From positions 764,236 through 828,235 of the forward strand of contig NZ_HG964497.1 of the NCBI RefSeq assembly GCF_000613125.1: DNA of 64,000 nt, read 5' to 3'. Made by a program: the position numbers and the translations under genes. Below, in pieces: positions 1-64,000 of this stretch. The stretch comes from Bacillus sp. EB01. Lineage in GTDB: Bacteria; Bacillota; Bacilli; Bacillales; Cytobacillaceae. The notes under the pieces are model-generated. The model searched no databases. It was not told the origin of the DNA and worked only from the letters and a program-made list of their open reading frames with translations. The first letter of the stretch is position 1. Every line of letters starts with the position of its first letter.

Positions 1-419
1 TGGCAGCAAAACAAAAAGCAAAGGATGCTTTAACTGCAGCTGACGTTGTTGTTTTTGCTTTCCCATTATGGAACATGACAATTCCAGCCAAGCTACAAAC
101 ATTTATCGATTATGTATATGAGGCAGATTATTCCTTCAAATATGACGAAAACGGTAATGCAGTCCAGCTTATGACTGATAAAAAGGCAATCATTCTTAAC
201 GCACGTGGCGGCATCTACTCAGAAGGCCCTGCGGCAGCAATGGAAATGGCAGCTAACTACATTAAGAATGTCGCTGGCGGCGTGTTCGGAATGAAAATCA
301 TTGATGAAGTTGTCATCGAAGGACATGCAGCTGCACCTGACCAAGCTGAGAACATCATTGCTGAAGGATTGGAAAAAGTGAAAGAAGCTGCAAAGAAAAT
401 TTCAGCTGTAGCTGTTTAA
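1..419 (+). CDS. azoR: FMN-dependent NADH-azoreductase, 3' part
   Basis: The reading frame is open from the window edge (frame of base 3) to the TAA at 417-419, so the N-terminus is missing. The visible part carries FAFPLWNMTIPAKLQTFIDY, the flavodoxin-fold FMN-binding and dimer-interface segment typical of AzoR/AcpD proteins. A later NARGG glycine-rich turn and an amphipathic C-terminal helix follow. Family members are cytoplasmic homodimers that reduce azo compounds and quinones with NADH and are often stress-induced. A strong hairpin follows the stop, so this is the last gene of its transcript. The subfamily assignment is good; the physiological substrate cannot be read from the sequence. 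Confidence 0.9.
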   Translation, partial: AAKQKAKDALTAADVVVFAFPLWNMTIPAKLQTFIDYVYEADYSFKYDENGNAVQLMTDKKAIILNARGGIYSEGPAAAMEMAANYIKNVAGGVFGMKIIDEVVIEGHAAAPDQAENIIAEGLEKVKEAAKKISAVAV

Positions 420-446
420 TTGTAAAGGAAACTAAAGTTAACCAAA

Positions 447-483
447 CAAAAGCTAACCGGAACTTGTTTCCGGTTAGCTTTTG
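447..483 (+). terminator. Rho-independent terminator of azoR
   Basis: A 16-bp perfect inverted repeat (447-462 with 468-483) has a five-base loop, and its 3' arm ends in a T-rich run. It begins 28 bases after the azoR stop. Confidence 0.85.
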
Positions 484-553
484 TATCTTAAGGACGAGCA
501 GAACAATGATTAAAGAAAGGATAGTAAATGAAATGATTTCTGGGGGAGGCATT

Positions 554-1756
554 ATGAATAATCAGTATATAAAAATGGCAACGGGTGTATATTTGAATTA
601 TTTACTATTAGGAATGATTAATGTAATTATTGCATCCAATATGAATTTTTTATCCCAACAATTAAATACCGGCAGTGCAGAAATTAGTTTTTTGATTTCT
701 GCTATCGGGATAGGAAAATTAGTTACATTAAGTTTTTCTGGACGGCTTTCTGATAAGGTTGGGAGAAAGCCGCTTGTTGTAACTGCAACATTGTTATATG
801 TTGTATTTCTAGTTGGTATACCTCTTGCACCCAACTATCTTTTTGCTTTCGTTTTTGCAATTATTGCGGGAATCTGTAACTCGATTATGGATTCAGGAGC
901 TTATCCTGCTCTAATCGAAGCTTTCCCTAATAATCCAGGGACCGCAATGGTACTGCTGAAAGCCTTTATCTCAATTGGGGCAACCCTATTGCCTATTCTG
1001 GTAGTATTGATTACTTCAAATCATTTGTTTTACGGATTGGCCTTTTTTGTTCCTGCAGCAGCTTACCTTATCAACGGGTTTTTCCTTACATTAGCTGCTT
1101 TTCCAAAGCATAAAGAGGGAAAGTTTGATTACTTACTAGTGGATTACAGCTCTACACGAAAGAGGTTTTCAGTGAAACCTAGGTTCAGGAGAGAAGGTAT
1201 AGGAGTCGTCTTGATTGCCTTTAGTTCAGTCGCTTTATTTATGATTATCCAAATCTGGCTTCCAACGTACGGCCAGGAGATAGTTGGGTTGGGTAAGGTG
1301 GCAGCAATTGGATTATTAAGCTTTTATAGCATTGGAGGATTAATTTCCGTCCTTCTGCTCGCAATCCTGTTTAAAAAGGGAATTAATCCTATAACCGTAA
1401 TGACCATTTATCCGTCTATAGCTCTTATTACGTTACTAGTTCTGTTAGCTCTTCCATATCCGGAAGTCATTATGATTTGTGCATTCGTTCTAGGATTATC
1501 AACTTCAGGGATTTTTCAATTAGCCGTTACTATTATGGCTGAATTTTTCCCGGATACAAAAGGCACGAGTACCGCATATGTCAGCCTTGCTTCTAGCTTA
1601 GCGTTTATTGTTATTCCATTTATAACAGGAATGATCACAAAGTATTTTAGCGTAACATCAGTATTTATTATTGACCTTGGTATAGCAGTCTTAACTATAT
1701 TACTGGGTATTAATTTATCCTTCAGGTATAGGAGAGTGTTTAACGTTCTTTATTAA
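554..1756 (+). CDS. MFS transporter
   Basis: This encodes a protein of about 400 aa with some twelve hydrophobic segments, the usual size of a major facilitator superfamily permease. After the second membrane segment it has GRLSDKVGRKP, the MFS motif A loop. The frame is open further upstream, but the ATG at 554 is the likely start: it follows GGGGGAGG at 542-549, and the upstream part lies inside the azoR terminator. It is a single gene with no metabolic partner nearby. The substrate is unknown; sugar, drug or carboxylate carriers of this family are all possible. The first half is AT-rich compared with most genes in the window. Confidence 0.85.
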   Translation: MNNQYIKMATGVYLNYLLLGMINVIIASNMNFLSQQLNTGSAEISFLISAIGIGKLVTLSFSGRLSDKVGRKPLVVTATLLYVVFLVGIPLAPNYLFAFVFAIIAGICNSIMDSGAYPALIEAFPNNPGTAMVLLKAFISIGATLLPILVVLITSNHLFYGLAFFVPAAAYLINGFFLTLAAFPKHKEGKFDYLLVDYSSTRKRFSVKPRFRREGIGVVLIAFSSVALFMIIQIWLPTYGQEIVGLGKVAAIGLLSFYSIGGLISVLLLAILFKKGINPITVMTIYPSIALITLLVLLALPYPEVIMICAFVLGLSTSGIFQLAVTIMAEFFPDTKGTSTAYVSLASSLAFIVIPFITGMITKYFSVTSVFIIDLGIAVLTILLGINLSFRYRRVFNVLY

Positions 1757-1826
1757 GTTCAATTGTAATTAGAAAATTTTTTATCGGAAACATACCTCTT
1801 CCTTAATAGGAAAGGAGAATTCATAT

Positions 1827-1967
1827 ATGACGGGCCCGGAGTGGCCATTAATTCTTTGCTATCTTTCTTTTGAGAGTACTTTAGTGAAGTGTATCGAAAA
1901 AAGTGGTGCCGCTCAGCATTTGGCGCTATCCTTAAACCAGGATATTAAGCGCTCATATTTCATTTAA
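1827..1967 (+). CDS. Possible small ORF, 46 aa, unknown
   Basis: An ATG at 1827 is preceded by AAAGGAG at 1811-1817, a near-perfect ribosome binding site at good spacing. It opens a 46-codon frame ending in TAA at 1965-1967. The product is not hydrophobic and has no recognised motif. It could be a real small protein or a remnant of a longer decayed gene. The ribosome binding site is the main support. Confidence 0.3.
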   Translation: MTGPEWPLILCYLSFESTLVKCIEKSGAAQHLALSLNQDIKRSYFI

Positions 1968-2457
1968 GAGATTAATTTATTTATGTCAATTGCAAAGATA
2001 AAAGAATCTAAAAACAAGATAAATAAATATAATAAAAATTATTTTAATAAAAAGGCAAGGTTCATCTGTATATTAGAGGGGATTAGAGAAGGGATAGACT
2101 GGTCCTTACCGGGGAGGTCTGGATGATAGTCTAAATTCCATTAGTAACCTGCCCAACGATGGGCGGTTGAACAGCCAGAGGTAAAAAAACCATAGTATCA
2201 TGCCACTCGTGAAAGGTATAGGAAGGGCGAAGATTTTTATTATATAAGAAGTACTATTATTCAACAAACGGAAAAAGATTGTAAAAACTATCTGTGATCT
2301 CAATCAAGACATGTAGAAGAATTAGGGAAAATGATTTAAAAGAAGCCGACTAAACCTTAAGGGAGCTACCATCGCTTTTTAAAAATTAATTTGCATTGCT
2401 TTCGTTGATATAAAGGTGATTAAAATGATAAACATTGGCGACGGCTTTTACAAAAAA
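1968..2457. other. AT-rich intergenic stretch, no gene seen
   Basis: About 490 bases without a convincing reading frame or structured RNA. The sequence is very AT-rich from 1975 to 2045, and a short minus-strand open frame near 2106-2303 has no family character. It may be decayed coding sequence. Confidence 0.4.
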
Positions 2458-2490
2458 CCGCTACAAACAACCAACTAGTTGTTGTAGCGG
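2458..2490 (-). terminator. Terminator of the ssu-like operon
   Basis: An inverted repeat (CCGCTACAA arm at 2458-2466 and its complement ending at 2490) lies 21 bases downstream of the ssuA-like stop. On the minus strand a T-run follows the second arm. Confidence 0.7.
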
Positions 2491-2511
2491 TCGTTCAAAA
2501 GCAAAATTAAA

Positions 2512-3516
2512 CTAGTTTGAGGTTACGGATTCTGGATACCAGTCGGGATTTTCCTCTGTCACTTTTTTAATATCTACTTTTTCCGGGAATAGTTTCAAAC
2601 CATAAAAAGTATCTGCTAAATCTTGTTGTGCCTTAACAGCTGCCTCATCAATAGGAAGAACTCCAAAGTCTCGTCTGCCATTCGCAACTTCAAGTGGTTT
2701 TGCATCAATCTTTAGCTCTTTGGATAAGATGTTCGCTACTTCTTTGGTGTTTTCATTTGCCCATTGATCTGACTTCTGCAATTCGTCTAATATGATTTTA
2801 ATAGTGTCAGTATGGTTATTTACGAAATTTTCCGAGGCAAAATAGAATGTCCGATTTTGTGTTAAATTTTCACCGTTTACAATTGTTCTTGTTGGTGTAC
2901 TCGATTCTAGTACAGCCAGGAATGGATCCCAGGTTCCAATAACATCAATTTCACCGGATTGAAAGGCAACTCGTCCTTCAGCTGAATCCTTATAATAAAT
3001 AAGGTTTACATCTTCAACTGTAAGCCCTTCTTTTTCTAAGGCTTTGACCAACAGGTAATGCATATTCCCGCCCTTGGTCACCCCTATTTTCTTTCCTTTG
3101 AAATCCTGTACATTCTTAATTGGCGAGTCTTCTTTAACGACTAAAGCTACTCCTTTTGGATAAGGTGTATCAGACGCTACATATACACTCGTTTTACCGC
3201 TTGCTTGTGAAAAGACCCCATTTGCATCGGATGCATGCCCAAAATCAATCGCACCAGTATTTAATCCTTCTAATAATGCAGTTCCAATTGGAAACTCTGA
3301 CCATTCAACTGTAATATTCTCTTCGGCAAGTCTTTTATCTAATGTACCTCTTGCTTTTAAAATATTTAACGTATTTCCTTTTTGATAGCCAATTTTGACT
3401 GTTGACCCTTTTTCACCATTTGACCCAGAACTGCTTTCCTCTGATCCGCATGCTGCCAAAATCCCCACGATTAAAATAAGAAGGCAGCTTAAAATCCATT
3501 TTGACTTTGCTCTCAT
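2512..3516 (-). CDS. ssuA: Sulfonate-type ABC transporter substrate-binding lipoprotein
   Basis: A 334-aa secreted lipoprotein: a hydrophobic signal peptide with lipobox LAAC (Cys23), then a Ser/Gly-rich linker. The mature domain opens with IGYQKGNTLNILKARG and has the GAIDFGHASDAN segment typical of the SsuA/TauA family. It would capture an organosulfonate or related anion and deliver it to the SsuBC permease encoded just upstream. It is the last gene of the SAM-riboswitch operon and sits 14 bases after ssuB. The family is secure. The ligand is inferred only from family and regulation; taurine, alkanesulfonates or sulfate esters are alternatives. Confidence 0.9.
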   Translation of the reverse strand: MRAKSKWILSCLLILIVGILAACGSEESSSGSNGEKGSTVKIGYQKGNTLNILKARGTLDKRLAEENITVEWSEFPIGTALLEGLNTGAIDFGHASDANGVFSQASGKTSVYVASDTPYPKGVALVVKEDSPIKNVQDFKGKKIGVTKGGNMHYLLVKALEKEGLTVEDVNLIYYKDSAEGRVAFQSGEIDVIGTWDPFLAVLESSTPTRTIVNGENLTQNRTFYFASENFVNNHTDTIKIILDELQKSDQWANENTKEVANILSKELKIDAKPLEVANGRRDFGVLPIDEAAVKAQQDLADTFYGLKLFPEKVDIKKVTEENPDWYPESVTSN

Positions 3517-3530
3517 ATTCTCTCCTCCTA

Positions 3531-4247
3531 CTATTCCTGCATTAATTTATTTAGGATGATATTTTGATAATGGATAAACTCTTGATCTACATTTCTTGGC
3601 CTTGCCAACGGGATTGCTGTATCCAGCTCAATTCCGCCATCTTTAATCACGATTACCCGATCCGCTAATCGTACTGCCTCGCTAACATCGTGGGTAACAA
3701 GAATAGCTGTAAAGTTTTCCTCCGACCACAATTGCTCTATTAAATTTTGCATTTCTAACCGAGTAAGGGCATCCAAGGCGCCAAGCGGCTCATCTAAAAG
3801 CAATAGCTTGGGTTTTCCAGCCAATGCTCTTGCTAGCGATACGCGCTGTTTTTGTCCTCCTGATAAAACAGAAGGCCATTCGTTTTGTTTTTCCAATAGC
3901 CCAACATGGGATAGAGATGTTTCCGCGCTTTTGTTATTTTTATCCGCCGTAACACCAATTTGGACATTCTCTAAAACACTTTTCCAGGGAAGCAGACGGG
4001 AATCCTGAAACATGATTCTTGTATCTTGATGCAGCCCCTTCACCTGGGTTCCGTCAAATAGAATTTCACCATTGGATATCGTTTCCAACCCTGCGATTAA
4101 ACGTAGCAAGGTGCTTTTCCCACAGCCGCTTTTCCCTACAATGGCCAAAAACTCCCCTGGGTTTATTTTCAGATCAATGCCCTTTAATACCGTTAAATCT
4201 CCAAATCTTTTATCAACATTGTTTATTTGAACATTTATTCCTGACAC
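3531..4247 (-). CDS. ssuB: Sulfonate-type ABC transporter ATPase
   Basis: A complete ABC ATPase of about 238 aa. It has Walker [10 protein letters not shown], the Q-loop [10 protein letters not shown], signature LSGGQKQR, Walker B LLLLDEP and the switch histidine in [17 protein letters not shown] is typical of SsuB/TauB ATPases. The frame is open to an ATG at 4298 inside ssuC. The better start is GTG at 4247, which follows GGAGGG at normal spacing just after the ssuC stop. It powers the SsuC permease at the inner face of the membrane. It is the middle transporter gene of the operon. Confidence 0.92.
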
Positions 4248-4264
4248 CTGATTCCCTCCATGCT

Positions 4265-5050
4265 TTATGCTCTCTTCTTGTAGAAATTCGGATGCCACTT
4301 AAGCCACTTTTTTTCTAAACCCAACGCCAGCACATCTGATAATTTCCCTAATAGTGCATATAGGATGATGCTTAAGATGACAATATCCATTTGCATAAAT
4401 TCGCGTGCTGAAGTTGCCATATAACCAATCCCTGTATCGGATGCAATAGTTTCGGCAACAATTAATGACATCCACATGATCCCTAAAGCATAGCGGACAC
4501 CGACTAAGATGGACGGGAGTGCCCCTGGCAGCAGGATATTCCAGAATAAAGGGAACCCTTTTAATCCGTAAACCTTTCCCATTTCAATTAATCCTTTATC
4601 AACATTACGAATGCCATGATATGTATTTAAATAAATAGGAAAAGCTACCCCTAAAGCGACTAGGAAAATCTTTGCGTCTTCACCAATGCCAAACCACAAA
4701 ATAACAAGTGGGATTAAAGCTAAATGTGGAATGGTTCGAATCATTTGTATGGATGTATCAAGCAACTTGGAGGCAAGTGGAATCAATCCATTTATCAGTC
4801 CTAAAATAAATCCAATAAATCCTCCAATAAAAAAGCCGATGAATGCTCTTTTTGTGCTTATCCATATATATTCATAAAGGCTCCCATCTTCTGCTAGCCG
4901 AATGGTCCCTTTTATAACCTCGAAAGGCGTAGGCAGAATTTCTTTTGGCAAAATCCCTAAGGAACCCAATAATTGCCATAGTATTAAAAAAAGAGTCGGG
5001 ATCACCCAAGGTATAGCAGTATCTAATGTATGTTTGATTCTTGGACTCAC
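4265..5050 (-). CDS. ssuC: Sulfonate-type ABC transporter permease
   Basis: A 261-aa integral membrane protein with about six hydrophobic segments. The EAA loop (motif around [20 protein letters not shown]) docks the ATPase, as in BPD_transp_1 permeases of the SsuC/TauC group. It lies directly downstream of the AhpD-like gene and ends just before the ssuB ribosome binding site, so translation is probably coupled. It is the first transporter gene of the riboswitch operon. Confidence 0.92.
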
Positions 5051-5056
5051 ACCGTT

Positions 5057-5686
5057 TTATCTCCTTTCCGTATCATAAACATCCAAAACGTCAGCCAGAT
5101 GCCTTATTGTACTTCCTGCCCTCAAAGCTCCCGCAATCAAACTAGCCTCGCCCAACTCCGTTTCACTAATAGAATGGTTAGCTGCGATAACTTTAAGTTT
5201 TCGTATATACTCGTTTGATCTTAAAGCATGCGCGGATGCATAAGAAATCAAGATAACAAGTTTAGTAGATAACGTACCTGAAGACTCTGTGAACGGTACG
5301 ATAAGCAAGTCATGCAAATGTTTAGATTGATCAGGAAAAAGCCCGAGTAATTGTTCCTCTTGGTTCACGGTTCCCAGTTCTTCAAACACCCCAGCCGGAA
5401 GTGAAGGGAGGAGTGCGGTTCCAGTTTCAAGCGAAGTGGCTATCGTAACTCCTTCTATTAATTCTTCTTGAGTAACTCCTAATTTTTTCGCTTTTTTTGA
5501 ATGGAATTGCGTGCAATAAGAACATTTGGTTATGGTTGTTACCGAAACAGCAATAATCTCTTTCTCTCTCGCAGGTATAACTCCTTTTTGCCAAACATCA
5601 TCCGCAAAACTCCGATACTTTCGGAAAAACGCTGGATGGATTTTTGGAAGCTTTGCTAATTGGGGTCCGATTTCATTTGTACTCAC
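5057..5686 (-). CDS. Carboxymuconolactone decarboxylase / AhpD-like protein
   Basis: About 209 aa with the AhpD/CMD fold signature: CSYC followed by a histidine four residues on (Cys55, Cys58, His62). This is the redox CxxC of alkylhydroperoxidase-D-like proteins. The frame extends up to 5743, but GTG at 5686 follows AAGGGAG at good spacing and avoids overlap with the DsbA-like gene. It lies between a DsbA-like thiol oxidoreductase and an SsuCBA transporter under a SAM riboswitch, which suggests a redox step on an imported sulfur compound. Its reaction is unknown. No SsuD- or TauD-type desulfonating enzyme is visible in the operon. Confidence 0.85.
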   Translation of the reverse strand: MSTNEIGPQLAKLPKIHPAFFRKYRSFADDVWQKGVIPAREKEIIAVSVTTITKCSYCTQFHSKKAKKLGVTQEELIEGVTIATSLETGTALLPSLPAGVFEELGTVNQEEQLLGLFPDQSKHLHDLLIVPFTESSGTLSTKLVILISYASAHALRSNEYIRKLKVIAANHSISETELGEASLIAGALRAGSTIRHLADVLDVYDTERR

Positions 5687-5720
5687 TTTTATTCTCCCTT
5701 CCGGCGTAACTTGTGATAGT

Positions 5721-6248
5721 TTACTTAGCCAGTTCTTCTTCAATTGAGGCTTTTAATTCACTGGCAGATAGTTCCGTTGGGAACTGATACTCCTTTTCAT
5801 TAATGAAAACAGTCGGTACCATTTTTACATTTCTGGCTATAGCTTCTGCGGTCACTTTCAGGCTGATTTCGGTATTTTCTGGTTCTTCTTTCAGCTGATA
5901 TTTTTCCGCTAGTAGTTTTTTGATTTCTTGATTATTCAGTTGATCCCAATCGCCTTGTGTTGCAAATAATTCCTTTAAGATGTTTTTCACACGGAGTGGG
6001 TTGCTGTAATCAAGGAATAAGTTGATTAAGGTTCCATTTAATAACATCTCTCTAGGCTTGTCATAATGCTTAACAATGAATTCAACCTGGCCATTTTCCA
6101 AGTAGTTCTGTAAAACATCCTCGGCAATACCAAAAAAAGTAGCACAATAGGGGCAGGTTAAATTCAAAAAAACCTCAACTTTTACAGGTGCATCCTTCTT
6201 TCCAAAGCTCAATTGTGAATTTGCAATCTGATTCGTCACTTTCTTCAT
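5721..6248 (-). CDS. DsbA-family thioredoxin-fold protein
   Basis: A 175-aa thioredoxin-like protein with active site CPYC (Cys32, Cys35) and the cis-proline segment MVPTVFIN near residue 145. A helical insertion lies between them, as in DsbA/FrnE-type folds. It has no signal peptide, so it is predicted cytoplasmic, unlike classical DsbA or BdbD. It is the first gene after the SAM riboswitch and is cotranscribed with the AhpD-like and SsuCBA genes. It may supply or remove electrons for the AhpD-like partner; that is inference from adjacency. Confidence 0.88.
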   Translation of the reverse strand: MKKVTNQIANSQLSFGKKDAPVKVEVFLNLTCPYCATFFGIAEDVLQNYLENGQVEFIVKHYDKPREMLLNGTLINLFLDYSNPLRVKNILKELFATQGDWDQLNNQEIKKLLAEKYQLKEEPENTEISLKVTAEAIARNVKMVPTVFINEKEYQFPTELSASELKASIEEELAK

Positions 6249-6371
6249 TCTCCTTTTTAATAATTTGGATTACCATGCTTGTAAATTTCAATTATTCTTA
6301 TAAAAATAGTTGGGATTGAACGTGGAGGATTCCCATTCACAGCAGTTAGATGCCTTACTGCCTCTGTAAAA

Positions 6372-6528
6372 CCAAAAAGGCCCTCTTCAGATAAGAAGAA
6401 GACCTTCACTCACAAGGTTCCTTCTTATCTTGCAAGTTTTCACCAAACTTGCAGGAATTAGCACCTTTCCGTCTAAACGGTGGTTGCTGAGGTGTCATAG
6501 AGCCATTCTCTCAACCTCTCTTGATAAG
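6372..6528 (-). ncRNA. SAM-I (S-box) riboswitch with terminator
   Basis: Read on the minus strand from 6528 the RNA begins CTTATCAAGAGAGG. It then has the conserved core around ATGACACCTCAGCAACC and the AAGGTGCTAATTCC element, and it closes with a P1 complement CTTGCAAGATAAG ending at 6424. A 12-bp terminator stem (6377-6388 with 6395-6406) and a U-run follow. When SAM binds, the terminator should form and shut off the DsbA-AhpD-SsuCBA operon that starts at 6248. The class is unmistakable. Control of a sulfonate-type uptake operon, not a methionine biosynthesis gene, is the notable part. Confidence 0.96.
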
Positions 6529-6826
6529 AAAAATATTGCTTATTCACTTTTCGCGCTAATGAAAACAAGATTAACAAATTGTTTATAATATTTTGTTTAA
6601 TCTTATAATAAGTACGATTATGAAACTTTGTGCACATAATGTCAATGTTTTTTATTAGTGACATGCAGTTGTCTCCTAATTTCAGTTTCTAAACAATGGT
6701 GTGAACCTTGCAATGATTGGTTTTTTCCAGGGATATATTTTGCATAAGAATTTAAAAGGGAACTGAAGAATAGCTTGTTATACAAAAGACAAACGTGCCG
6801 CCCTCCCATGAGATGAGCTTCGGGTT

Positions 6827-6855
6827 GGCTTTTTCCAATATTATCGGAAAAAGCC
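6827..6855. terminator. 10-bp hairpin of unclear role
   Basis: A perfect inverted repeat, GGCTTTTTCC with GGAAAAAGCC, in the 430-base gap between the S-box and doxX. It is followed only by a short T-run. No gene could be assigned to it; it may be the end of a small transcript. Confidence 0.35.
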
Positions 6856-6893
6856 TTTCAGTTAGAAAGATTGTAAAGTTATTGTAAAAAACC

Positions 6894-6921
6894 TTGAATT
6901 AAAAATATATCAATCTATAAT
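6894..6921 (+). promoter_or_regulatory. SigA-type promoter of doxX
   Basis: TTGAAT at 6894-6899 and TATAAT at 6916-6921 are spaced by 16 bases and lie about 45 bases upstream of the doxX start. Confidence 0.55.
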
Positions 6922-6965
6922 ATGTTAAATAGAGATAAAAACATTAAGTAATGGAGGTACATCTT

Positions 6966-7358
6966 ATGTCTGACAGAAATGAAATTGGAACTTTTATACT
7001 TCGTGTTGTACTAGGTATTGTCTTTTTAGCACACGGCGTTTCTAAGTTTCAAGGTGGAATAGAGAATACGGTAGGCTGGTTTGATAGTATTGGGATACCT
7101 GGTTTTCTTGCTTATGCAGTAGCTGTGATTGAAGTGGTAGGTGGTATTGCGCTGATTCTTGGTTTAGGGACCCGGGTTGCTTCGCTACTATTGGGTCTAA
7201 TCATGATTGGTGCAATCTTTACGGTGAAATTGCCAGATGGTTTTCTAAATGGCTATGCTTACGATCTTGTATTATTAGCCCTATCAGTGTATTTCGTCTT
7301 AAATGGCAGCAAGTTATTTTCTCTTGGTCAGCTGATGGCAAAGGGTAAGGAAGCTTAG
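6966..7358 (+). CDS. DoxX family membrane protein
   Basis: A 130-aa protein with four hydrophobic helices. It has the DoxX pattern FILRVVLGIVFLAHGVSKF near the N-terminus and a later IEVVGGIALILGLGTR. DoxX-type proteins in Bacilli are small inner-membrane proteins tied to oxidative or thiol stress, often without a defined reaction. The ATG at 6951 lies within the ribosome binding site TGGAGG, so the ATG at 6966 is preferred. It is a single gene with its own promoter and terminator. Confidence 0.88.
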   Translation: MSDRNEIGTFILRVVLGIVFLAHGVSKFQGGIENTVGWFDSIGIPGFLAYAVAVIEVVGGIALILGLGTRVASLLLGLIMIGAIFTVKLPDGFLNGYAYDLVLLALSVYFVLNGSKLFSLGQLMAKGKEA

Positions 7359-7425
7359 TATCCAAGAATAGGACAGTTTAGCCCCAAACAAAGCGAGCTG
7401 TTTTGTTGTAAAATAAAAAAATTTG

Positions 7426-7460
7426 GAGCTAATCAAGTAAAGTTGATTAGCTCTTTTTTA
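7426..7460 (+). terminator. Terminator of doxX
   Basis: Stem GAGCTAATCA (7426-7435) with TGATTAGCTC (7444-7453), followed by a run of T. Confidence 0.85.
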
Positions 7461-7489
7461 AAAAAGTAATAGAGGTTGATATATTTTGT

Positions 7490-7873
7490 TTAGTTTAAAA
7501 ACTGATAAATTTTAATAGATGCCCATACCGTGAATCCAACCCAAATTAATATGATTATGAGGCCGGCAATCCAATTCTTAGGTTTGCCGTTTTTCATCAT
7601 TTGTTCTGCCTTCACTTCACAATCAGATAAAACTGCTTTCGGTATCATCTTCATCGCGAGCCAAATCGCTATTGGAAGCAGAATCACTTCATCCAGGTAA
7701 CCAAGAATCGGAATGAAATCGGGTATTAAGTCTATTGGGCTGAATGCATATGCGACGATAACTGCAGTAAACACTTTTGCGTACCAAGGTACTCGCTCAT
7801 CTTTATATGCAAAATAAAGAATAAAGATCTTCCTTTTTAACTGTTTCGCCCAAGCTTTAATTTTATTGAACAT
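7490..7873 (-). CDS. YkvA family protein (DUF1232)
   Basis: 127 aa with the DUF1232 core YAFSPIDLIPDFIPILGYLDE, followed by LLPIAIWLAMKMIP and a C-terminal membrane helix. The function of the family is unknown; it is a small membrane-associated protein. The frame extends to 7933, but the ATG at 7873 has a GAGGAGA ribosome binding site and matches the usual family length. It is convergent with doxX. Confidence 0.85.
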   Translation of the reverse strand: MFNKIKAWAKQLKRKIFILYFAYKDERVPWYAKVFTAVIVAYAFSPIDLIPDFIPILGYLDEVILLPIAIWLAMKMIPKAVLSDCEVKAEQMMKNGKPKNWIAGLIIILIWVGFTVWASIKIYQFLN

Positions 7874-8106
7874 AGTCTCTCCTCTAGAAACACGCTCCAG
7901 CTGGCACAATACCACTCTTAAGCGTAAAATCATTTCACTTTTGTAATTTAACTATATAGTACTATAAACTAAGTGGTTTTTTTGTGTTTTGCACGTCGGG
8001 CGGGGTTCTGTCAGGCAAGTTAGTTGAACAAGAAAAATGAAAGTGGTAAGCTAGAATAGGTTTAAGTGAGGTTTCTGATTATTATAAAAATATGGTTTTT
8101 ATGGAG

Positions 8107-8160
8107 GAGTCTGTCACCAAGGGGGAAGTATGCCCTTTGGTGACAGGCTCCTTTTTGTTT
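8107..8160 (+). terminator. Strong hairpin with T-run upstream of mrpA
   Basis: Imperfect 18-bp inverted repeat (8107-8124 with 8133-8150) followed by CTTTTTGTTTTTT. It lies about 140 bases before mrpA, in a gap of about 420 bases between ykvA and mrpA that holds no gene. Because no upstream plus-strand gene needs a terminator here, it may act as an attenuator in an mrp leader or end a small RNA. The role is uncertain; the structure is clear. Confidence 0.6.
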
Positions 8161-8295
8161 TTTACGCCAAAGTCCCCGCTACCGGCAGTTTCCAAGTTAA
8201 AAATTTGAGGGCGGGTATTAGCAGAAACCAAAAAGCCCACAAATTTCAGCTGATTGTACATACTAAAAACAATGATTTGATAGGAGGGTATTACT

Positions 8296-10701
8296 TTGTC
8301 TTACTTGCTCTTGGCGATCGTTTCGCCGTTGTTATTTGCTATTTTCATTCCATTTTTCCATAAGTGGTTCGGACGCGTACATACGGGATGGTTCGTTCTC
8401 CCATTGCCCATCCTATTATTTGCTTATTTCCTTTCCTATCTTCCTCAAACGATGAGCCAAAAAAGGGTAATGGAAACCTTTGAATGGATTCCATCCCTGG
8501 GGATGAATTTCACAGCCAAAGTTGATGGGCTTGGTTTATTATTTGCCCTTTTAATCACAGGGATAGGCGCACTCGTAATCCTTTATTCAATTTACTATTT
8601 AGCTAAAGATAAAGAAAAGCTCAACACTTTCTATGTCTATTTGTTGCTTTTTATGGGAGCAATGCTTGGGGTTGTGTTATCCGATAACTTAATTGTCATG
8701 TATGCTTTCTGGGAGTTGACCAGCTTTTCCTCGTTTCTCTTGATCGGCTACTGGTACGAACGGGAACGGTCCCGGTATGGAGCTCAAAAGTCGATGCTGA
8801 TTACAGTGTTTGGCGGGCTGGCGATGCTTGGCGGGATTATCCTTCTTTATGTGATGACCGGTACATTCAGCATGACCGAAATCATCAGTACTTCGGATGA
8901 AATTTTCAATCATCCTTTATTTGTCCCTGCACTGCTTTGCATTTTGCTTGGCGCTTTTACAAAATCAGCTCAGTTTCCTTTTTACATCTGGCTGCCCGAT
9001 GCCATGGAAGCCCCAACGCCTGTTAGTGCGTATTTGCACTCGGCGACAATGGTTAAGGCGGGGATTTATCTTGTAGCACGGTTCACTCCTGTATTCGGGG
9101 AATCGAGTGTCTGGTTCTGGCTTGTTGGAGGAGTCGGCCTGTTAACGTTAATTTGGGGATCAATTTTTGCGGTAAAGCAAACCGATTTAAAAGCCATTCT
9201 TGCTTTTTCAACAGTGAGCCAGCTCGGGCTGATTATGTCGTTGCTTGGGGTCGGGGCAGCTGCTCTCCATTATGAAGCGTTGGATGACAATATCTACACA
9301 ATAGCGGTTACTGCAGCAATCTTTCATTTAATCAACCATGCTACCTTTAAGGGCAGCCTGTTCATGGCTGCAGGAATTGTTGACCATGAAACAGGCACGA
9401 GGGATATCCGGAAGCTTGGCGGGTTAATGCAGTTTATGCCGGTCACCTTTACAATTTCCGCAATCGGGGCATTCTCAATGGTTGGGCTGCCTCCTTTTAA
9501 TGGATTTTTAAGTAAAGAGATGTTCTTTACGGCCATGGTCCAAGTGAGGGAAATGAATATATTCAACCTGGAAACATGGGGAATTCTATTCCCGGTGCTT
9601 GCCTGGGTGGCAAGTATCTTTACGTTTGTCTACAGCATGATCCTTGTTTTTAAAACGTTCACCGGGAAGTTCCAGCCGGAAAAACTGAGTAATAAGCCGC
9701 ATGAAGCTCCAATTGGGATGTTGATTTCTCCCTTGATCCTAGTAGCTCTTGTTGTCATTTTCGGCCTCTTCCCAAATTTGCTTGCAAGCACTTTGATTTC
9801 TCCAGCAATGTCAGCTGTCCTGCCGGATTTATTGGGTGCGGGGGAAGAGTTCGATGTACATATCTCGTTCTGGCACGGTCCTAACATTGAACTTTTCATG
9901 ACCCTTGGAGTCATCCTGTTAGGCTTCTTCCTTTTCAAAACATATCCAAAGTGGGGAAGGATTTACGGAAAACTTCCGCAAAAGCTTTCACTGAACCGCT
10001 TTTATGATGGTCTAATAGAAAAGGCCCAGAACGGCTCCAACAGGATGACAAGCAGCTATATGACCGGCTCGATTAGATCTTATCTTGTTTATATTTTTGC
10101 ATTTTTTATCTTCATTCTATCTGCGGCTCTCATAAGGGAGAATGCATTTAAACTTGATACGAGCAATGTTTCATCAATCGGAATTTATGAAATGGTCCTT
10201 GTCCTGTTTATCGTGGTTGGATCAATAAGCATTTTGTTTGTTAAATCAAGAATGACTTCAATTATCCTCCTTGGTTCAGTTGGTTATACGGTTTCACTGT
10301 TCTATGTGCTTTTCAGGGCACCGGATTTGGCGTTAACCCAGCTGGTTATCGAAACCATCTCGGTCGCTCTCTTCCTGGTTTGTTTTTATCACCTTCCGAA
10401 ATACCGGAAGCTTGAAACGAGGATGAGATTCAGGCTGACAAATGCGCTTATATCCATTGGGGTTGGGGCAATTGTCACAATTATTGCACTCTCCGCCCAT
10501 AGCAATAAGCTTTTTGATTCAATTTCACAGTATTACGTTGAAAATACGTATGTGGAAGCAGCCGGGAAGAACATGGTCAATGTCATTCTCGTGGACTTCC
10601 GCGGTTTTGATACACTTTTTGAAATAACGGTCCTTGCGATTGCCTCGCTTGGGATATACGGAATGATTAGATTGAAATCGGATAGGGGGAAACAAGGGTG
10701 A
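8296..10701 (+). CDS. mrpA: Na+/H+ antiporter subunit MrpA
   Basis: An 801-aa polytopic protein of the Mrp A type. The N-terminal two-thirds is NuoL-like, with the conserved VMYAFWELTSFSSFLLIGYW and PFYIWLPDAMEAPTPVSAYLHSA segments (cited only in part). The C-terminal part resembles MrpB. It starts at TTG 8296 after AGGAGGG at 8282-8288. It is the largest subunit of the seven-protein complex that exchanges Na+ for H+ and supports alkali and salt tolerance. It is the first gene of the mrpABCDEFG operon, with overlapping or near-touching reading frames throughout. Confidence 0.97.
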   Translation: MSYLLLAIVSPLLFAIFIPFFHKWFGRVHTGWFVLPLPILLFAYFLSYLPQTMSQKRVMETFEWIPSLGMNFTAKVDGLGLLFALLITGIGALVILYSIYYLAKDKEKLNTFYVYLLLFMGAMLGVVLSDNLIVMYAFWELTSFSSFLLIGYWYERERSRYGAQKSMLITVFGGLAMLGGIILLYVMTGTFSMTEIISTSDEIFNHPLFVPALLCILLGAFTKSAQFPFYIWLPDAMEAPTPVSAYLHSATMVKAGIYLVARFTPVFGESSVWFWLVGGVGLLTLIWGSIFAVKQTDLKAILAFSTVSQLGLIMSLLGVGAAALHYEALDDNIYTIAVTAAIFHLINHATFKGSLFMAAGIVDHETGTRDIRKLGGLMQFMPVTFTISAIGAFSMVGLPPFNGFLSKEMFFTAMVQVREMNIFNLETWGILFPVLAWVASIFTFVYSMILVFKTFTGKFQPEKLSNKPHEAPIGMLISPLILVALVVIFGLFPNLLASTLISPAMSAVLPDLLGAGEEFDVHISFWHGPNIELFMTLGVILLGFFLFKTYPKWGRIYGKLPQKLSLNRFYDGLIEKAQNGSNRMTSSYMTGSIRSYLVYIFAFFIFILSAALIRENAFKLDTSNVSSIGIYEMVLVLFIVVGSISILFVKSRMTSIILLGSVGYTVSLFYVLFRAPDLALTQLVIETISVALFLVCFYHLPKYRKLETRMRFRLTNALISIGVGAIVTIIALSAHSNKLFDSISQYYVENTYVEAAGKNMVNVILVDFRGFDTLFEITVLAIASLGIYGMIRLKSDRGKQG

Positions 10702-11123
10702 GAAAAGTTAATAATATTATTCTTGAAACGTCCCTTAAAGTGTTGCTCTTTATCATCGCCCTATATTCGGTTTATATTTTCACTGCGGGCCACTACTATC
10801 CTGGGGGCGGCTTTATCGGCGGCTTGATGACTTCGGGGGCGATTGTTCTCCTGTTAATCACGTATGATATTGAGACAGTTGCGAAAATCCTGCCCATCAA
10901 TTATCGGTTTCTCACGGCTATTGGGTTATTGATTGCGATAGCAACAAGCGCCGGAGCAATGCTGTTTAATGTACCTTTTTTAACCCACGTTTTTACAGAT
11001 GTTCATCTCCCGGTGATTGGGGAACTATCCCTCCATACCGCAACACTGTTTGACCTGGGTGTCTATTTTGTTGTTATCGGTGTGACGATGACCATTATTC
11101 AAACAATAGGGGGGGATGAATAA
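10698..11123 (+). CDS. mrpB: Na+/H+ antiporter subunit MrpB
   Basis: 141 aa, four membrane helices, with [16 protein letters not shown], the MrpB/MnhB signature. The GTG start at 10698 overlaps the mrpA stop by four bases, so translation is coupled. It is a structural part of the Mrp complex. Confidence 0.95.
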
Positions 11124-11464
11124 TGGAGATTTTAATGGCTTTTGTCATAGGAATTTTATTTATGACCGCTACGTATTTAATGCTGTCAAGAAGCTTGCTG
11201 CGCATTATCATCGGAACAGGACTGCTCAGCCATGGAGCCCATCTGCTTATTTTAACAATGGGCGGGCTGAAGAGGGGAGCAGCTCCAATCCTAAGGGACA
11301 ATATTACCATCTATACAGATCCACTCCCGCAGGCTCTGATTTTAACGGCTATTGTTATCTCTTTCGGGGTAACAGCCTTTTTCCTGGTTCTGGCCTATCG
11401 ATCCTATAAAGAGCTGGGGACCGATAATGTGGAAGAAATGAGAGGATCCAAGCTAAATGACTAA
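11123..11464 (+). CDS. mrpC: Na+/H+ antiporter subunit MrpC
   Basis: 113 aa, NuoK-like, three membrane helices, with [16 protein letters not shown] and [14 protein letters not shown] motifs. The ATG shares a base with the mrpB stop (TAATG). It is a channel-forming subunit of the Mrp complex. Confidence 0.95.
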
Positions 11465-12944
11465 TTTAATTCTTTTACCGATATTAATACCTTTACTCAC
11501 AGGGGCAATATTAATCTTTTTTAGAAAAAATAAAATCTTTCAACGTGCGCTGGCAACGTTATCAGCTGTTGCCGGGATCATTGTTTCCTTTATTATTGTT
11601 CAAAAAGTCCGCTTTGATGGAGTTCAATCACTCAATATCAGCAGCTGGGATGCACCTTTCGGAATAACGATCGTCTCCGATATGCTCTCCGCGCTGCTTG
11701 TGTTCACCACAAGTATCATCGCATTCGCATGTTTGCTTTATTCTTTTTTTTCAATAGGGGAAAAAAGAGAAAATCATTACTTTTATGCGGTTTTTAACTT
11801 CTTATTAGTCGGGATCAACGGGGCCTTTACAACTGGGGATATTTTCAACCTTTTTGTCTTCTTTGAAGTGATGCTCATGTCCTCATATGTTTTGCTAGTG
11901 CTTGGCGGAACAAAGATTCAGTTAGGTGAAACGATTAAATATTTGCTCGTCAATATTATTTCTTCGGCCTTATTTGTTATTGCTGTCGCCTATTTGTATT
12001 CCGTAGTCGGAACACTGAACATGGCTCATATCTCCACAAGGATCAGTGAGATTAGCGCAAACGGGATGCCGGGTATTTTGACTGTCATTGCGGTTTTGTT
12101 TTTAATTGTATTCGGTCTAAAAGGGGCAATCTTTCCGCTTTACTTCTGGATGCCAGGATCCTATTATGCGCCTCCGGCAGCGGTTCTTGCTCTGTTTGGG
12201 GCATTGCTGACAAAAGTTGGCGTATATGCGATTACGAGAACCTATACCCTTCTTTTTCACCATGATGGCTTCCTTTTCCAGCTGTTGGCAGTATTGGCGA
12301 TTTTATCTGTTGTTGTTGGAGTAATAGGGGCAATTGCTTATTGGGATATAAAGTATATTGTCATTTACAACATCATTGTAGCAGTCGGTGTGATTTTATA
12401 CGGCGTTTCCGTTATGAATCCTGCTGCTTTGACAGGGTCAATCTATTATTTGATTCATGACATGATCATTAAAGCAGCTTTGTTCCTGCTCGTTGGCATT
12501 ATGATTGCGATAACCGGGACAAGCAATCTGAAAAAAATCAGCGGGCTGATCAGCCGGTATCCAGGCCTTAGCTGGACATTTTTCATTGCCGCATTGTCAC
12601 TGGCAGGCATTCCTCCATTGAGCGGGTTCCTTGGTAAGTTCCTGATCATTCAAGGCGGTGTTCAGGGGGAGAGTTATATCGCTGCCGGCCTCGTATTAAT
12701 GTCTAGCCTTCTTGTCCTGTTTTCGGTAATGAAAATTTTTATAAATGGCTTTTGGGGGAAGGGACGGACATATGAAGGGGAGGAAAAGGCTCCTGTCAGA
12801 TGGCTTCTCATTTCTCCGGCCATACTCGTGGTTTTGTCCGCCGTTTACGGCATAGGCTCGGAGTCCTTCTTGCCGTATATTAACCTGGCAGCTGAAACGT
12901 TATTGGACCCAAGTGTCTATATTGAAGCTGTCTTAAAGGAGTGA
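11457..12944 (+). CDS. mrpD: Na+/H+ antiporter subunit MrpD
   Basis: 495 aa, NuoN/NuoM-like, about fourteen helices. It has [20 protein letters not shown] with the conserved membrane glutamate and, near the middle, [19 protein letters not shown]. The start overlaps mrpC by eight bases. MrpA and MrpD are the two antiporter-like subunits of the complex. Confidence 0.96.
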
Positions 12945-12950
12945 TTTAGG

Positions 12951-13427
12951 TTGTCCCTTCAAATTTTATTAAATGTCGTCCTAGCTTTCCTATGGATGTT
13001 TATCAAGGTTTCGTATGGCCCTATTGATTTTATAAAAGGATATATATTTGGATTGCTTGTCATATTTGTGCTTAGGCGCTATTTCCAGACACGCTTCTAT
13101 GTTTATAGAATTTGGTCGTTTGTAAAGCTGACGCTCATCTTTTTCAAGGAGCTTCTGTTATCCAATATTGCAATCATCAAAATTGTACTGAAGCCCAAAT
13201 TGGATATGCGGCCAGGCATTTTTGCCCTTCAAACCGATTTAACGAAAGACTGGCAGATTTTGCTCTTGTCTAGCTTGATTACCTTGACACCTGGTACACT
13301 GGTCATTTCAGTTTCCGATGATAATAAAATCCTATTTGTCCATGCGATGAATTTAGGGGAAATCGAAACTGAAATTAATAATATAAAAAATACATTTGAA
13401 CGTGCTATTTTGGAGGTGAGCGGCTAA
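12951..13427 (+). CDS. mrpE: Na+/H+ antiporter subunit MrpE
   Basis: 158 aa with two N-terminal hydrophobic segments and the conserved SSLITLTPGTLVISVSDD region of MrpE. The TTG start at 12951 follows AAGGAG. It is a small accessory subunit of the Mrp complex. Confidence 0.94.
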   Translation: MSLQILLNVVLAFLWMFIKVSYGPIDFIKGYIFGLLVIFVLRRYFQTRFYVYRIWSFVKLTLIFFKELLLSNIAIIKIVLKPKLDMRPGIFALQTDLTKDWQILLLSSLITLTPGTLVISVSDDNKILFVHAMNLGEIETEINNIKNTFERAILEVSG

Positions 13428-13711
13428 TGCTTGAAATAATTGTACGGATTGCTTTATTATGCTGTTCACTCTCTATGCTGGGGCTCATCTACCGTGTCAT
13501 TAAAGGGCCCTCAACCGCAGACAGGGTTATTGCCCTGGATTCAATTGGCGTTAATCTTGTCGCGATAACCGCGCTGTTTTCAATTGTCCACAAATCGACT
13601 GCCTTTCTGGATATCATCCTTCTGATCGGGATCCTGGCCTTTATCGGGACGGTAGCCTTTGCTAAATATTTGGAAAGAGGGGAGATTATCGAAAATGAGC
13701 CTAATCGTTAA
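13427..13711 (+). CDS. mrpF: Na+/H+ antiporter subunit MrpF
   Basis: 94 aa, three helices, with the MrpF hallmark [20 protein letters not shown]. The ATG overlaps the mrpE stop (TAATG). It ends inside the start of mrpG. Confidence 0.95.
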
Positions 13712-14057
13712 TTTCTTAATCGGTTTCTTCATTTTGGCCGGCGCCTTTCTATGTCTTATTGCTACGTTCGGCGTGATTAGGCTTCCAGACGTGTATACAC
13801 GGAACCATGCCGCATCCAAAGCTACGACTTTAGGAGTCATGTTCATTCTAGTAGGAACATTTATTTACTTTTACTCCTTCCTTGATCATTTTAATTCAAG
13901 GCTGATACTAGGCTTTGTCTTCCTCTTCATGACTTCGCCGATATCAGGACACTTGATTAACCGATCTGCTTACAACTCCGGGGTGAAGCTTTGGGATAGA
14001 AGTGTCAGAGATGACCTGAAGACATATAACGAGGCAAAAGAGAAAAATCGGTTCTAA
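13695..14057 (+). CDS. mrpG: Na+/H+ antiporter subunit MrpG
   Basis: 120 aa, three helices, with [18 protein letters not shown], the MrpG signature. The frame extends upstream, but ATG 13695 has AGAGGGGAG ahead of it and overlaps mrpF by 17 bases. It is the last gene of the operon and is followed by a shared terminator. Confidence 0.95.
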
Positions 14058-14060
14058 CTA

Positions 14061-14098
14061 AAAGAAGCATAACTCCTTCAATAGGGTTATGCTTCTTT
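14061..14098. terminator. Bidirectional terminator, mrp operon and DUF421 gene
   Basis: 13-bp perfect stem AAAGAAGCATAAC (14061-14073) with its complement at 14086-14098, between convergent genes. Confidence 0.85.
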
Positions 14099-14100
14099 GC

Positions 14101-14784
14101 CTAATTGTCATAAAGGTCAACGGTTAATTTGCCAGCAGAATCCACTTGAGCCATAAAGACTTTATCGACCGACAAACCTTGTTTCTCGAGCTCCATTTTG
14201 AGCCATAAAGGAGACCGTTTTGCGGCAGCAAGGGAATCATATAATATTTTTCCATCCATTATAACAGTCTGAGTTACTCTCTCATTTTTAACGTTAAGAT
14301 TTAAATCTTTCGCGGTTAACGGCTGGTTTTCTTTTTTCAAAAATACACTTAAATCACCGGTCGGCTCTAGAACGGCAAATTCCACCTCAGAAACGTTAAA
14401 CACATTTTTTTTCCTAAGCAATGTGTTTAAATCATCAATCGTGTAAAGTTCCTTTTTTAAATTTCCTTCTAATATATTTCCGTTTTCTATAAATACAGTT
14501 GCTTTGCCTTCAGTGAAATCCCGGAATTTTTTATTTTTTAGAGAGATATAGTCGACTAAATATGTAACTGCAAAAAAAATCAAGATCGCTACTACTCCAT
14601 GCCATAAGTTTCTCTCAAGGCCCATAATGACTTCAGCTGCAATACTCCCAATCGTAATTCCGGATACATACTCAAAAAAAGAAATTTGGGAAAGCTGCTT
14701 TTTACCGAGTAATTTGGTCATTAAAAACAGAACAGCTAAAAATAAAAGAGAACGAATCGTTATATCAAACCAGTTGCTGTCCAC
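14101..14784 (-). CDS. DUF421 membrane protein (YetF/YrbG type)
   Basis: 227 aa. There are three N-terminal membrane helices with MTKLLGKKQLSQISFFEYV and ISLKNKKFRDFTEGKATVFI, both typical of DUF421. Two small soluble repeats follow. In Bacillus these proteins (YetF, YdfS and relatives) are found in spores or the cell envelope, with no known reaction. GTG start at 14784 after GAGGTG. It is a single gene, convergent with mrp. Confidence 0.88.
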   Translation of the reverse strand: MDSNWFDITIRSLLFLAVLFLMTKLLGKKQLSQISFFEYVSGITIGSIAAEVIMGLERNLWHGVVAILIFFAVTYLVDYISLKNKKFRDFTEGKATVFIENGNILEGNLKKELYTIDDLNTLLRKKNVFNVSEVEFAVLEPTGDLSVFLKKENQPLTAKDLNLNVKNERVTQTVIMDGKILYDSLAAAKRSPLWLKMELEKQGLSVDKVFMAQVDSAGKLTVDLYDN

Positions 14785-14941
14785 TTAAACACCTCGATAG
14801 GTTTGGCTTATAAAATAGCAGTAGTAGCCGTATCAAAACACAATATAAGCTTATTTTGCGGAATCGCTCCATAAAAACTTGTGGAAAATAAAGCTAGTCA
14901 TGGAAGGAAGGCAAAAAGATGACCTTTCTAAAAGCGGGAAA

Positions 14942-14977
14942 ACAAAAAGCACAACCCTGCCAAAAGCAAGGCTGTGC
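14942..14977 (-). terminator. Terminator of the guaD-ankyrin operon
   Basis: On the minus strand GCACAGCC pairs with GGTTGTGC and is followed by TTTTTGTTTT, just past the ankyrin gene stop. Confidence 0.75.
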
Positions 14978-14981
14978 CTTC

Positions 14982-15707
14982 TTAGTTTGCACCAGCATCC
15001 ATTAAAATTTGTTCAATTTCCTTAAATCCTCTTTCGCGCACATGCTGCAAAGGGGTAACATTATTGCCGTCCGGAATATTCACATCGGCCCCATGTTCAA
15101 TTAACAGCTTAATGGTTTGCTGTTGTTTTTTGCCGCCATCATTTAGAATAATAGCTTCAAGCAAGGCAGTCCAGCCAAGATTGTTGATATGATTCACATC
15201 AACATCAGTCTTTGTTAAAAGTTCTTTCACTACTTCGGTATATCCATGTTCTGAAGCAGGGATTAAGGCGGTTCCTCCGTAACGGTTCGTAATGGCCGGA
15301 TCGGCTCCAGCCTGAATGGTTAACTTTAAAATATCAAGATATCCCTCAGAACCTGCATACAGAAATGGATTGTTTTTCATATCATCCTGTTTGTTGACGT
15401 CTGCTCCTGCTTCAATTAATACTTTCGCCGTTTCAACATCGTTATTATAGGCTGCAATCATCGTAGGGGTTTGCCCCTGCTCATTTTGCACATTTATATT
15501 GGCTCCCGCCTCAATTAACATCTCAACGGTTTCTGTTTCCTGGTTTTCAGCAGCTTGAATCAGTTGAGTATCGATTTCATTTGTCATATGATTCTTCTTC
15601 TCCTCTGCCGATTGGTTTTCGTTCGAAGAGACACATCCTATAAGCAACAGAATGCAACATAACAGAAGTGAGGCCAACTTTATGTTCGGAAAAAAGCCCT
15701 TGTCCAT
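14982..15707 (-). CDS. Ankyrin-repeat lipoprotein
   Basis: About 241 aa. A signal peptide ends in lipobox LLIGC (Cys25), followed by an acidic linker and then five or six ankyrin repeats of about 33 residues (for example DTQLIQAAENQETETVEMLI, then GANINVQNEQGQTPTMIAA). Ankyrin stacks bind other proteins; the partner is unknown. It would be anchored on the outer face of the membrane. The ATG at 15707 shares a base with the guanine deaminase stop, so the two are translationally coupled; a start seven codons earlier is less likely. Confidence 0.85.
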   Translation of the reverse strand: MDKGFFPNIKLASLLLCCILLLIGCVSSNENQSAEEKKNHMTNEIDTQLIQAAENQETETVEMLIEAGANINVQNEQGQTPTMIAAYNNDVETAKVLIEAGADVNKQDDMKNNPFLYAGSEGYLDILKLTIQAGADPAITNRYGGTALIPASEHGYTEVVKELLTKTDVDVNHINNLGWTALLEAIILNDGGKKQQQTIKLLIEHGADVNIPDGNNVTPLQHVRERGFKEIEQILMDAGAN

Positions 15708-16174
15708 TAAGAGTTTTGCTCTTTCCAAAGGGCAAACGGATTGTTGACTTGTGGGTCCTTGTCCAATCTCTTCAATCTAATGTCCCTTTCTTCAATCGGG
15801 AGGGCAATTTGCTGATAAACATACTGTGTTCCCAGGCCAACTTCTTCCTCTTCCTCCGCCGTAAACGCATAGTAAACATGTTGAAGATTAGCCCAATAAA
15901 TTGCGCTTAGGCACATCGGGCATGGTTCTCCGCTTGCGTACAGCTTGCAGCCAGAAAGGTCGGTAGTGCCCAGAGCGGTGCACGCTTCCCTAATAGCGAG
16001 CAACTCGGCATGTGCGGTTGGATCATGAGTTTTTAGAACTTCGTTTACCCCAGTTGCAACCACCTCTCCATCTTTAACGATGACAGCCCCGAACGGTTTT
16101 CCCTTTTTGTTCTTCGTGTTATCGTAAGCCAGGTTAATTGCCAGCTGCATGAAATCTTGGTGAGACACTTTCAA
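15707..16174 (-). CDS. guaD: Guanine deaminase
   Basis: A 155-aa protein of the cytidine-deaminase fold. Zinc and catalytic motif HAE is in DPTAHAELLAIREAC (about residues 52-66), and the second zinc motif is EPCPMCLSAIYWA. Length and motifs fit B. subtilis GuaD, which converts guanine to xanthine and ammonia for purine salvage or nitrogen release. It lies upstream of and overlaps an ankyrin lipoprotein, an unusual partner. A related tRNA adenosine deaminase is less likely, given the length and the DPTAHAE context. Confidence 0.88.
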   Translation of the reverse strand: MKVSHQDFMQLAINLAYDNTKNKKGKPFGAVIVKDGEVVATGVNEVLKTHDPTAHAELLAIREACTALGTTDLSGCKLYASGEPCPMCLSAIYWANLQHVYYAFTAEEEEEVGLGTQYVYQQIALPIEERDIRLKRLDKDPQVNNPFALWKEQNS

Positions 16175-16318
16175 AACACTCCTTTACCAACTCGTTACCG
16201 TTACTTAACCATGCTGCACAAAGCTTTTCAAGTGATTAAGCTCTCTTTGGTATCTTGGAGGAAAAATAGTCAATTATGGACCGCGGCACTAACCTGGCAG
16301 GCTCAAATTGTACATGAA

Positions 16319-16572
16319 CACCCATTTCAAGGACATTTCCCAGATGCAAAATGTACTCGAAAGTCTATTTCAAGGACATTTCCCTATCCAGGCAGGTACA
16401 AAATGTACTCGAAATTCTTTTTCAAGGACATTTTACCTGTCCGGCGGCACCGAAATGTACTCGAAACCCCATTTCAAGGACATTTCATCTGTCGTGCTGC
16501 ATCGAAATGTACTCGAAATTCTCTTTCAAGGATATTTCGATATCCGGGGTGAACCAAATTGTACTCCAAATA
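16319..16572 (+). repeat. 52-bp-period dyad repeats, family A, cluster 1
   Basis: Five imperfect tandem copies. AATGTACTCGAAA (or a close variant) begins at 16349, 16402, 16454, 16506 and 16557, spacings of 53, 52, 52 and 51. Each is followed after about six bases by TTTCAAGGACATT, which is the near-complement of the first arm (11 of 13), so every unit can fold into a hairpin. The same family recurs at 50.2 kb and, inverted, at 56.1-56.3 kb. It fills most of the gap between guaD and hmp. Confidence 0.9.
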
Positions 16573-16753
16573 TACTTTTTCTAAAAAAGCGCCTTAATAT
16601 GAGGAAGGATCCTGACAGGCAAAGGGCACCTGTACCAAGCAATTAATAGCTGCCCTTAGTAAAATCACAAAAAGCTTAGTTTAATTTATGTAGCCTGAAA
16701 TAGTAAAGCAAGTCAAAGAAGCAAATGAGTAAAATTATTTAAATATATCAATC

Positions 16754-16803
16754 TGTGATCTAAATCACTGCCTTAAAGTGAATTTTTATATATTATCACT
16801 ATG
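16754..16803 (+). promoter_or_regulatory. FNR-type site and promoter of hmp
   Basis: TGTGATCTAAATCACT at 16754-16769 matches the Fnr/Crp half-site pattern TGTGA-N6-TCACA. A -10 like TATTAT lies at 16791-16796, placing the site near -41.5, the class II activation position. Family knowledge: hmp genes in Bacilli respond to oxygen limitation and nitrosative stress. Direct Fnr control here is inference. Confidence 0.5.
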
Positions 16804-16839
16804 TGAATAGTAATAATTACTTAAAGGGGAGTGCTCGTT

Positions 16840-18048
16840 TTGTTAGACCAAAAAACGATTGAGATTATTAAATCCACAGTTCCTGTTCTTGAGGTCCATG
16901 GGGAAGCAATCACCACAAAATTTTATCAAATGATGTTTACAGATCACCCTGAATTACTGAATATTTTTAACCATGCTAACCAGAAACAAAACCGCCAGCA
17001 AAAGGCGCTTGCAGCTACAGTATATGCAGCGGCAAAATATATCGATAACCTGGAGGCCATCATCCCTGTTGTAAAGCAAATCGGCCATAAGCATAGAAGT
17101 CTTGGCATTAAACCAGAACATTATCCTATCGTAGGAAAATATCTATTACTGGCAATCAAGGATGTTTTAGGAGAAGCTGCTACCGATGAAATTATCAATG
17201 CATGGGCCGAAGCTTATGGAGTGATTGCAGATGCATTCATTAGCGTCGAAGCAGAAATGTATGATGAGGCATCCAGCCAAAAAGGCGGCTGGGCCGGTTT
17301 CCGGAATTTCATTGTGGAGCGCAAGGTGAAAGAAAGTGATGTTATTACTTCCTTCTATCTAAAACCACAGGATGGAAAAGACATCGCCTCCTACCAGGCG
17401 GGACAATATATCAGCGTCAAGCTCGAGATTGCTGGTGAAGAATTCACCCATATGCGCCAATACAGCCTTTCCGACTCGCCGGGAAAAGAATATTACCGAA
17501 TCAGTGTAAAGCGTGAGGCAGGGACCTCCAATCCAGATGGTATGGTGTCAAATTATCTTCATGAAACAGTCGAAGAAGGGGATATCCTTCCTATTAGTGC
17601 TCCGGCTGGCGACTTTGTCCTAAATACGGAAAAAGAGAACCCGGTCGTTTTGCTTAGCGGCGGTGTTGGTCTCACTCCAATGGTCAGTATGCTTAAAACC
17701 GTTTCGGAAGTTCAGCCTGAGAGAAACGTTACATTTATCCATGCGGCTCAAAATGGCAAATTGCATGCGCTAAGGAATGAGGTAGAAGCTTTATCTGAAA
17801 AGGAAAACATTAGATCATATGTTTTCTATGATTCACCAACCGAGGATGACAGAAACGAAAACAAGTTCGACGTAGAAGGCTATGTAACCCGTGAATGGCT
17901 GGAAAAGAATGTTCCTGTCAGCGAGGCAGACTTCTATTTCTGCGGACCTGTACCGTTTATGAGAGCAATCAATAGCGCTCTGAAGGAAATCGGTGTAAGT
18001 GACGACAGAATTCATTTCGAGTTTTTCGGGCCAAAAGGAAACTTGTGA
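16840..18048 (+). CDS. hmp: Flavohaemoglobin, nitric oxide dioxygenase
   Basis: 402 aa. The N-terminal globin domain (about 1-138) contains IIPVVKQIGHKHRSLGI with the proximal haem histidine. The FAD domain has MRQYSLSDSPG, and the NAD(P)H domain has VLLSGGVGLTPMVSML near residue 275. The C-terminus is FEFFGPKG. It oxidises NO to nitrate with O2 and NAD(P)H in the cytoplasm. An open frame begins at GTG 16831, but TTG 16840 (reading MLDQKTIEIIKS as in B. subtilis Hmp) has AAAGGGGAG at proper spacing. It is a single gene with its own terminator. Confidence 0.96.
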   Translation: MLDQKTIEIIKSTVPVLEVHGEAITTKFYQMMFTDHPELLNIFNHANQKQNRQQKALAATVYAAAKYIDNLEAIIPVVKQIGHKHRSLGIKPEHYPIVGKYLLLAIKDVLGEAATDEIINAWAEAYGVIADAFISVEAEMYDEASSQKGGWAGFRNFIVERKVKESDVITSFYLKPQDGKDIASYQAGQYISVKLEIAGEEFTHMRQYSLSDSPGKEYYRISVKREAGTSNPDGMVSNYLHETVEEGDILPISAPAGDFVLNTEKENPVVLLSGGVGLTPMVSMLKTVSEVQPERNVTFIHAAQNGKLHALRNEVEALSEKENIRSYVFYDSPTEDDRNENKFDVEGYVTREWLEKNVPVSEADFYFCGPVPFMRAINSALKEIGVSDDRIHFEFFGPKGNL

Positions 18049-18066
18049 GCGAGACATATACTTAGC

Positions 18067-18102
18067 AAAACGGTCCAGAGGTGATGTCCTCTGGACCGTT
18101 TT
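18067..18102 (+). terminator. Terminator of hmp
   Basis: 14-bp perfect stem AAAACGGTCCAGAG (18067-18080) with CTCTGGACCGTTTT (18089-18102). Confidence 0.88.
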
Positions 18103-18157
18103 AATTTTCATCTGCAAATTTTCCTCAAATAAATTTAGTGGGATAATTATAAACAAT

Positions 18158-18217
18158 TTATCCACAAGAAGTTATTTTGTGGATTAATTAACTCTCCAAA
18201 AAGATCAATTCTCCACA
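18158..18217. promoter_or_regulatory. Possible DnaA-box cluster
   Basis: Exact consensus TTATCCACA at 18158-18166, one-mismatch TAATCCACA on the minus strand at 18178-18186, and TTCTCCACA at 18209-18217, all within 60 bases between hmp and the small heptad ORF. Three boxes in one short intergenic space is more than expected by chance in AT-rich DNA, but small numbers make this a lead only. Confidence 0.4.
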
Positions 18218-18276
18218 AAAACCTGGTTAGGTTGTTGATAGGGGTACGTTAACGACCTAAACACGGAGGTAGCTAA

Positions 18277-18414
18277 ATGGATCAGGACAACTTTTTCAAT
18301 AATCAGGACAACTTTTCATATATACAGGACATTTCCCAAAAAATACAGGACATTTCCCAAACGATTCAGGACACATTTTTAGATATTCAGGACAAACCAG
18401 TCCTGCAGCAGTGA
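18277..18414 (+). CDS. Small heptad-repeat ORF (45 aa) in a 21-bp repeat array
   Basis: The ATG at 18277 follows GGAGGT at ideal spacing and opens a 45-codon frame ending TGA 18412-18414. The DNA is an imperfect 21-bp tandem repeat (CAGGACA recurring every 21 bases, six times). The peptide is therefore a run of seven-residue units with I-Q-D-I/T-S/F in register, for example YIQDISQ, KIQDISQ, TIQDTFL. Seven-residue periodicity with Ile fits a short amphipathic helix. It may be a real small protein, or a non-coding repeat that happens to be open; the ribosome binding site argues for translation. An imperfect inverted repeat (TTAGGT near 18226, complement before the ribosome binding site) precedes it. 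Confidence 0.5.
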   Translation: MDQDNFFNNQDNFSYIQDISQKIQDISQTIQDTFLDIQDKPVLQQ

Positions 18415-18491
18415 GGCGAATTACCTTAGAAAAAAATAGGGAAAGCAGCCAAACTGGGGTGAGTAGATAAATTGCCCCTGCTAACCCCTAT

Positions 18492-19376
18492 TCACTCCAG
18501 GCTTGCTGTTCCGCCAACTCCCTGCCTTAATTTATAAACGACAGACCCAATGGCTGCTGCCCACAGGATAGCAAGGCTTCCGTAAGTGAATAAACTGATT
18601 GTCTGAGATACATCTAGTGTCCCCAACAAAGTACGGATGTTGGTTAAAATGATGATTCCACCTACAAGAGTTCCCAAAAGGTTTGTCGGAATGATTTTCA
18701 CAAGCCAAGCCGCGATTGGTGCTGCAATCAAGCCGCCTATCATCAAGGCAATAACCCATTGAACGTTGATTTGTGACCAGCCAAGCGTCAAAAGAAAGCC
18801 GATCGTTGAAGAGACCGCAATCGCGAATTCGCTTGTATCAACAGAGCCAATAACTTTTCTCGGCTCCATCTTGCTGCTTGTCAGCAATACTGGAGTTGCG
18901 ATTGGACCCCAGCCTCCTCCGCCCGTTGCATCAAAAAAACCTGCAATAAAACCAAGCGGGACAAAGAACTTTTTGCCTTTCTTTTTAATAGAAGGTTGGT
19001 TTGTTGTGGAAAACTTAAACAGAAACCGGTAGATAACGAAAACACCTAACAGGAGAAGGAATACGGAAACATAAGGTTTTATTATATCGCCGGGGATGCT
19101 TCCCAGAAAAATTGCCCCGAGAAAAGCACCTATTGACCCAGGGATGATTAGTTTGTAAACAACTTGTTTATCGACATTTCCAAACCGGATATGCGATACA
19201 CCGGATGCCGCTGTTGTAACAACCTCTGCCATGTGCACAGAAGCGGATGCCACGGCGGGAGCAATTCCAAACATGAGCAGCAATGACGTTGAGGTAACCC
19301 CGTATGCCATGCCAAGGGAACCATCAACCAGCTGTGCTGCCAGGCCAATGAACGCAAGAATAATAAGCCTCCTCAA
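18492..19376 (-). CDS. TSUP-family exporter (TauE/SafE type)
   Basis: 294 aa with about eight membrane segments. It has the TSUP repeats LVDGSLGMAYGVTSTSLLL near the N-terminus and GFIAGFFDATGGGGWGPIAT in the middle, the two conserved motifs of TauE/SafE-like anion transporters. Members move sulfite, sulfoacetate, thiosulfate or related organosulfur anions. The TTG start at 19376 follows AAGGAGAG. It is divergent from an Rrf2 regulator gene (170 bases apart) and 1.6 kb from the sulfolactate cluster, so sulfite or sulfolactate export is an attractive inference. Confidence 0.88.
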   Translation of the reverse strand: MRRLIILAFIGLAAQLVDGSLGMAYGVTSTSLLLMFGIAPAVASASVHMAEVVTTAASGVSHIRFGNVDKQVVYKLIIPGSIGAFLGAIFLGSIPGDIIKPYVSVFLLLLGVFVIYRFLFKFSTTNQPSIKKKGKKFFVPLGFIAGFFDATGGGGWGPIATPVLLTSSKMEPRKVIGSVDTSEFAIAVSSTIGFLLTLGWSQINVQWVIALMIGGLIAAPIAAWLVKIIPTNLLGTLVGGIIILTNIRTLLGTLDVSQTISLFTYGSLAILWAAAIGSVVYKLRQGVGGTASLE

Positions 19377-19546
19377 TGATATCTCTCCTTTTTTATAAAA
19401 ATGCTGAATAGACTAGTTAGAAGCATTCTATATTGGTGATTGTTGACTAATCTAATCAAGTTTGTAACGTACAATATGTCGGGACAAAAATGAAGGTTCT
19501 TCGTTTGGGGAAGATTGGATGAATGCCTATATAAGGAGGGGGAGCG

Positions 19547-19969
19547 ATGAGGCTATCGAGCAGGGGAGAATATGCGCTGCGGGCACTTATTTGCCTCGGA
19601 AGTGACGAAAGCAGGCTAGTCCCGATCAGTGAAATAGCAGAGAAGACACTTGTCCCAATCAATTATTTGGAACAGCTGCTTCTGCAGCTGAAACGAAACG
19701 GCTACGTCCAAAGCAAGCGTGGAGTACACGGTGGATATAAACTTAGCAGAAGCGCGAATGATATTGTCATTGGTGAGGTGATTCGGAATCTGGAGGGTCC
19801 CCTGGCGCCAATGGGATGTGTCAGCATAACATCGTATGAGAGCTGTCCCCTGGAAGCTGGCTGTATGCTGAAGCCTTTATGGGCCCTAGTTAGAGATACA
19901 GTTGCACAGCTGCTCGATCATACAACCCTTAAGGATTTGCTGGATGGCAAGGTGTATAGCAGCCAATGA
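19547..19969 (+). CDS. Rrf2-family transcriptional regulator with three cysteines
   Basis: 140 aa. The N-terminal winged helix is typical (MRLSSRGEYALRALICL, then VPINYLEQLLLQLKRNGYV and the wing RGVHGGYKLSR). The C-terminal part holds Cys91, Cys100 and Cys106, the arrangement used by Rrf2 proteins such as IscR and NsrR to bind an Fe-S cluster, though the first spacing is longer than usual. It could sense NO, iron or sulfur status. The divergent TSUP exporter is the likely target. CymR of B. subtilis is also Rrf2 but lacks this triad. Confidence 0.88.
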   Translation: MRLSSRGEYALRALICLGSDESRLVPISEIAEKTLVPINYLEQLLLQLKRNGYVQSKRGVHGGYKLSRSANDIVIGEVIRNLEGPLAPMGCVSITSYESCPLEAGCMLKPLWALVRDTVAQLLDHTTLKDLLDGKVYSSQ

Positions 19970-19992
19970 ACTTTTTAGAGCAGTCCTCTTTC

Positions 19993-20017
19993 ATTGAAAA
20001 TGATTATCATTTACAAT
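19993..20017 (+). promoter_or_regulatory. Fur box upstream of hmoA
   Basis: A nearly perfect palindrome ATTGAAAATGATTATCATTT continuing to 20017. It contains the 7-1-7 Fur motif (TGAAAAT-G-ATTATCA type), 34-58 bases before the HmoA start. It predicts derepression under iron starvation. Confidence 0.85.
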
Positions 20018-20050
20018 GAGGATAGTCACTAAATGAATGGGGATGGTACA

Positions 20051-20374
20051 ATGTTTGTCCAAATGCGAAGAATGACCATTACAGAAGGAAATTCCGAAAA
20101 AGTAGTTGAACGTTTCAGCAAGCCCGGCATCATTGAGGAACAGGAAGGATTTGTAGACCTGACCATTATGGTAAAAAAGGTCCGCCGCGGTGAGGAAGAA
20201 GTCATCATCCAAATTCGCTGGGAATCCGAACAATACTGGAAACAGTGGGAAAAAAGCGATGCCCATATCGCCGGCCATAAAGCAAACCTTGGCAAGCCGA
20301 AGCCTGAGTATATCATCAGCTCTGAATCGGGATTGTATGAAGTTGCTGCTGTAAAAGGGCCAGCAACGAACTGA
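20051..20374 (+). CDS. hmoA: Heme-degrading monooxygenase, HmoA type
   Basis: About 107 aa of the antibiotic-biosynthesis monooxygenase (ABM) fold. It has RFSKPGIIEEQEGFVDLTIM, then IQIRWESEQYWKQWEKSDAH, matching the HmoA/IsdG pattern. The reaction is oxidative cleavage of haem to release iron. The start is taken as ATG 20051; an in-frame ATG six codons earlier overlaps the ribosome binding region. The Fur box directly upstream supports an iron-acquisition role. It is a single gene. Confidence 0.85.
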   Translation: MFVQMRRMTITEGNSEKVVERFSKPGIIEEQEGFVDLTIMVKKVRRGEEEVIIQIRWESEQYWKQWEKSDAHIAGHKANLGKPKPEYIISSESGLYEVAAVKGPATN

Positions 20375-20388
20375 ATAAGTGGATTGAT

Positions 20389-20427
20389 GTAATGCAAGCA
20401 GCCAATCACATTACGGTTTACTGCTTT
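20389..20427 (+). terminator. Probable terminator of hmoA
   Basis: GTAATG pairs with CATTAC, and an alternative AAGCAG pairs with CTGCTT before TTTTTTAA. The T-run is clear but the stem is ambiguous. Confidence 0.45.
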
Positions 20428-20477
20428 TTTAATTCAATGTTTGAATATAGAGGCAATAACGATTTTGCTTCCACTTC

Positions 20478-20640
20478 CATTGGCATCGTTTCAGTATTTG
20501 TTTCTTGTTGAAATGGTTCCAATAAACTCTATTGGAACCATTTCACCCTCTTTTCCTCCCCAAAATGAGTCCAATAAGCGCTATTGGCATCATTTCGCAT
20601 CCCCTTCCTGCCCAAAGTGTGTCCAATGATTCCGTATCAA
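20478..20640. repeat. 52-bp-period dyad repeats, family B, cluster 1
   Basis: The right arm TATTGGNNNCATTT or its equivalent begins at 20478 and 20530, and the left arm AAATG..CCAATA at 20511, 20563 and about 20614, a 52/51 spacing. The unit at 20510-20544 is a perfect 15-bp inverted repeat with a five-base loop. It occupies the gap of about 590 bases between hmoA and the VOC gene; the rest of that gap (20641-20968) shows only a few possible promoters and a short T-rich hairpin near 20930. Confidence 0.88.
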
Positions 20641-20968
20641 TTTGTTTGTCTGGCACTTTGTTTACTTGGAGGTTGTTCCGATGTTTAATGATGTGTCTGA
20701 AATATGAAATTCTCGAGTATGTGTTGTGAATCCTAGGAAATATTTAAAATATCTCGGATAAGTAGTAAAAGTACCGGATAAAACTAGTAAACAATTGTAA
20801 AAAATCATCCGGATTAACAGAATTGTTAAATGGGCCTCTGTCATCCGGAATTGCCAAAGAAGGATTCCTTGGACATAATTATAGGCCGATAAAGAAACAA
20901 GGAATTTACCACATAGGAAACGAAAAAAAACCGGTTCAGCACAAAAAAACTGAACCGGCCTTTCCCTA

Positions 20969-21367
20969 TTAATAAATCATACTATCATCGTGATAATACT
21001 TAAATTCTAGCAAATTGTTGGCAGGGTCAATCAGGAAGAAGGTGACATGTTCCTCCCGCTTGCCGGCAAACCGGACCATCAGCTCCTGGAAAAAGCGGAG
21101 CTCGTTTTTCTGTGCATGCTCGAGCGCCTGATCGAATTCGTCGCGATCGACAAACGTAATCCCAAAATGGCGCGGATACATTTTCGGGACAAGGTCGATT
21201 TTGTCTGGATTCAGATGGCAGACAACCTGGTCGCCGAAGAAGTCAAAGGTAACCCGGTCATGGTACCTTCTGCAAAGGCGGCAGCCAAGCTTTTCATAAA
21301 AATCAACTGTTTCATCGAGGTCCTTGCATGGAATCGCAAGGTGGAATACTTTATTCGTATCTCTCAT
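20969..21367 (-). CDS. VOC-family (glyoxalase-like) protein
   Basis: 132 aa, two beta-alpha-beta-beta-beta modules. It opens VFHLAIPCKDLDETVDFYEK, has RHFGITFVDRDEFD in the middle and ends DPANNLLEFKYY, giving the usual His/Glu metal ligands of VOC enzymes. The frame is open far upstream, but ATG 21367 has AAAGGAG ahead of it. It is the last gene of the comB-comA-VOC operon, so a lyase, isomerase or dioxygenase step linked to sulfolactate metabolism is possible. The exact reaction is unknown. Confidence 0.85.
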   Translation of the reverse strand: MRDTNKVFHLAIPCKDLDETVDFYEKLGCRLCRRYHDRVTFDFFGDQVVCHLNPDKIDLVPKMYPRHFGITFVDRDEFDQALEHAQKNELRFFQELMVRFAGKREEHVTFFLIDPANNLLEFKYYHDDSMIY

Positions 21368-21380
21368 ATTGAAAACTCCT

Positions 21381-22139
21381 TTAGATGAAAAATGTGTCAG
21401 ACCGTAATCCGAGCCGCAGTGTTTCAAGGGCAATCGCGTCTGAGAATGGGATGTTGGCCAAATTGACATTTGAACCTGCAATCCGTATAAAAGAGGTTTG
21501 CATTTTTTTATTTGGTGCTTCAAAGATCACCCTATCCAGGGCAAGCCCCGATCCGATAATTTCTTCAATAATATCAAAGCGCATTTCCCCAGAAGCATGG
21601 CAGATACCACTCGTGCCGCTTTCCCTTGCTTCAGTGATAACCTTGCTGGCGCCTGCTTCGAAATCCTCATGGATGAAATCCAGCCATTCGGACGATTCAG
21701 CTGTGACACTGCTGTCTTTGCTGCCTACCTCACTGAAAACACAAAATTCCTTCGAAAAATCGGCAATATGACGGGCTTTTTCTTTATTGGAAATCGGCAG
21801 TGTTCCGTTGGAGATTTCAATGTATTTGCAATCGTATCTTTTACAATAGGAATAATAATCGTCCAGTTTGCTTTGGCTAAGAAATTTTTCGAAAAGAGTC
21901 CCGCCAAAGAAATAGTCGATGCCATTTTCCTTAAGACAGAAAATTTTTTCTCCGAGACTCGATGTAACAACCGATGTACCCCAGCCAAACTTAACAAAAT
22001 CAACAAAGCTGGCGGAGGACTTAATGGTATCCTTAAAAACAGCCTCGGGAATGCCGTTGTCAATCAATATCGTCAGACCTTTAACCCTCGGTTTTCTTTC
22101 CCGGGCGGGCAGGTCCAATCCAGTGTAATTCATGCTCAT
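21381..22139 (-). CDS. comA: Phosphosulfolactate synthase (ComA/YitD type)
   Basis: 252 aa. Conserved blocks include SFVDFVKFGWGTSVVTS, YIEISNGTLPISNKEK, KVITEARESGTSGIC and NLANIPFSDAIALETLRLGL, the ComA/YitD family pattern. The enzyme adds sulfite to phosphoenolpyruvate to give 2-phospho-3-sulfolactate. In methanogens this begins coenzyme M synthesis; in B. subtilis the homologue YitD is linked to spore sulfolactate. ATG 22139 follows GAGGGTGA and overlaps comB by 59 bases. It sits beside the sulfate-reduction genes that would supply sulfite. Confidence 0.93.
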   Translation of the reverse strand: MSMNYTGLDLPARERKPRVKGLTILIDNGIPEAVFKDTIKSSASFVDFVKFGWGTSVVTSSLGEKIFCLKENGIDYFFGGTLFEKFLSQSKLDDYYSYCKRYDCKYIEISNGTLPISNKEKARHIADFSKEFCVFSEVGSKDSSVTAESSEWLDFIHEDFEAGASKVITEARESGTSGICHASGEMRFDIIEEIIGSGLALDRVIFEAPNKKMQTSFIRIAGSNVNLANIPFSDAIALETLRLGLRSDTFFI

Positions 22140-22818
22140 TCACCCTCACTAATCGTGGCAGCTTTTTCGAACAGTCCACATACATCACAAAATCGCAATC
22201 CAGCACGTTTGTGCAAAAAGAAATGTCTTCTTCAATAAATTCAGGCTGGTCCGGGTCAAAAAACTTTTCCGCCTGCCTGCATCCTCTGATTCGCTCAACG
22301 ACTTCAGACTTATCCACAGATTTATCCCCAACAATCATTGCTTTGATATACTCAGCACATGCAAGATCGTCATCGCCTTCAGGATGGGAGGCAATGATCG
22401 TTACTGTTGCTCCTGGCCCGCACAGCTTTCTGGCGACTTCCGCTGTTTTTTTAGCATTGGAAAAGCCGGTCACTAACATAGCTTCCGCACCGAGCGCATT
22501 CAGTGTTGCCTTTACACCGTTGGTCGTTTTCTGGACAAGTGTTCTTCCCGCTACGTCGGCTGCAGCCATCCTTTTCGGGGAATTGTCAAAGTCAAAGCCC
22601 GGAATTGCAAGGCCGCCTATTTCCCCGGCGAGAAGATAATCAGGATTTGATTTTTTTAAAAGAATGGCTTCATCCGCAGTCCCGGAAAGCACGATTTCCT
22701 TTGCCCCCCGATGGAAGGCGTAATGGGCAACCGTGAAAGCCCGAATCACATCAATGACAATTGTAATGTTGGAGGGAGGCAGATCATGGCTGTGCCCTTG
22801 AAAAATAGTCACGTTCAT
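22081..22818 (-). CDS. comB: 2-phosphosulfolactate phosphatase (ComB/YitC type)
   Basis: 245 aa. It starts MNVTIFQGHSHDLPPSN and has TIVIDVIRAFTVAHYAF, LAGEIGGLAIPGFDFDNSP and RTLVQKTTNGVKAT, all typical ComB blocks. It hydrolyses 2-phospho-3-sulfolactate to 3-sulfolactate and phosphate with Mg2+. First gene of the comB-comA-VOC operon; ATG 22818 follows TAGGAG. It is divergent from cysH, with a 190-base shared promoter region. Confidence 0.93.
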   Translation of the reverse strand: MNVTIFQGHSHDLPPSNITIVIDVIRAFTVAHYAFHRGAKEIVLSGTADEAILLKKSNPDYLLAGEIGGLAIPGFDFDNSPKRMAAADVAGRTLVQKTTNGVKATLNALGAEAMLVTGFSNAKKTAEVARKLCGPGATVTIIASHPEGDDDLACAEYIKAMIVGDKSVDKSEVVERIRGCRQAEKFFDPDQPEFIEEDISFCTNVLDCDFVMYVDCSKKLPRLVRVNEHELHWIGPARPGKKTEG

Positions 22819-22849
22819 TTGTGGACTCCTATCCCTTAAATCTCTTCAA

Positions 22850-22876
22850 AAGTATATGCCCAGATTGAAAATGCGT
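22850..22876 (-). promoter_or_regulatory. Possible mother-cell sigma (SigK-like) promoter of comB
   Basis: On the minus strand AC (22876-22875), then 16 bases, then CATATACTT (22858-22850), close to the SigK pattern AC-N16-CATANNNTA, about 32 bases before the comB start. Short motifs like this are weak on their own. It is consistent with sulfolactate being a spore product in B. subtilis. Confidence 0.3.
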
Positions 22877-23006
22877 ACCTAATCCATTTCATTTTTTGAA
22901 ATAGGCTTTTACCAGCAAGAACCTTTTTTATGAAAATTGAATAACCTGTACGTAGGTTTTTACCTAGTTGGGTGCCCCGGCACATGAAGATAGCGAGGGG
23001 ATGGAG

Positions 23007-23729
23007 ATGGGAAAGGCTTTAACATATGAAACGTGGGAGGAAGAGAAGGCAGGGCAAGTATTTGGAAGCAATGCGGATTCAATGGAAGTCCTCAAGTGGG
23101 CCTTCAAGGAATATGGAGATGAAATCGTCTACGCCTGCAGTTTCGGGGCGGAAGGTATTGTTCTGCTTGACCTTATTTCGAAGGTGAACAGAAATGCAAC
23201 GATTCTCTTTTTGGACACCGACCTGCATTTTAAGGAGACATACGAACTAATTGATTCGGTAAAAAAGAGATATCCGGGTTTTACAATAAAAATGGTGAAG
23301 CCAGCTATGACATTAAGCAGCCAGGAAGAGGCCCATGGGAAGGAACTGTGGAAATGCAATCCAAACCTTTGCTGCAAAATAAGGAAAGTTGAGCCGCTTG
23401 CAAGCGAGCTTGGCCAAGTTGGTGCCTGGATATCCGGGCTGAGAAGGGAACAGTCCGAAACCCGCAAGCATGTTCAATTCATTAATAAAGATGAAAACTT
23501 TAAAAATATAAAAATTTGCCCGCTCATTCATTGGACATGGAAGGATATTTGGATGTATATCGAGCTGAACAAACTTCCCTATAATCCTTTGCATGACAAA
23601 AGCTACCCATCTATCGGCTGCGAGCCATGCACAAAACCGGTTACAGATGGCGGGGATATGCGCTCCGGCCGCTGGGCGACTAGCCAGAAAACCGAATGCG
23701 GGCTGCATAATGCCAGCGGAAGCAGTTAA
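23007..23729 (+). CDS. cysH: APS/PAPS reductase (CysH/YitB)
   Basis: About 240 aa. The N-terminal P-loop-like PP motif is [14 protein letters not shown]. The paired cysteines CC in [11 protein letters not shown] and CxxC in IGCEPCT are the [4Fe-4S] ligands of assimilatory APS reductases. The catalytic cysteine is in the C-terminal ECGLH. It reduces adenylyl sulfate (and in Bacilli also PAPS) to sulfite with thioredoxin. Start ATG 23007 is preferred because GAGGGG lies six bases ahead; earlier in-frame starts exist. First gene of cysH-sat-cysC. Confidence 0.93.
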
Positions 23730-23771
23730 CGGTCTATAAAAGCTGACACGACTATGTTAGGAGGAAGTGAC

Positions 23772-24935
23772 ATGATTCAGCCCCATGGGGGAATTTTAGT
23801 AAATCTTGTGAATAAGGAGTATCCGATCCCGAAACATTCCCTGGCGATTGAACTTGATGCGATGGCCCTCAGCGACCTGGAATTGATTGCGATTGGCGCC
23901 TATAGCCCGCTTGTAGGTTTTATGGGAAAAAAAGATTACCAGTCAGTTGTAGAAAATATGCGCCTCGAGGATGGAACCGTTTGGAGCATCCCCATTACAC
24001 TCGCAGTTTCAAAGACAGCCGCCAAACAAATTGGACCTACAGACACTGTCAGGCTTGAGAAGGATGGCGTCGTATACGGGGTGATGTTGATTACTGACAA
24101 GTTCATTCCAGACAAGAAAAAGGAAGCAAGGCATGTGTACAAGACTGATGACTTGGAGCATCCAGGGGTAAAAAAACTGTTTGAACGAGAAGAGGTCTAC
24201 ATTGGCGGCCCGATTGTGATGGTCAGGAGGCCAGAGAACCCCTATCCAGCTGAAAATCGCGACCCGAGGGAAACCCGGGAGCTATTCAGGAAAAATCACT
24301 GGAGTACTGTTGTTGGCTTTCAGACGAGGAATCCGATTCACAGAGCCCATGAATACCTTCAAAAGTGTGCGCTCGAAACGGTTGATGGCCTATTTCTGCA
24401 CCCACTTGTCGGAGAAACAAAGGCCGATGATGTACCAAGTGATATCAGAATGAAAAGCTATAAAGCACTTATTGAAAACTATTACCCGAAGGATAGAGTG
24501 CTACTATCCGTCTTTCCAGCAGCGATGCGTTATGCTGGTCCCCGTGAAGCCATTTTTCACGCGCTTATCCGGAAAAATTACGGCTGTACTCATTTCATCG
24601 TTGGCCGCGACCATGCCGGAGTAGGCAATTATTACGGAACCTATGACGCCCAGAAGATATTCAGTAATTTTAAAAAAGAGGAAATTGGCATCCAAACTCT
24701 GTTTTTTGAAAACAGCTATTTTTGCAAGGCATGCGGCAATATGGCGTCTGTCAAAACATGTCCTCACGGCAAGGAACACCATGTATCCTTGTCAGGAACA
24801 AAAGTAAGGGCAATGCTCAATAATGGCGATGCGCCTCCTAAGGAGTACAGCCGTCCAGAGGTCGCCGAGATATTAATCGAGGGAATGACAAAGCGGGCTG
24901 GCAGCCTTCAGGAGTCGGTGGTTAAACATGACTGA
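23772..24935 (+). CDS. sat: Sulfate adenylyltransferase (ATP sulfurylase)
   Basis: 387 aa, the length of bacterial single-chain Sat (YitA). It contains [17 protein letters not shown], with the QTRNPxHRAHE nucleotide-binding motif, and [12 protein letters not shown], plus a zinc-like CxxC...C set in [17 protein letters not shown]. It makes APS from sulfate and ATP. ATG 23772 follows AGGAGG. The next gene overlaps its end by eight bases. Confidence 0.95.
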
Positions 24936-25521
24936 GCATATAGTCTGGCACCCAGCCGCTATTACTAAGGAAGAACGCAGGAAATTAAACGGCCATAACA
25001 GCTTCGTGCTCTGGTTTACCGGCCTTTCCGGCTCTGGTAAATCGACACTTGCCAATGAAGTTGACCGCAAGCTTCATAGTCTTGGTGTGAGGAGTTATGT
25101 ACTGGATGGGGACAATATCCGCCAAGGCTTGAACCAGGGGCTCGGCTTCAGCAAGGAAGACAGGATTGAAAACATCCGCCGGATCGGTGAGGTTTCCAAA
25201 CTTTTTGTTGATAGCGGACAAATTGTCCTGACTGCGTTCATTTCCCCATTCCGCGAAGACCGCGATAGCGTAAGAGCGCTGTTTGAACAGGGTGAATTTA
25301 TTGAGGTATGGGTGCAATGCCCGCTTGAGGTATGCGAAAAAAGGGATGTTAAAGGCCTGTATCAAAAAGCCCGGAATGGTGAAATTAAGGAATTTACAGG
25401 GATTAATTCCCCGTATGAACCCCCGCTGAATCCTGAGATTATCATCAATACTTCGGAATGCATGGTTGCTGATGCCGCGCAATGTATCATCAAGTATATA
25501 CGGGAGAGGGGCTTTATCTAA
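24928..25521 (+). CDS. cysC: Adenylylsulfate kinase
   Basis: 197 aa with Walker A GLSGSGKS (residues 32-39), [20 protein letters not shown], and [10 protein letters not shown], all APS kinase motifs. It phosphorylates APS to PAPS. It overlaps sat by eight bases, so translation is coupled. Because the linked reductase has iron-sulfur ligands and may take APS directly, the kinase may be dispensable for sulfite formation or may feed other PAPS uses. Confidence 0.95.
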
Positions 25522-25527
25522 GAAGAG

Positions 25528-25558
25528 AAAAGTTCCGGGTAATTTCCCCGGAACTTTT
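25528..25558. terminator. Bidirectional terminator after cysC
   Basis: 12-bp perfect stem AAAAGTTCCGGG with CCCGGAACTTTT between convergent genes, with T-runs in both directions. Confidence 0.88.
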
Positions 25559-25563
25559 CTTAA

Positions 25564-26481
25564 CTAAATTGATGTCTTTGATAGGGCCATTTGGTCCTCA
25601 GGAAGAGCCTTCGTTGTTCCATCGCTGTTCAAAACGTTCCGCCATGTATATTTTGGCTTATAGCCGAGGAATTTCTTAGCCTTGTCATGGGACATCAATG
25701 TTTCATATCCTTCAATGTCCTTTTTTAGTTCCACGCTTGGGAAGTATTTTTCCACCAAGTACTGGCTCGGCTTCGGCATGATTGTATCCGGGGCGGTAAT
25801 ATGAAAAATATTATTTCCGAGATTATCTTTCTGAATGGCCAGCAGGCAAGCCTGTGCAGCATCCCTAACATCGCAGTAAGCCCAAGCGTTTTTCTTCTGA
25901 AGGTCCCATTGCTTTTCATCATTCCAATGCATAATTGGCAATTTTTCATATTCGTCAGGCTCATAGATATTGGCAAATCGTAGTGCTGCAATCTGCGTCT
26001 TATTACCTGAAAGATCAAAAAACATCTGTGAAAGGTTTTCGGTTAACCGCTTTACCATCGCATAGGAAGACTTGACTCGGGTTGGGTGTTTCTCATCTAC
26101 TGGCAGGTAGTGAAGTTCCTCTTCGACAAAAGGATAACCAAGAACGGTTTCGCTCGAGGCCCAAACAAGCTTAGGAATCTGGTGGTCTTTGCAGGCCTCC
26201 AAGATATTAAAGTTGACTAGCATATTGTTTTCAAACAGTGCCTGAGATGTATTTCTTACGTCAGTGGGAATGTTCCCAAGATGGACAACTCCGTATGCAC
26301 CTTTTAATAGCTGGGAAACCTGGCCGTAATCCTTCAATTCAACCTGAAGGAATTTAGGTGAAGCAGATTCTTCCCTCAATTTCCTGTCAGTGGCAATTAC
26401 CTCATAGCCTGCTTCCATAAACGTTCTGACAGTCCACCGGCCAATTTTTCCTGCTGCACCTGTGACAACAACCCTTTTCAC
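25564..26481 (-). CDS. NAD-dependent epimerase/dehydratase family protein
   Basis: 305 aa, extended short-chain dehydrogenase fold. The nucleotide motif TGAAGKIG is near residue 7, and the catalytic pair is SYAMVK (Tyr and Lys), with a serine in WASSETVLGYP. It resembles sugar-nucleotide epimerases and uronate dehydrogenases; the substrate is unknown. The GTG start at 26481 follows AAGGAG. It is a single gene. Confidence 0.85.
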   Translation of the reverse strand: MKRVVVTGAAGKIGRWTVRTFMEAGYEVIATDRKLREESASPKFLQVELKDYGQVSQLLKGAYGVVHLGNIPTDVRNTSQALFENNMLVNFNILEACKDHQIPKLVWASSETVLGYPFVEEELHYLPVDEKHPTRVKSSYAMVKRLTENLSQMFFDLSGNKTQIAALRFANIYEPDEYEKLPIMHWNDEKQWDLQKKNAWAYCDVRDAAQACLLAIQKDNLGNNIFHITAPDTIMPKPSQYLVEKYFPSVELKKDIEGYETLMSHDKAKKFLGYKPKYTWRNVLNSDGTTKALPEDQMALSKTSI

Positions 26482-26683
26482 ATTGCTTCGCTCCTTTTAA
26501 AAAGTCTTTGTTTTTGAATGGTTTTTATAAAATTACTTCGCCTGCCATCCTTTGTTAGAATCTCCTCTTCCTTACATTTTATTGAACTGACTTTCCTAGT
26601 AAATAGTGGTGTCTCCTTTATAATTTCAAGCTCTTTTTCTCATACTAGATTAGTGCTCATTTTGTCGGGAAAGGATTCTGTTT

Positions 26684-27814
26684 ATGAAAAAAATTATCGT
26701 GATTGGGGCTGGGATTCTTGGTGCATCAACAGCCTATCATTTGGCGAAGATGGGTGCGGAGGTCCTTATAATTGACCGGGAGGATGAGGGACAGGCAACT
26801 GAGGCTGCTGCTGGCATTGTTTGTCCCTGGCTGGTTGGTGAGCAAAGTGAAGCCTGGTATAGGTTGGCAAATGCTGGGGCAGGGTATTTCCCAACGCTGA
26901 TGGAAGAATTAAACAGAGAAGGCGAGCAGGAGGTTGGTTACCAAAAAGTCGGTGCACTTATTATTCACCACGAGGAGTCGGAAATAGAGAAGTTGGAAGA
27001 GCGGGCAAGGTTAAGGGAAGGGTATGCCCGGGAAATCGGAGAAATTTCCCGCCTCACTGAACAGATAAGCAGTACGCTCTTTCCACTGTTATCAGATGGT
27101 TATCACTCTGTTTTTGTTCAAGGGGCGGCCATTGTAGAAGGACGCCTCCTGCGTAATTCGCTGCTTCGTATTGCAGAACGGAATCGTGCCGTTAGGATAA
27201 GTGGAGACGCGGAACTCCAATTTAAAGGGAGTCAAGTGACTGGTGCAAAGGTGGGAAGTAATTGCTATATGGCAGATATGGTCATAGTTTGTGCCGGCGC
27301 ATGGGCAGAGGCAATTTTTAAGCCGATAAGTCTTACTTTTAATGTAAACGTCGAGAAAGCACAGACTATCCACCTAAAGTTACCCGATGCAAAAGAGATG
27401 GAAAAGTGGCCGGCCGTTATAGATCCTTCCACACAGTACATCGTTCCTTTGGACGGAAGTAGGATCGTAATTGGTTCAACGACTGAAAGCGATAATGACA
27501 GGTATGATGCTCGGTTAACCGCAAGTGGGGTCCATAAAAATCTAACTGATGGACTGGAAATTGCCCCAGGCCTGGCAGATGGTATATTCCTAGGAGGAAA
27601 AGTTGGATTCCGCCCGTTTACTGCAGGAGGTGTTCCAGTCGCAGGATTCATACCGGGCTGGAAAGGGGTTATTACGGCCAATGGACTTGGGGCAGCCGGG
27701 TTAACAATGGGACCATTATTGGGCTTGCAGCTTGCAAAACTTGCACTCAATATCGAGCTGGATATCAATCTCAGCGATTACGACATAAGGAATGCAATTG
27801 TGAAAGAGAAATAA
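26684..27814 (+). CDS. FAD-dependent oxidoreductase (DAO/DadA family)
   Basis: 376 aa. It opens with the dinucleotide motif IVIGAGILGASTAYHLA. Later come YQKVGALIIHH, an internal YIVPLDGSRIVIGSTTE and a C-terminal GWKGVITANGLGAAGLTMGP, as in D-amino-acid dehydrogenase and glycine oxidase-like proteins. It would oxidise an amino or methylamino group using FAD. The substrate cannot be told from the sequence, and no glycine-cleavage or thiamine genes are adjacent. Confidence 0.88.
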   Translation: MKKIIVIGAGILGASTAYHLAKMGAEVLIIDREDEGQATEAAAGIVCPWLVGEQSEAWYRLANAGAGYFPTLMEELNREGEQEVGYQKVGALIIHHEESEIEKLEERARLREGYAREIGEISRLTEQISSTLFPLLSDGYHSVFVQGAAIVEGRLLRNSLLRIAERNRAVRISGDAELQFKGSQVTGAKVGSNCYMADMVIVCAGAWAEAIFKPISLTFNVNVEKAQTIHLKLPDAKEMEKWPAVIDPSTQYIVPLDGSRIVIGSTTESDNDRYDARLTASGVHKNLTDGLEIAPGLADGIFLGGKVGFRPFTAGGVPVAGFIPGWKGVITANGLGAAGLTMGPLLGLQLAKLALNIELDINLSDYDIRNAIVKEK

Positions 27815-28418
27815 AAAACAGCCTTCGGTTAATGAAAAAGCAGTTGCCAGGAAAGCGTATTAAGCAGACTGCGCTTTCTTTTGGATTGCATTCGGAAATC
27901 CTTTATTTAATAAAAATGGCCTTGGTATAATTCCTTTGTCTTGGCACAAACTAAGAGGAATAATTGCATAGCTGAAGGGAAGGGCATTCACATGTGGCTA
28001 TTAGTAATAAGTGCCATTCTTTTTCCTCTACTTGTTTTTTTTATGCCTAAAAGGATTCCCCTAATAGATTTATATGCCACAACTGGTATGGCCACGTATT
28101 TCCAATTACTGACCGACGTCTATCTTCATATTAAATTAGACTGGTATGGGTATTTTTCCGACAATCAAAAGGCCGAGTGGTCGACTACGCTATTAACTCC
28201 GCTCTATTTATCGTTTTCGGCAAGAAGACTCCATCTGATTTGTGTTACGAGCGGAGCCCAACAATTCAGGTGGAGATGAATTGCCGTCAGCCGATGCTGA
28301 AGCTAATTTTCACAAATTTTTGATTTAAAACCGAACAAACATTCGCCTTTCATCCAACCTATTGCTATAATTATAGATAGGAAAACCAATCTATCTGGCA
28401 GGAAAGGCGGTGAGCAAA

Positions 28419-29762
28419 ATGGCTAAAAAGAAACCAGTTAAGGTATTGCGTAAACGAAAGAAAACCGAAACCATTCAACGGTTCACTCAAAAACAGAATA
28501 TTGGACGAGCGAGTCTTACCGCCAAGGAATTCCGCCTGCTTCAACGCATGTCACATAGTTCCAAAGCGTTGCGTAATGTTGGATTATATACGATGAAACA
28601 AAGTTATTTGACGAACAATCGAATTGCAACCGTTAAAGAAGTAGACGCTGCCATGCAGGCTGATGTGAACTATTGGGGTGTTCAATCGAACTCCGTCCAG
28701 GCTATTCGGAGGACGTTGTATGCAGAAGTAAAAAGCTTTTTCGAGGCGTTGAAAAAGTGGAAGGAAAACCCTGAGACATTCACTGGCCGTCCTAAATTTC
28801 CGAAATACTCCCGATCTACCGAAAAGCGCGTGATCGAAATCTTTCAAGTCCCTAAAGTGGATAAAAACGGGTTTTGGGCAATTCCCATGAATACTGAATT
28901 CAGAAAACGTTTCGGTTCTATCAAGATACGTATGCCAAAAAACTTGTTAAACAGGAGGATCTCCTACATTGAAATTGTGCCCAAGCAAAAAGGTCGGTTC
29001 TTTGAGGTGCATTACACGTATGAAGTGCAAATCGCTCAAATGAAGAAACAACCAACGACCACGGTTCATGCTTTGAGCTGCGATTTAGGTGTAGACCGGT
29101 TGTTAAGTTGTGCAACGAATCATGGCGAAACCTTTCTGATTGATGGCAAGGAACTAAAATCCATCAACCAATATTTCAACAAGAAGATAAGCAACCTGCA
29201 ACAAAAAAATAGTGAAAACGGGATTTCAAAACGGGTTGTGACCAACCAAATTGCGGAACTTTGGAACAAACGTGAACATCAAATCAACGGATATTTCTCA
29301 CAAACCGTCGGCCTGTTATTCAAAAAGGTGAAAGGATTGACTATCGATACGATTGTCGTTGGGTATAATGCCGGCTGGAAGCAAGAATGTAAGATGGGGA
29401 AAAAGAACAATCAGACGTTTGTACAAATTCCATTCAATAAGTTGATCTCTGCCATCGAAAATAAATGTATGAAAGAGGGCATCCGGTTCAGGAAGCAGGA
29501 AGAGAGCTATACGTCCAAAGCAAGTTTCTTGGATAAAGATAGGATTCCTGTTTGGTTAGAAAATGATAAATCCACCTACACATTCAGTGGCAAACGTATC
29601 ACTCGCGGAATGTATCGTTCCAAAGCTGGTCAGTGTATCCATGCAGATATCAATGGTGCGCTGAATACGTTGAGAAAATCGGAAGTTGTAGACTTTCACG
29701 AAACGATCAACGTTAAAACTCCAACTGTATTAAAAGTGCAAAAACGTAAAGCTGTTGCCTAG
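28419..29762 (+). CDS. tnpB: TnpB, RNA-guided endonuclease of an IS605-type element
   Basis: 447 aa. The N-terminal helical part is followed by an OrfB/RuvC C-terminal half. The RuvC-I aspartate is Asp222 (SCDLGVD) and the RuvC-III aspartate is Asp410 (HADINGALNTLRK). Where RuvC-II normally has glutamate (in IVIE-like strands) this protein has Gly315 (IVVGYNAGWKQ). Glutamates 361/362 in QEESYTSKASFLD, 46 residues on, fit the alternative glutamate described for some TnpB and Fanzor proteins. The CxxC zinc ribbon is degenerate. The start is ATG 28419, after GGCGGTGA. Expected activity is DNA cleavage guided by the RNA from the element's right end. Confidence 0.9.
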   Translation: MAKKKPVKVLRKRKKTETIQRFTQKQNIGRASLTAKEFRLLQRMSHSSKALRNVGLYTMKQSYLTNNRIATVKEVDAAMQADVNYWGVQSNSVQAIRRTLYAEVKSFFEALKKWKENPETFTGRPKFPKYSRSTEKRVIEIFQVPKVDKNGFWAIPMNTEFRKRFGSIKIRMPKNLLNRRISYIEIVPKQKGRFFEVHYTYEVQIAQMKKQPTTTVHALSCDLGVDRLLSCATNHGETFLIDGKELKSINQYFNKKISNLQQKNSENGISKRVVTNQIAELWNKREHQINGYFSQTVGLLFKKVKGLTIDTIVVGYNAGWKQECKMGKKNNQTFVQIPFNKLISAIENKCMKEGIRFRKQEESYTSKASFLDKDRIPVWLENDKSTYTFSGKRITRGMYRSKAGQCIHADINGALNTLRKSEVVDFHETINVKTPTVLKVQKRKAVA

Positions 29763-30067
29763 TGCATAGCGTAGTGGGTGTGTCAACCATCCAAGAGTAT
29801 TCGGCATGTTTGTGCCGGGGCTTGTAGTACATAGTCCGCAAGGCTATGACTTCGCCGAATCCATTCGGAGAACCTTAACTCATAGTAGGGAGGGTGCAAG
29901 TGGGAAAACGATCGTCCGTTGCCAGTACCGACCTAAAAAATACTTGGGGTGTCACCGTAAGGAGACATGGATTCTAGAGCGTCAATCTGTCTAGTGTTGG
30001 ACGAAAAGACCTAGAGTTCTAACTCAAGCCCCCACTGAAACGCTCTATCTCAGTGGGGGTAGTTGAC
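29763..30067 (+). ncRNA. Probable omega-RNA (reRNA) region and right end of the TnpB element
   Basis: About 305 bases of non-coding, hairpin-rich sequence follow tnpB (for example CATAG..CTATG around 29830). They end in the terminal stem CCCCCACTGA / TCAGTGGGGG and TAGTTGAC. In IS605-type elements the guide RNA scaffold comes from this position, and the guide is the flanking DNA. Here that would begin CCTTATGATAAAAG at 30068. The extent of the RNA is inferred from position only. A short open frame at 29806-29994 looks accidental. Confidence 0.6.
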
Positions 30068-30268
30068 CCTTATGATAAAAGTAAATTTATAAAAATCCTT
30101 TATATGGGAGTCTGGACAGCCTTTTCAGTGCTATATGAATGAATCGCAACCAAAACCCCGGCATGTTTTATCATGAAGAGTGGAAGCTGTACCACTCAGC
30201 CCTAACCTATCCTGTTTTATGAAAAAATACACTTTTTAGCAGGGGAAATCTCAAGTTTTTAAAAGGTG

Positions 30269-30294
30269 GTTTACCGATAAAAAAGTTAGGGTAA
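30269..30294 (+). promoter_or_regulatory. SigB-type promoter of the RsbR paralogue
   Basis: GTTTAC (30269-30274), a 14-base spacer, then GGGTAA (30289-30294), a close match to the general-stress SigB consensus GTTTAA-N13-15-GGGTAT, 30 bases upstream of the start codon. Confidence 0.75.
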
Positions 30295-30323
30295 TATCCC
30301 TTGTTGGAAGGGGGATTTAGGAT

Positions 30324-31163
30324 ATGTATGATTTTTCAGGTGTTATTAATAGAATTAGAGAAATAAAAGTAGATCTTGCCAATGAAATAACCGATAAACA
30401 AGTTGAGAAGTATCCTGAGCAGCTTGGACCAATTTCAGAGCAGCTCCGGGAACAAAGAGTAAATCTGATTGGGTTATACGAGGAATTGCTCGTTGATGAT
30501 CTCGATACTGCCCTGGCAAAGATTGAAGAATGGGGCAAAAAGACCGGCGCATTTTGTTCTGAACTCGGAATGACCATCGATATGGCGCTGGATGAACTGA
30601 ATTATTATCGCGAAGAAATGACCGAAATTATATGTGAAGTAGGCCAGAAAAATAAAGTGACGCTGAGTAATTATAATGAGGCGAACAAAAAATTGCAAAG
30701 AATCATTGATAAGGCTGCCCAAAGCTTCAGCATTGCGTTTGTGGCACATCATAAGGACATGATGAAAAAGGCGCAGAGGGAAATCGAAGAATTGTCGGTT
30801 CCAGTTGTTCCCCTTGAAGAAGGAGTGGCTGTGCTGCCGCTGGTTGGAACCATCGACACATATCGGGCCAAGCTGCTAATGGAAGAATCACTTAGGAAGA
30901 GTGCTCAGCTTGGTGTCACCTATTTCATCGTTGACCTATCAGGGGTTCCGATTGTGGATACGATGGTCGCAAACCAAATCTTCCAGGTCATTGATGCACT
31001 GAGGCTTTTAGGAGTTCAGGCAGTATTGAGCGGAATTAGGCCCGAGATTGCCCAGACTATGGTTCTCCTCGGAATAGACACATCCAGAATTAATACTTTT
31101 TCCAGCCTGCAGCAGGCATTGCAATCATTTAGGCTAACCCACTCAAATGGGGCTGCCATGTAA
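30324..31163 (+). CDS. RsbR-family STAS-domain stressosome protein
   Basis: 279 aa. The N-terminal half is a helical, non-haem globin-like sensor. The C-terminal STAS domain (about 165-275) has VAVLPLVGTIDTYRAKLLME, FIVDLSGVPIVDTMVANQI and VLSGIRPEIAQTMVLLG. Phosphorylatable residues are expected in the DTYR and DT regions. RsbR paralogues form the stressosome that senses stress and releases RsbT to activate SigB. The SigB-type promoter upstream suggests feedback. It is a single gene. Confidence 0.9.
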   Translation: MYDFSGVINRIREIKVDLANEITDKQVEKYPEQLGPISEQLREQRVNLIGLYEELLVDDLDTALAKIEEWGKKTGAFCSELGMTIDMALDELNYYREEMTEIICEVGQKNKVTLSNYNEANKKLQRIIDKAAQSFSIAFVAHHKDMMKKAQREIEELSVPVVPLEEGVAVLPLVGTIDTYRAKLLMEESLRKSAQLGVTYFIVDLSGVPIVDTMVANQIFQVIDALRLLGVQAVLSGIRPEIAQTMVLLGIDTSRINTFSSLQQALQSFRLTHSNGAAM

Positions 31164-31171
31164 GTAAGCTG

Positions 31172-31215
31172 AAGACAACCTGTATCCTGATATAAGGATG
31201 GAGGTTGTCTTAATT
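31172..31215 (+). terminator. Terminator of the RsbR paralogue
   Basis: Stem AAGACAACCT with AGGTTGTCTT (31172-31211), followed by AATTAAT. Confidence 0.75.
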
Positions 31216-31253
31216 AATACCATTTCAAAGTCAACCATTCCGCATTATAACTT

Positions 31254-33200
31254 TCATAAACAATGCATTTCTGCCTCTGCTTCATCCCATGGGACGGTAT
31301 AGCCGTGCCCCTTTGCGCAAAAGATTGATGATGAACTATAGTCGGGATCGGCATCCTTGTTATAGCCAATCCGCTCAATTACTTCATCCTGATTATGGCA
31401 AGGGTAATAGCCGGCAAACACTAGGTTCAGTGTGCCTTTTCCGCCAGTAATTGACGCAAACTCCGGACCATAATTCATGAATGTGGCAACGGGGACCTTG
31501 CCAGTTACAATTGTGTAGTTATCGTGTGCATCTGGTGCGTCAAAGCTGCCGTGGGCTGTTTGGATATCTGTTAAAATTCTTCCGATATGATTCACTTCAA
31601 CTTTTATCTTAAATTCATAGAAGGGCTCAAGCAGTATATTTCTTGCTTTTTCAAGACCCTGGCGCAGCGCCCGGAAGGAAGCCTCACGGAAATCGCCGCC
31701 CGATGTATGCCTGTTATGGTCCCGGCCAGTCAACAGCGTAATTTTCATATCTGTAACAGGAGATCCTGTCAAAAGCCCGTGATGATCACGTTCGAACAAA
31801 TGGGTTCGGATAACATTCTGTGTGCCAATTTCAAGGTCATTTGGATGGCAGATGCTCTCGAATGAAATCCCGCTGTTTCGGGGACCAGGCTCAAGCTTCA
31901 GATGAACCTCGGCATAGTGGCCGAGCGGCTCGAAATGGCCATAACCGACAACCCCTGGTCCGTCAATTGTCTCTCTATACAAAATTTCAGGTTCGGCAAA
32001 GCTGATATCAAGGCCAAAGCGGTCATGAGCAACCTGCTTTAACACCTCTAGCTGGATGACCCCCATCACATGGATATGGATGTCCTGCGAGCGCTCCTCC
32101 CAGCTTACATTCAACGAGGGGTCCTCGGCATCGAGCTTTTTAAAATTACCGAGGACATCCTTTGCGTTCAGACTCTTGTCAAATATGACTTTCGACTTCA
32201 ATGCGGATACCATTTCGTAGCTGGCAGATTCTCTTAACGTTCCAAGCCCCTCGCCGGCAGCAGCCTCGGATAATCCTGTCACAGCAACAATGTCCCCAGC
32301 ATAGGCCTCGTTGACTGTTGTAAACTTATTTCCGCTATATATCCGTATCCCGGTTATCTTTTCAAAAAACTCTTCGCCATACTGAACTTCATCGCGGACC
32401 TTCAAGGTGCCAGCCAGCACTTTAATGAATGTAATCCTTGTCCCTTTTTTATCGTAGCGCAGTTTGTATACCCGTCCGGCAAATGGTTGATCCGTTTGGT
32501 AATGAGTAATCGTCAGCATATCCAGCCTTTGCAAAAACTCGGCAACACCAACGTCCTGAAGCGCAGAGCCGCTCATGCAAGGGAAAATCTCCCCCTCATG
32601 AACCAGCTTTTGCATTGTTTCCAGCCAAAGCACTGGCTCATAGCCGTCCTCCATATAGCGTTCAAGGAGCTCGTCATCCCGTTCGGCAATGAACTCGGCT
32701 AATACTTCTTTCATTCGGCCATCGTCTTGCAATCCAGCTATATCACACGCATCCCCGGTAAGCTGGCTGCGAATTTCCTTGAGCACCCGATCCGGGTCGG
32801 CCCCTGTCCGGTCAATTTTATTAATAAAAAAGAAAACGGGAATATCGTGCTTTTTCAGAAGGTTCCAAACGGTTTCTGTATGCCCTTCAACACCTTCGAC
32901 GGCACTAAAAATAATAATCGCAGCATCCATCATTGCAATCGCCCGCTCCATCTCCGGCGAAAAGTCGACATGCCCCGGCGTATCAATCAAATAATAATCT
33001 GAGTTTTGGTACGTAAATCTCGCCTGCTCTGCAAAAACAGTAATGCCCCTTTGTTTTTCAATAACATGATGGTCGAGAAACGTGTCCTTGTGGTCGACCC
33101 GTCCTCTATGCCTAATTGCATCCGTATGGTAAAGCAGCTGCTCGGCAAGCGTCGTCTTGCCGGCATCCACATGCGCAAACATCCCGATTGTTTTTTTCAT
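31254..33200 (-). CDS. TetM/EF-G-like translational GTPase
   Basis: 648 aa, close to the Tet(M)/Tet(O) ribosomal-protection length. G motifs: AHVDAGKTT, RGITV, DTPGHVDF, NKIDR. The EF-G-like domains II-V follow, ending in a long C-terminal helix region. Family members either dislodge tetracycline from the ribosome or are chromosomal EF-G homologues of unknown role. No mobile-element hallmarks flank it, and its codon use looks like the neighbours, so a native chromosomal gene is more likely than a recently acquired resistance gene. Start ATG 33200 after GAGGTG. Confidence 0.88.
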   Translation of the reverse strand: MKKTIGMFAHVDAGKTTLAEQLLYHTDAIRHRGRVDHKDTFLDHHVIEKQRGITVFAEQARFTYQNSDYYLIDTPGHVDFSPEMERAIAMMDAAIIIFSAVEGVEGHTETVWNLLKKHDIPVFFFINKIDRTGADPDRVLKEIRSQLTGDACDIAGLQDDGRMKEVLAEFIAERDDELLERYMEDGYEPVLWLETMQKLVHEGEIFPCMSGSALQDVGVAEFLQRLDMLTITHYQTDQPFAGRVYKLRYDKKGTRITFIKVLAGTLKVRDEVQYGEEFFEKITGIRIYSGNKFTTVNEAYAGDIVAVTGLSEAAAGEGLGTLRESASYEMVSALKSKVIFDKSLNAKDVLGNFKKLDAEDPSLNVSWEERSQDIHIHVMGVIQLEVLKQVAHDRFGLDISFAEPEILYRETIDGPGVVGYGHFEPLGHYAEVHLKLEPGPRNSGISFESICHPNDLEIGTQNVIRTHLFERDHHGLLTGSPVTDMKITLLTGRDHNRHTSGGDFREASFRALRQGLEKARNILLEPFYEFKIKVEVNHIGRILTDIQTAHGSFDAPDAHDNYTIVTGKVPVATFMNYGPEFASITGGKGTLNLVFAGYYPCHNQDEVIERIGYNKDADPDYSSSSIFCAKGHGYTVPWDEAEAEMHCL

Positions 33201-33242
33201 AGAAGCACCTCAGCCTAATAGATGTACCCATTATAGCAAAAA

Positions 33243-33272
33243 CAGCAGACTCTCAATTAAGAGAATCTGCTG
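33243..33272. terminator. Hairpin between the GTPase and antiporter genes
   Basis: CAGCAGACTCTC pairs with GAGAATCTGCTG (one mismatch). It lies upstream of the GTPase and downstream of the antiporter gene on the minus strand, so it probably terminates the antiporter transcript. Confidence 0.6.
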
Positions 33273-33313
33273 CCGCTATAATTTAGGGTCTAGCAAACAT
33301 AAACTTTACTCCT

Positions 33314-35128
33314 CTACCCCAATTCATCCCTAAGCCTCTGTATGCTTCCCGAGCTCCCGCTAACAATCAGCCGGTCGCCAGTTAGCAGTTCTGTATCACC
33401 ATGAGGAATAATCGGGATGTCACCACGATAAATTTTTACAATCAGAGCATCACCAAGGAATGGCAGCTGGCGGAGCGGCAGCCCGTGGTATAGGTTGTTG
33501 CCGACAATCAGCTGCTGCAGGGTGCCAGGTTGAGAAATCATTTGGATCATGCCTGGGTTATCGACGAGTGATTTCATCAGTACCCGTGTAGAAATAGTGG
33601 TCGAAAACACGGTATATCCTTCGGCGGTAAGCTTGCTATGCATTTCGGGAACCTCCGCCCGTACAATGATTCTTTCAACGCCCTTCATTTTTGCAAAAGT
33701 CGCGAATTCAAGATTTTTCTCTTCATCGCCCGTTCCTAGCACAAGGACATCGACCGAAAAGGCCCCGTCCGCAAACAGGGTTTCTGTGTTTAGTTCATCA
33801 AGTTCCACAATCGGGAAGTTGTGATCCTCATCATAAAGCTTGTTTTGTGCTGCACTGTAAACAGTGACCTCAAATCCTTCAGCCTGAAGATCAAGTGAGA
33901 CTGGAAGGGTGATCGTGTTGGCCCCCACCATGGAGACGCGTGGCTTCTCCGGTGAAATAGTCGGGATGCTCTTTTGGAACATCATTGGAGAAATGAAACA
34001 GCTAAGGATGGAAACCAATATGATTGCGCTGGCAACCGAATTCGAAATAATTCCGAAATCGAGGGAAACGGTTGCGACAACAATTGCCAGGCTCAGGGTT
34101 GCGCCAAGCAGAATACCCGAGCTTGTTGTTTCTGTCCATGAATAATATCGCCTTAATAGAAGGCTCGGAATGACCCTGGCAATATATATGAAAAGAAGCA
34201 TGACAGGGATGAGCAGCCAGACGTTTGGATCATTAAAAATAGCTCCGAGGTCAAGGTTAACGCCAATCATAATAAAAAAGATTGGAATCAGGAATCCGTA
34301 GCCGAATGAATCAAGCTGGTGAACAAAATCCTTCGACGGCGATAGGAGCGAAACAATAACTCCAGCTAAAAAAGCACCAAGTATGGCTTCGGCACCAAGT
34401 GCTTCCGCCAGTACCACAAACAAAAGGATCAATGCGAAGGTTCCGCGCGTCCCTAATTGGGTCGTTCCCCGGCGCAGGGACTCGTACACCTTGCCATTGT
34501 CCATTTTTTTAATAACAAAATAAACAATGAATACGAAAACTAACAGGATTGAAATCCAGATTGGACTTAAGCCGCCTTCCGTTTTTGAAGCAAGATAAAA
34601 AACAAACAGGAGCATTGTCACAAAGTCAGATAGCACGGCCGTTAGCAGGATTGTCTGCCCAAGTTCGGTGTTGAGCAGTTTCTTTTCTTTTAAAACCGGG
34701 ACGACAACGCCAAGCGAAACCGTTGCAAGGATGATTGCCATTACAAACGGGTCCTTCACAAGCCCCATCCATTTCATCAATTCAGCCAATGCAAATGAAA
34801 GCCCGAGCATCAGCCCAAAAATGATCAGCGAAACAAGGAAAGGATTTGGGAGTTTTTCCGATGATTTTCCTTTTTTGCTAAAAGCACTGAAATCTATTTC
34901 AACACCGCTCAAAAACATTAGATAAATAAGCCCTAGAGTAGATAATACTGCCAGCCAGGGACCGGATTGTATAATGTCGAAACCGCTTTGTCCAAGGATG
35001 ATACCGACGAGGATTTCAGCCACAACGACAGGCATGAATTTAAGACGGAAACGGTGCAGTAAAATAGGTATAAGAAACGCGATAGAAACCACGAGCATAA
35101 GTCCGGTAAAAGATGCATGTTCCTGCAT
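33314..35128 (-). CDS. CPA2 cation:proton antiporter with RCK domains
   Basis: 604 aa. About twelve membrane helices (residues 1-385) have GVEIDFSAFSKKG and LGAFLAGVIVSL, as in KefB/Na_H_exchanger proteins. A degenerate RCK-N domain (VSMVGANTITLPV) and an RCK-C domain (LPLRQLPFLGDALIVKIYRG) complete the chain. It would exchange K+ or Na+ for H+ under control of a cytosolic ligand. The first RCK domain lacks the GxGxxG nucleotide loop, so ligand control is probably by the C-terminal part. Start ATG 35128 after GAGGTGA. Confidence 0.88.
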   Translation of the reverse strand: MQEHASFTGLMLVVSIAFLIPILLHRFRLKFMPVVVAEILVGIILGQSGFDIIQSGPWLAVLSTLGLIYLMFLSGVEIDFSAFSKKGKSSEKLPNPFLVSLIIFGLMLGLSFALAELMKWMGLVKDPFVMAIILATVSLGVVVPVLKEKKLLNTELGQTILLTAVLSDFVTMLLFVFYLASKTEGGLSPIWISILLVFVFIVYFVIKKMDNGKVYESLRRGTTQLGTRGTFALILLFVVLAEALGAEAILGAFLAGVIVSLLSPSKDFVHQLDSFGYGFLIPIFFIMIGVNLDLGAIFNDPNVWLLIPVMLLFIYIARVIPSLLLRRYYSWTETTSSGILLGATLSLAIVVATVSLDFGIISNSVASAIILVSILSCFISPMMFQKSIPTISPEKPRVSMVGANTITLPVSLDLQAEGFEVTVYSAAQNKLYDEDHNFPIVELDELNTETLFADGAFSVDVLVLGTGDEEKNLEFATFAKMKGVERIIVRAEVPEMHSKLTAEGYTVFSTTISTRVLMKSLVDNPGMIQMISQPGTLQQLIVGNNLYHGLPLRQLPFLGDALIVKIYRGDIPIIPHGDTELLTGDRLIVSGSSGSIQRLRDELG

Positions 35129-35267
35129 TTGGTCACCTCTTTATCATGAGTATTTAAAAAATCAAACGATACCATAGTTTTTACTGAAATACAATCTTTT
35201 TTCAAAAAGGAGGGAAGTCCGCCGCAGGTGCGGAATAAAGTTAACCATCAAGGAAAGGAGATGTGGA

Positions 35268-35810
35268 ATGAACACAGAAACCAACTTTTTAAAAATTGTA
35301 ACAGAAAGCTTCAAAGGAATGAAGGCACAGGCAGAGCGTGCGATGGGGCAGCTGTCACTTGAAGAGCTGCATTATGCTCCAAACGGGGAATCAAACAGTA
35401 TCGCAGTTCTCATCAAGCATATGAGTGGGAACCTGAAGTCAAGGTTCAGCTCCTTTTTGACTGAGGACGGTGAGAAGCCGGACCGGAAGCGGGATGAAGA
35501 ATTTGTTGGAGCGTTCAAATCAAAGGAAGAACTGCTTCAAACCTGGAATGCCGGCTGGAATATCCTGTTCGAAACACTTGAAAGCATGACAGATGATGAC
35601 CTTACCAGGACAATCACGATCCGCAGCGAACCCTACTCGGCCATAAATGCGATACAGCGCGCAGTCGTCCACCAATCGGGTCATGTTGGACAAATCGTGT
35701 ACATCGCAAAAATGATTAAAGGCGACAGCTGGCAAACATTAAGCATTGCCAGAGGGCAATCAGAGAAGTGGACAGACGCTTACTCGGAGCAATTCAAAAG
35801 ACAGAGCTAG
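35268..35810 (+). CDS. DinB-superfamily protein (DUF1572)
   Basis: 180 aa, four-helix bundle type. It has SIAVLIKHMSGNLKSRF near residues 45-60 and AVVHQSGHVGQIVYIAKMI later; the His residues match the metal triad of DinB/YfiT-like proteins. Such enzymes are often thiol-dependent transferases, but the substrate is unknown. ATG after AAAGGAGATG. It is a single gene with a terminator shared with phoD. Confidence 0.85.
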   Translation: MNTETNFLKIVTESFKGMKAQAERAMGQLSLEELHYAPNGESNSIAVLIKHMSGNLKSRFSSFLTEDGEKPDRKRDEEFVGAFKSKEELLQTWNAGWNILFETLESMTDDDLTRTITIRSEPYSAINAIQRAVVHQSGHVGQIVYIAKMIKGDSWQTLSIARGQSEKWTDAYSEQFKRQS

Positions 35811-35837
35811 CGGTTTCAGCACAAACTTATGTAAAAA

Positions 35838-35864
35838 CAAAAGCGGGGAAGATCCCCGCTTTTT
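35838..35864. terminator. Bidirectional terminator between DinB-type gene and phoD
   Basis: AAAAGCGGGGA pairs with TCCCCGCTTTT, followed by a T-run. Confidence 0.85.
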
Positions 35865-37756
35865 TAGAATAAATTCAATAGATTATTCGATTCCAGAACC
35901 TTTAGCTCTGCTTTATCACGCGGAATTTCACACTGCCAGTGCAAGGATTTCCGGGCGCCTTTCGTTTCAATTTGGTCGACAGTATATGTAGTCCAGATTG
36001 CCTTGGTTTGCGACAGCTCGAGAACTGCATACCCATGGGTAGTGCTATCAAAAAGTTCAATCCATGGATTTTCGATTTTAATAATACTTTGCAGTTCTTT
36101 TAGCAAAAGCTCAGCGGTCAATGTCGTCGCTATCCCTAAGCGCCCCTTAAGGACACTGATAATCTCATCGAGCACAGGGAGGGGAATTGGGCTGGAGTTC
36201 GTAGGAACATTATTCAGAGCATTCCGCAAGGCTTCCCGCAAATTGCTTGATGTAATTGAACCTACCATCAGTTCAACCCCAACTGCTTCGGAATCCGGGT
36301 CCTGTATGTAATCTTCTTTCATGAGCGCCGCGTTAAATGTATGGAAGTCACCTGTCAATGCAATGACATTCTTGATATTGAAGGTTTTCAGATGCCGGGT
36401 AATTTTCTGGCGTTCCGCATCATAGCCGTCCCATGCATCCAAATTCAGGTACCGTCCCAGCAATTTCAGGACAGCAAATTGAACCTCGTTGCCCCAAATT
36501 TTCCAGACAGCGTCCGAGGACGCAAGTTTGGATAAAAACCATTCCCTCTGCTCCTTCCCAAGCATTGACCGGTTTGGATTATCGATATCGGAACAGCCGC
36601 TTGAGAAATATTTATCCGTCGTCGCCGGACCGCACGGATGGGGGCTGCGGTATAGACGTTCGTCTGTCATAATCAACTCGACAAGCCTTCCAATTTTAAA
36701 AGAACGATAGATTCGTATTGATTGGTCAAATGGCATATTCTTATCAAACATTACCCGGGCCGGCATATATTCATACCACACCTGATTGGCAATGAGCCGC
36801 CGCTCCGGATCCGGGCTAAGGCTGTCGTCGGGGGCGATTGCCGGATAATAGGTGTCATTTGCAAATTCATGGTCATCCCAAATGCCAATCATTGCATGCC
36901 GTTCATGCAGTTTTTGCAAATCTGCATCCTCCCGGTAAATGCGGTAAATAGTTCGGTAATCATCAAGCGTTTTTGCCTTTGTCCCTCCACTAGGAAGGAC
37001 GATTTGCCTTCCTTCTATTGGGCTTTGATAGACAGGGTCACCAACAGATTCATAGATGTAGTCGCCAACATGAACGACAAAATCTAGTTCTTCATCTGCC
37101 AAATGGTTCAAAGCATTAAAATAGCCATTTGTAAAATCCTGGCAAGTTATATAGGCAAATTTAACAGGACTTTCGTCAGTTTCAGCTGGAAGTGTTTTGA
37201 ATCGGCCAGTTTGGCTGATGAACCCGTTTTTCGTCGTGAAGCGATAATAATAGTAATTTGAAGGTTCAAGAAGTCCGTCAACATCGAGCCGCACAATATG
37301 GTCGAAATCCTTCCATACCGGGGAGAAGCCGGTCAGGACTGGAACGCTGAAATCCTTGGTCTTACTAATCTCGACCATAACCGCTTGGCCATTTTCAATG
37401 AATTCGGTGATTTTCTCTGTTCCGCCACTCCGTCCGCTCTCCAGCCATTGAATAATAGTTTGATCTACGTGGTCAGCAGATACAGCTTCAATCCCCGTTA
37501 TTTCAGGATTTATTCGGGTCCAAAGCATGGCGCCTGATGGAGTGGGATCACCTGACGCTACAGATTGCGTAAAGCCGACTCCTGCCGGGTGTACAGCTAC
37601 ATAACGGGCAGTCTTTATAGTTTTGTTACTGGTTCCTGGTTTTGCAAACGTAGTAAGCGGTGAAAATGCGCCTTCTAAAACAAGTAAGGCAGATCCAGCC
37701 AGGAATGCCTTCAGTAACTTTCTCCTGCTTTTATCAACATTCATCTCATGATTCAT
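35864..37756 (-). CDS. phoD: Alkaline phosphatase PhoD, Tat-exported
   Basis: 630 aa. A twin-arginine signal SRRKLLKAF (Arg11, Arg12) is followed by a hydrophobic stretch. The mature protein has the PhoD N-domain FTQSVASGDPTPSGAMLWTR and the catalytic part FVVHVGDYIYE, WDDHEFANDTYYP, and ALTGDFHTFNAA. It is a secreted Ca2+/Fe3+ phosphodiesterase/alkaline phosphatase that frees phosphate from organic phosphates or teichoic acid, normally PhoP-controlled. No Pho box was searched exhaustively. Start ATG 37756 after GGAAGGAG. Confidence 0.93.
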   Translation of the reverse strand: MNHEMNVDKSRRKLLKAFLAGSALLVLEGAFSPLTTFAKPGTSNKTIKTARYVAVHPAGVGFTQSVASGDPTPSGAMLWTRINPEITGIEAVSADHVDQTIIQWLESGRSGGTEKITEFIENGQAVMVEISKTKDFSVPVLTGFSPVWKDFDHIVRLDVDGLLEPSNYYYYRFTTKNGFISQTGRFKTLPAETDESPVKFAYITCQDFTNGYFNALNHLADEELDFVVHVGDYIYESVGDPVYQSPIEGRQIVLPSGGTKAKTLDDYRTIYRIYREDADLQKLHERHAMIGIWDDHEFANDTYYPAIAPDDSLSPDPERRLIANQVWYEYMPARVMFDKNMPFDQSIRIYRSFKIGRLVELIMTDERLYRSPHPCGPATTDKYFSSGCSDIDNPNRSMLGKEQREWFLSKLASSDAVWKIWGNEVQFAVLKLLGRYLNLDAWDGYDAERQKITRHLKTFNIKNVIALTGDFHTFNAALMKEDYIQDPDSEAVGVELMVGSITSSNLREALRNALNNVPTNSSPIPLPVLDEIISVLKGRLGIATTLTAELLLKELQSIIKIENPWIELFDSTTHGYAVLELSQTKAIWTTYTVDQIETKGARKSLHWQCEIPRDKAELKVLESNNLLNLF

Positions 37757-37941
37757 AGCTTTGCTCCTTCCTTTTTAGGCTGTATAGTTTAAATGACATT
37801 TCTCTTCAAGTTATATGGTAACAGGCAGTTGTTAATGGTGAATAAATAACGGGTTAACCAATGTAAGAATTTTGTGAAATTTTATAGGATAAAAAGCCTG
37901 TTTTTCTATACAAATTAGGAAGGTATTTTTTCCTGTAACAA

Positions 37942-37976
37942 AAGAACCCCAGGTTATAGAGCTGCCTGGGGTTCTT
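37942..37976 (-). terminator. Terminator of the PAS kinase gene
   Basis: 12-bp perfect stem AAGAACCCCAGG with CCTGGGGTTCTT; on the minus strand a T-run follows (TTTTGTTAC). Confidence 0.85.
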
Positions 37977-37994
37977 ACATATTAGTTTTTACCT

Positions 37995-39545
37995 TTAAGC
38001 AGGGAACAGAATGTTCACCGCAGTCCCAATACTTTCCCTGTTGCTGATAAGGAGCTTTCCGCCGTGCTCCTCAATAATTTTCTTGCACACCATCAGTCCA
38101 AGCCCTGTTCCGTTTTGTTTTGTACTGTAAAAAGGTTCGCCAATTCGCGAAAGGTTTTCTTTTTCAATACCAGGGCCTTCATCCTCAATGGTCAGCCAGA
38201 TAGCATTTTCCTCTTGCTTGATGGATACAAAAATAGTACCCCCGGCAGGCATCGCCTCAATGGCATTCTTAAGGATATTGATTAAAACTTGCTTCAGCTT
38301 ATCCTCCTCGCACTGGACAAGCATTTCCGCAGTTTCATAGTTTTCAATGTATGTAATATTTTCAATCTCGGTAAAAGGCTTTAGGAGAGCCAGAACGTTT
38401 TGCGTAAGATGGACAATGTTGCAGACCGATGTTTTATTCAACGGAGGTTTGGCAAGTACCAATAAATCATTGACGATTCCATCAAGTCGATCCAATTCAC
38501 TGAGGATAACCTGGCAATACTCATTTGGTTCCTTTTCGTTAAGGAATTGGGTGAAGCCCTTAATCGATGTAATCGGATTGCGAATCTCATGGGCAATCGC
38601 TGCCGCCATCTGGCCGACGAAGGACAGTTTTTCAGCCTGCAGCAGCTTTTCCTCCGTATCCTTCTGGACAGTAATATCCTTAATGATGACCTGAAAAATC
38701 TTCCTGTTCTTAAACGTCATCGGAATCAGTGATACCTGGGCCTTCCTAAGGTCACCATCAGTCCTTTTTATCGTCAAGTCAAAATGTATATTCCGCATTT
38801 CCTTCAGGTGGTTTGTGAGGAGTGGATATTCTGAGAAGGGGACGTATTCAAATAGAGAGGTGCCAATCGCTTCCTTGGCGCTGGCAAAACCAAACAGCTT
38901 CTTGGCTTCACTGTTAATGTATGTCCAGATGCCTTTATCGGTCACCATTCCGATCGAATCCCTGGAGTGCTCAACAAGCAGGCGATAACGCTCCTGTGTT
39001 TCAAGGATTCCATCTTCCATGATCATTTGTGTGGTAATATCCCGGGAGATTAATAGGAATTCATTTAACTCACCAGCTTTGGCGCTGCTTGTTTCGAGCC
39101 AAATATAGTCGCCTTCTTTTCTGCGGATCCGAAAGCGGACGCGCCTATCGCTATTCCACAAATAAAGGAAAAGCTGATTGACCGTTGCTTTGTCATCCGG
39201 ATGGCAAAGTGAAAAAATACTTTGGCCAACTGCTTCTTCCTGGGAAAAGCCAAGCAGCGTTGAAATCGAGGGGGAGACATATGTAAAGAAGCCATCAGCG
39301 GTATGCCGTGAAATTAATTCCTTGGCATATGCGAGGGCCAACTGCAGCGTTTCGGCCTCATAATGCTTACTAGAGTAAATCGATCCTGCTTGTGCTTGCT
39401 CCGTATTAAACAATTCCCTAACCTTCCTTTCAAAAAAAGCAGTATAGAGGCTCCTATTAAATAATTCAGGATTATTTTCTTTGATGTAAGGGTATTCTGT
39501 GGTTTTTCCAGCAGCTATATCCAGATTTTCACTTTTATTATACAA
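37995..39545 (-). CDS. PAS sensor histidine kinase (orphan, Kin type)
   Basis: 516 aa, no membrane helices. PAS 1 is at about 77-170 (FFTYVSPSISTLLGF, then ISRDIT), PAS 2 at about 185-295 (GIWTYINSEAKKLFGF, then IIKDITVQK). HisKA has phospho-acceptor His319 in AHEIRNPITSIKGF. The ATPase domain has N, G1 (EDEGPGI) and G2 (GTGLGLMVCK) boxes. It has no neighbouring response regulator, like the KinA-KinE phosphorelay kinases that start sporulation. The start is uncertain: TTG 39545 has no good ribosome binding site, and a start nearer residue 45 is possible. Confidence 0.88.
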   Translation of the reverse strand: MYNKSENLDIAAGKTTEYPYIKENNPELFNRSLYTAFFERKVRELFNTEQAQAGSIYSSKHYEAETLQLALAYAKELISRHTADGFFTYVSPSISTLLGFSQEEAVGQSIFSLCHPDDKATVNQLFLYLWNSDRRVRFRIRRKEGDYIWLETSSAKAGELNEFLLISRDITTQMIMEDGILETQERYRLLVEHSRDSIGMVTDKGIWTYINSEAKKLFGFASAKEAIGTSLFEYVPFSEYPLLTNHLKEMRNIHFDLTIKRTDGDLRKAQVSLIPMTFKNRKIFQVIIKDITVQKDTEEKLLQAEKLSFVGQMAAAIAHEIRNPITSIKGFTQFLNEKEPNEYCQVILSELDRLDGIVNDLLVLAKPPLNKTSVCNIVHLTQNVLALLKPFTEIENITYIENYETAEMLVQCEEDKLKQVLINILKNAIEAMPAGGTIFVSIKQEENAIWLTIEDEGPGIEKENLSRIGEPFYSTKQNGTGLGLMVCKKIIEEHGGKLLISNRESIGTAVNILFPA

Positions 39546-39762
39546 GAAATAGATTGTTTGTCCTATCCTATTTTTCCATTAGTCTGAAAATTGTTCAGAA
39601 TTTTCCCAACAAATTTACAATCTTTTTACCTGAAAGCCTAACAGCACTCAGTCTTAAGTCTTAGAGGAAAATCCTTCCACAGCTTCATATTGAAAAAGCC
39701 GTATCCGGTTAGGATAGAGAAGTGGATAACAGCTGTGGCTGGAGAATAAATGGGAATGGGGA

Positions 39763-42700
39763 ATGAACATGAAAAAGATTATTCAATTCAGTATGAAGAA
39801 TGGGGTGGCCCTGGTATTGATGATGGCACTGATCATTGGGGGCGGAATTTTCTCTGTGAAAGAAATTAATATTGAAAAATATCCCAATGTCGATATTCCG
39901 TACTTGACGGTCGTAATACCGTTTCCGGGAGCATCGCCTGAGCAATCGATAAAGGAAATAGGTGAGCCTGTCGAACGGGAGCTAATGAATCTTGAAGGAG
40001 TTAAAAATGTCTATACAGACGGTGTAGCCAATGCCGTGTATGCAACGATGGAATTTGATATGTCCGTGAACATGGATGACGCTGAACAGCTGGCCAGGAC
40101 TGTCATTGATAAAATAGCCCTTCCAGACACAGCCGAAAACGCTGAATTCATCCGCCAGGGCCCAGACGGGGATCCGACGATTTTCTATGTAGGTGCTTAT
40201 GCCGATGAGACGGGTGCAGATGTCCAAAAATTTGTAAAAGAAGAACTCATTCCAAGGTTTGAAACAATTGAAGGTGTAAGCAAAGTGGAATCAGGCGGAC
40301 TCGCTGAAAAAAACGTAAATGTCCGTCTGATCCCTGGTGAAGCCGAAAAGAAAGGTATCACCCTTGAGGCCGTTAAAACAGCGATTGCCGCCAATAATAT
40401 GGCCATTCCAACCGGAGATGTGTCACTATCGGATACAACACTGCCAGTCCGTGTCAGCAAAGAATTGACATCACTTGATGACCTGAAGGAAATTTCGTTA
40501 TTTGTTCCTGGCAAAGAACCTATCAAACTTAGCGATGTTGCAGACATTACACATGATAGTGAAAACAACAGCGATTTTACCCGCATTAACGGGAAAGAAG
40601 GCGTCCGCGTCGGCATCATTGCTGAAGGCGGGGCCAACGTCGTATCGATTGTTGAAAAGACAAAGGAAGAATTGAAGAAAGCAGGTACGCCTGCAGGAAT
40701 TAAGACAGAGGTACTCCGTGACCAATCTGTCGAAATCAAGGATTCTGTATACTCAATGCTGCGTGAGGCTGTACTTGGTGCGCTGATGGCCGTGGTAGTG
40801 ACATTCCTGTTCCTAAGGAATATCCGTTCAACAATCATTGCCATCATTTCAATACCGTTATCAATTTTTGCCTCGTTAACAGTATTGAATATGCTTGGCT
40901 ATACACTTAATATCATGACGCTAGCCGGGATTGCCGTCGCTGTCGGAAGGGTTGTCGATGATTCAATTGTTGTCATTGAAAACGTCTTTAGAAGAGTCCG
41001 CGCCGAAAATGAACGGAATGAGCAGTTGGTTGAAGCAGCGACAAGGGAAGTTGCCGCGGCGATTACATCTTCGACCATTACAACAGTAGCAGTATTTTTG
41101 CCAATGGCTTTTGTCCCGGGCGTTGTTGGGAAAATGTTTGCACCACTCGCATGGACAATCGTCATCTCACTGCTTTTCTCACTCGTCGTCGCGATTACGG
41201 TCGTACCGCTCTTATCAAAATGGTTCCTGTTAAAGCTTACTCCTGTAGAACATAAGGATGGCTTTATCCAAAGAACCTACCGGCGTTCGCTTGGCTGGGT
41301 ACTGAGCCACCGTTTGCTGACGCTGGCGGCCTCACTCATCCTGTTAGCCGGAACTGTCGGATTTATCGCGCCAAAGCTCGGAACCACCTTCCTGCCGCAG
41401 GAACGAGTAAGCAATTTTGACATCAGCATGACAATGGAAAAAGGATCTTCTCCTGAAAAAACAAGCGAGGCTGCCAGCCGCGTCGAGGAAATCCTTCTTG
41501 GAAAAGATGAGGTGAAACTGGTCAGCACAAGCGTCAACGGCCAATTTGAAAGTGCCTCGATCAATTTTGAAGTAAAACAATCCCTTTCGGACGTAGATGG
41601 ATTTATTGAAGATTTGCGCGATGAATTCGCCCTTGTTGATGAGGCAAAAGAAATCACAGTGACCGGAATTGGCGGCATTGCGGGCGGAGGCCAGTCGCAA
41701 TACGTTCTAGTCGTCAATGGCTCAGATTTTGAAGACATCAAAACCGCCAGCCAGGAAATTGTCAGCGCGCTTAAAGGAATTGACGGTATGGCCGACGTCC
41801 GGTCCTCGCTTGAAGGGGATGAACCGGAAATCGTAATGGAAATGAATGACGAAAAGCTTGCCGAAAATGGCCTGATGCCGGCAATGGTCGGAAAAGGCTT
41901 ACGCGAGCTGATCAATGGCGACGTTGTGTCAACGATGATATTGGACGATACAAAAACAGATGTAAAGCTTGGTTTGCAGATGAACGATATTTCATCGCTT
42001 GAGGACCTGGGTGAGCAGCAGATTAACAATATGATGGGCATGCCGGTTAAGCTCAAGGAAATCGGCGAGTTGAAAAAGGCCAGCAACAGGACCGTCATTA
42101 CCCACCTGAACCAGAAAGAGTATGTAATGGTGTTCGGGCAAATTACCGACAGCAATACAGGCGAGATCACCAAAAAAGCAGACGACGCAATCGCCGGCCT
42201 CGACCTGCCAGATACAGTGAATTACTATAAAGAAGGCGCCTCAGCCGTTATGCAGGAAGGCTTCGTCAACATGGCGATCGCCATTGCAGTCAGCATCCTG
42301 CTTGTTTACCTGGTCATGGTCATCGCTTTCGGCGAAGGAATAGCGCCATTTGTCATCTTGTTCTCGATTCCGTTCTCTTTAATTGGCGCGCTGCTCGGAT
42401 TGTACCTTGTAAATCAACCAATCGGAATGCCAGCAATGATTGGCTTGCTGATGTTAAACGGAATCGTCGTGACAAATGCAATTGTTCTCGTTGATAAAGT
42501 AAAGCAAAATGAAGCTGGCGGACTGGGAGTTCGAGAGGCTTTGATTGAGGCTGGTGCAGTCCGGATCAGGCCGATATTGATGACTGCTATTGCTACAGTC
42601 GGCGCTCTGATTCCGATGGCAGTATCTTCACATGCAGGAATTGTTTCCTCCTCGATGGCTGTCGTCGTCATCGGCGGCATGGCAACTTCAACCTTGCTGA

Positions 42701-42870
42701 CACTGTTCATCGTGCCCGTGCTATACAGCCTGTTCCACCCGATAAGAAAAGCGCAAGCGCCTTGCCCAGCGCCGTATGGACTGGAGGGCCTCGAAGGAGA
42801 TAAAGGAAACACGGTGAGCGCAAGCGAATCGATGTTGACTTATCGTAACGAGGGGACCGAAGTACACTAG
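39763..42870 (+). CDS. RND-family efflux transporter (SwrC/AcrB type)
   Basis: 1035 aa, two large periplasm-like loops and twelve membrane helices. IEKYPNVDIPYLTVVIPFPG and VGRVVDDSIVVIENVF (with the paired aspartates) are RND signatures. In Gram-positives such proteins (SwrC/YerP) export surfactin, fatty acids or drugs without a TolC. The last 40 codons (from KAQAPCPAPYGL) are not RND sequence: they are read from an inserted intergenic-type repeat, described separately. Start ATG 39763 after GGAATGGGG. It is divergent from the kinase gene (217 bases apart). Confidence 0.92.
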   Translation: MNMKKIIQFSMKNGVALVLMMALIIGGGIFSVKEINIEKYPNVDIPYLTVVIPFPGASPEQSIKEIGEPVERELMNLEGVKNVYTDGVANAVYATMEFDMSVNMDDAEQLARTVIDKIALPDTAENAEFIRQGPDGDPTIFYVGAYADETGADVQKFVKEELIPRFETIEGVSKVESGGLAEKNVNVRLIPGEAEKKGITLEAVKTAIAANNMAIPTGDVSLSDTTLPVRVSKELTSLDDLKEISLFVPGKEPIKLSDVADITHDSENNSDFTRINGKEGVRVGIIAEGGANVVSIVEKTKEELKKAGTPAGIKTEVLRDQSVEIKDSVYSMLREAVLGALMAVVVTFLFLRNIRSTIIAIISIPLSIFASLTVLNMLGYTLNIMTLAGIAVAVGRVVDDSIVVIENVFRRVRAENERNEQLVEAATREVAAAITSSTITTVAVFLPMAFVPGVVGKMFAPLAWTIVISLLFSLVVAITVVPLLSKWFLLKLTPVEHKDGFIQRTYRRSLGWVLSHRLLTLAASLILLAGTVGFIAPKLGTTFLPQERVSNFDISMTMEKGSSPEKTSEAASRVEEILLGKDEVKLVSTSVNGQFESASINFEVKQSLSDVDGFIEDLRDEFALVDEAKEITVTGIGGIAGGGQSQYVLVVNGSDFEDIKTASQEIVSALKGIDGMADVRSSLEGDEPEIVMEMNDEKLAENGLMPAMVGKGLRELINGDVVSTMILDDTKTDVKLGLQMNDISSLEDLGEQQINNMMGMPVKLKEIGELKKASNRTVITHLNQKEYVMVFGQITDSNTGEITKKADDAIAGLDLPDTVNYYKEGASAVMQEGFVNMAIAIAVSILLVYLVMVIAFGEGIAPFVILFSIPFSLIGALLGLYLVNQPIGMPAMIGLLMLNGIVVTNAIVLVDKVKQNEAGGLGVREALIEAGAVRIRPILMTAIATVGALIPMAVSSHAGIVSSSMAVVVIGGMATSTLLTLFIVPVLYSLFHPIRKAQAPCPAPYGLEGLEGDKGNTVSASESMLTYRNEGTEVH

Positions 42871-42894
42871 GCGCTAGGCGCTGGAGCTAGACAG
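42747..42894 (+). repeat. Bacillus-type dispersed repeat (GCGCAAGCGCC...GGCGCTGGAGCTAGACAG)
   Basis: The stretch begins AAAAGCGCAAGCGCCTTGCC and ends GGCGCTAGGCGCTGGAGC plus TAGACAG. Both ends resemble those of the dispersed repeats common in Bacillus genomes, where GCGCAAGCGCC and GGCGCTGGAGC are mutually complementary in part. It overlaps the 3' end of the RND gene, supplies its last codons and stop, and so appears to be an insertion into coding sequence. Confidence 0.75.
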
Positions 42895-42898
42895 TTCT

Positions 42899-42979
42899 AT
42901 GAAAAAAGCAGCGCATGCCGATGCAGAACCAGTTGGGGGAAGACCTGCGGGAATTGTTATTACAACTACATTAAAATAG
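42899..42979 (+). pseudogene. Displaced original C-terminus of the RND protein (remnant)
   Basis: Directly after the repeat, an open frame reads MKKAAHADAEPVGGRPAGIV and ends at 42977-42979. Just before the repeat the RND protein reads HPIRK. Joining HPIR to KKAAHADAEP would make a natural charged tail, so this is probably the former 3' end. There is no ribosome binding site of its own. Confidence 0.5.
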
Positions 42980-42990
42980 GATGAATCAAG

Positions 42991-43029
42991 AGAAGCCCGC
43001 TGCCGGTGAAAGGTGGCGGGCTTCTTTTA
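42991..43029. terminator. Terminator between RND and FAD-dehydrogenase genes
   Basis: AGAAGCCCGC pairs with GCGGGCTTCT with an internal loop; TTTTAG follows. Confidence 0.75.
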
Positions 43030-43095
43030 GAGGGCTTCAAGTTCTATGCTAGTCGCGTTTAGAATGAAGCGGTTTGTAGGAGGGCGTCGACCCGT

Positions 43096-44751
43096 TTAAC
43101 CCAAATCGGAAATAACTCCTTGACCCGCCTGTCTTCCGGAAAAAAGGCAGCCTCCAAGGAAGGTGCCTTCGAGCGCCCGATAACCGTGGACGCCGCCGCC
43201 GCCAAAGCCGGATACCTCACCGGCGGCATAGAGGCCTTTGATCGGCTGGCCGTTTGTGCCGAGTACCCGGCCATTGAGGTCGGTCTGGAGCCCGCCTAGA
43301 GTTTTGCGGCTGACAATGTTCAGGCGGACGGCAATCAGCGGACCGTTCTTCTGGTCAAGAAGTTTATGCGGTTTGGCGACGCGGATGAGTTTGTCGCCGA
43401 GATAGTTTCGTGCACCTCTTAGAGCAGTGATTTGCAGGTCTTTTGTAAACGTATTTTCCATCTCGCGGTCGCGGGCGGTGAGCTGCCGTTCGACCTCCTG
43501 TAGGTCAATCAGGTTCTCGCCGGTCAGCTTGTTCATTCCAGCGACAAGGTCTGGAAGGTTGTCGGCAATGATGAAGTCTTCGCCTTTGTCCATGAACGCC
43601 TTGACTGGCGCGGTCGGGCCGGGCAGGATACGCGACAGGACCTGGCGGATGCTTTTTCCAGTCAAGTCAGGATTTTGCTCCGAACCAGAGAGCGCGAATT
43701 CTTTTTCAATGATTTTCTGAGTCAGGATGAACCAGGAATAGTCGTATCCGGTTTTCATGATCGTTTCGAGCGTGCCAAGCGTGTCAAAACCGGGGAAGTT
43801 CGGTGCCGGGAAACGTCTGCCTTTCGCATCGAGCCAGATGGAAGAGGGACCCGGAAGAATGCGGATTCCATGGTTCGGCCATATCGGGTCCCAGTTTTTA
43901 ATGCCTTCAGTGTAATGCCACATCCGGTCACGGTTGACGATCCGGCCGCCCGCCTGTTCGGTGATTTCAAGCATCCTTCCGTCAACGTGCGCCGGGACAC
44001 CGGAGATCATGTTTTTTGGCGGGGGCCCAAGTCTGGTTGGCCAGTTTTTTCTGATGAGCTCGTGGTTGCCGCCAATGCCGCCGCTTGTTACAAGGATGGC
44101 TGGAGCAGTAAATTCAAAGCTGCCGATTGCTTCGCGGGAGCTTGCTTCGCCGCGTTGTGCCTCGCTTGGTGTTAGGATTTCGCCTTTGACACCATTGATT
44201 GAGCCGTTTTGTGAGATGAGTTCCGAAACGCGATGGCGCGGCCTGTAGTCGGCGCTGCCTTTTGAAATGGCGTTGCGCAATTTTTCTTCAAACGGTTTGA
44301 CGATGCCTGGACCGGTTCCCCAGACAATGTGGAACCTGGGCACCGAGTTGCCGTGTCCTTCAGCCAGATAGCCACCCCGCTCGGCCCAGCCGACGACAGG
44401 AAAAAATCGGACGCCAAGTTTGTGGAGCCATTCACGCTTTTCACCGGCGGCCCAGTTTACGTACGCTTCAGCCCATTGGCGTCCCCAGTAGTCTTCATCC
44501 TCTTCACGGTCGAAGCCAGCTGTCCCGAGCCAATCCTGCATCGCAAGTTCTCTGCTATCCTTGATGCCGAGCCGTCTTTGTTCAGGCGAGTCGACCAGGA
44601 ACAAGCCCCCGAATGACCACCACGCTTGCCCGCCAAGCGACGCTTCCGGTTCCTGGTCGAGCAGCAGCACCTTTTTTCCGGCATCGCTCAACTCGGCTGC
44701 AGCGACAAGCCCGGCAAGGCCGGCGCCGATAATAATTGCGTCATAGTTCAT
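43096..44751 (-). CDS. FAD-binding dehydrogenase (fumarate reductase/KstD-like flavoprotein)
   Basis: 551 aa. The N-terminal FAD motif is AIIIGAGLAGLVAAAELSDAG. EASLGGQAWWSFGGLF follows, and the C-terminal GLYAAGEVSGFGGGGVHGYR is typical of flavoprotein subunits of the fumarate reductase/ketosteroid dehydrogenase superfamily. The name in genomes is usually just FAD-binding dehydrogenase; the substrate is unknown. ATG 44751. It is a single gene. Confidence 0.85.
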   Translation of the reverse strand: MNYDAIIIGAGLAGLVAAAELSDAGKKVLLLDQEPEASLGGQAWWSFGGLFLVDSPEQRRLGIKDSRELAMQDWLGTAGFDREEDEDYWGRQWAEAYVNWAAGEKREWLHKLGVRFFPVVGWAERGGYLAEGHGNSVPRFHIVWGTGPGIVKPFEEKLRNAISKGSADYRPRHRVSELISQNGSINGVKGEILTPSEAQRGEASSREAIGSFEFTAPAILVTSGGIGGNHELIRKNWPTRLGPPPKNMISGVPAHVDGRMLEITEQAGGRIVNRDRMWHYTEGIKNWDPIWPNHGIRILPGPSSIWLDAKGRRFPAPNFPGFDTLGTLETIMKTGYDYSWFILTQKIIEKEFALSGSEQNPDLTGKSIRQVLSRILPGPTAPVKAFMDKGEDFIIADNLPDLVAGMNKLTGENLIDLQEVERQLTARDREMENTFTKDLQITALRGARNYLGDKLIRVAKPHKLLDQKNGPLIAVRLNIVSRKTLGGLQTDLNGRVLGTNGQPIKGLYAAGEVSGFGGGGVHGYRALEGTFLGGCLFSGRQAGQGVISDLG

Positions 44752-44884
44752 AGTGAGAGCCCCTTTTTGATTATCTTAATAGTGTTAAAGGTTCCACAGG
44801 ATAAGGGGATTTCCTGCGAAATTATGAAAAATACTTTATATAATTTTTTGGATGCTCTGCAGCGTAATATAGATTCAATAACTT

Positions 44885-45035
44885 TTTTATTGGGCACATT
44901 TTAAGGGTATTTTTTTGTTGAAACGCCACCAATATGGCTTATTGGCGACATTTCCAGATGATTTTTTCGGCAAAATGTGTCCAATAGAGCTTATTGGGCA
45001 CATTTTGAGGATAAAGAAGCGGTGAAATGATTCCA
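44885..45035. repeat. 52-bp-period dyad repeats, family B, cluster 2
   Basis: Left arms of the AAATG-CCAATA type begin at 44921, 44973 and 45025, exactly 52 apart. The 44972-45006 unit pairs AAAATGTGTCCAATA with TATTGGGCACATTTT around a five-base loop. A half unit (TTATTGGGCACATTTT) precedes at 44888. It fills the gap between the FAD dehydrogenase and NERD genes. Confidence 0.88.
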
Positions 45036-45067
45036 ATAGAAGAACTTACCGTGAAGAATTATTGAAA

Positions 45068-45970
45068 CTACTTATAGTAGGACCACCGACTATTCCAGAT
45101 TAATGTATAGTTTTTTTCTAAGACTCTCTTTATCCTATTTTCAGGAATAACATGGCACCAATTATTGATAAGAGGTGTTGATATTTTTATATCTGGAAAC
45201 AACAACTGCACCTCTTTCACATTCCGCATGATAGACCCTGGAACATCTTCCTCATGCCCGCACCTCAAACATATTAATTTATGCCCTGCGACGATGATGT
45301 CAAAGGAGTCGCATGCAGCACAGGTTGATCCTTTTTTGAGGTTGTCATACTTATAATCAGGCAGTTTGGTAAATTCATTTTTTTCCTGATGCAGGGATTT
45401 TAATTTGTCCGCAACGGACCAGTGGTAGGGGGTAATGCTTGAGGGAAGCTTGTTTAATTGGTCTTGTAAACGAGTTAATTGGCTTGGGTAGATGATTGGC
45501 TGGTTGAGTGGGGCGTTGTACATCATGAATGCAGGGTTAACGAACACGACTGAGGCGTCGATAGGCAGGTTGCAGTTTAATTCCTTCAGTAGTTGGCGAT
45601 AGGAGCTTTCTATCCGCATCAATTGGAGCAGCGGATTATTTTTCTCCGTTCCGTCCCGCATGAGAAATTTTTCTTCATTGAGGTAATAGTCTCCTTCAAA
45701 GTTTTTTACTTCGTAGAATTTAAGTGTTTTTCCAAAAATGATAGTGGTGTCGACTTGTATGGTAGTATTGTTTACTTTGAAATTTAAATCATTTAAAACG
45801 ATGCACTGGCTTTGTAGTTCCGAGGTAAAGTTGTCAAACTGGGTTTCGCCCTCGAACCCCTTTTTTAGTCTGTATAGCCGCCGTTGGTCCTGTTCTGGCA
45901 AGGTCATGCGCTTGTCCAAACATTCGAGGGTAAGCAACTCTTCAGATTTAGTTCTGGCTTTGTACAGCAT
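45068..45970 (-). CDS. NERD-domain (nuclease-related) protein
   Basis: About 300 aa. The NERD domain (about 35-150) has GFEGETQFDNF and later TLKFYEVKNFEGDYYL, with the acidic and KNxxG-like residues of the family, which is related to restriction-type nucleases. The C-terminal part has a zinc ribbon: CAACDSF then CLRCGHE. Start ATG 45970 is preferred to one three codons earlier because AAGGA lies eight bases ahead. NERD proteins often have no assigned role; nucleic-acid binding or cleavage is likely. It is divergent from the HTH/RNase H-like gene. Confidence 0.83.
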   Translation of the reverse strand: MLYKARTKSEELLTLECLDKRMTLPEQDQRRLYRLKKGFEGETQFDNFTSELQSQCIVLNDLNFKVNNTTIQVDTTIIFGKTLKFYEVKNFEGDYYLNEEKFLMRDGTEKNNPLLQLMRIESSYRQLLKELNCNLPIDASVVFVNPAFMMYNAPLNQPIIYPSQLTRLQDQLNKLPSSITPYHWSVADKLKSLHQEKNEFTKLPDYKYDNLKKGSTCAACDSFDIIVAGHKLICLRCGHEEDVPGSIMRNVKEVQLLFPDIKISTPLINNWCHVIPENRIKRVLEKNYTLIWNSRWSYYK

Positions 45971-46170
45971 AGGCCACATCCTTCTACTATTTTGTAAAAA
46001 TTGGGTCTCTTTTATTATACTTCATCTAAGTTTCGCCGCATATTTAAAAAGGGTTTTATTGTATGGCTCTTCGGCAAACCGGCTTATAGCATATTTAAAG
46101 TAAAAAAGGTACTCGCTTTACCCAAACTTTGGTAGAATTTTAGTAGAAAAACAAGGATGCAGGTGACATA

Positions 46171-47063
46171 ATGGCTACCATGATAAAGGCGGCTCCTGAG
46201 GTTTTACTTTTAAAAGAAGAACTTCAAGATAGATTAGGTGTAACTAAAGCACAACTGGATACCTATATGAAAGATGGATTACCTTATTTCTTGCTTGGTA
46301 ATCAATATCGTTTTCTTGAGAGTGAAATAACGGAATGGTTAAAGTCCTACCAGCAGCAGGAACGGCTTGAGCGGGAGTTTATTGATAAAAAAGGAAGGAC
46401 ACTTGCTGAATACGTTACTGAAGATATTGTTCTTTCCACCCTCAGGATTAGCAAGGTGTATTTCATATCTTTGAAGAAAAAAGGAATGCCGTTTGTAACA
46501 GTAGGTAAGAAGGATTTTTTTCATATACAGGACATCTTGGATTACTATAGGGCGGGTGATACTCTACAAAGGGATGAACCTTTAAAAAGCCTTCTAGGCT
46601 CCCTGTGCAAGGACGTCCCGAGAGAGATTCCGCTGCTTATTGTTGATGGATCGTATACCCGGCCAAAAGCAGGAACTGGGATTGTTCTTATCGAAAACTG
46701 GGAGAAAGTCACAGGCAAGTCCAATATCAGGGCTTTAAAACGGATAGGTCAACGACATGTGAGTATCTTGCCATAATTGATGCGTTAAGATTAATTAAAA
46801 AGCGGAATTTTGATAAGGCGATTATCTTGACTGACCAAGAGTCCTGGTCAAGGAGTTTCCCCCTATCAGAGAAAAAATCAGAAAAGTCCGTAAAGGGATT
46901 TGTCAAGGATGGCAATCTGCTTTGGGAAAAAATGAAGGACAGAGTTGAAATTAAGTATGTTGGGGTTTTAAAAGATGGTACTGACAATCCTCTCTATAAT
47001 GCTGCTCATGACTTGAGCAGGCAATATATAAACCAAGAGTTTCCAAGCCTTAAGTTCGGGTAA
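46171..47063 (+). CDS. HTH/RNase H-like protein, split by a -1 frameshift at a slippery heptamer
   Basis: The zero frame (46171-46776, 201 aa) opens with helix-turn-helix-like parts (LKEELQDRLGVTKAQLDTYM, and a second such repeat). Near its end it enters an RNase H fold with Asp159 in LLIVDGSYT. It would stop at 46774. The -1 frame is open from 46734 to the stop at 47063 and supplies the rest of the fold: TTCEYLAIIDALRLI with the expected Glu, and IILTDQESWSRSF with the second Asp. Shifting at T-TTA-AAA (46734-46740) joins them into 297 aa. Either programmed frameshifting or a lost base in a real gene would explain this. Neighbour: the NERD gene on the other strand. Confidence 0.75.
46734..46740 (+). 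promoter_or_regulatory. Candidate -1 ribosomal frameshift site, T-TTA-AAA
   Basis: In the zero frame the codons are GCT TTA AAA CGG, so the heptamer has the X-XXY-YYZ form. Slipping back one base gives TTT AAA ACG and enters the open -1 frame. No strong downstream stem was seen within 10-15 bases. AGGG just upstream could act as an internal Shine-Dalgarno-like stimulator but is closer than usual. Confidence 0.5.
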
Positions 47064-47207
47064 AAATTACTCGGGTTTTTTTTAGTCACCTTCGTAACCC
47101 CATACTCCCATTCTCACCAATACCAAGCATATATTGCTGATAGGGATTTTTATAACCAAAGACACAAAAAAGCTGCACGCCTTATCCGTACAGCCCCGCA
47201 CATACTA

Positions 47208-48677
47208 TTAATTTCCCATCGGCTTAAACGCCGATTTTTCTTTGTACATTTCCTTGTCGGCCAACTCCAGCATTTCCTCGGCGGTTGCCCCGCAGCCCGG
47301 GGTATAGTGGTAAAGCCCGATGCTTGCGGATAGGCAATAGTCGGAGTTTGATGTTAAATTAAAGACTTCAAAGGCATCTGAAATCGACTCCCATAGATGC
47401 CGCGCTTCAAAAGCATCCTTCCGTGCGAAAAGAATCACGAATTCGTCCCCGCCAAGCCTGAAAAATGTATCTTCGGGGCTAATTTTTCCAAGAATGATTG
47501 AACAAAGCGTTTTAATCATCTCATCCCCGGCAAAGTGGCCGAAGCGGTCATTCACCAGCTTCAAATCGTTAATGTCAACAAAGCAAAGCGTGAACTCATG
47601 GCCATCCCGGGCGTTTATGTGGTGATTTAGAATCTCGATGCCGCGGCGCCGGTTCAGAATTCCGGTCAGCATGTCAAAGGAAGCATGGCGCTGAAGCTCC
47701 TGCTCCTTCATTTTCAAAGGAGTAATATCGGAAACCCCGACAAGCACACATTCCTCATCCATATAATTGATTTTTTCAAAATTAAGCATAGCCCACCTCA
47801 AGCCAAATCCGCTATCTGGATATTCCATTACATAATTTTGCAAACTTTCCTTCTCGCGGAGCTGATCAAGAATGGCTTTCTTTTCAATAAGGTCCCGAAA
47901 CAAGAAGTTTGTATCCAGCTGCGGAAGGGGAAGGCCATGCAAAGTAAAGAATTCCCTTGCCTGGCGATTAATCAGCAGCACCTTTTTTTCTTCAAGATTA
48001 GCAAGAATAAGCGGTGTTGGATTCATGCTGAACAGCCTCCGGAAATTTTCTTCCCTACCCTTTAGCTTCGCCTGGCTGAGAAACTCCTGTCTCCGTTTTG
48101 TATAAAAACTATAGCCTATCAGCAGGGATATCGCGGCGGCTCCTGTTGAATTGATTTGTTTAGTGAGAATTGTAACTTGATTATGATTCAGCTCTGCAAC
48201 AGCGCCGAGAAAAATCAGCTGGGACATGGTGAGCATGCCGAAAAAATGAAGCGGCTTAATCGGAAAGATAATTGCAATCGCAAACATAATAATCAGATAA
48301 AAATCGATTGTACCGCCGGCCAGCTTCTGGCTGTTAAGCGCTGAAGCAAGTCCGATCAGCAAATAAAAGGCGATATAGGTATAATTAATCCGCCTCTTTG
48401 GAACCTTGGTCAGCTGGGCCCGGACGTGAAGGAAAACGGCCGCCACAATGAACGCAATTGAATGGATAACAAAAAAATTCACCCTGACCACGGTATCATC
48501 CAAATCTCTTAATAAAAAAATATCAGCAATGAAAAAGAGCGGATATGCGGCAACAACCAAAACTGCGACCCAAAAAAGCCTCTCAAAGGCAATTTGGTCG
48601 AGGTATTGCTCAAATTCCCGGCTTTCCTTCCGGCCAAGAAGTGGACGTTTCCAAAAGCTTGATTTTAGTGGTTCCAT
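47208..48677 (-). CDS. Membrane-bound diguanylate cyclase (PAS-GGDEF)
   Basis: About 489 aa. Six N-terminal membrane helices (to about residue 195) are followed by a PAS-like region (about 210-325) and a GGDEF domain with FVDINDLKLVNDRFGHFAGD and active-site RLGGDEF. It makes cyclic di-GMP. The inhibitory I-site RxxD, normally five residues before GGDEF, reads SPED here, so product inhibition is probably lost. The start is taken at the second of two close ATGs because GAAGGAAG is too near the first. Confidence 0.9.
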   Translation of the reverse strand: MEPLKSSFWKRPLLGRKESREFEQYLDQIAFERLFWVAVLVVAAYPLFFIADIFLLRDLDDTVVRVNFFVIHSIAFIVAAVFLHVRAQLTKVPKRRINYTYIAFYLLIGLASALNSQKLAGGTIDFYLIIMFAIAIIFPIKPLHFFGMLTMSQLIFLGAVAELNHNQVTILTKQINSTGAAAISLLIGYSFYTKRRQEFLSQAKLKGREENFRRLFSMNPTPLILANLEEKKVLLINRQAREFFTLHGLPLPQLDTNFLFRDLIEKKAILDQLREKESLQNYVMEYPDSGFGLRWAMLNFEKINYMDEECVLVGVSDITPLKMKEQELQRHASFDMLTGILNRRRGIEILNHHINARDGHEFTLCFVDINDLKLVNDRFGHFAGDEMIKTLCSIILGKISPEDTFFRLGGDEFVILFARKDAFEARHLWESISDAFEVFNLTSNSDYCLSASIGLYHYTPGCGATAEEMLELADKEMYKEKSAFKPMGN

Positions 48678-48814
48678 AACCATCTTCCTTCAATCAAAAT
48701 ACCTATTACTATTTTACCATATCATTGAGGTGAAAAGCGGAATTCCTCGATAATTTTTGGGGTAATTTGGTAATTCCCCTACAATAAACTTAATAACTGT
48801 TGCAGCGAAAATAA

Positions 48815-48836
48815 CCCCTCCACACGAGTGGAAGGG
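48815..48836 (-). terminator. Terminator of the zinc alcohol dehydrogenase gene
   Basis: On the minus strand CCCTTCCAC pairs with GTGGAGGGG with a four-base loop, followed by TTATTTT. Confidence 0.75.
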
Positions 48837-48857
48837 CTAGTTGCTTAACATATGAAA

Positions 48858-50006
48858 CTATGGCTTCAGGATAACCTTAACGACCTCATCCTCATGATCA
48901 TGGAAAATCTGGTATGCTTTCGCAGCATCGTCAAGCGGAACGCGATGCGTAATGATTTCCGTCGGGTCGAACTCGCCAGAAGCAATTTTATCAAACAGCA
49001 TCGGCATATAATGGATGACCGGTGCCTGTCCAGTTTTAATAGTAAGATTCCTCTCAAAAATATGCCCAAGCGGGAACGCGTTATACAGCGACCCATAAAC
49101 GCCGGTCAGCTGGATAGTCCCAAACTTCTGGACCGCATTCATCGCAATTTGGATTGGGCCAATGGTTCCGCCCTGCAGTTTCAGCTTCTGCTCGACCTTC
49201 TCAACCACAGACTTCTTCCCGTCCATTCCAACACAGTCGATAACAACCTGGGCGCCGCCATTTGTTAGCTCGCGCAGGAACTTCCCGGCTTCAATTTCGC
49301 CATCATGGTCATCAAAATTGTAAATCTCAACATTGTTCATCGTCTTCGCCTTCATCAGCCGGTATGGAACATTGTCCACCGCAATGACACGCCCTGCACC
49401 CTGCATCCAGGCAAATTTCTGCGCCATCAAACCGACCGGGCCGCATCCAAGAACAATGACCGTATCGCCAGGCTTCACCCCGGCATTTTCAACACTCCAC
49501 CATGCAGTCGGGAGCACATCCGACATGAACAACAGCGCCTCATCCTCAAGCTCACACGACTCCGGAATCACAAACGGCATGAAATTCCCATACGGTACAC
49601 GCAAATACTCAGCCTGTCCGCCTGGATAATTCCCATATCGCTCTGTAAATCCGAAATAACCTGCCGAGTCAAGAAGGGGATTCGGGTTCGAATTATCACA
49701 CTGGCTCTCCATATCATGCTGGCAGAAAAAACAATCCCCGCAGGAAATATTGAACGGAATTACAACCCGGTCACCCTTCTTCACCTTCGTGACATCAGGC
49801 CCGACCTCCTCGACAATCCCCATCGGCTCATGCCCAATCACATAGCCCGGATGAGTCGGCATCGCACCAACATAAATATGCAAATCCGACCCGCAAATCG
49901 CCGTTGACGTAATCCGGACAATAATATCATCCGGCTTCTCAATCCTCGGATCATCCACATTCTTAACCTGAATATCCTTCGCACCCTGGAACGTAACTGC
50001 CTTCAT
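48858..50006 (-). CDS. Zinc-dependent alcohol dehydrogenase (formaldehyde-dehydrogenase-like)
   Basis: 382 aa. The catalytic zinc ligands are in AICGSDLHIYVG and GHEPMG. A structural zinc lobe CGDCFFCQHDMESQC and a Rossmann VLGCGPVGLMAQKFAW complete the medium-chain fold. The long form resembles glutathione-independent formaldehyde dehydrogenases and threonine-dehydrogenase-like enzymes. ATG 50006 has AAGGAGG; an upstream frame of ten codons lacks support. It is a single gene. Confidence 0.9.
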   Translation of the reverse strand: MKAVTFQGAKDIQVKNVDDPRIEKPDDIIVRITSTAICGSDLHIYVGAMPTHPGYVIGHEPMGIVEEVGPDVTKVKKGDRVVIPFNISCGDCFFCQHDMESQCDNSNPNPLLDSAGYFGFTERYGNYPGGQAEYLRVPYGNFMPFVIPESCELEDEALLFMSDVLPTAWWSVENAGVKPGDTVIVLGCGPVGLMAQKFAWMQGAGRVIAVDNVPYRLMKAKTMNNVEIYNFDDHDGEIEAGKFLRELTNGGAQVVIDCVGMDGKKSVVEKVEQKLKLQGGTIGPIQIAMNAVQKFGTIQLTGVYGSLYNAFPLGHIFERNLTIKTGQAPVIHYMPMLFDKIASGEFDPTEIITHRVPLDDAAKAYQIFHDHEDEVVKVILKP

Positions 50007-50152
50007 AACTCTACCTCCTTGTATGAATTCACTCACCTATACCCCTCTTTTTACGGGAGTATGTTACTTTTTTTTTGAAAAAATCGGTCGATACTTTCTA
50101 GAGTGAGCCTAATGACGGGAAGTTAACCTATACACCTAGGTCTACCTTCCTG

Positions 50153-50306
50153 AACACTTTTCAAGGACATATCACTATTCCGGCAGTTTCAAAATGTACT
50201 CGAAAACCCATTTCAAGGACATTTCGCCTTTCCGGCAGCTTCAAAATGTACTCGAAACCAAGTTTCAAGGACATTTCACCATTCCGGCAGCTTCAAAATG
50301 TACTAG
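50153..50306 (+). repeat. 52-bp-period dyad repeats, family A, cluster 2
   Basis: AATGTACTCGAAA-type arms begin at 50193, 50245 and 50297, exactly 52 apart, each paired with TTTCAAGGACATT-type arms and joined by CCGGCAG linkers. Same family and orientation as at 16.3 kb. With flanking AT-rich DNA it fills the gap between the alcohol dehydrogenase and the sigma-gene remnant. Confidence 0.9.
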
Positions 50307-50353
50307 ACAGACAAGGACTCAACAAACCAATTTAGATTCGAATAAATTTTTCC

Positions 50354-50379
50354 AACCTTTTCCCTAATTTTGGTGTCTA
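50354..50379 (+). promoter_or_regulatory. Possible ECF-type promoter of the sigma-gene remnant
   Basis: AACC (50354-50357) and GTGTCTA (50373-50379) resemble ECF -35 AAC and -10 CGTC elements at about 15-16 bases spacing, directly upstream of the sigma fragment. An autoregulated promoter would be normal for an ECF gene. Confidence 0.4.
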
Positions 50380-50402
50380 ATAGAAGTGAAGGGGGCGAGG
50401 GG

Positions 50403-50631
50403 TTGCAGACAGAGTCAGAACACATGCTGATTAGCGCCATTTTTGAAAACAAAGAGTACTTTACCCGCATCGCCAGGAGGTTTCTCCTCACGGAGGAGGA
50501 TGTGGAGGATGCACTCCAGAAAATGATTTATAAAGCCTTTAAATCTATTAAAAATTTGAATGAACCCAATCATTTGGCAGTTGGATGAAATTTTGAGTGC
50601 TAAGGAAACAGAAATTACGGTCATGTACTAA
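50403..50631 (+). pseudogene. Truncated ECF sigma factor gene
   Basis: From TTG 50403 (after GAAGGGGGCGAGG) the frame encodes MLISAIFENKEYFTRIARRF, then LLTEEDVEDALQKMIYKAFK, sigma-70 region 2 of ECF factors. It stops at 50588 after only about 62 codons. A second frame, LDEILSAKETEITVMY, runs to a stop at 50629-50631. It could be the former C-terminus. Region 4 is missing, so an internal deletion is likely. A ribosome binding site AAGGAGG after it leads only into 15 codons, perhaps the remains of an anti-sigma gene. Confidence 0.7.
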
Positions 50632-50701
50632 GGAGGTTCATGTTTTATGAATGGCGGAAACAGTGTTTTTAAGAGACCGCGGCGGTTTGTATAGAAAAAT
50701 T

Positions 50702-50733
50702 AAAGGGAAAACAGTGCTGCTGTTTTCCCTTTT
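50702..50733. terminator. Bidirectional terminator before the DUF2812 gene
   Basis: 13-bp perfect stem AAAGGGAAAACAG with CTGTTTTCCCTTT. Confidence 0.85.
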
Positions 50734-50741
50734 AGTGCTAT

Positions 50742-51920
50742 TTAAAAATCATACGCCTTCCTAAGCCGCCAGTAAAACAGCCAGGTTCTAACGGTGAAGG
50801 AACCAAAAATAATGATACAGATAATAAATGCAACTGTGTTGTACAGGTCCAAACCGGTCTTTCCGTTGGGAGCTGTATACCTAGTGAATGCCACAATATT
50901 AAATAGATACATAATGACTATAGGAAGAAATATGACTGTGTGGGTGACAGCAATCCTTTTCGCATGTTTTAAGTGATGTGATTTTTCACTATAGAGTTGT
51001 GGCGGTTGTTCGCCTTCTGAAAATTCCCGGCTCCAAATCGTCCACTTTGTAATAACTGATTTGGAAATAAAAACACTTTTCCAGCCTGCGTCCCTATGCA
51101 TGTCGAAATAGCTTTCGTCTGTTATGTTTTGGTAATCAGCACTGTAACGCATTTTGCGGGGGCTGCCGATGATAAAGTAAAAGGCCGTTCCTGTCCTGCC
51201 GACCCGATGGAGGTTATACCCCCGGGCTTCCATGTCCTCAAGCCACTTTTCCAATTTGTCTGGAGAATACATCCACCCGAACTTTCGTTTGACAATCAGT
51301 TGACCGGACCGTTTGAGCTGCCGTTCGGCTTCCTTATCCAGGCTGGCAGTATATTGTTTCTTGTTAGTGCTATTCAGTAAAGATTTATTTGTTTTATAAA
51401 TTAAGATAATTTGATAGAGACAAAGGATATACACAACGACCGCCAAAGCAAATGCCGCATATGTAATAACCCACATCGGGCTCGGAACAACTTCAACAGG
51501 AACATCATTGAGCAGGGTAAATGCGAGCATTGAAAGATTCATAACAAGCAACATAGTAAAATAAAGTACGATGCCTGCGAATATGTACATGTGTATCCTG
51601 TTCCTTTTAATAATGCCTTCGCGAACAGGGGAGGTTTTTACTTGTTCTGGAGGCTGTTCATTCGCGATAATATACCAATTGCCGGTATGAAGGACTTTTT
51701 GCCAGCCTTCATTTACCAAAGACCTTGGTAACATGGCTCCTTTTACTTTCTCGTATCCAATTCGATACGTAAGTGATTGAGGACTATCCTGCCGAAAAGA
51801 AAAAGAACGTGTACCACGATTCAGTCGGTCAAGAAAGTACCCTTTTTGGGCCATGCCCGAAAGCCACGCTTCCGTTTTTTCTACGTTGTAGCTCCACAAC
51901 GGCCTACATGCTTTTTTCAT
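50742..51920 (-). CDS. DUF2812 membrane protein, duplicated domain
   Basis: 392 aa with two DUF2812-like soluble units (about 8-90 and 205-305; both have W-x-x-x-M-x-x-x-G-Y-x-L). Each is followed by two membrane helices. The function is unknown. In Bacilli DUF2812 genes follow PadR regulators, as here: the ATG overlaps the padR stop by four bases. It is probably an envelope stress or peptide-sensing protein under its own repressor; that is inference from context. Confidence 0.85.
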   Translation of the reverse strand: MKKACRPLWSYNVEKTEAWLSGMAQKGYFLDRLNRGTRSFSFRQDSPQSLTYRIGYEKVKGAMLPRSLVNEGWQKVLHTGNWYIIANEQPPEQVKTSPVREGIIKRNRIHMYIFAGIVLYFTMLLVMNLSMLAFTLLNDVPVEVVPSPMWVITYAAFALAVVVYILCLYQIILIYKTNKSLLNSTNKKQYTASLDKEAERQLKRSGQLIVKRKFGWMYSPDKLEKWLEDMEARGYNLHRVGRTGTAFYFIIGSPRKMRYSADYQNITDESYFDMHRDAGWKSVFISKSVITKWTIWSREFSEGEQPPQLYSEKSHHLKHAKRIAVTHTVIFLPIVIMYLFNIVAFTRYTAPNGKTGLDLYNTVAFIICIIIFGSFTVRTWLFYWRLRKAYDF

Positions 51921-52246
51921 AAAAAAGCCTCCTCGTATTTAATCGCATTCCCGTGAAGCTCTTTAAGCCTCTGAATCTCGGCAGCAATCAAATTCCTTCC
52001 TACTTCAGTAATCTCATATACAGTTTTTCGTTCTTCATCTGCAAAAACAGTAATAACCCCATCCTTTTGCATTTTTGTCAGAGTACCGTAAACTGTGCCA
52101 GACCCGAGCAGTATTCGTGAATTCGAAATTTCCTCGACATGCTTTACAATTCCGTAGCCATGCCTTGGAGTGTATAAGGATAGAAGTATATAGAATGCTG
52201 TCTCTGTCATCGGTATGTATTTTTTAAGAACTTTCTCCAGGGTCAA
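51917..52246 (-). CDS. PadR-family transcriptional regulator
   Basis: About 109 aa. PadR winged helix: YIPMTETAFYILLSLYTPRHGYGI, then GSGTVYGTLTKMQKDGVI, and a C-terminal dimerisation helix. TTG 52246 is preferred because AGAGGTGG precedes it; a GTG three codons upstream lies in the ribosome binding site. It is the first gene of the two-gene operon and probably represses it in response to a small molecule or cell-wall signal. Confidence 0.88.
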   Translation of the reverse strand: MTLEKVLKKYIPMTETAFYILLSLYTPRHGYGIVKHVEEISNSRILLGSGTVYGTLTKMQKDGVITVFADEERKTVYEITEVGRNLIAAEIQRLKELHGNAIKYEEAFL

Positions 52247-52298
52247 AGTAGCCACCTCTTCCGGTTAAACGATCAATGGATATATCGCACCTAAATAT

Positions 52299-52311
52299 GT
52301 CGTAGTACGAC
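52299..52311. promoter_or_regulatory. Candidate PadR operator
   Basis: Perfect 13-base dyad GTCGTAGTACGAC between the padR gene and the divergent VTT-domain gene, about 50 bases upstream of padR. Confidence 0.45.
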
Positions 52312-52510
52312 TATATCACGCCGTGACATATACGGCAATAGTATAAATTTTAAAATTTTTCCTATCCTGGATTACGTTAACTGCTTTGTAAACACTGGCT
52401 GTTTGTTTTTAATTAACATCAGGTTTTATGTATACTGTGGGTATGCAGTAAAAGTATTTAAATAATCGAATTTGGATTCTGGGCTGAACGTCTGAACAAT
52501 GGGGTAAACG

Positions 52511-53059
52511 ATGCAGCAGTGGGTGATTGAGCTTTTTGTAATATATCGCGAGGCGGCAGTTGTAATTAGTATCTTCCTCAATATAGTTATTAGCGTTCTC
52601 GGCGTTGTTCCGAGCGTGTTCCTGACTGCCGCAAATATCTTTGTTTTCGGGCTTGTTGAGGGTACAGTAATCTCGGCGCTTGGTGAAGCTGCTGGAGCCG
52701 CGGTCTCATTTGCACTTTACCGAAAAGGCTTTAGAAAATGGGCAGGAGAGAAGCTGCCTGATAAAACCTGGATTCAAAGGCTTCTGCGTGCACATGGCAG
52801 GGACGCATTCTTCCTGGTATTTGGACTGCGGCTGCTTCCATTTGTCCCATCCGGCCTGGTGACCTTTGTGGCCGCAATCGGCACAGTCAGTGTCGGCACG
52901 TTCGTTGCCTCAAGCACTCTGGGTAAAATTCCCGCCTTAATCATGGAGGCTTATTCCATCTATCAGGTTACAGAATGGACAATTCAGGGCAAAATAATAT
53001 TGTTGGCAATTGGCTGTGCCTTTTTATATGTGGTGTTTACGAGACTCCGGCGACGGTAA
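52511..53059 (+). CDS. TVP38/TMEM64 (VTT/DedA-like) membrane protein
   Basis: 182 aa, five or six helices, with GVVPSVFLTAANIFVFGLVE, the VTT-domain re-entrant segment, and VFGLRLLPFVPSGLVTFVAA with the conserved R/P motif. DedA/VTT proteins move or scramble lipid carriers such as undecaprenyl phosphate; the exact role of this subfamily is unsettled. The ribosome binding site is weak. It is a single gene. Confidence 0.85.
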   Translation: MQQWVIELFVIYREAAVVISIFLNIVISVLGVVPSVFLTAANIFVFGLVEGTVISALGEAAGAAVSFALYRKGFRKWAGEKLPDKTWIQRLLRAHGRDAFFLVFGLRLLPFVPSGLVTFVAAIGTVSVGTFVASSTLGKIPALIMEAYSIYQVTEWTIQGKIILLAIGCAFLYVVFTRLRRR

Positions 53060-53218
53060 AGCTGATGTAGGTGAATGATTTAAAAAACGCGTCTTGTAGC
53101 CGAGAAGTGGTTATTCATAAAAGACATCGGCGACATTTCAGGTTCGGCAAATCGAAGCAGGTAGAGTCAATAGCGGTTCTGGACGACTTATAGGAACCAT
53201 TCACCCTTCACAGCCATG

Positions 53219-53490
53219 TGATGTGCCCAACGATTTGTTTTGGTAACATTTCTAGTTCTTCGGCAAGGCAAAATGTAGCCAATAGGCTGTATTGGAATCA
53301 TTTCTAGCTTTTTAGCAAGGCAAAATGTAGCCAATAGGCTGTATTGGAATCATTTCTAGCTCTTCAGCAAGGCAAAATGTAGCCAATAAGCTTTATTGGA
53401 ATCATTTTATCCTTTGCAGCAGGGCAAAATGTGCCCAATGTATTGCACGTTGATCAGTAAATGTGTAACCAATAAACGCTGGTTACATTT
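53219..53490. repeat. 52-bp-period dyad repeats, family B, cluster 3
   Basis: Left arms begin at 53219, 53271, 53323, 53375 and 53427, an unbroken 52-base lattice. A further unit begins at 53459 (32 bases on) and pairs TGTAACCA with TGGTTACA. Linkers carry TCTAGCTCTTCAGCAAGG-like sequence. The 665-base gap between the VTT and msrAB genes contains no gene. Confidence 0.9.
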
Positions 53491-53724
53491 TTTCAACCAG
53501 GAGTTTGTTAGTAGTGACATTTCACGTTTGCCAGGAGCTCAAAATATCATTCATACTAGCGGTGAGTGACAAAGCTGGTATTTGATGATTGAAGTATGTT
53601 TTCATTATGAAAAAGAATGTTTCGCAGAGAGTAAAGTGAATGCGCTGAATTGGTGGCGTAGGATTCTGGATAAGGGTGAGCGCATGGAGCGTCGACCAAT
53701 TTTTCACAAAAGGAGTGGTTGGAG

Positions 53725-54672
53725 ATGGCAGAGTTAGCGACGTTTGCGGGAGGCTGTTTTTGGTGTATGGTGCAGCCGTTTGATGAGCAGCCGGGGATTG
53801 AGAAGATAGTGTCCGGGTATACGGGCGGCCATAAGGAGAATCCGACGTATGAGGAGGTTTGTTCGGATACGACGGGCCATTATGAGGCGGTGCAGATTAC
53901 GTTTGATCCAGAGGTGTTCCCGTATAAGAAGCTGCTTGAGCTGTATTGGCAGCAGATTGATCCGACTGATGCGGGCGGGCAGTTTAATGACCGCGGGCTG
54001 TCGTACCGGACGGCGATTTTTTATCATAGCGAGGAGCAGCGGCAGTTGGCAGAGCAGTCGAAGCAGGATCTTGCGGCAAGCGGTAAGTTCAGCAAGCCGA
54101 TTGTGACGGAGATTTTGCCGGCGAAGACGTTTTATCCGGCAGAGGAGAAGCACCAGGATTATTATAAGAAGAATTCGTTCCACTATAATATGTACAAGGA
54201 AGGCTCGGGGCGGGCGCCGTTTATCCGGGCTACCTGGAAAAAGAAGAAGAGCGATGAGGAATTGCGCGAGACGCTGACGCCGATGCAGTATGAGGTTACT
54301 CAGAACAATGGGACGGAGCCGCCGTTCAGGAATGAGTTTTGGAATCTTGAAGAGGATGGTATTTATGTTGATATTGTTTCGGGAGAGCCTTTGTTCAGTT
54401 CGACTGACAAGTATGATGCGGGCTGCGGCTGGCCTAGCTTTACGAAGCCAATCAAGCGCACGGAGATTGAGGAGAAGCTGGACACATCGTACGGGATGAG
54501 GCGGATTGAGGTTCGTTCGAAGACGGCTGATTCGCATCTTGGCCATGTGTTCGATGACGGACCGGGACCTGATCATGCGCGTTACTGCATTAACTCGGCG
54601 GCACTGCGCTTCGTGCCAAAGGATAAGCTGGAAGAGGAAGGGTACGGCGAGTTCAGGAAGTTGTTTGAATAG
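53725..54672 (+). CDS. msrAB: Bifunctional methionine sulfoxide reductase MsrA-MsrB
   Basis: 315 aa. MsrA comes first: [15 protein letters not shown] with the catalytic Cys, then [15 protein letters not shown]. MsrB follows: [13 protein letters not shown] and the catalytic [14 protein letters not shown]. The usual zinc-site CGEPLF cysteine is serine here (SGEPLF), so MsrB is the zinc-free type. It reduces both diastereomers of methionine sulfoxide in the cytoplasm. Codon choice (GAG, CTG, GCG) differs somewhat from the neighbours. ATG 53725 is taken because AAAGGAG lies ten bases ahead. Confidence 0.93.
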
Positions 54673-54684
54673 TTTTATTATCTT

Positions 54685-54708
54685 AGGGGCAGCTGATGCC
54701 CCTTTTTC
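54685..54708 (+). terminator. Terminator of msrAB
   Basis: AGGGGCA pairs with TGCCCCT, followed by TTTTTC. Confidence 0.8.
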
Positions 54709-54761
54709 ACGTGTTGTAAATTGGGTATACTACAGTGAGAACTCGTTTTGGAGGAATGTAC

Positions 54762-55580
54762 ATGCATAACATTCAGAATATCAATGAAGCCAGAGATGCT
54801 ATTTTTGAAAAAACAAATCACCATCCTGTGATTGGGCTGATTCTTGGCTCCGGCCTTGGTGCGCTTGCTGATGAGATTGAAGACGCGGTCCATATTCCGT
54901 ATGGTGAAATTCCGTATTTCGCAAAATCCGAGGCGATTGGCCATGCGAATGAGCTGGTCATTGGGCAGTTGAAGGGCAAGACGGTTGTAGCGATGAAAGG
55001 CCGTTTTCATTATTACGAAGGGTATTCGCTCAGTGAAGTGACGTTCCCGGTGCGCGTGCTGAAGGCGCTTGGTGTTGAAACATTGCTGATCACGAATGCC
55101 TGCGGTTCGGTAAATACGAATTATGCGCCTGGCGACTTGATGCTGATTACTGATCATCTCAACCTTGTTGGCTCGAATCCGCTGATCGGACCGAATAACG
55201 ATGAGCTTGGGACCCGGTTCCCAGATCTTACCCAGGCTTATAATCGCGAGCTGCGCGCGCTTGCCCATAAGGTCGCAGAAGAAAAGGGTATGACGCTTCG
55301 TGAAGGTGTGTATGCTTGGTGGAGCGGCCCGATGTACGAAACACCGGCTGAAATCCGGATGATCCGCACGCTTGGGGCCGATGCTGTCGGGATGTCGACG
55401 GTACCTGAGGTTGTTGTTGCGGTTCATGGCGGCATGAAGGTACTAGGCATTTCGTGTCTGACGAACATGGCAGCAGGCGTTCTCGACCAGCCGCTGAACC
55501 ATGATGAAGTAATTGAAGTTGCCGGCAAAGTCCGCGCCAACTTCGTGGAACTTGTAAAAGGTGTAATTGAACAAGCGTAA
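54762..55580 (+). CDS. punA: Purine nucleoside phosphorylase (PNP-I, PunA type)
   Basis: 272 aa. LILGSGLGALADEIE and MKGRFHYYEGYSLSEVT are phosphate and ribose motifs, and MYETPAEIRMIRTLGADAVG with VGMSTVPEVVVA mark the trimeric PNP family. It phosphorolyses inosine and guanosine to the base and ribose-1-phosphate. ATG 54762 follows GGAGGA. It is a single gene with its own terminator. Confidence 0.93.
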   Translation: MHNIQNINEARDAIFEKTNHHPVIGLILGSGLGALADEIEDAVHIPYGEIPYFAKSEAIGHANELVIGQLKGKTVVAMKGRFHYYEGYSLSEVTFPVRVLKALGVETLLITNACGSVNTNYAPGDLMLITDHLNLVGSNPLIGPNNDELGTRFPDLTQAYNRELRALAHKVAEEKGMTLREGVYAWWSGPMYETPAEIRMIRTLGADAVGMSTVPEVVVAVHGGMKVLGISCLTNMAAGVLDQPLNHDEVIEVAGKVRANFVELVKGVIEQA

Positions 55581-55592
55581 GTTTGCAGTAGT

Positions 55593-55630
55593 GCCCGAGG
55601 CCCAAATATTGAGGCTTCGGGCTTTTTTTT
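55593..55630 (+). terminator. Terminator of punA
   Basis: GCCCGAGGCC pairs imperfectly with GGCTTCGGGC, followed by TTTTTTTT. Confidence 0.85.
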
Positions 55631-55724
55631 GTTCGGATTTATTTTCAAGGGAATGGGATAAATAGTAAAATAAGGGTGATGAGGGCGATGTGTTTTTTGT
55701 AAAGGGAAAGGGGTTGCATGGATC

Positions 55725-56051
55725 ATGAAGATAGTCCGATTTGTTGTACTGACAGCACAGATGATTTCAGTTTTAACGGCAATCAGCTACTTTTTATCAG
55801 CGAAATTTGGATTAACCATGATTAATGCGATGTTTTATGTTGGTGTGTTTGCTGTGTTTTTCTCACTTTATTTCTCCAGCAGCGGCGGGCTGACTGAGAA
55901 TTTTGCCGAGGCGGAGACTGCCACGAGTTACCAAGGTTTGAAGTCTGGGCATTCTTTTAAAAGAACTTTTCTGTCATTAAACGTAAACTTTGTGAATCTG
56001 GGATCTGTATTATTTTTAATCATAATTTTCTTTAGTGCGTTTATGTTTTAA
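55725..56051 (+). CDS. DUF3899 small membrane protein
   Basis: 108 aa, three hydrophobic segments, with a polar SGGLTENFAEAETATSYQGL loop. It matches the DUF3899 pattern, of unknown function. The ribosome binding site AAAGGGG is before ATG 55725. Confidence 0.65.
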   Translation: MKIVRFVVLTAQMISVLTAISYFLSAKFGLTMINAMFYVGVFAVFFSLYFSSSGGLTENFAEAETATSYQGLKSGHSFKRTFLSLNVNFVNLGSVLFLIIIFFSAFMF

Positions 56052-56067
56052 ACCAGCACAAGGCTTT

Positions 56068-56325
56068 CAAGGAAAATTTGATGATAGGGAAATGGTGAAA
56101 TGTCCTGAAAGTGGATTTCGAGTACATTTTGACGTTGCCAGAGAGGTGAAATGTCCTTGAAAGTGGATCTCGAGTACATTTTTGACGTTGCCGGATATGT
56201 GAAATGTCCTTGAAAGTGGATTTCGAGTACATTTTGAGTTGCCGGATAGGTGAAATGTCTTTGAAAGTGGATCTCGAGCACATTTTGACGTTGCCGGATA
56301 GGTGAAATGTCTTTGAAAGGTGGTG
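56068..56325 (-). repeat. 52-bp-period dyad repeats, family A, cluster 3 (inverted)
   Basis: Five copies on the minus strand: AAATGTCC/T arms at about 56101, 56152, 56205, 56256 and 56308 (51, 53, 51, 52), with TTTCGAGTACATT-type arms between. Orientation is opposite to the clusters at 16 and 50 kb. The 500-base gap 56052-56551 holds these repeats and some unassigned sequence. Confidence 0.9.
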
Positions 56326-56551
56326 CCTAAGTGGAGGGAATGTAAGTTGTCCTTGTCAAAGTGATCGGCGAATGATTGGAAAGCTTCTACCCGGGAAAAC
56401 CTTGACCCGTAGCAACCACAGAAATAGAAAAAAGTCCCCTTTGATTGATTAGGCAAAGGGAACCCCACCGTTTAACTTGGAAAAGAGACTGTTCGATTCG
56501 ACTATCTATGGTAAAAATACTGCCAGATGAACCAGCGCTTGAAAATCCTCC

Positions 56552-57103
56552 CTAATATTCAAGTGGCTCTTCGCCAAAGCGGTCCCATAGTGTTGGGTAC
56601 ATGTCTTCAAGATCGTCTTCGTCCCAATCCAGATCGATATCGTTTTGTGGCTTGAGTCCTTTATTGTCCAGTTCCGCCTGCAATTCGTCGTAGGTGCTGT
56701 CATTCCATTCAGTATCGCCCGTCTTTTTCAGGCTATAGGCATCCAGCCCGACGGAGAGTAGCTCCTCGTTCTGTGGCATGCCTTCCTCACCAAGATTATC
56801 TTCTTCAATATAATCAGCGAGGAATTCCGGGTCGGCCAGCACCTTTTTATATACTTCCTCGCCCTGGCCGATCAGCCAGCCTCGGAAATAGTCAAATGCA
56901 TCATCCGAACATCCACCCATGACAATATAGGCGGCTGCCCAAAGGCTGGATTGATAGCTTTCATTCATTAGCCCCTGAAACCAATATTCAAAATTGACGA
57001 TATCCCGGGTGTCGCGCTTGGCTAATACCTCTGTTAACCACTCGGCCTGATTTTCTTTTCCCTTGGACTTTTCAATCAATCCCCAAAACTCGTTTCGTTC
57101 CAT
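56552..57103 (-). CDS. DUF4240 domain protein
   Basis: 183 aa, acidic. It has DIVNFEYWFQGLMNESYQSS and SDDAFDYFRGWLIGQGEEVY, the DUF4240 pattern. The function is unknown; members often occur near toxin or immunity loci, but no such genes are seen here. ATG 57103 after AGGGAGGG. Confidence 0.8.
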   Translation of the reverse strand: MERNEFWGLIEKSKGKENQAEWLTEVLAKRDTRDIVNFEYWFQGLMNESYQSSLWAAAYIVMGGCSDDAFDYFRGWLIGQGEEVYKKVLADPEFLADYIEEDNLGEEGMPQNEELLSVGLDAYSLKKTGDTEWNDSTYDELQAELDNKGLKPQNDIDLDWDEDDLEDMYPTLWDRFGEEPLEY

Positions 57104-57270
57104 CAAAAACCCTCCCTATAAGCTGTTATTTATCAAATTCTACAACACTGCAAAATTTCCTTTTTCGATGTCATATTTCAGTGAGGGATTCGTCAAATAG
57201 AAAACGGCCTAACCTCAGCACAATGGGTGGATAGGCCACGCAATCGGCCATATAGCAGGGAGGGGAAAAG

Positions 57271-57645
57271 ATGAGGAATTTACTAATCATTGCAATGGTG
57301 TTGGTGTTGGCAGGATGCAAGTTGTTCGCCGGCCAGGTGGTAAGCAAACATGGCAAATACGAAAACCTCCAGGCTCTGGACGAGTTCGCCCTGGATGTGG
57401 AAAAAGGCCGTGATGCAGAGCTTCGGTTTGTTGAGTATGGAATTGAAGGCCAGCGGGGTGTACGCGAGCTTGAATACAATGAAGATAGCGGCATCATTGT
57501 TAATTACAGCGTTGATGGAGAGTAAATAAGCACGTATACATGCCAAGGTTTTATAATAAAAAAGGATGACTTTGCCAAACGGTATATTCTTACAGATTGT
57601 TCCGAAAGAGGGGACGAAGAGCTGCTTGTTCTGTACGCAAAATAA
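57271..57645 (+). pseudogene. DUF4362-type lipoprotein gene with an in-frame stop
   Basis: ATG 57271 after GGGAGGGG opens a frame with lipobox LVLAGC (Cys16) and an extracellular domain. The frame is interrupted by a single TAA at 57523-57525, then continues in the same phase (STYTCQGFIIKKDDFAKRYI, then LTDCSERGDEELLVLYAK) to TAA 57643-57645. The second half is needed for the DUF4362 fold and has the paired cysteines. So a nonsense mutation, or a sequencing error, cut the gene. It may also make an 84-aa short form. Confidence 0.7.
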
Positions 57646-57880
57646 CAGCTGACCAGGATTGTGTAAGCTGCCTGAAACGAAGCCGGAAACGATCAATCAC
57701 CGGGAATATTAAATCAAAATCAGCTTCCGCCTCGATAAAAAACGCCCCCCTTTGCCTGCGAAAGTAGTAATATAGTAGTAACAACAAGGGGAAATAATTT
57801 TTATGGCAAGGGAGAAGCGTACAGCTTTTCGTCTGCCGCGGCAGACTGCTTTGCCTAAAAATAAAAAGGGGGAGTTTTTC

Positions 57881-58153
57881 ATGATAGTGAAGGTGTTTGC
57901 GAATCTCCGCGATATTTGCGGGGGCTTCACGGTTGAGGTGCAGCCTGAGGGGAACCGGGTTATTGATGTTCTCGAAAAGATGGTGGAGATGTTCCCGCCG
58001 ATTGAAGAGGAAATTTTTACAGCGGAACGGACCTTGAAGGATTTTGTCCATGTGTACATAAACGGCCGGAATATTGTCCATCTGCAGGACCTGCAAACAG
58101 AAGTCAGCGACTCGGACCAATTTGCGTTGTTCCCGCCAGTTGCGGGTGGCTGA
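57881..58153 (+). CDS. moaD: MoaD/ThiS-family sulfur carrier protein
   Basis: 90 aa, beta-grasp fold, ending in the diglycine FPPVAGG that is adenylated and thiocarboxylated. It carries sulfur for molybdopterin or tungstopterin. ATG 57881 has AAGGGGGAG; the longer open frame upstream is unlikely. It is followed in an operon by a 90-aa protein of unknown role. A ThiF/MoeB activator and an aldehyde ferredoxin oxidoreductase lie 3-6 kb away, so it probably serves that tungsten enzyme. Confidence 0.85.
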   Translation: MIVKVFANLRDICGGFTVEVQPEGNRVIDVLEKMVEMFPPIEEEIFTAERTLKDFVHVYINGRNIVHLQDLQTEVSDSDQFALFPPVAGG

Positions 58154-58154
58154 T

Positions 58155-58427
58155 ATGAAAGAAGCCGTACTGGAATTCCGGGGAATCAACGTTGCGCATC
58201 TTGGCATGTACTTCGAGGAACTCGGAGCAGTCCGGAAAACGCACTCAATGCCGCTTCTGTATGAGACATCCAGCTGGAGCGCAGAAATCCTCAAAGAAGA
58301 GGAACTTAGTTTTACAAAAATATTCAAAGTGAATGCTGTACATATCTGTTTTCGGGCTGAAACGGAAACCGCGCTCGCCCAGCTGATAAAAAACTACCGC
58401 TACAAAACGACGCGGATTGGCGGGTAA
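58155..58427 (+). CDS. Hypothetical protein next to MoaD
   Basis: 90 aa starting MKEAVLEFRGINVAHLGMYF. It has two possible beta-alpha modules and a HICFRAETETALAQL segment, with no recognised family. It starts one base after the moaD stop, so the two are cotranscribed. It may be a cofactor-maturation accessory. Confidence 0.6.
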   Translation: MKEAVLEFRGINVAHLGMYFEELGAVRKTHSMPLLYETSSWSAEILKEEELSFTKIFKVNAVHICFRAETETALAQLIKNYRYKTTRIGG

Positions 58428-58450
58428 TCCATGGGAGGAGAGAATCCATT

Positions 58451-58672
58451 GTGAAGCGTTTCCTTGTGGCATTGGGTGCATTAGTGTTAACGGCAGGCAT
58501 TCTATACGGGATTGGCTACACCTTTAAAATCCCCGTGCTCATGTGGAAGTATGAGTACAGAAGTCATTCAGATGGTTTTTTCCTGCAAACAGGTTCTGTC
58601 CTTCCCGTCTTAATTGGAGCCGCCGCGAGCTATGTGGGAGAGAAGGTATATATCCGCAGAAAACTTGGTTGA
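58451..58672 (+). CDS. Small membrane protein, unknown
   Basis: 73 aa with two hydrophobic segments and KVYIRRKLG at the end. GTG 58451 follows GGGAGGAG at ideal spacing. No family recognised. Confidence 0.6.
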   Translation: MKRFLVALGALVLTAGILYGIGYTFKIPVLMWKYEYRSHSDGFFLQTGSVLPVLIGAAASYVGEKVYIRRKLG

Positions 58673-58757
58673 AGGCAGCCAAGTTTTTCGCTTTTTCAGG
58701 GCCGTTGGGAAATGATAAGGTCAAATTGCTTTTTACGTAAAGGAAGGAATGATTTTT

Positions 58758-59651
58758 TTGAAAAAAGGCATCGGGATTCTATCCGTACTTCTTGCGGCCT
58801 CCCTCTACGGGGTTGTCAATACAATAGTGAAGCTAGCCTACGCGGATCAGTTCCAATATGCCGAGCTGACGGTCAGCCAGTACGTCTATGGGTCGCTTGG
58901 CCTGCTGATTCTCGTTCTTGTAACGAGGACATTCAGCAAGGTGTCGTTAAAGGATTTCGGCAAGCTTTTAGCAGTTGGGGCTATCGGTCTTGGCGGGACA
59001 AGCATGGCTTTATATGCGAGCCTCGCCTATGTGCCAACCTCCGTGTCACTCGTCATGCTGTTTCAGTTCACCTGGATTGGACTTTTGATTGAGCGGTTTG
59101 TTTTTAAAAGGAAAATCCGCCGCAATGAACTGCTTGCGGTTGCAATCATATTGGTTGGGACTCTGTTCGTTTTGCGGGTAACTTCGATTGATGCAGGGAC
59201 ACTTAATACAGCTGGCTTGGTTTACGGCTTCCTGGCTGCCGTTTGTTACTCGGTCTTCTTAACGGGTGCATCGGTACTGCCGGCTTCAATTCCGGAGTTT
59301 TATAAAAACTTCCTGATGATTGGCGGGACAACGGTTCTGCTGTTAATCGGCTTTGCAACAACAACACCGCCTGCCGACATGAATCCATTTGGCGATGTGC
59401 TTGGCTGGGGCATTCTGCTGGGGCTGCTGGCACAGATTATCCCGCCCGTGCTGTTTACGTATGGAGCACCGAAAATCGGCGGGACGCTTACATCCATCCT
59501 AAGTTCCGTTGAGCTCCCGGTCGGCATTATCCTGTCCTACTTGATTGTCGGGGAAGAAGTTGTCCTCGTCCAATGGTTCGGGATGCTGCTGATCCTCACT
59601 GGAATCGTCGTTTCACAACTGGGGACGTTCAAAACCGTGCAGGATGAATAA
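58758..59651 (+). CDS. EamA-family (DMT) transporter
   Basis: About 297 aa, ten membrane helices in two EamA repeats. The second repeat has GTLTSILSSVELPVGIILSY and LLILTGIVVSQLG. It is a drug/metabolite transporter; the substrate is unknown. AAAGGAAGG directly abuts an ATG at 58749, so TTG 58758 (nine bases on) is the better start. Confidence 0.85.
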   Translation: MKKGIGILSVLLAASLYGVVNTIVKLAYADQFQYAELTVSQYVYGSLGLLILVLVTRTFSKVSLKDFGKLLAVGAIGLGGTSMALYASLAYVPTSVSLVMLFQFTWIGLLIERFVFKRKIRRNELLAVAIILVGTLFVLRVTSIDAGTLNTAGLVYGFLAAVCYSVFLTGASVLPASIPEFYKNFLMIGGTTVLLLIGFATTTPPADMNPFGDVLGWGILLGLLAQIIPPVLFTYGAPKIGGTLTSILSSVELPVGIILSYLIVGEEVVLVQWFGMLLILTGIVVSQLGTFKTVQDE

Positions 59652-59680
59652 TGGCTCAGAGGAGGAGACCTTTGAGCCAT
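59652..59680. terminator. Hairpin between EamA and DinB genes
   Basis: TGGCTCAGAGG pairs with CCTTTGAGCCA between convergent genes; the T-run is weak. Confidence 0.5.
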
Positions 59681-59686
59681 TCGCCG

Positions 59687-60157
59687 TTATTCAAACAAAG
59701 AGATTTCAGGATCTTTTCCATAACAATAAACAAGCAGCGCGTGCAATTGCGCTCTGTGGTGATACACGTGCGCTAAAATTTCAAGCAGCCATTCATACCT
59801 CGTGTACGAGACCCCCCAATAGGAAGTGGTTTCTTGCTGAAGTTCATCATCGGTATAGTTTTTGTACCTTTCTTCTAGTGCTTTGAAATTAGCAAAAAGA
59901 GCAGCCTTAATGTCAATGAGGTTGCTGTATGGAATGCTTGCATAAAGGTGGCTCATTTCCTCCTGTGTGGCACCGTTTGAAATAGCCATATCCGCTCTGC
60001 AAATGGTTGCGAGGTGCCCGAGTAATTCCCCAACCGAAAATTTGTCTGGATGAGGCCGCTTTGGTAAATCGGATTCTTCCAGTTGGTCAATGATGGAAGC
60101 TGTTGTATAGATGGCAATTTCTATTTGATGCAGCGTGCTTTTGCAGTATGTATTCAA
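59687..60157 (-). CDS. DinB-family protein
   Basis: About 156 aa, four-helix DinB/YfiT type: TLHQIEIAIYTTASIIDQLE, SVGELLGHLATICRADM (a metal His) and EILAHVYHHRAQLHALL with the other histidines. The reaction is unknown; possibly a thiol transferase. The frame is open to 60286, but that part overlaps the repeat cluster. TTG 60157 has GAGGAGGA just ahead and is preferred. Confidence 0.83.
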   Translation of the reverse strand: MNTYCKSTLHQIEIAIYTTASIIDQLEESDLPKRPHPDKFSVGELLGHLATICRADMAISNGATQEEMSHLYASIPYSNLIDIKAALFANFKALEERYKNYTDDELQQETTSYWGVSYTRYEWLLEILAHVYHHRAQLHALLVYCYGKDPEISLFE

Positions 60158-60215
60158 TGTATCCTCCTCAAGATTCTGGCTCGTATTGTCCATGGCAAAA
60201 GCTGTGGCCACCAAT

Positions 60216-60512
60216 ATTATTTCAGAGACGTCAAGAACCTTTATTGACGACCGAAGCCCCCACTTTTTTACCTTCAGGGTCGTCAAGAAGCTCTATTGAC
60301 GACCGAAGCCTGCACTTTTTTACCTTCAGGGTCGTCAAGAAGCTCTATTGACGACCGAAGCCTGCACTTTTTACCTTCAGGGTCGTCAAGAAGCTCTATT
60401 GACGACCGAAGACTCTACTTTTTTACCTTCAGAGTCGTCAAGAAGCTCTATTGACGACCGAAGACTCTACTTTTTTACCTCCAGAGTCGTCAAGAACCTT
60501 TATTGACATCGT
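60216..60512. repeat. 52-bp-period dyad repeats, family C
   Basis: GACGACCGAAG begins at 60246, 60298, 60350, 60401 and 60453 (52, 52, 51, 52). Between units GTCGTCAA and TTGACGAC form one hairpin around AAGCTCT-like loops. Within units CCTG/CAGG in copies 2-3 is replaced by ACTCT/AGAGT in copies 4-5, a matched change on both sides. It lies between the DinB and esterase genes. No similarity to families A and B except the period. Confidence 0.9.
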
Positions 60513-60531
60513 GAATCTCGCAAAGTTGCGA

Positions 60532-61305
60532 TTAGGAAAGCAAGTAGTCCAACACCTGAGGCATTCTTTTTGCAAAGAAAGAATAATGATGAGCGGCGCC
60601 GTCAATTATCTCAAAACGGGAATTCACCACTTTTTCCTTCAGCAGGGCATACACAGTTCGATTCGATTCAAGGAATCCTTTGCTGATACGCTCATCATTG
60701 GGAACCTCGGAATTACCGCAGTCCATATAAAATTTCTCGATTCCAACAGGCTTTGAGCGGGTCAGCATGTTTTCAACTTCCTCCTGATTCCGCCAAAAGG
60801 CAACGGAAATCGCAGCCACCCGCTTAAAAATATCGGGGTAGAGAAAAGCTGCCCGAGCGGTAATCAATCCGCCAAGTGAACAGCCGGCCATCATCGTATT
60901 GTCTGGATTAGTTTTATATGTCCGGTCGATATACGGTTTAAGCTCATTCACAATATAATCAATATACTCGTCGCCCTTGCCTCCATGCGGACTAAGCGAG
61001 CCAATCAACTCCTTGCTGAATTCGCCGCATGGCCATGGGCAATACTGGTCAAATCGGCCCTCGGTTGTAGGCGGTGTATCAATTGCCACGACAATTAGGC
61101 CGATCCCCGCTTCATCAAGGTAATCCCCAAGCCGGAGCGAGACGCCGCCGCCAATCGCTTCCTCATCCCGAAACACATTTTGGCCGTCGTGTATGTAGAG
61201 GACGGGGTAATGAGATTTAGACTCTGTATACCCTTTTGGCAGATAAACTCTGATAGTCCGCTCCTGATTAAACGGTGTAACCATCATCTTTAATTCTTCA
61301 ATCAT
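60532..61305 (-). CDS. Esterase (alpha/beta hydrolase, Fes/YbbA-like)
   Basis: 257 aa. YPVLYIHDGQNVFRDEEAIG, nucleophile in MMAGCSLGGLITARAAF (Gly-x-Ser-x-Gly-Gly) and a late histidine in GAAHHYSFFAKRMP. It looks like the putative esterase family that includes enterochelin esterase-like enzymes; the substrate is unknown. The frame is open to 61578, but ATG 61305 (MIEELKMMVTPF, AGGGG ahead) fits the family length. Confidence 0.85.
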   Translation of the reverse strand: MIEELKMMVTPFNQERTIRVYLPKGYTESKSHYPVLYIHDGQNVFRDEEAIGGGVSLRLGDYLDEAGIGLIVVAIDTPPTTEGRFDQYCPWPCGEFSKELIGSLSPHGGKGDEYIDYIVNELKPYIDRTYKTNPDNTMMAGCSLGGLITARAAFLYPDIFKRVAAISVAFWRNQEEVENMLTRSKPVGIEKFYMDCGNSEVPNDERISKGFLESNRTVYALLKEKVVNSRFEIIDGAAHHYSFFAKRMPQVLDYLLS

Positions 61306-61339
61306 CGAAAAGCCCCCTATATAATTTGCGTCGAACAAT

Positions 61340-61500
61340 CCTGTGTAACAAGAAAAAGCGGGTGGTGCCTGGCAATGTTCGGTTAGAAAATTCGGTTTCT
61401 GCCTGGCACTGTTCGGGTTATGTGCCCGTGAAAAAGGCTCCCCGCACATACGAATTTGGTTCTGCCTGACACGGCGAAAAAAGGCTCCCGCACATTCACG
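61340..61500. repeat. Short direct repeats with TGCCTGGCAC cores
   Basis: GTGCCTGGCAATGTTCGG, CTGCCTGGCACTGTTCGG and CTGCCTGACACGG occur in order, with GAAAAAGGCTCCCCGCACAT repeated (two forms). TGCCTGGCAC-type repeats are common between genes in Bacilli. No lattice like the 52-base clusters was seen. Confidence 0.6.
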
Positions 61501-61531
61501 GCGCGGAAGCCCAAGATCTTTTTTTGAAAAA

Positions 61532-63373
61532 TTAAACCAGCTGTGTTCCCGGAGCTTCTGTTGCTGGCAGGATGCCAAGTTCGCGAAGCTTGTCTTCAGG
61601 AACGATGCCGTCTCTCCAGCCCCGGACCTGATAGTACTCCTCGAGCATGATATCCATGCGGCTTACATGTCCAGCGCTGTTTCCGGACGCAGGCTCTTCA
61701 GTGAAGCGCTTCGGCAGGAAGTCGTCCTCGCGCTTATTGAGTCCGGCAAGGTTATTGTAATAGCGCTCAAGATTGTAAATCCGCTCCCCGGCCTTCATGA
61801 CTTCATCAGCAGTCAGAGTGTTACCGGTCATTGTGCTGTACTGCTCAGCATAATGCTCGGCATTTTCAGAGAACGAAGAGAATTTACAGATGTTCATAGA
61901 GTCGGAGAATGCGAGTAAATCCTGGAATATTTTCAGAAGCTCGCCTTTTCCTTCAGCAGCCAACCGGTCAACTGGCTCAGGAATTCCGGCAATCTCGGCA
62001 GCAACAGTGTAGCCGCGCAGGTGGCAGGCACCGCGGTTGCTCGTTGCGTAGCCAAGGCCGATACCCTGGATGCCGCGAGGGTCGTATGCTGGAATCGATT
62101 GGCCTTTAACAGACATCGACAGCTCAGGCGCACCCCAAATTGCCGTTGCGCGCGCAGGTCCTTCAGCAAGAACGCCGCCAAGACCTTCGCGGTAAGCGAT
62201 TTGCCTTGTCAGTTCGATCATTGCATCGGCATCGCCCCATTCAAGGTTCTCTTCGATGATGCCTTTTTCGGAAGCTTCCATCGTAACGGAGAAGGCGTGG
62301 CCAAGCTCGATTGTATCGATTCCGTATTCGTTGCATCGGTCGATCAGGTATGAAATCGCTTTTGCATCGCTCAGCAAACAGTTTGAACCAAGCGACCATG
62401 CTGATTCGAATTCAATGCTCTCAACGCGTGTTTTGTACGGGCCGTCCTTGACCTCGACTTCAATCTTACAGCCGACAGGGCAGGCGTGGCATGTATTGTT
62501 CGCAACAAGAAGGTGCTTGTTCACATACTCGCCGCTATGTAGCTCTGCCTGATCCCAGTGAGTCAATTGGGAGTTCTTCGTAGGCAGGGCGCCGACTTCG
62601 TTGATGAGGTTTGTAAGGACATTTGTGCCGTAAACGGACAAGCCGCCTTTATTTGGTGCAGTCAGGCCGCCTTCAAGGATGGCTTTGACTGCTTTTTTAT
62701 TTGCTTTTTGGTATTCTTCAGGCTGTGCTGGAACTGGCATATTGCCTTTTTGGGCTGCCTTGATGACAATCCCTTTCAGCAATTTGGAGCCTGCTACAGC
62801 AGCTGTGCCGCCGCGGCCTGCTGCACGGTCGTGTTCATTGATAAACGCAGAGAAGAGGACTTTGTTTTCTCCGGCCTGGCCGATGGTGATGACGCTCAAG
62901 TCTTCTGCGCCATACTGGTCCTTCATTGCCTGAACGGTAGCACGCGTGCTTTGCCCCCAGACAGTGGAAGCATCGCGCAGTTCAGCGTTGCCATCCTCGA
63001 TATAAAGGTAGACAGGCTTGTCGCTCTTTCCTTTAAAAATAACATTGTCAAAGCCAGCCCATTTCAGGCGTGCCGCAGTCCAGCCGCCAATATGGGAATC
63101 TGTTACTGTCCCTGTCAGCGGGGACTTTGTTACCACGCAGAGGCGTCCACTCATTGAGGAACGTGAACCTGAAACAGGCCCTGTCATGAAACAGAGAATG
63201 TTTTCCTCTGAGAGCGGTTCCACCTCAGGCCCGTTGTCCAGCACGTACTTAACCCCAAGCCCGCGCCCGCCAATGTACTTCCGTGCATCTTCTTCGTTGA
63301 TGCTTCTGTACTCAACTGTGCCATTCGTCAAATCAACTACCGCTTCCTTGTTTTTGAAGCCGCCAAGATTCAT
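61532..63373 (-). CDS. aor: Aldehyde ferredoxin oxidoreductase (tungsten type)
   Basis: 613 aa. It has the [4Fe-4S] cysteines C295, C298 and C302 (CHACPVGC) and C496 (NICKF), nearly the same positions as the Pyrococcus enzyme. GGRGLGVKYVLD is the N-terminal pterin domain, and DPRGIQGIGLGYATSNRGAC is conserved. It oxidises aldehydes to acids with a tungsten bis-pterin cofactor and ferredoxin. ATG 63373 after AAGGGGG. It is divergent from a ThiF/MoeB gene; a MoaD lies at 57.9 kb. Such enzymes are unusual in aerobes. Confidence 0.94.
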   Translation of the reverse strand: MNLGGFKNKEAVVDLTNGTVEYRSINEEDARKYIGGRGLGVKYVLDNGPEVEPLSEENILCFMTGPVSGSRSSMSGRLCVVTKSPLTGTVTDSHIGGWTAARLKWAGFDNVIFKGKSDKPVYLYIEDGNAELRDASTVWGQSTRATVQAMKDQYGAEDLSVITIGQAGENKVLFSAFINEHDRAAGRGGTAAVAGSKLLKGIVIKAAQKGNMPVPAQPEEYQKANKKAVKAILEGGLTAPNKGGLSVYGTNVLTNLINEVGALPTKNSQLTHWDQAELHSGEYVNKHLLVANNTCHACPVGCKIEVEVKDGPYKTRVESIEFESAWSLGSNCLLSDAKAISYLIDRCNEYGIDTIELGHAFSVTMEASEKGIIEENLEWGDADAMIELTRQIAYREGLGGVLAEGPARATAIWGAPELSMSVKGQSIPAYDPRGIQGIGLGYATSNRGACHLRGYTVAAEIAGIPEPVDRLAAEGKGELLKIFQDLLAFSDSMNICKFSSFSENAEHYAEQYSTMTGNTLTADEVMKAGERIYNLERYYNNLAGLNKREDDFLPKRFTEEPASGNSAGHVSRMDIMLEEYYQVRGWRDGIVPEDKLRELGILPATEAPGTQLV

Positions 63374-63629
63374 TGATTTGCAACCCCCTTACATTATTTG
63401 GTTAAAATCTCAGAAAAACTGGCATCCGCCAGTATTTTGGGCGAATGGCCATAGTTTTTCTTATGCGTTAGGAATGCATGGAGAATACTTCCTAATAGCT
63501 AAAATATGCATATACGTCTATTAAAATTCGACACTCTATTTTCATTTTCCTTCTATTAATCGAAAAACAAATTGAAATTTTTAGAATATTTATTTTTAAA
63601 AATGGGCTGATAATAAGATTCGCAATGAA

Positions 63630-63735
63630 GATATAAGCCATTTCCGCATGTATATGAGCTGATTTAGCGTGATATGAGCCAATTTAGCGTGGATATGAGC
63701 CTCATATGAGCCGTTTTGGCATGGATATGAGCAAT
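63630..63735. repeat. 21-bp-period repeats, GATATGAGC type
   Basis: TATGAGC or TATAAGC occurs at 63632, 63653, 63673, 63694, 63705 and 63726: spacings 21, 20, 21, 11, 21. The 451-base gap between aor and the divergent ThiF gene contains this and AT-rich DNA but no gene. Confidence 0.8.
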
Positions 63736-63824
63736 TAGACAATATATGGGATTTCAAACCACTCGAAAAATAATAACCAGACAGCTATAGTAATAGATAA
63801 GAGACTTTTGAGATGAGGGATAGA

Positions 63825-64000
63825 ATGAATGGATTGGAACGTTATTCACGCCAAATTCTATTTAAGCCAATTGGGGAAAGTGGGCAGAAGAAGCTGCTCG
63901 AGAGCCGCGCTGCAATCGTCGGAATGGGCGCTCTGGGTACTGTCATTGCCAATCATATGGTTCGTTCGGGTGTAGGATTTGTCCGCCTGATCGACCGCGA
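63825..64000 (+). CDS. ThiF/MoeB/HesA-family adenylyltransferase, 5' part
   Basis: Runs off the window. [20 protein letters not shown] followed by [20 protein letters not shown] is the E1-like nucleotide-binding start of MoeB/ThiF. It activates the C-terminal glycine of MoaD/ThiS-type carriers. The MoaD of the same window is the likely partner. ATG 63825 follows GATGAGGGA; an in-frame ATG four codons earlier is possible. Confidence 0.88.

Follow-up and report, generated by a model that had tools for sequence, protein, structure and literature searches.

Seven tandem arrays with a repeat period of about 52 bp lie in the window, the whole 64,000-nucleotide stretch of Bacillus sp. EB01 DNA analysed here. 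Cutting the repeat at its dyad centre describes it better and gives an element of about 47 bp bounded by inverted ends. The ends of arrays tend to fall at these dyad centres, families A, B, C and F are homologous, their hosts are patchily distributed, the family found at a given site can change between relatives, and array orientation shows no bias. From these features we infer an enzyme, mobility and a reason for the fixed length; the explanation we favour, with somewhat less than even confidence, is a non-autonomous mobile element copied by that enzyme, rather than a role in the nucleoid or as RNA. The published puzzle of one repeat length in seemingly unrelated bacterial satellites now becomes testable.

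The arrays and their period

All seven clusters (three of family A, three of B and one of C) were found where a preliminary description of this DNA had placed them. Family A arrays lie at 16335-16579 (minus orientation, about 4.3 copies of 52 bp, with a further degenerate unit from about 16289), 50146-50318 (minus, about 2.8 copies of 52 bp) and 56055-56332 (plus, about 4.4 copies at spacings of 51-53). Family B arrays lie at 20504-20635 (minus, about 2.2 copies of 52 bp, with a terminal half-site close to 20479), 44885-45040 (plus, about 2.4 copies of 52 bp) and 53221-53447 (minus, about 3.9 copies of 52 bp), and the family C array is at 60208-60519 (minus, about 5.5 copies of 52 bp). As had been described, the seven arrays occur in both orientations and all are intergenic, with genes called by our own ORF script; the C array shares 65 bp with an ORF called from a TTG start. 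The units carry the reported inverted repeats, and folding the dyads as single-stranded DNA gives greater stability than folding dinucleotide-shuffled versions (z = -3.0 for A, -6.1 for B and -5.3 for C). Register-to-register spacing within arrays is 51-53, apart from a spacing of 43 at a weak partial copy in the first A array, and self-similarity across the window is greatest at lag 52 (568 windows of 40 bp with at least 70% identity), followed by lag 104 (256). The 52-base lattice proposed for the unit starts holds inside arrays but fails across families: B and A neighbours at locus L070 stand 56 bases apart, centre to centre.

A sampled version of the genome-wide period scan proposed in the preliminary description bears out the preference for 52 over neighbouring periods. 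In 106 kb of noncoding DNA sampled evenly from the genome, self-similarity is highest at lags 50-53 and vanishes at lags 43-49 and 54-62. Twenty evenly placed 20-kb stretches of the genome contain 22 arrays (10 with period 51-52, six of 20-21, three of 37 and three others), while resampling these 400 kb with a second-order Markov model yielded just four short arrays (periods 17, 20, 21 and 28), so arrays are more numerous than chance would produce. Within 1.104 Mb, a sample enriched for families A, B and C, the period is 51-53 in 65 of 112 arrays. The genome holds families A, B, C, D, F and H, together with single arrays of others. Copy number (TRF) is at least 4.0 in 20 of the 65 own-genome arrays and 1.9-3.9 in the rest. 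All 64 arrays examined sit in gaps between called genes, a count that excludes one coding-like array (L076, 17036-17146) set aside beforehand, and in 79 of 80 arrays the best dyad scores above the average of 20 shuffles. Counts of 52-bp spacing at the named F loci are partly built in, because the pattern used to find these loci demands 51-53.

Element anatomy and kinship of the families

Among the 138 ends of 69 arrays, 102 are nearer a dyad centre, compared with 603 of 1,380 (44%) in simulated random cuts; at laxer alignment scores, a setting with no matching simulation, the count is 88 of 138. This clustering points to an element of about 47 bp, made of half-site, linker and half-site, in which each copy is bounded by inverted half-sites in the manner of MITE terminal inverted repeats. 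The linker varies in sequence and its length departs from the mode in about 18 of 185 pairs (about 167 of 185 are at the mode). The loop departs from its modal length in 45 of 257 units, although it is three to four times shorter than the linker. Since linker length is held while its sequence varies, a length constraint on the unit is likely.

Families A, B and C had been described as unrelated, a view that our alignments overturn: A and B, as well as B and C, match position by position, and A and C do so more weakly. When families were compared with their dyads superimposed, A-B, B-C and A-F beat 2,000 palindrome-keeping permutations, and the weaker pairs gave p = 0.014 (A-C), 0.0005 (C-F) and 0.0025 (F-B). 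The preliminary description had held that descent of A, B and C from one recent ancestral unit would count against selection on geometry; because A-B and B-C are related, part of that descent is what we find, but it is not recent. Family A is present only in G000 and G007 among 20 genomes, which indicates that families arise and spread within a genus.

Distribution and turnover in relatives

F repeats occur in 54 of 193 genomes of the taxonomic family and in three of eight genomes of the same genus. Heyndrickxia coagulans 36D1, a laboratory strain, has F arrays. B repeats are found in the same three congeners, and both families are missing from the other five. With arrays in three of its genomes and none in five, the genus permits a direct search for the gene responsible.

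At the same intergenic sites in relatives, the array may belong to a different family or be missing. The first and third A arrays of the window have family A counterparts in G007. The first B array has an F array at its site in G005, the second is F in G007 and B in G005, and the third is F in both. The G007 counterpart of the C array is split by an insertion with a Transposase_mut gene. More generally, four of seven mappable G005 arrays fall in the window's seven array sites (p = 0.018-0.043, depending on the gap threshold), in a test that considered nine arrays, left out two (one beyond the window and one in a 9.7-kb stretch missing from it) and recognised the 45-kb array by eye. The tendency of G005 to share the window's array sites is suggestive only. 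In no case did one strain carry an array at a site that was cleanly empty in a close strain, G005 being too diverged for exact borders.

Between G000 and G007, whole units have been gained or lost, and one G007 region next to an exchanged array has an identity of only 72%, against about 93% in its surroundings, such as horizontal replacement would leave. Over eight sites, differences number 75/847 in arms, 32/165 in loops, 77/459 in linkers and 244/2,017 in flanks, counts in which unit turnover mispairs units at some sites. At four turnover-free sites, picked after seeing the data, arms (26/373) and linkers (15/191) do not differ. The lower divergence of arms than of flanks could reflect a function of resident arrays, and we count it against the mobile-element explanation, together with the end count at laxer scores, the missing filled/empty pair and the failure to find an autonomous element, a cognate gene or a target-site duplication (see below).

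Explanations for the shared period

If the mobile-element explanation is correct, an array would be a string of very small non-autonomous elements, each about 47 bp long and joined head to tail. In each element a linker of fixed length (19 bp in A and B) separates a half-site of about 14 bp from its inverted counterpart, and adjoining elements meet at joints of about 5 bp (7 in F, 9 in C), each of which shows as a dyad, every 52 bp. One ancestral element would have been the source of most families. A trans-acting enzyme would recognise the paired half-sites and copy or join elements, and its action would preserve half-site symmetry and length; resident arrays would later decay and change by whole units, gained or lost. 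On this view the shared period stems from common descent and a copying constraint, not from a chromosome-wide scaffold. A more specific version, which we put forward tentatively, is that an undescribed enzyme of the Bacillales builds the arrays by linking 47-bp half-site/linker/half-site elements head to tail through palindromic joints. The arrays would then be a DNA satellite made by recombination or transposition, their 52-bp period would be the footprint left by the copying complex, and the families would be specificity variants of one ancestral site. Discovery of such an enzyme would give the constant length a mechanical basis; should there be none, the length would be a relic of shared descent.

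The strong rival is that the arrays are inert: descendants of one 52-bp unit, changed by slippage and unequal crossing-over with no dedicated enzyme, would simply inherit their period, and rare illegitimate recombination or horizontal transfer would seed new sites. We regard this as possible, if on balance unlikely. Such a history would account for the homology of the families, for relatives that differ by whole repeats, for the equal divergence of arms and linkers at the four turnover-free sites and for the 72%-identity region of G007, which resembles horizontal replacement. It sits poorly, however, with a linker that keeps its length despite changing sequence, with array ends concentrated at dyad centres and with the many dispersed family A sites gained within one lineage.

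The preliminary description had offered two causes for the period, a copying mechanism and a nucleoid or looping geometry, and the first fits better. In the second, which is also suggested in PMC8161180, dimers of a nucleoid, looping or insulating protein would occupy the dyads, kept on one face of the DNA by the 52-bp spacing of about five helical turns. Dyads at constant spacing and the fixed linker length are what such geometry would call for, as are the intergenic position of all examined arrays and an overall arm divergence below that of linkers and flanks. We nevertheless consider it improbable. The arrays are missing from five of eight congeners, their family changes or the array is lost at the same site, their orientation follows neither neighbouring genes nor replication, and the spacing is broken where two families meet. 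In addition, of 78 family B dyads only 2 have half-sites that agree in the variable triplet.

A role as RNA, in which transcribed tandem hairpins would serve as small RNAs or protein sponges, seems to us quite unlikely, though such a role for 52-nt repeats is discussed in PMC8161180 and B. coagulans arrays are transcribed (PMC8161180, PMC8625621). The hairpins are stable, and in counts that leave out families C and D, whose rows are out of register, G.T mispairs exceed A.C mispairs in A (100 vs 55) and in the small family H (17 vs 8). However, one fixed position supplies 61 of the 100 G.T pairs of A, and the balance is reversed in B (61 vs 79) and F (12 vs 32). Orientation is independent of neighbouring genes (18 same, 19 opposite), and the arrays have no Rfam match at gathering thresholds. 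Taken together, mispair type, orientation and Rfam argue weakly against RNA hairpins. Array orientation does not follow replication either (12 of 22, 8 of 17 and 9 of 15). Elsewhere in the window, the sole Rfam match is a SAM riboswitch at 6422-6530.

Movement of REP-like sequences by RAYT-type Y1 transposases of the host genome is very improbable: G000 encodes four or more Y1 proteins, each about 190-200 amino acids long, and the two that were tested against the NCBIfam model for the REP-associated tyrosine transposase scored 71.7 and 53.7 bits, short of its cut-off of 80, but none of 20 Y1 loci (TRF scan) has an A, B, C, D, F or H array, the flanks of 11 Y1 loci carry ACTAGT-type, GGGGTCAGACCCC-type or no such repeats, and Y1 copies are found in array-free congeners too. 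A Y1_Tnp search of 14 genomes likewise recovered RAYT-like copies both with and without arrays, and this origin was rejected.

Comparison with described repeats

The preliminary description knew of no system with this rule, but the rule is already in print: Bacillus noncoding repeats of 52 nt and of 20-21 nt, constant in size and variable in sequence, were reported by Subirana and Messeguer in 2021 (PMC8161180). The arrays studied here resemble those satellites in their constant 51-53 nt, their noncoding position, the several families per genome, the 20-21-nt arrays alongside, the short signal and its reverse within one repeat, and the variation of unit number between relatives. Many of them are shorter, whereas the published search required at least four repeats. 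In that paper B. subtilis is listed as having no 52-nt repeats. What is new is the homology of the families, the half-site/linker/half-site structure with ends at dyad centres, the change of family at the same site and the presence or absence of arrays within a genus. A paper on 52-nt Bacillus repeats by the same two authors reportedly appeared in J. Bacteriol. in 2020.

Like the arrays, MITEs and other non-autonomous insertion elements have a short interior between inverted termini, lie dispersed in intergenic DNA and show a short joint where ends abut. They differ in that the arrays' element is only about 47 bp and nearly always forms tandem multimers, and in that neither an autonomous partner nor a target duplication was found: the 532 ORFs of 80 F loci held no recurrent candidate for an autonomous element or cognate gene, and no target-site duplication was seen by eye at array ends, where no close filled/empty pair was available for comparison. 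The families that do recur among these ORFs are presumably ordinary (ABC-type proteins, regulators). A Pfam-supported NERD-domain gene at 45068-45979 on the minus strand adjoins the B array at 45.0 kb, and a gene that we take by eye to be NERD-like adjoins the array in 4 of the 80 F loci. As a candidate cognate partner it looked promising, but each of 20 genomes, with and without arrays, has 4-14 NERD matches.

REP sequences are likewise families of chromosomal intergenic palindromes, but the RAYT-like genes of the host genus stand among other repeats. The regular tandem layout and partly palindromic units recall CRISPR; in contrast to CRISPR, however, arms and linkers both vary and linkers are similar within an array, so there is no constant repeat with unique spacers, and array loci number in the tens per genome. 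No cas family appeared among the Pfam matches of the partly scanned genes flanking the window arrays. IS21 ends were not supported as a source of the shared GGACA/TGTCC cores: the three IS21 IstB loci examined had no 18-24-bp tandem array, and strong IstB matches (>100 bits) occur only in G003 and G004, both of which lack F, B and A repeats. Weaker IstB matches are present in all eight genomes and, judging by size, are presumably DnaA- and DnaI-like proteins.

Period and abundance of the arrays

The preliminary description of the window placed tandem clusters at 16.3, 50.2, and 56.1 kb (family A), 20.5, 45.0, and 53.2 kb (family B), and 60.2 kb (family C). All seven were recovered there with unit spacings of 51 to 53 bases, and 52 is the top self-similarity lag in the window, which has a G+C content of 44%. 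The genome is a single contig of 5.28 Mb, with the window at positions 764236 to 828235; 20 evenly spaced 20-kb stretches of it held 22 tandem arrays, with periods of 51 to 52 (10 arrays), 20 to 21 (6), 37 (3), or other values (3). Noncoding DNA of this even sample (106 kb) gave 61, 297, 582, and 25 matching windows at lags 50, 51, 52, and 53 and none at lags 43 to 49 and 54 to 62. Lags 42 (92 windows) and 37 (52 windows) also gave matches, and a Markov resample of the sample produced periods of 17, 20, 21, and 28 only. We examined 53 sources totaling 1.104 Mb, 32 of which were picked for holding A, B, or C matches; 65 of the 112 arrays in them have a period of 51 to 53. Families D, F, and H occur in addition to A, B, and C, and further families are represented by single arrays. 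Whole-genome BLAST with one array per family as the query returned 37 matches for A, 20 for B, and 15 for C.

The constant-period rule, for which the preliminary description knew of no described system, is already published. In 176 Bacillus genomes, two classes of noncoding repeats, 20 to 21 and 51 to 53 nt, are fixed in length, variable in sequence, and conserved only in part between strains, and their short signals are frequently accompanied by their reverse within one repeat (PMC8161180). That study gives the function as not known and suggests that either a nucleoid protein or small RNAs may be involved; a second paper describes Bacillus coagulans arrays as transcribed (PMC8625621). Our literature search, with subscription journals mostly outside its coverage, found no explanation of the repeats. 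The phenomenon is thus known, and the Bacillus sp. EB01 genome is a rich further case.

Arrays of ∼21-bp period at 18281 to 18400 and 63630 to 63732 of the window fit the published 20- to 21-nt class; the former has a CAGGACA core that also occurs in family A half-sites. A dispersed repeat of 37-bp period, of the TGTCCCTGCGATGATnATTC type, forms seven arrays in the 1.104 Mb (L008 16101 to 16233, L071 4980 to 5104, and in stretches L001, L014, L062, L073, and L074), twice directly adjoining a 21-bp unit.

Unit structure and kinship of the families

Of 80 arrays (65 from this genome, 15 from the same-genus genomes G007 and G005), 79 had a best unit dyad above the average for 20 shuffles; the sole exception, at L076 17036, is coding-like and was omitted from the gene-context count. 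Units share a common plan of an arm of ∼14 bases, a loop, a second arm, and a linker. The loop measures 5 bases in A, B, D, and H, 7 in F, and 9 in C, and the linker 19 in A, B, and D, 20 in F, and 17 in H. Of 257 units from A, B, D, F, and H, 45 had a loop off the modal length (a count admitting only ±1 base around the mode); linkers were off theirs in ∼18 of 185 consecutive pairs, family A entering with its 12 commonest combinations (70 of 75 pairs, one artifact excluded). Linker length is likely under constraint, since a 19-bp linker should gain more indels than a 5-bp loop.

The two half-sites of one dyad usually differ: the variable triplet of family B matches between them in 2 of 78 dyads, and one combination (C..T versus A..C) makes up 46 of 100 in family A. 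Among 80 named F loci, the fifth dyad position is paired in 277 of 429 units, against 242 expected under independence; T.G and C.A are common there (137), so pairing is not strict.

Families A, B, and C had been called unrelated, which does not hold. We superimposed family profiles on their dyads and permuted columns with the palindrome kept (2,000 permutations, 15 pairs). A-B, B-C, and A-F similarity lay above all permutations, followed by C-F (P = 0.0005), F-B (0.0025), D-H (0.004), A-C (0.014), D-A (0.0185), and A-H (0.022); the other six pairs showed no significant similarity under these permutations. A-B, B-C, A-F, C-F, and F-B survive correction for 15 tests. F also aligns with repeats published for B. 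coagulans and B. litoralis, under a weaker null in which the palindrome is not kept. In the F loci, 313 of 356 spacings below 160 bases are exactly 52, partly through selection by a search pattern that requires 51 to 53. A period held in common by the families would follow from shared ancestry.

Array ends bear on how units are joined. We aligned 69 of the 80 arrays to a periodic family consensus, leaving aside L070, which is mixed, and those whose assignment to a family was weak. Ends were closer to a dyad center than to a linker center in 102 of 138 cases (88 of 138 with laxer scores), against 603 of 1,380 in simulated arrays cut at random phase, a simulation that matches the first scores only. 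This clustering makes arm, linker, arm the natural element. Together, the fixed linker length and the ends at dyad centers suggest that units are joined or copied in a step recognizing half-sites in pairs, which would be carried out by a putative enzyme. A serious rival to this reading is that the arrays are inert satellites whose period is inherited. Between this genome and G007, divergence is lower overall in the arms than in the flanks, a difference compatible with a binding function. These added structural facts bring the question of the repeats within reach of testing.

Distribution and genomic context

Of 193 family genomes, 54, belonging to 9 of 25 genera, carry the F dyad with a spacing of 52 bp, and none has the reversed control pattern. 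F patterns on both strands number 57 in this genome, 50 in G007, and 28 in G005, and B cores 45, 26, and 43; the other five same-genus genomes have neither. Among 20 genomes, the A dyad was found only here (36 places) and in G007 (21 places). A pattern scan of genome contigs gave at least 117 F stretches, and the 80 listed all come from genera that we take to belong to Bacillales. One G005 F array found no match in plasmids or phages, the 16.3-kb A array and the C array none in plasmids, and the F dyad none in viral contigs; the B-core pattern had one viral-contig match.

As the preliminary description held, the arrays lie between genes (64 of 64 counted, by our own ORF caller). Their gaps are tandem in 43 cases, convergent in 15, and divergent in 6, compared with 152, 35, and 48 among array-free gaps of ≥250 bp. 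Of 37 well-assigned arrays lying between tandem genes, 18 run along the genes and 19 oppose them. To compare the arrays with replication, we placed the origin near 5.158 Mb, inferred from a DnaA-sized match, and used BLAST-derived positions with repeated or weak rows dropped (15 of 37 for A, 3 of 20 for B). Places codirectional with replication numbered 12 of 22 for A, 8 of 17 for B, and 9 of 15 for C. Presence is patchy within one genus and orientation shows no bias, both of which argue against a role of the arrays across the chromosome or at the transcript level.

Tests of a RAYT origin and of an IS21 origin supported neither. The RAYT-like Y1 transposase genes of this genome (L233 3797 to 4372, L234 3779 to 4372, L235 3812 to 4372, and L236 3785 to 4369, outside the window) have their own upstream ACTAGT-rich repeats, as in a 130-bp array at L234 4616 to 5116, or flanking GGGGTCAGACCCC repeats.

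NERD or NERD-like genes directly adjoin arrays in several species (window 45068 to 45979; L113, L123, L125, and L182), which may be chance, as NERD genes are frequent throughout the 20 genomes searched. A SAM riboswitch (RF00162, 98.9 bits) lies at 6422 to 6530 of the window, minus strand.

Turnover between relatives

Where aligned, G007 is mostly ∼93% and G005 ∼80% identical to the window. G007 carries the same family at the 16.3-, 56.1-, and 60.2-kb places and F at 45.0 and 53.2 kb; its 20.5- and 50.2-kb places yielded no 52-bp array. G005 has F at 20.5 and 53.2 kb, B at 45.0 and 60.2 kb, no array found at 16.3 and 56.1 kb, and, at 50.2 kb, 9.7 kb of different sequence with a B array within. 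G007 also keeps the arrays of all six additional places compared beyond the window; in G005 we recognized an array at only one of these six, a diverged member of family A. A script gave different dyad numbers for this genome and G007 at three places, one of them doubtful, of the eight compared, and alignment adds one difference of a single unit.

Two families share one intergenic gap at L065 9503 to 9943 (D and B), L053 9972 to 10578 (A and H), and L070 9213 to 9580 (B and A), off a common 52 lattice. A further dispersed repeat of ∼200 bp (L058 17350 to 17555) matches G005 and G007 dozens of times. The C array, whole in the window, contains a Mutator-type transposase gene in G007 (Transposase_mut, 414.5 bits; L044 8968 to 10149). 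Adjoining a place of array-family change, the window gene at 45177 to 45993 is 72.5% identical to G007 in a region otherwise at ∼93%, a drop that suggests horizontal replacement.
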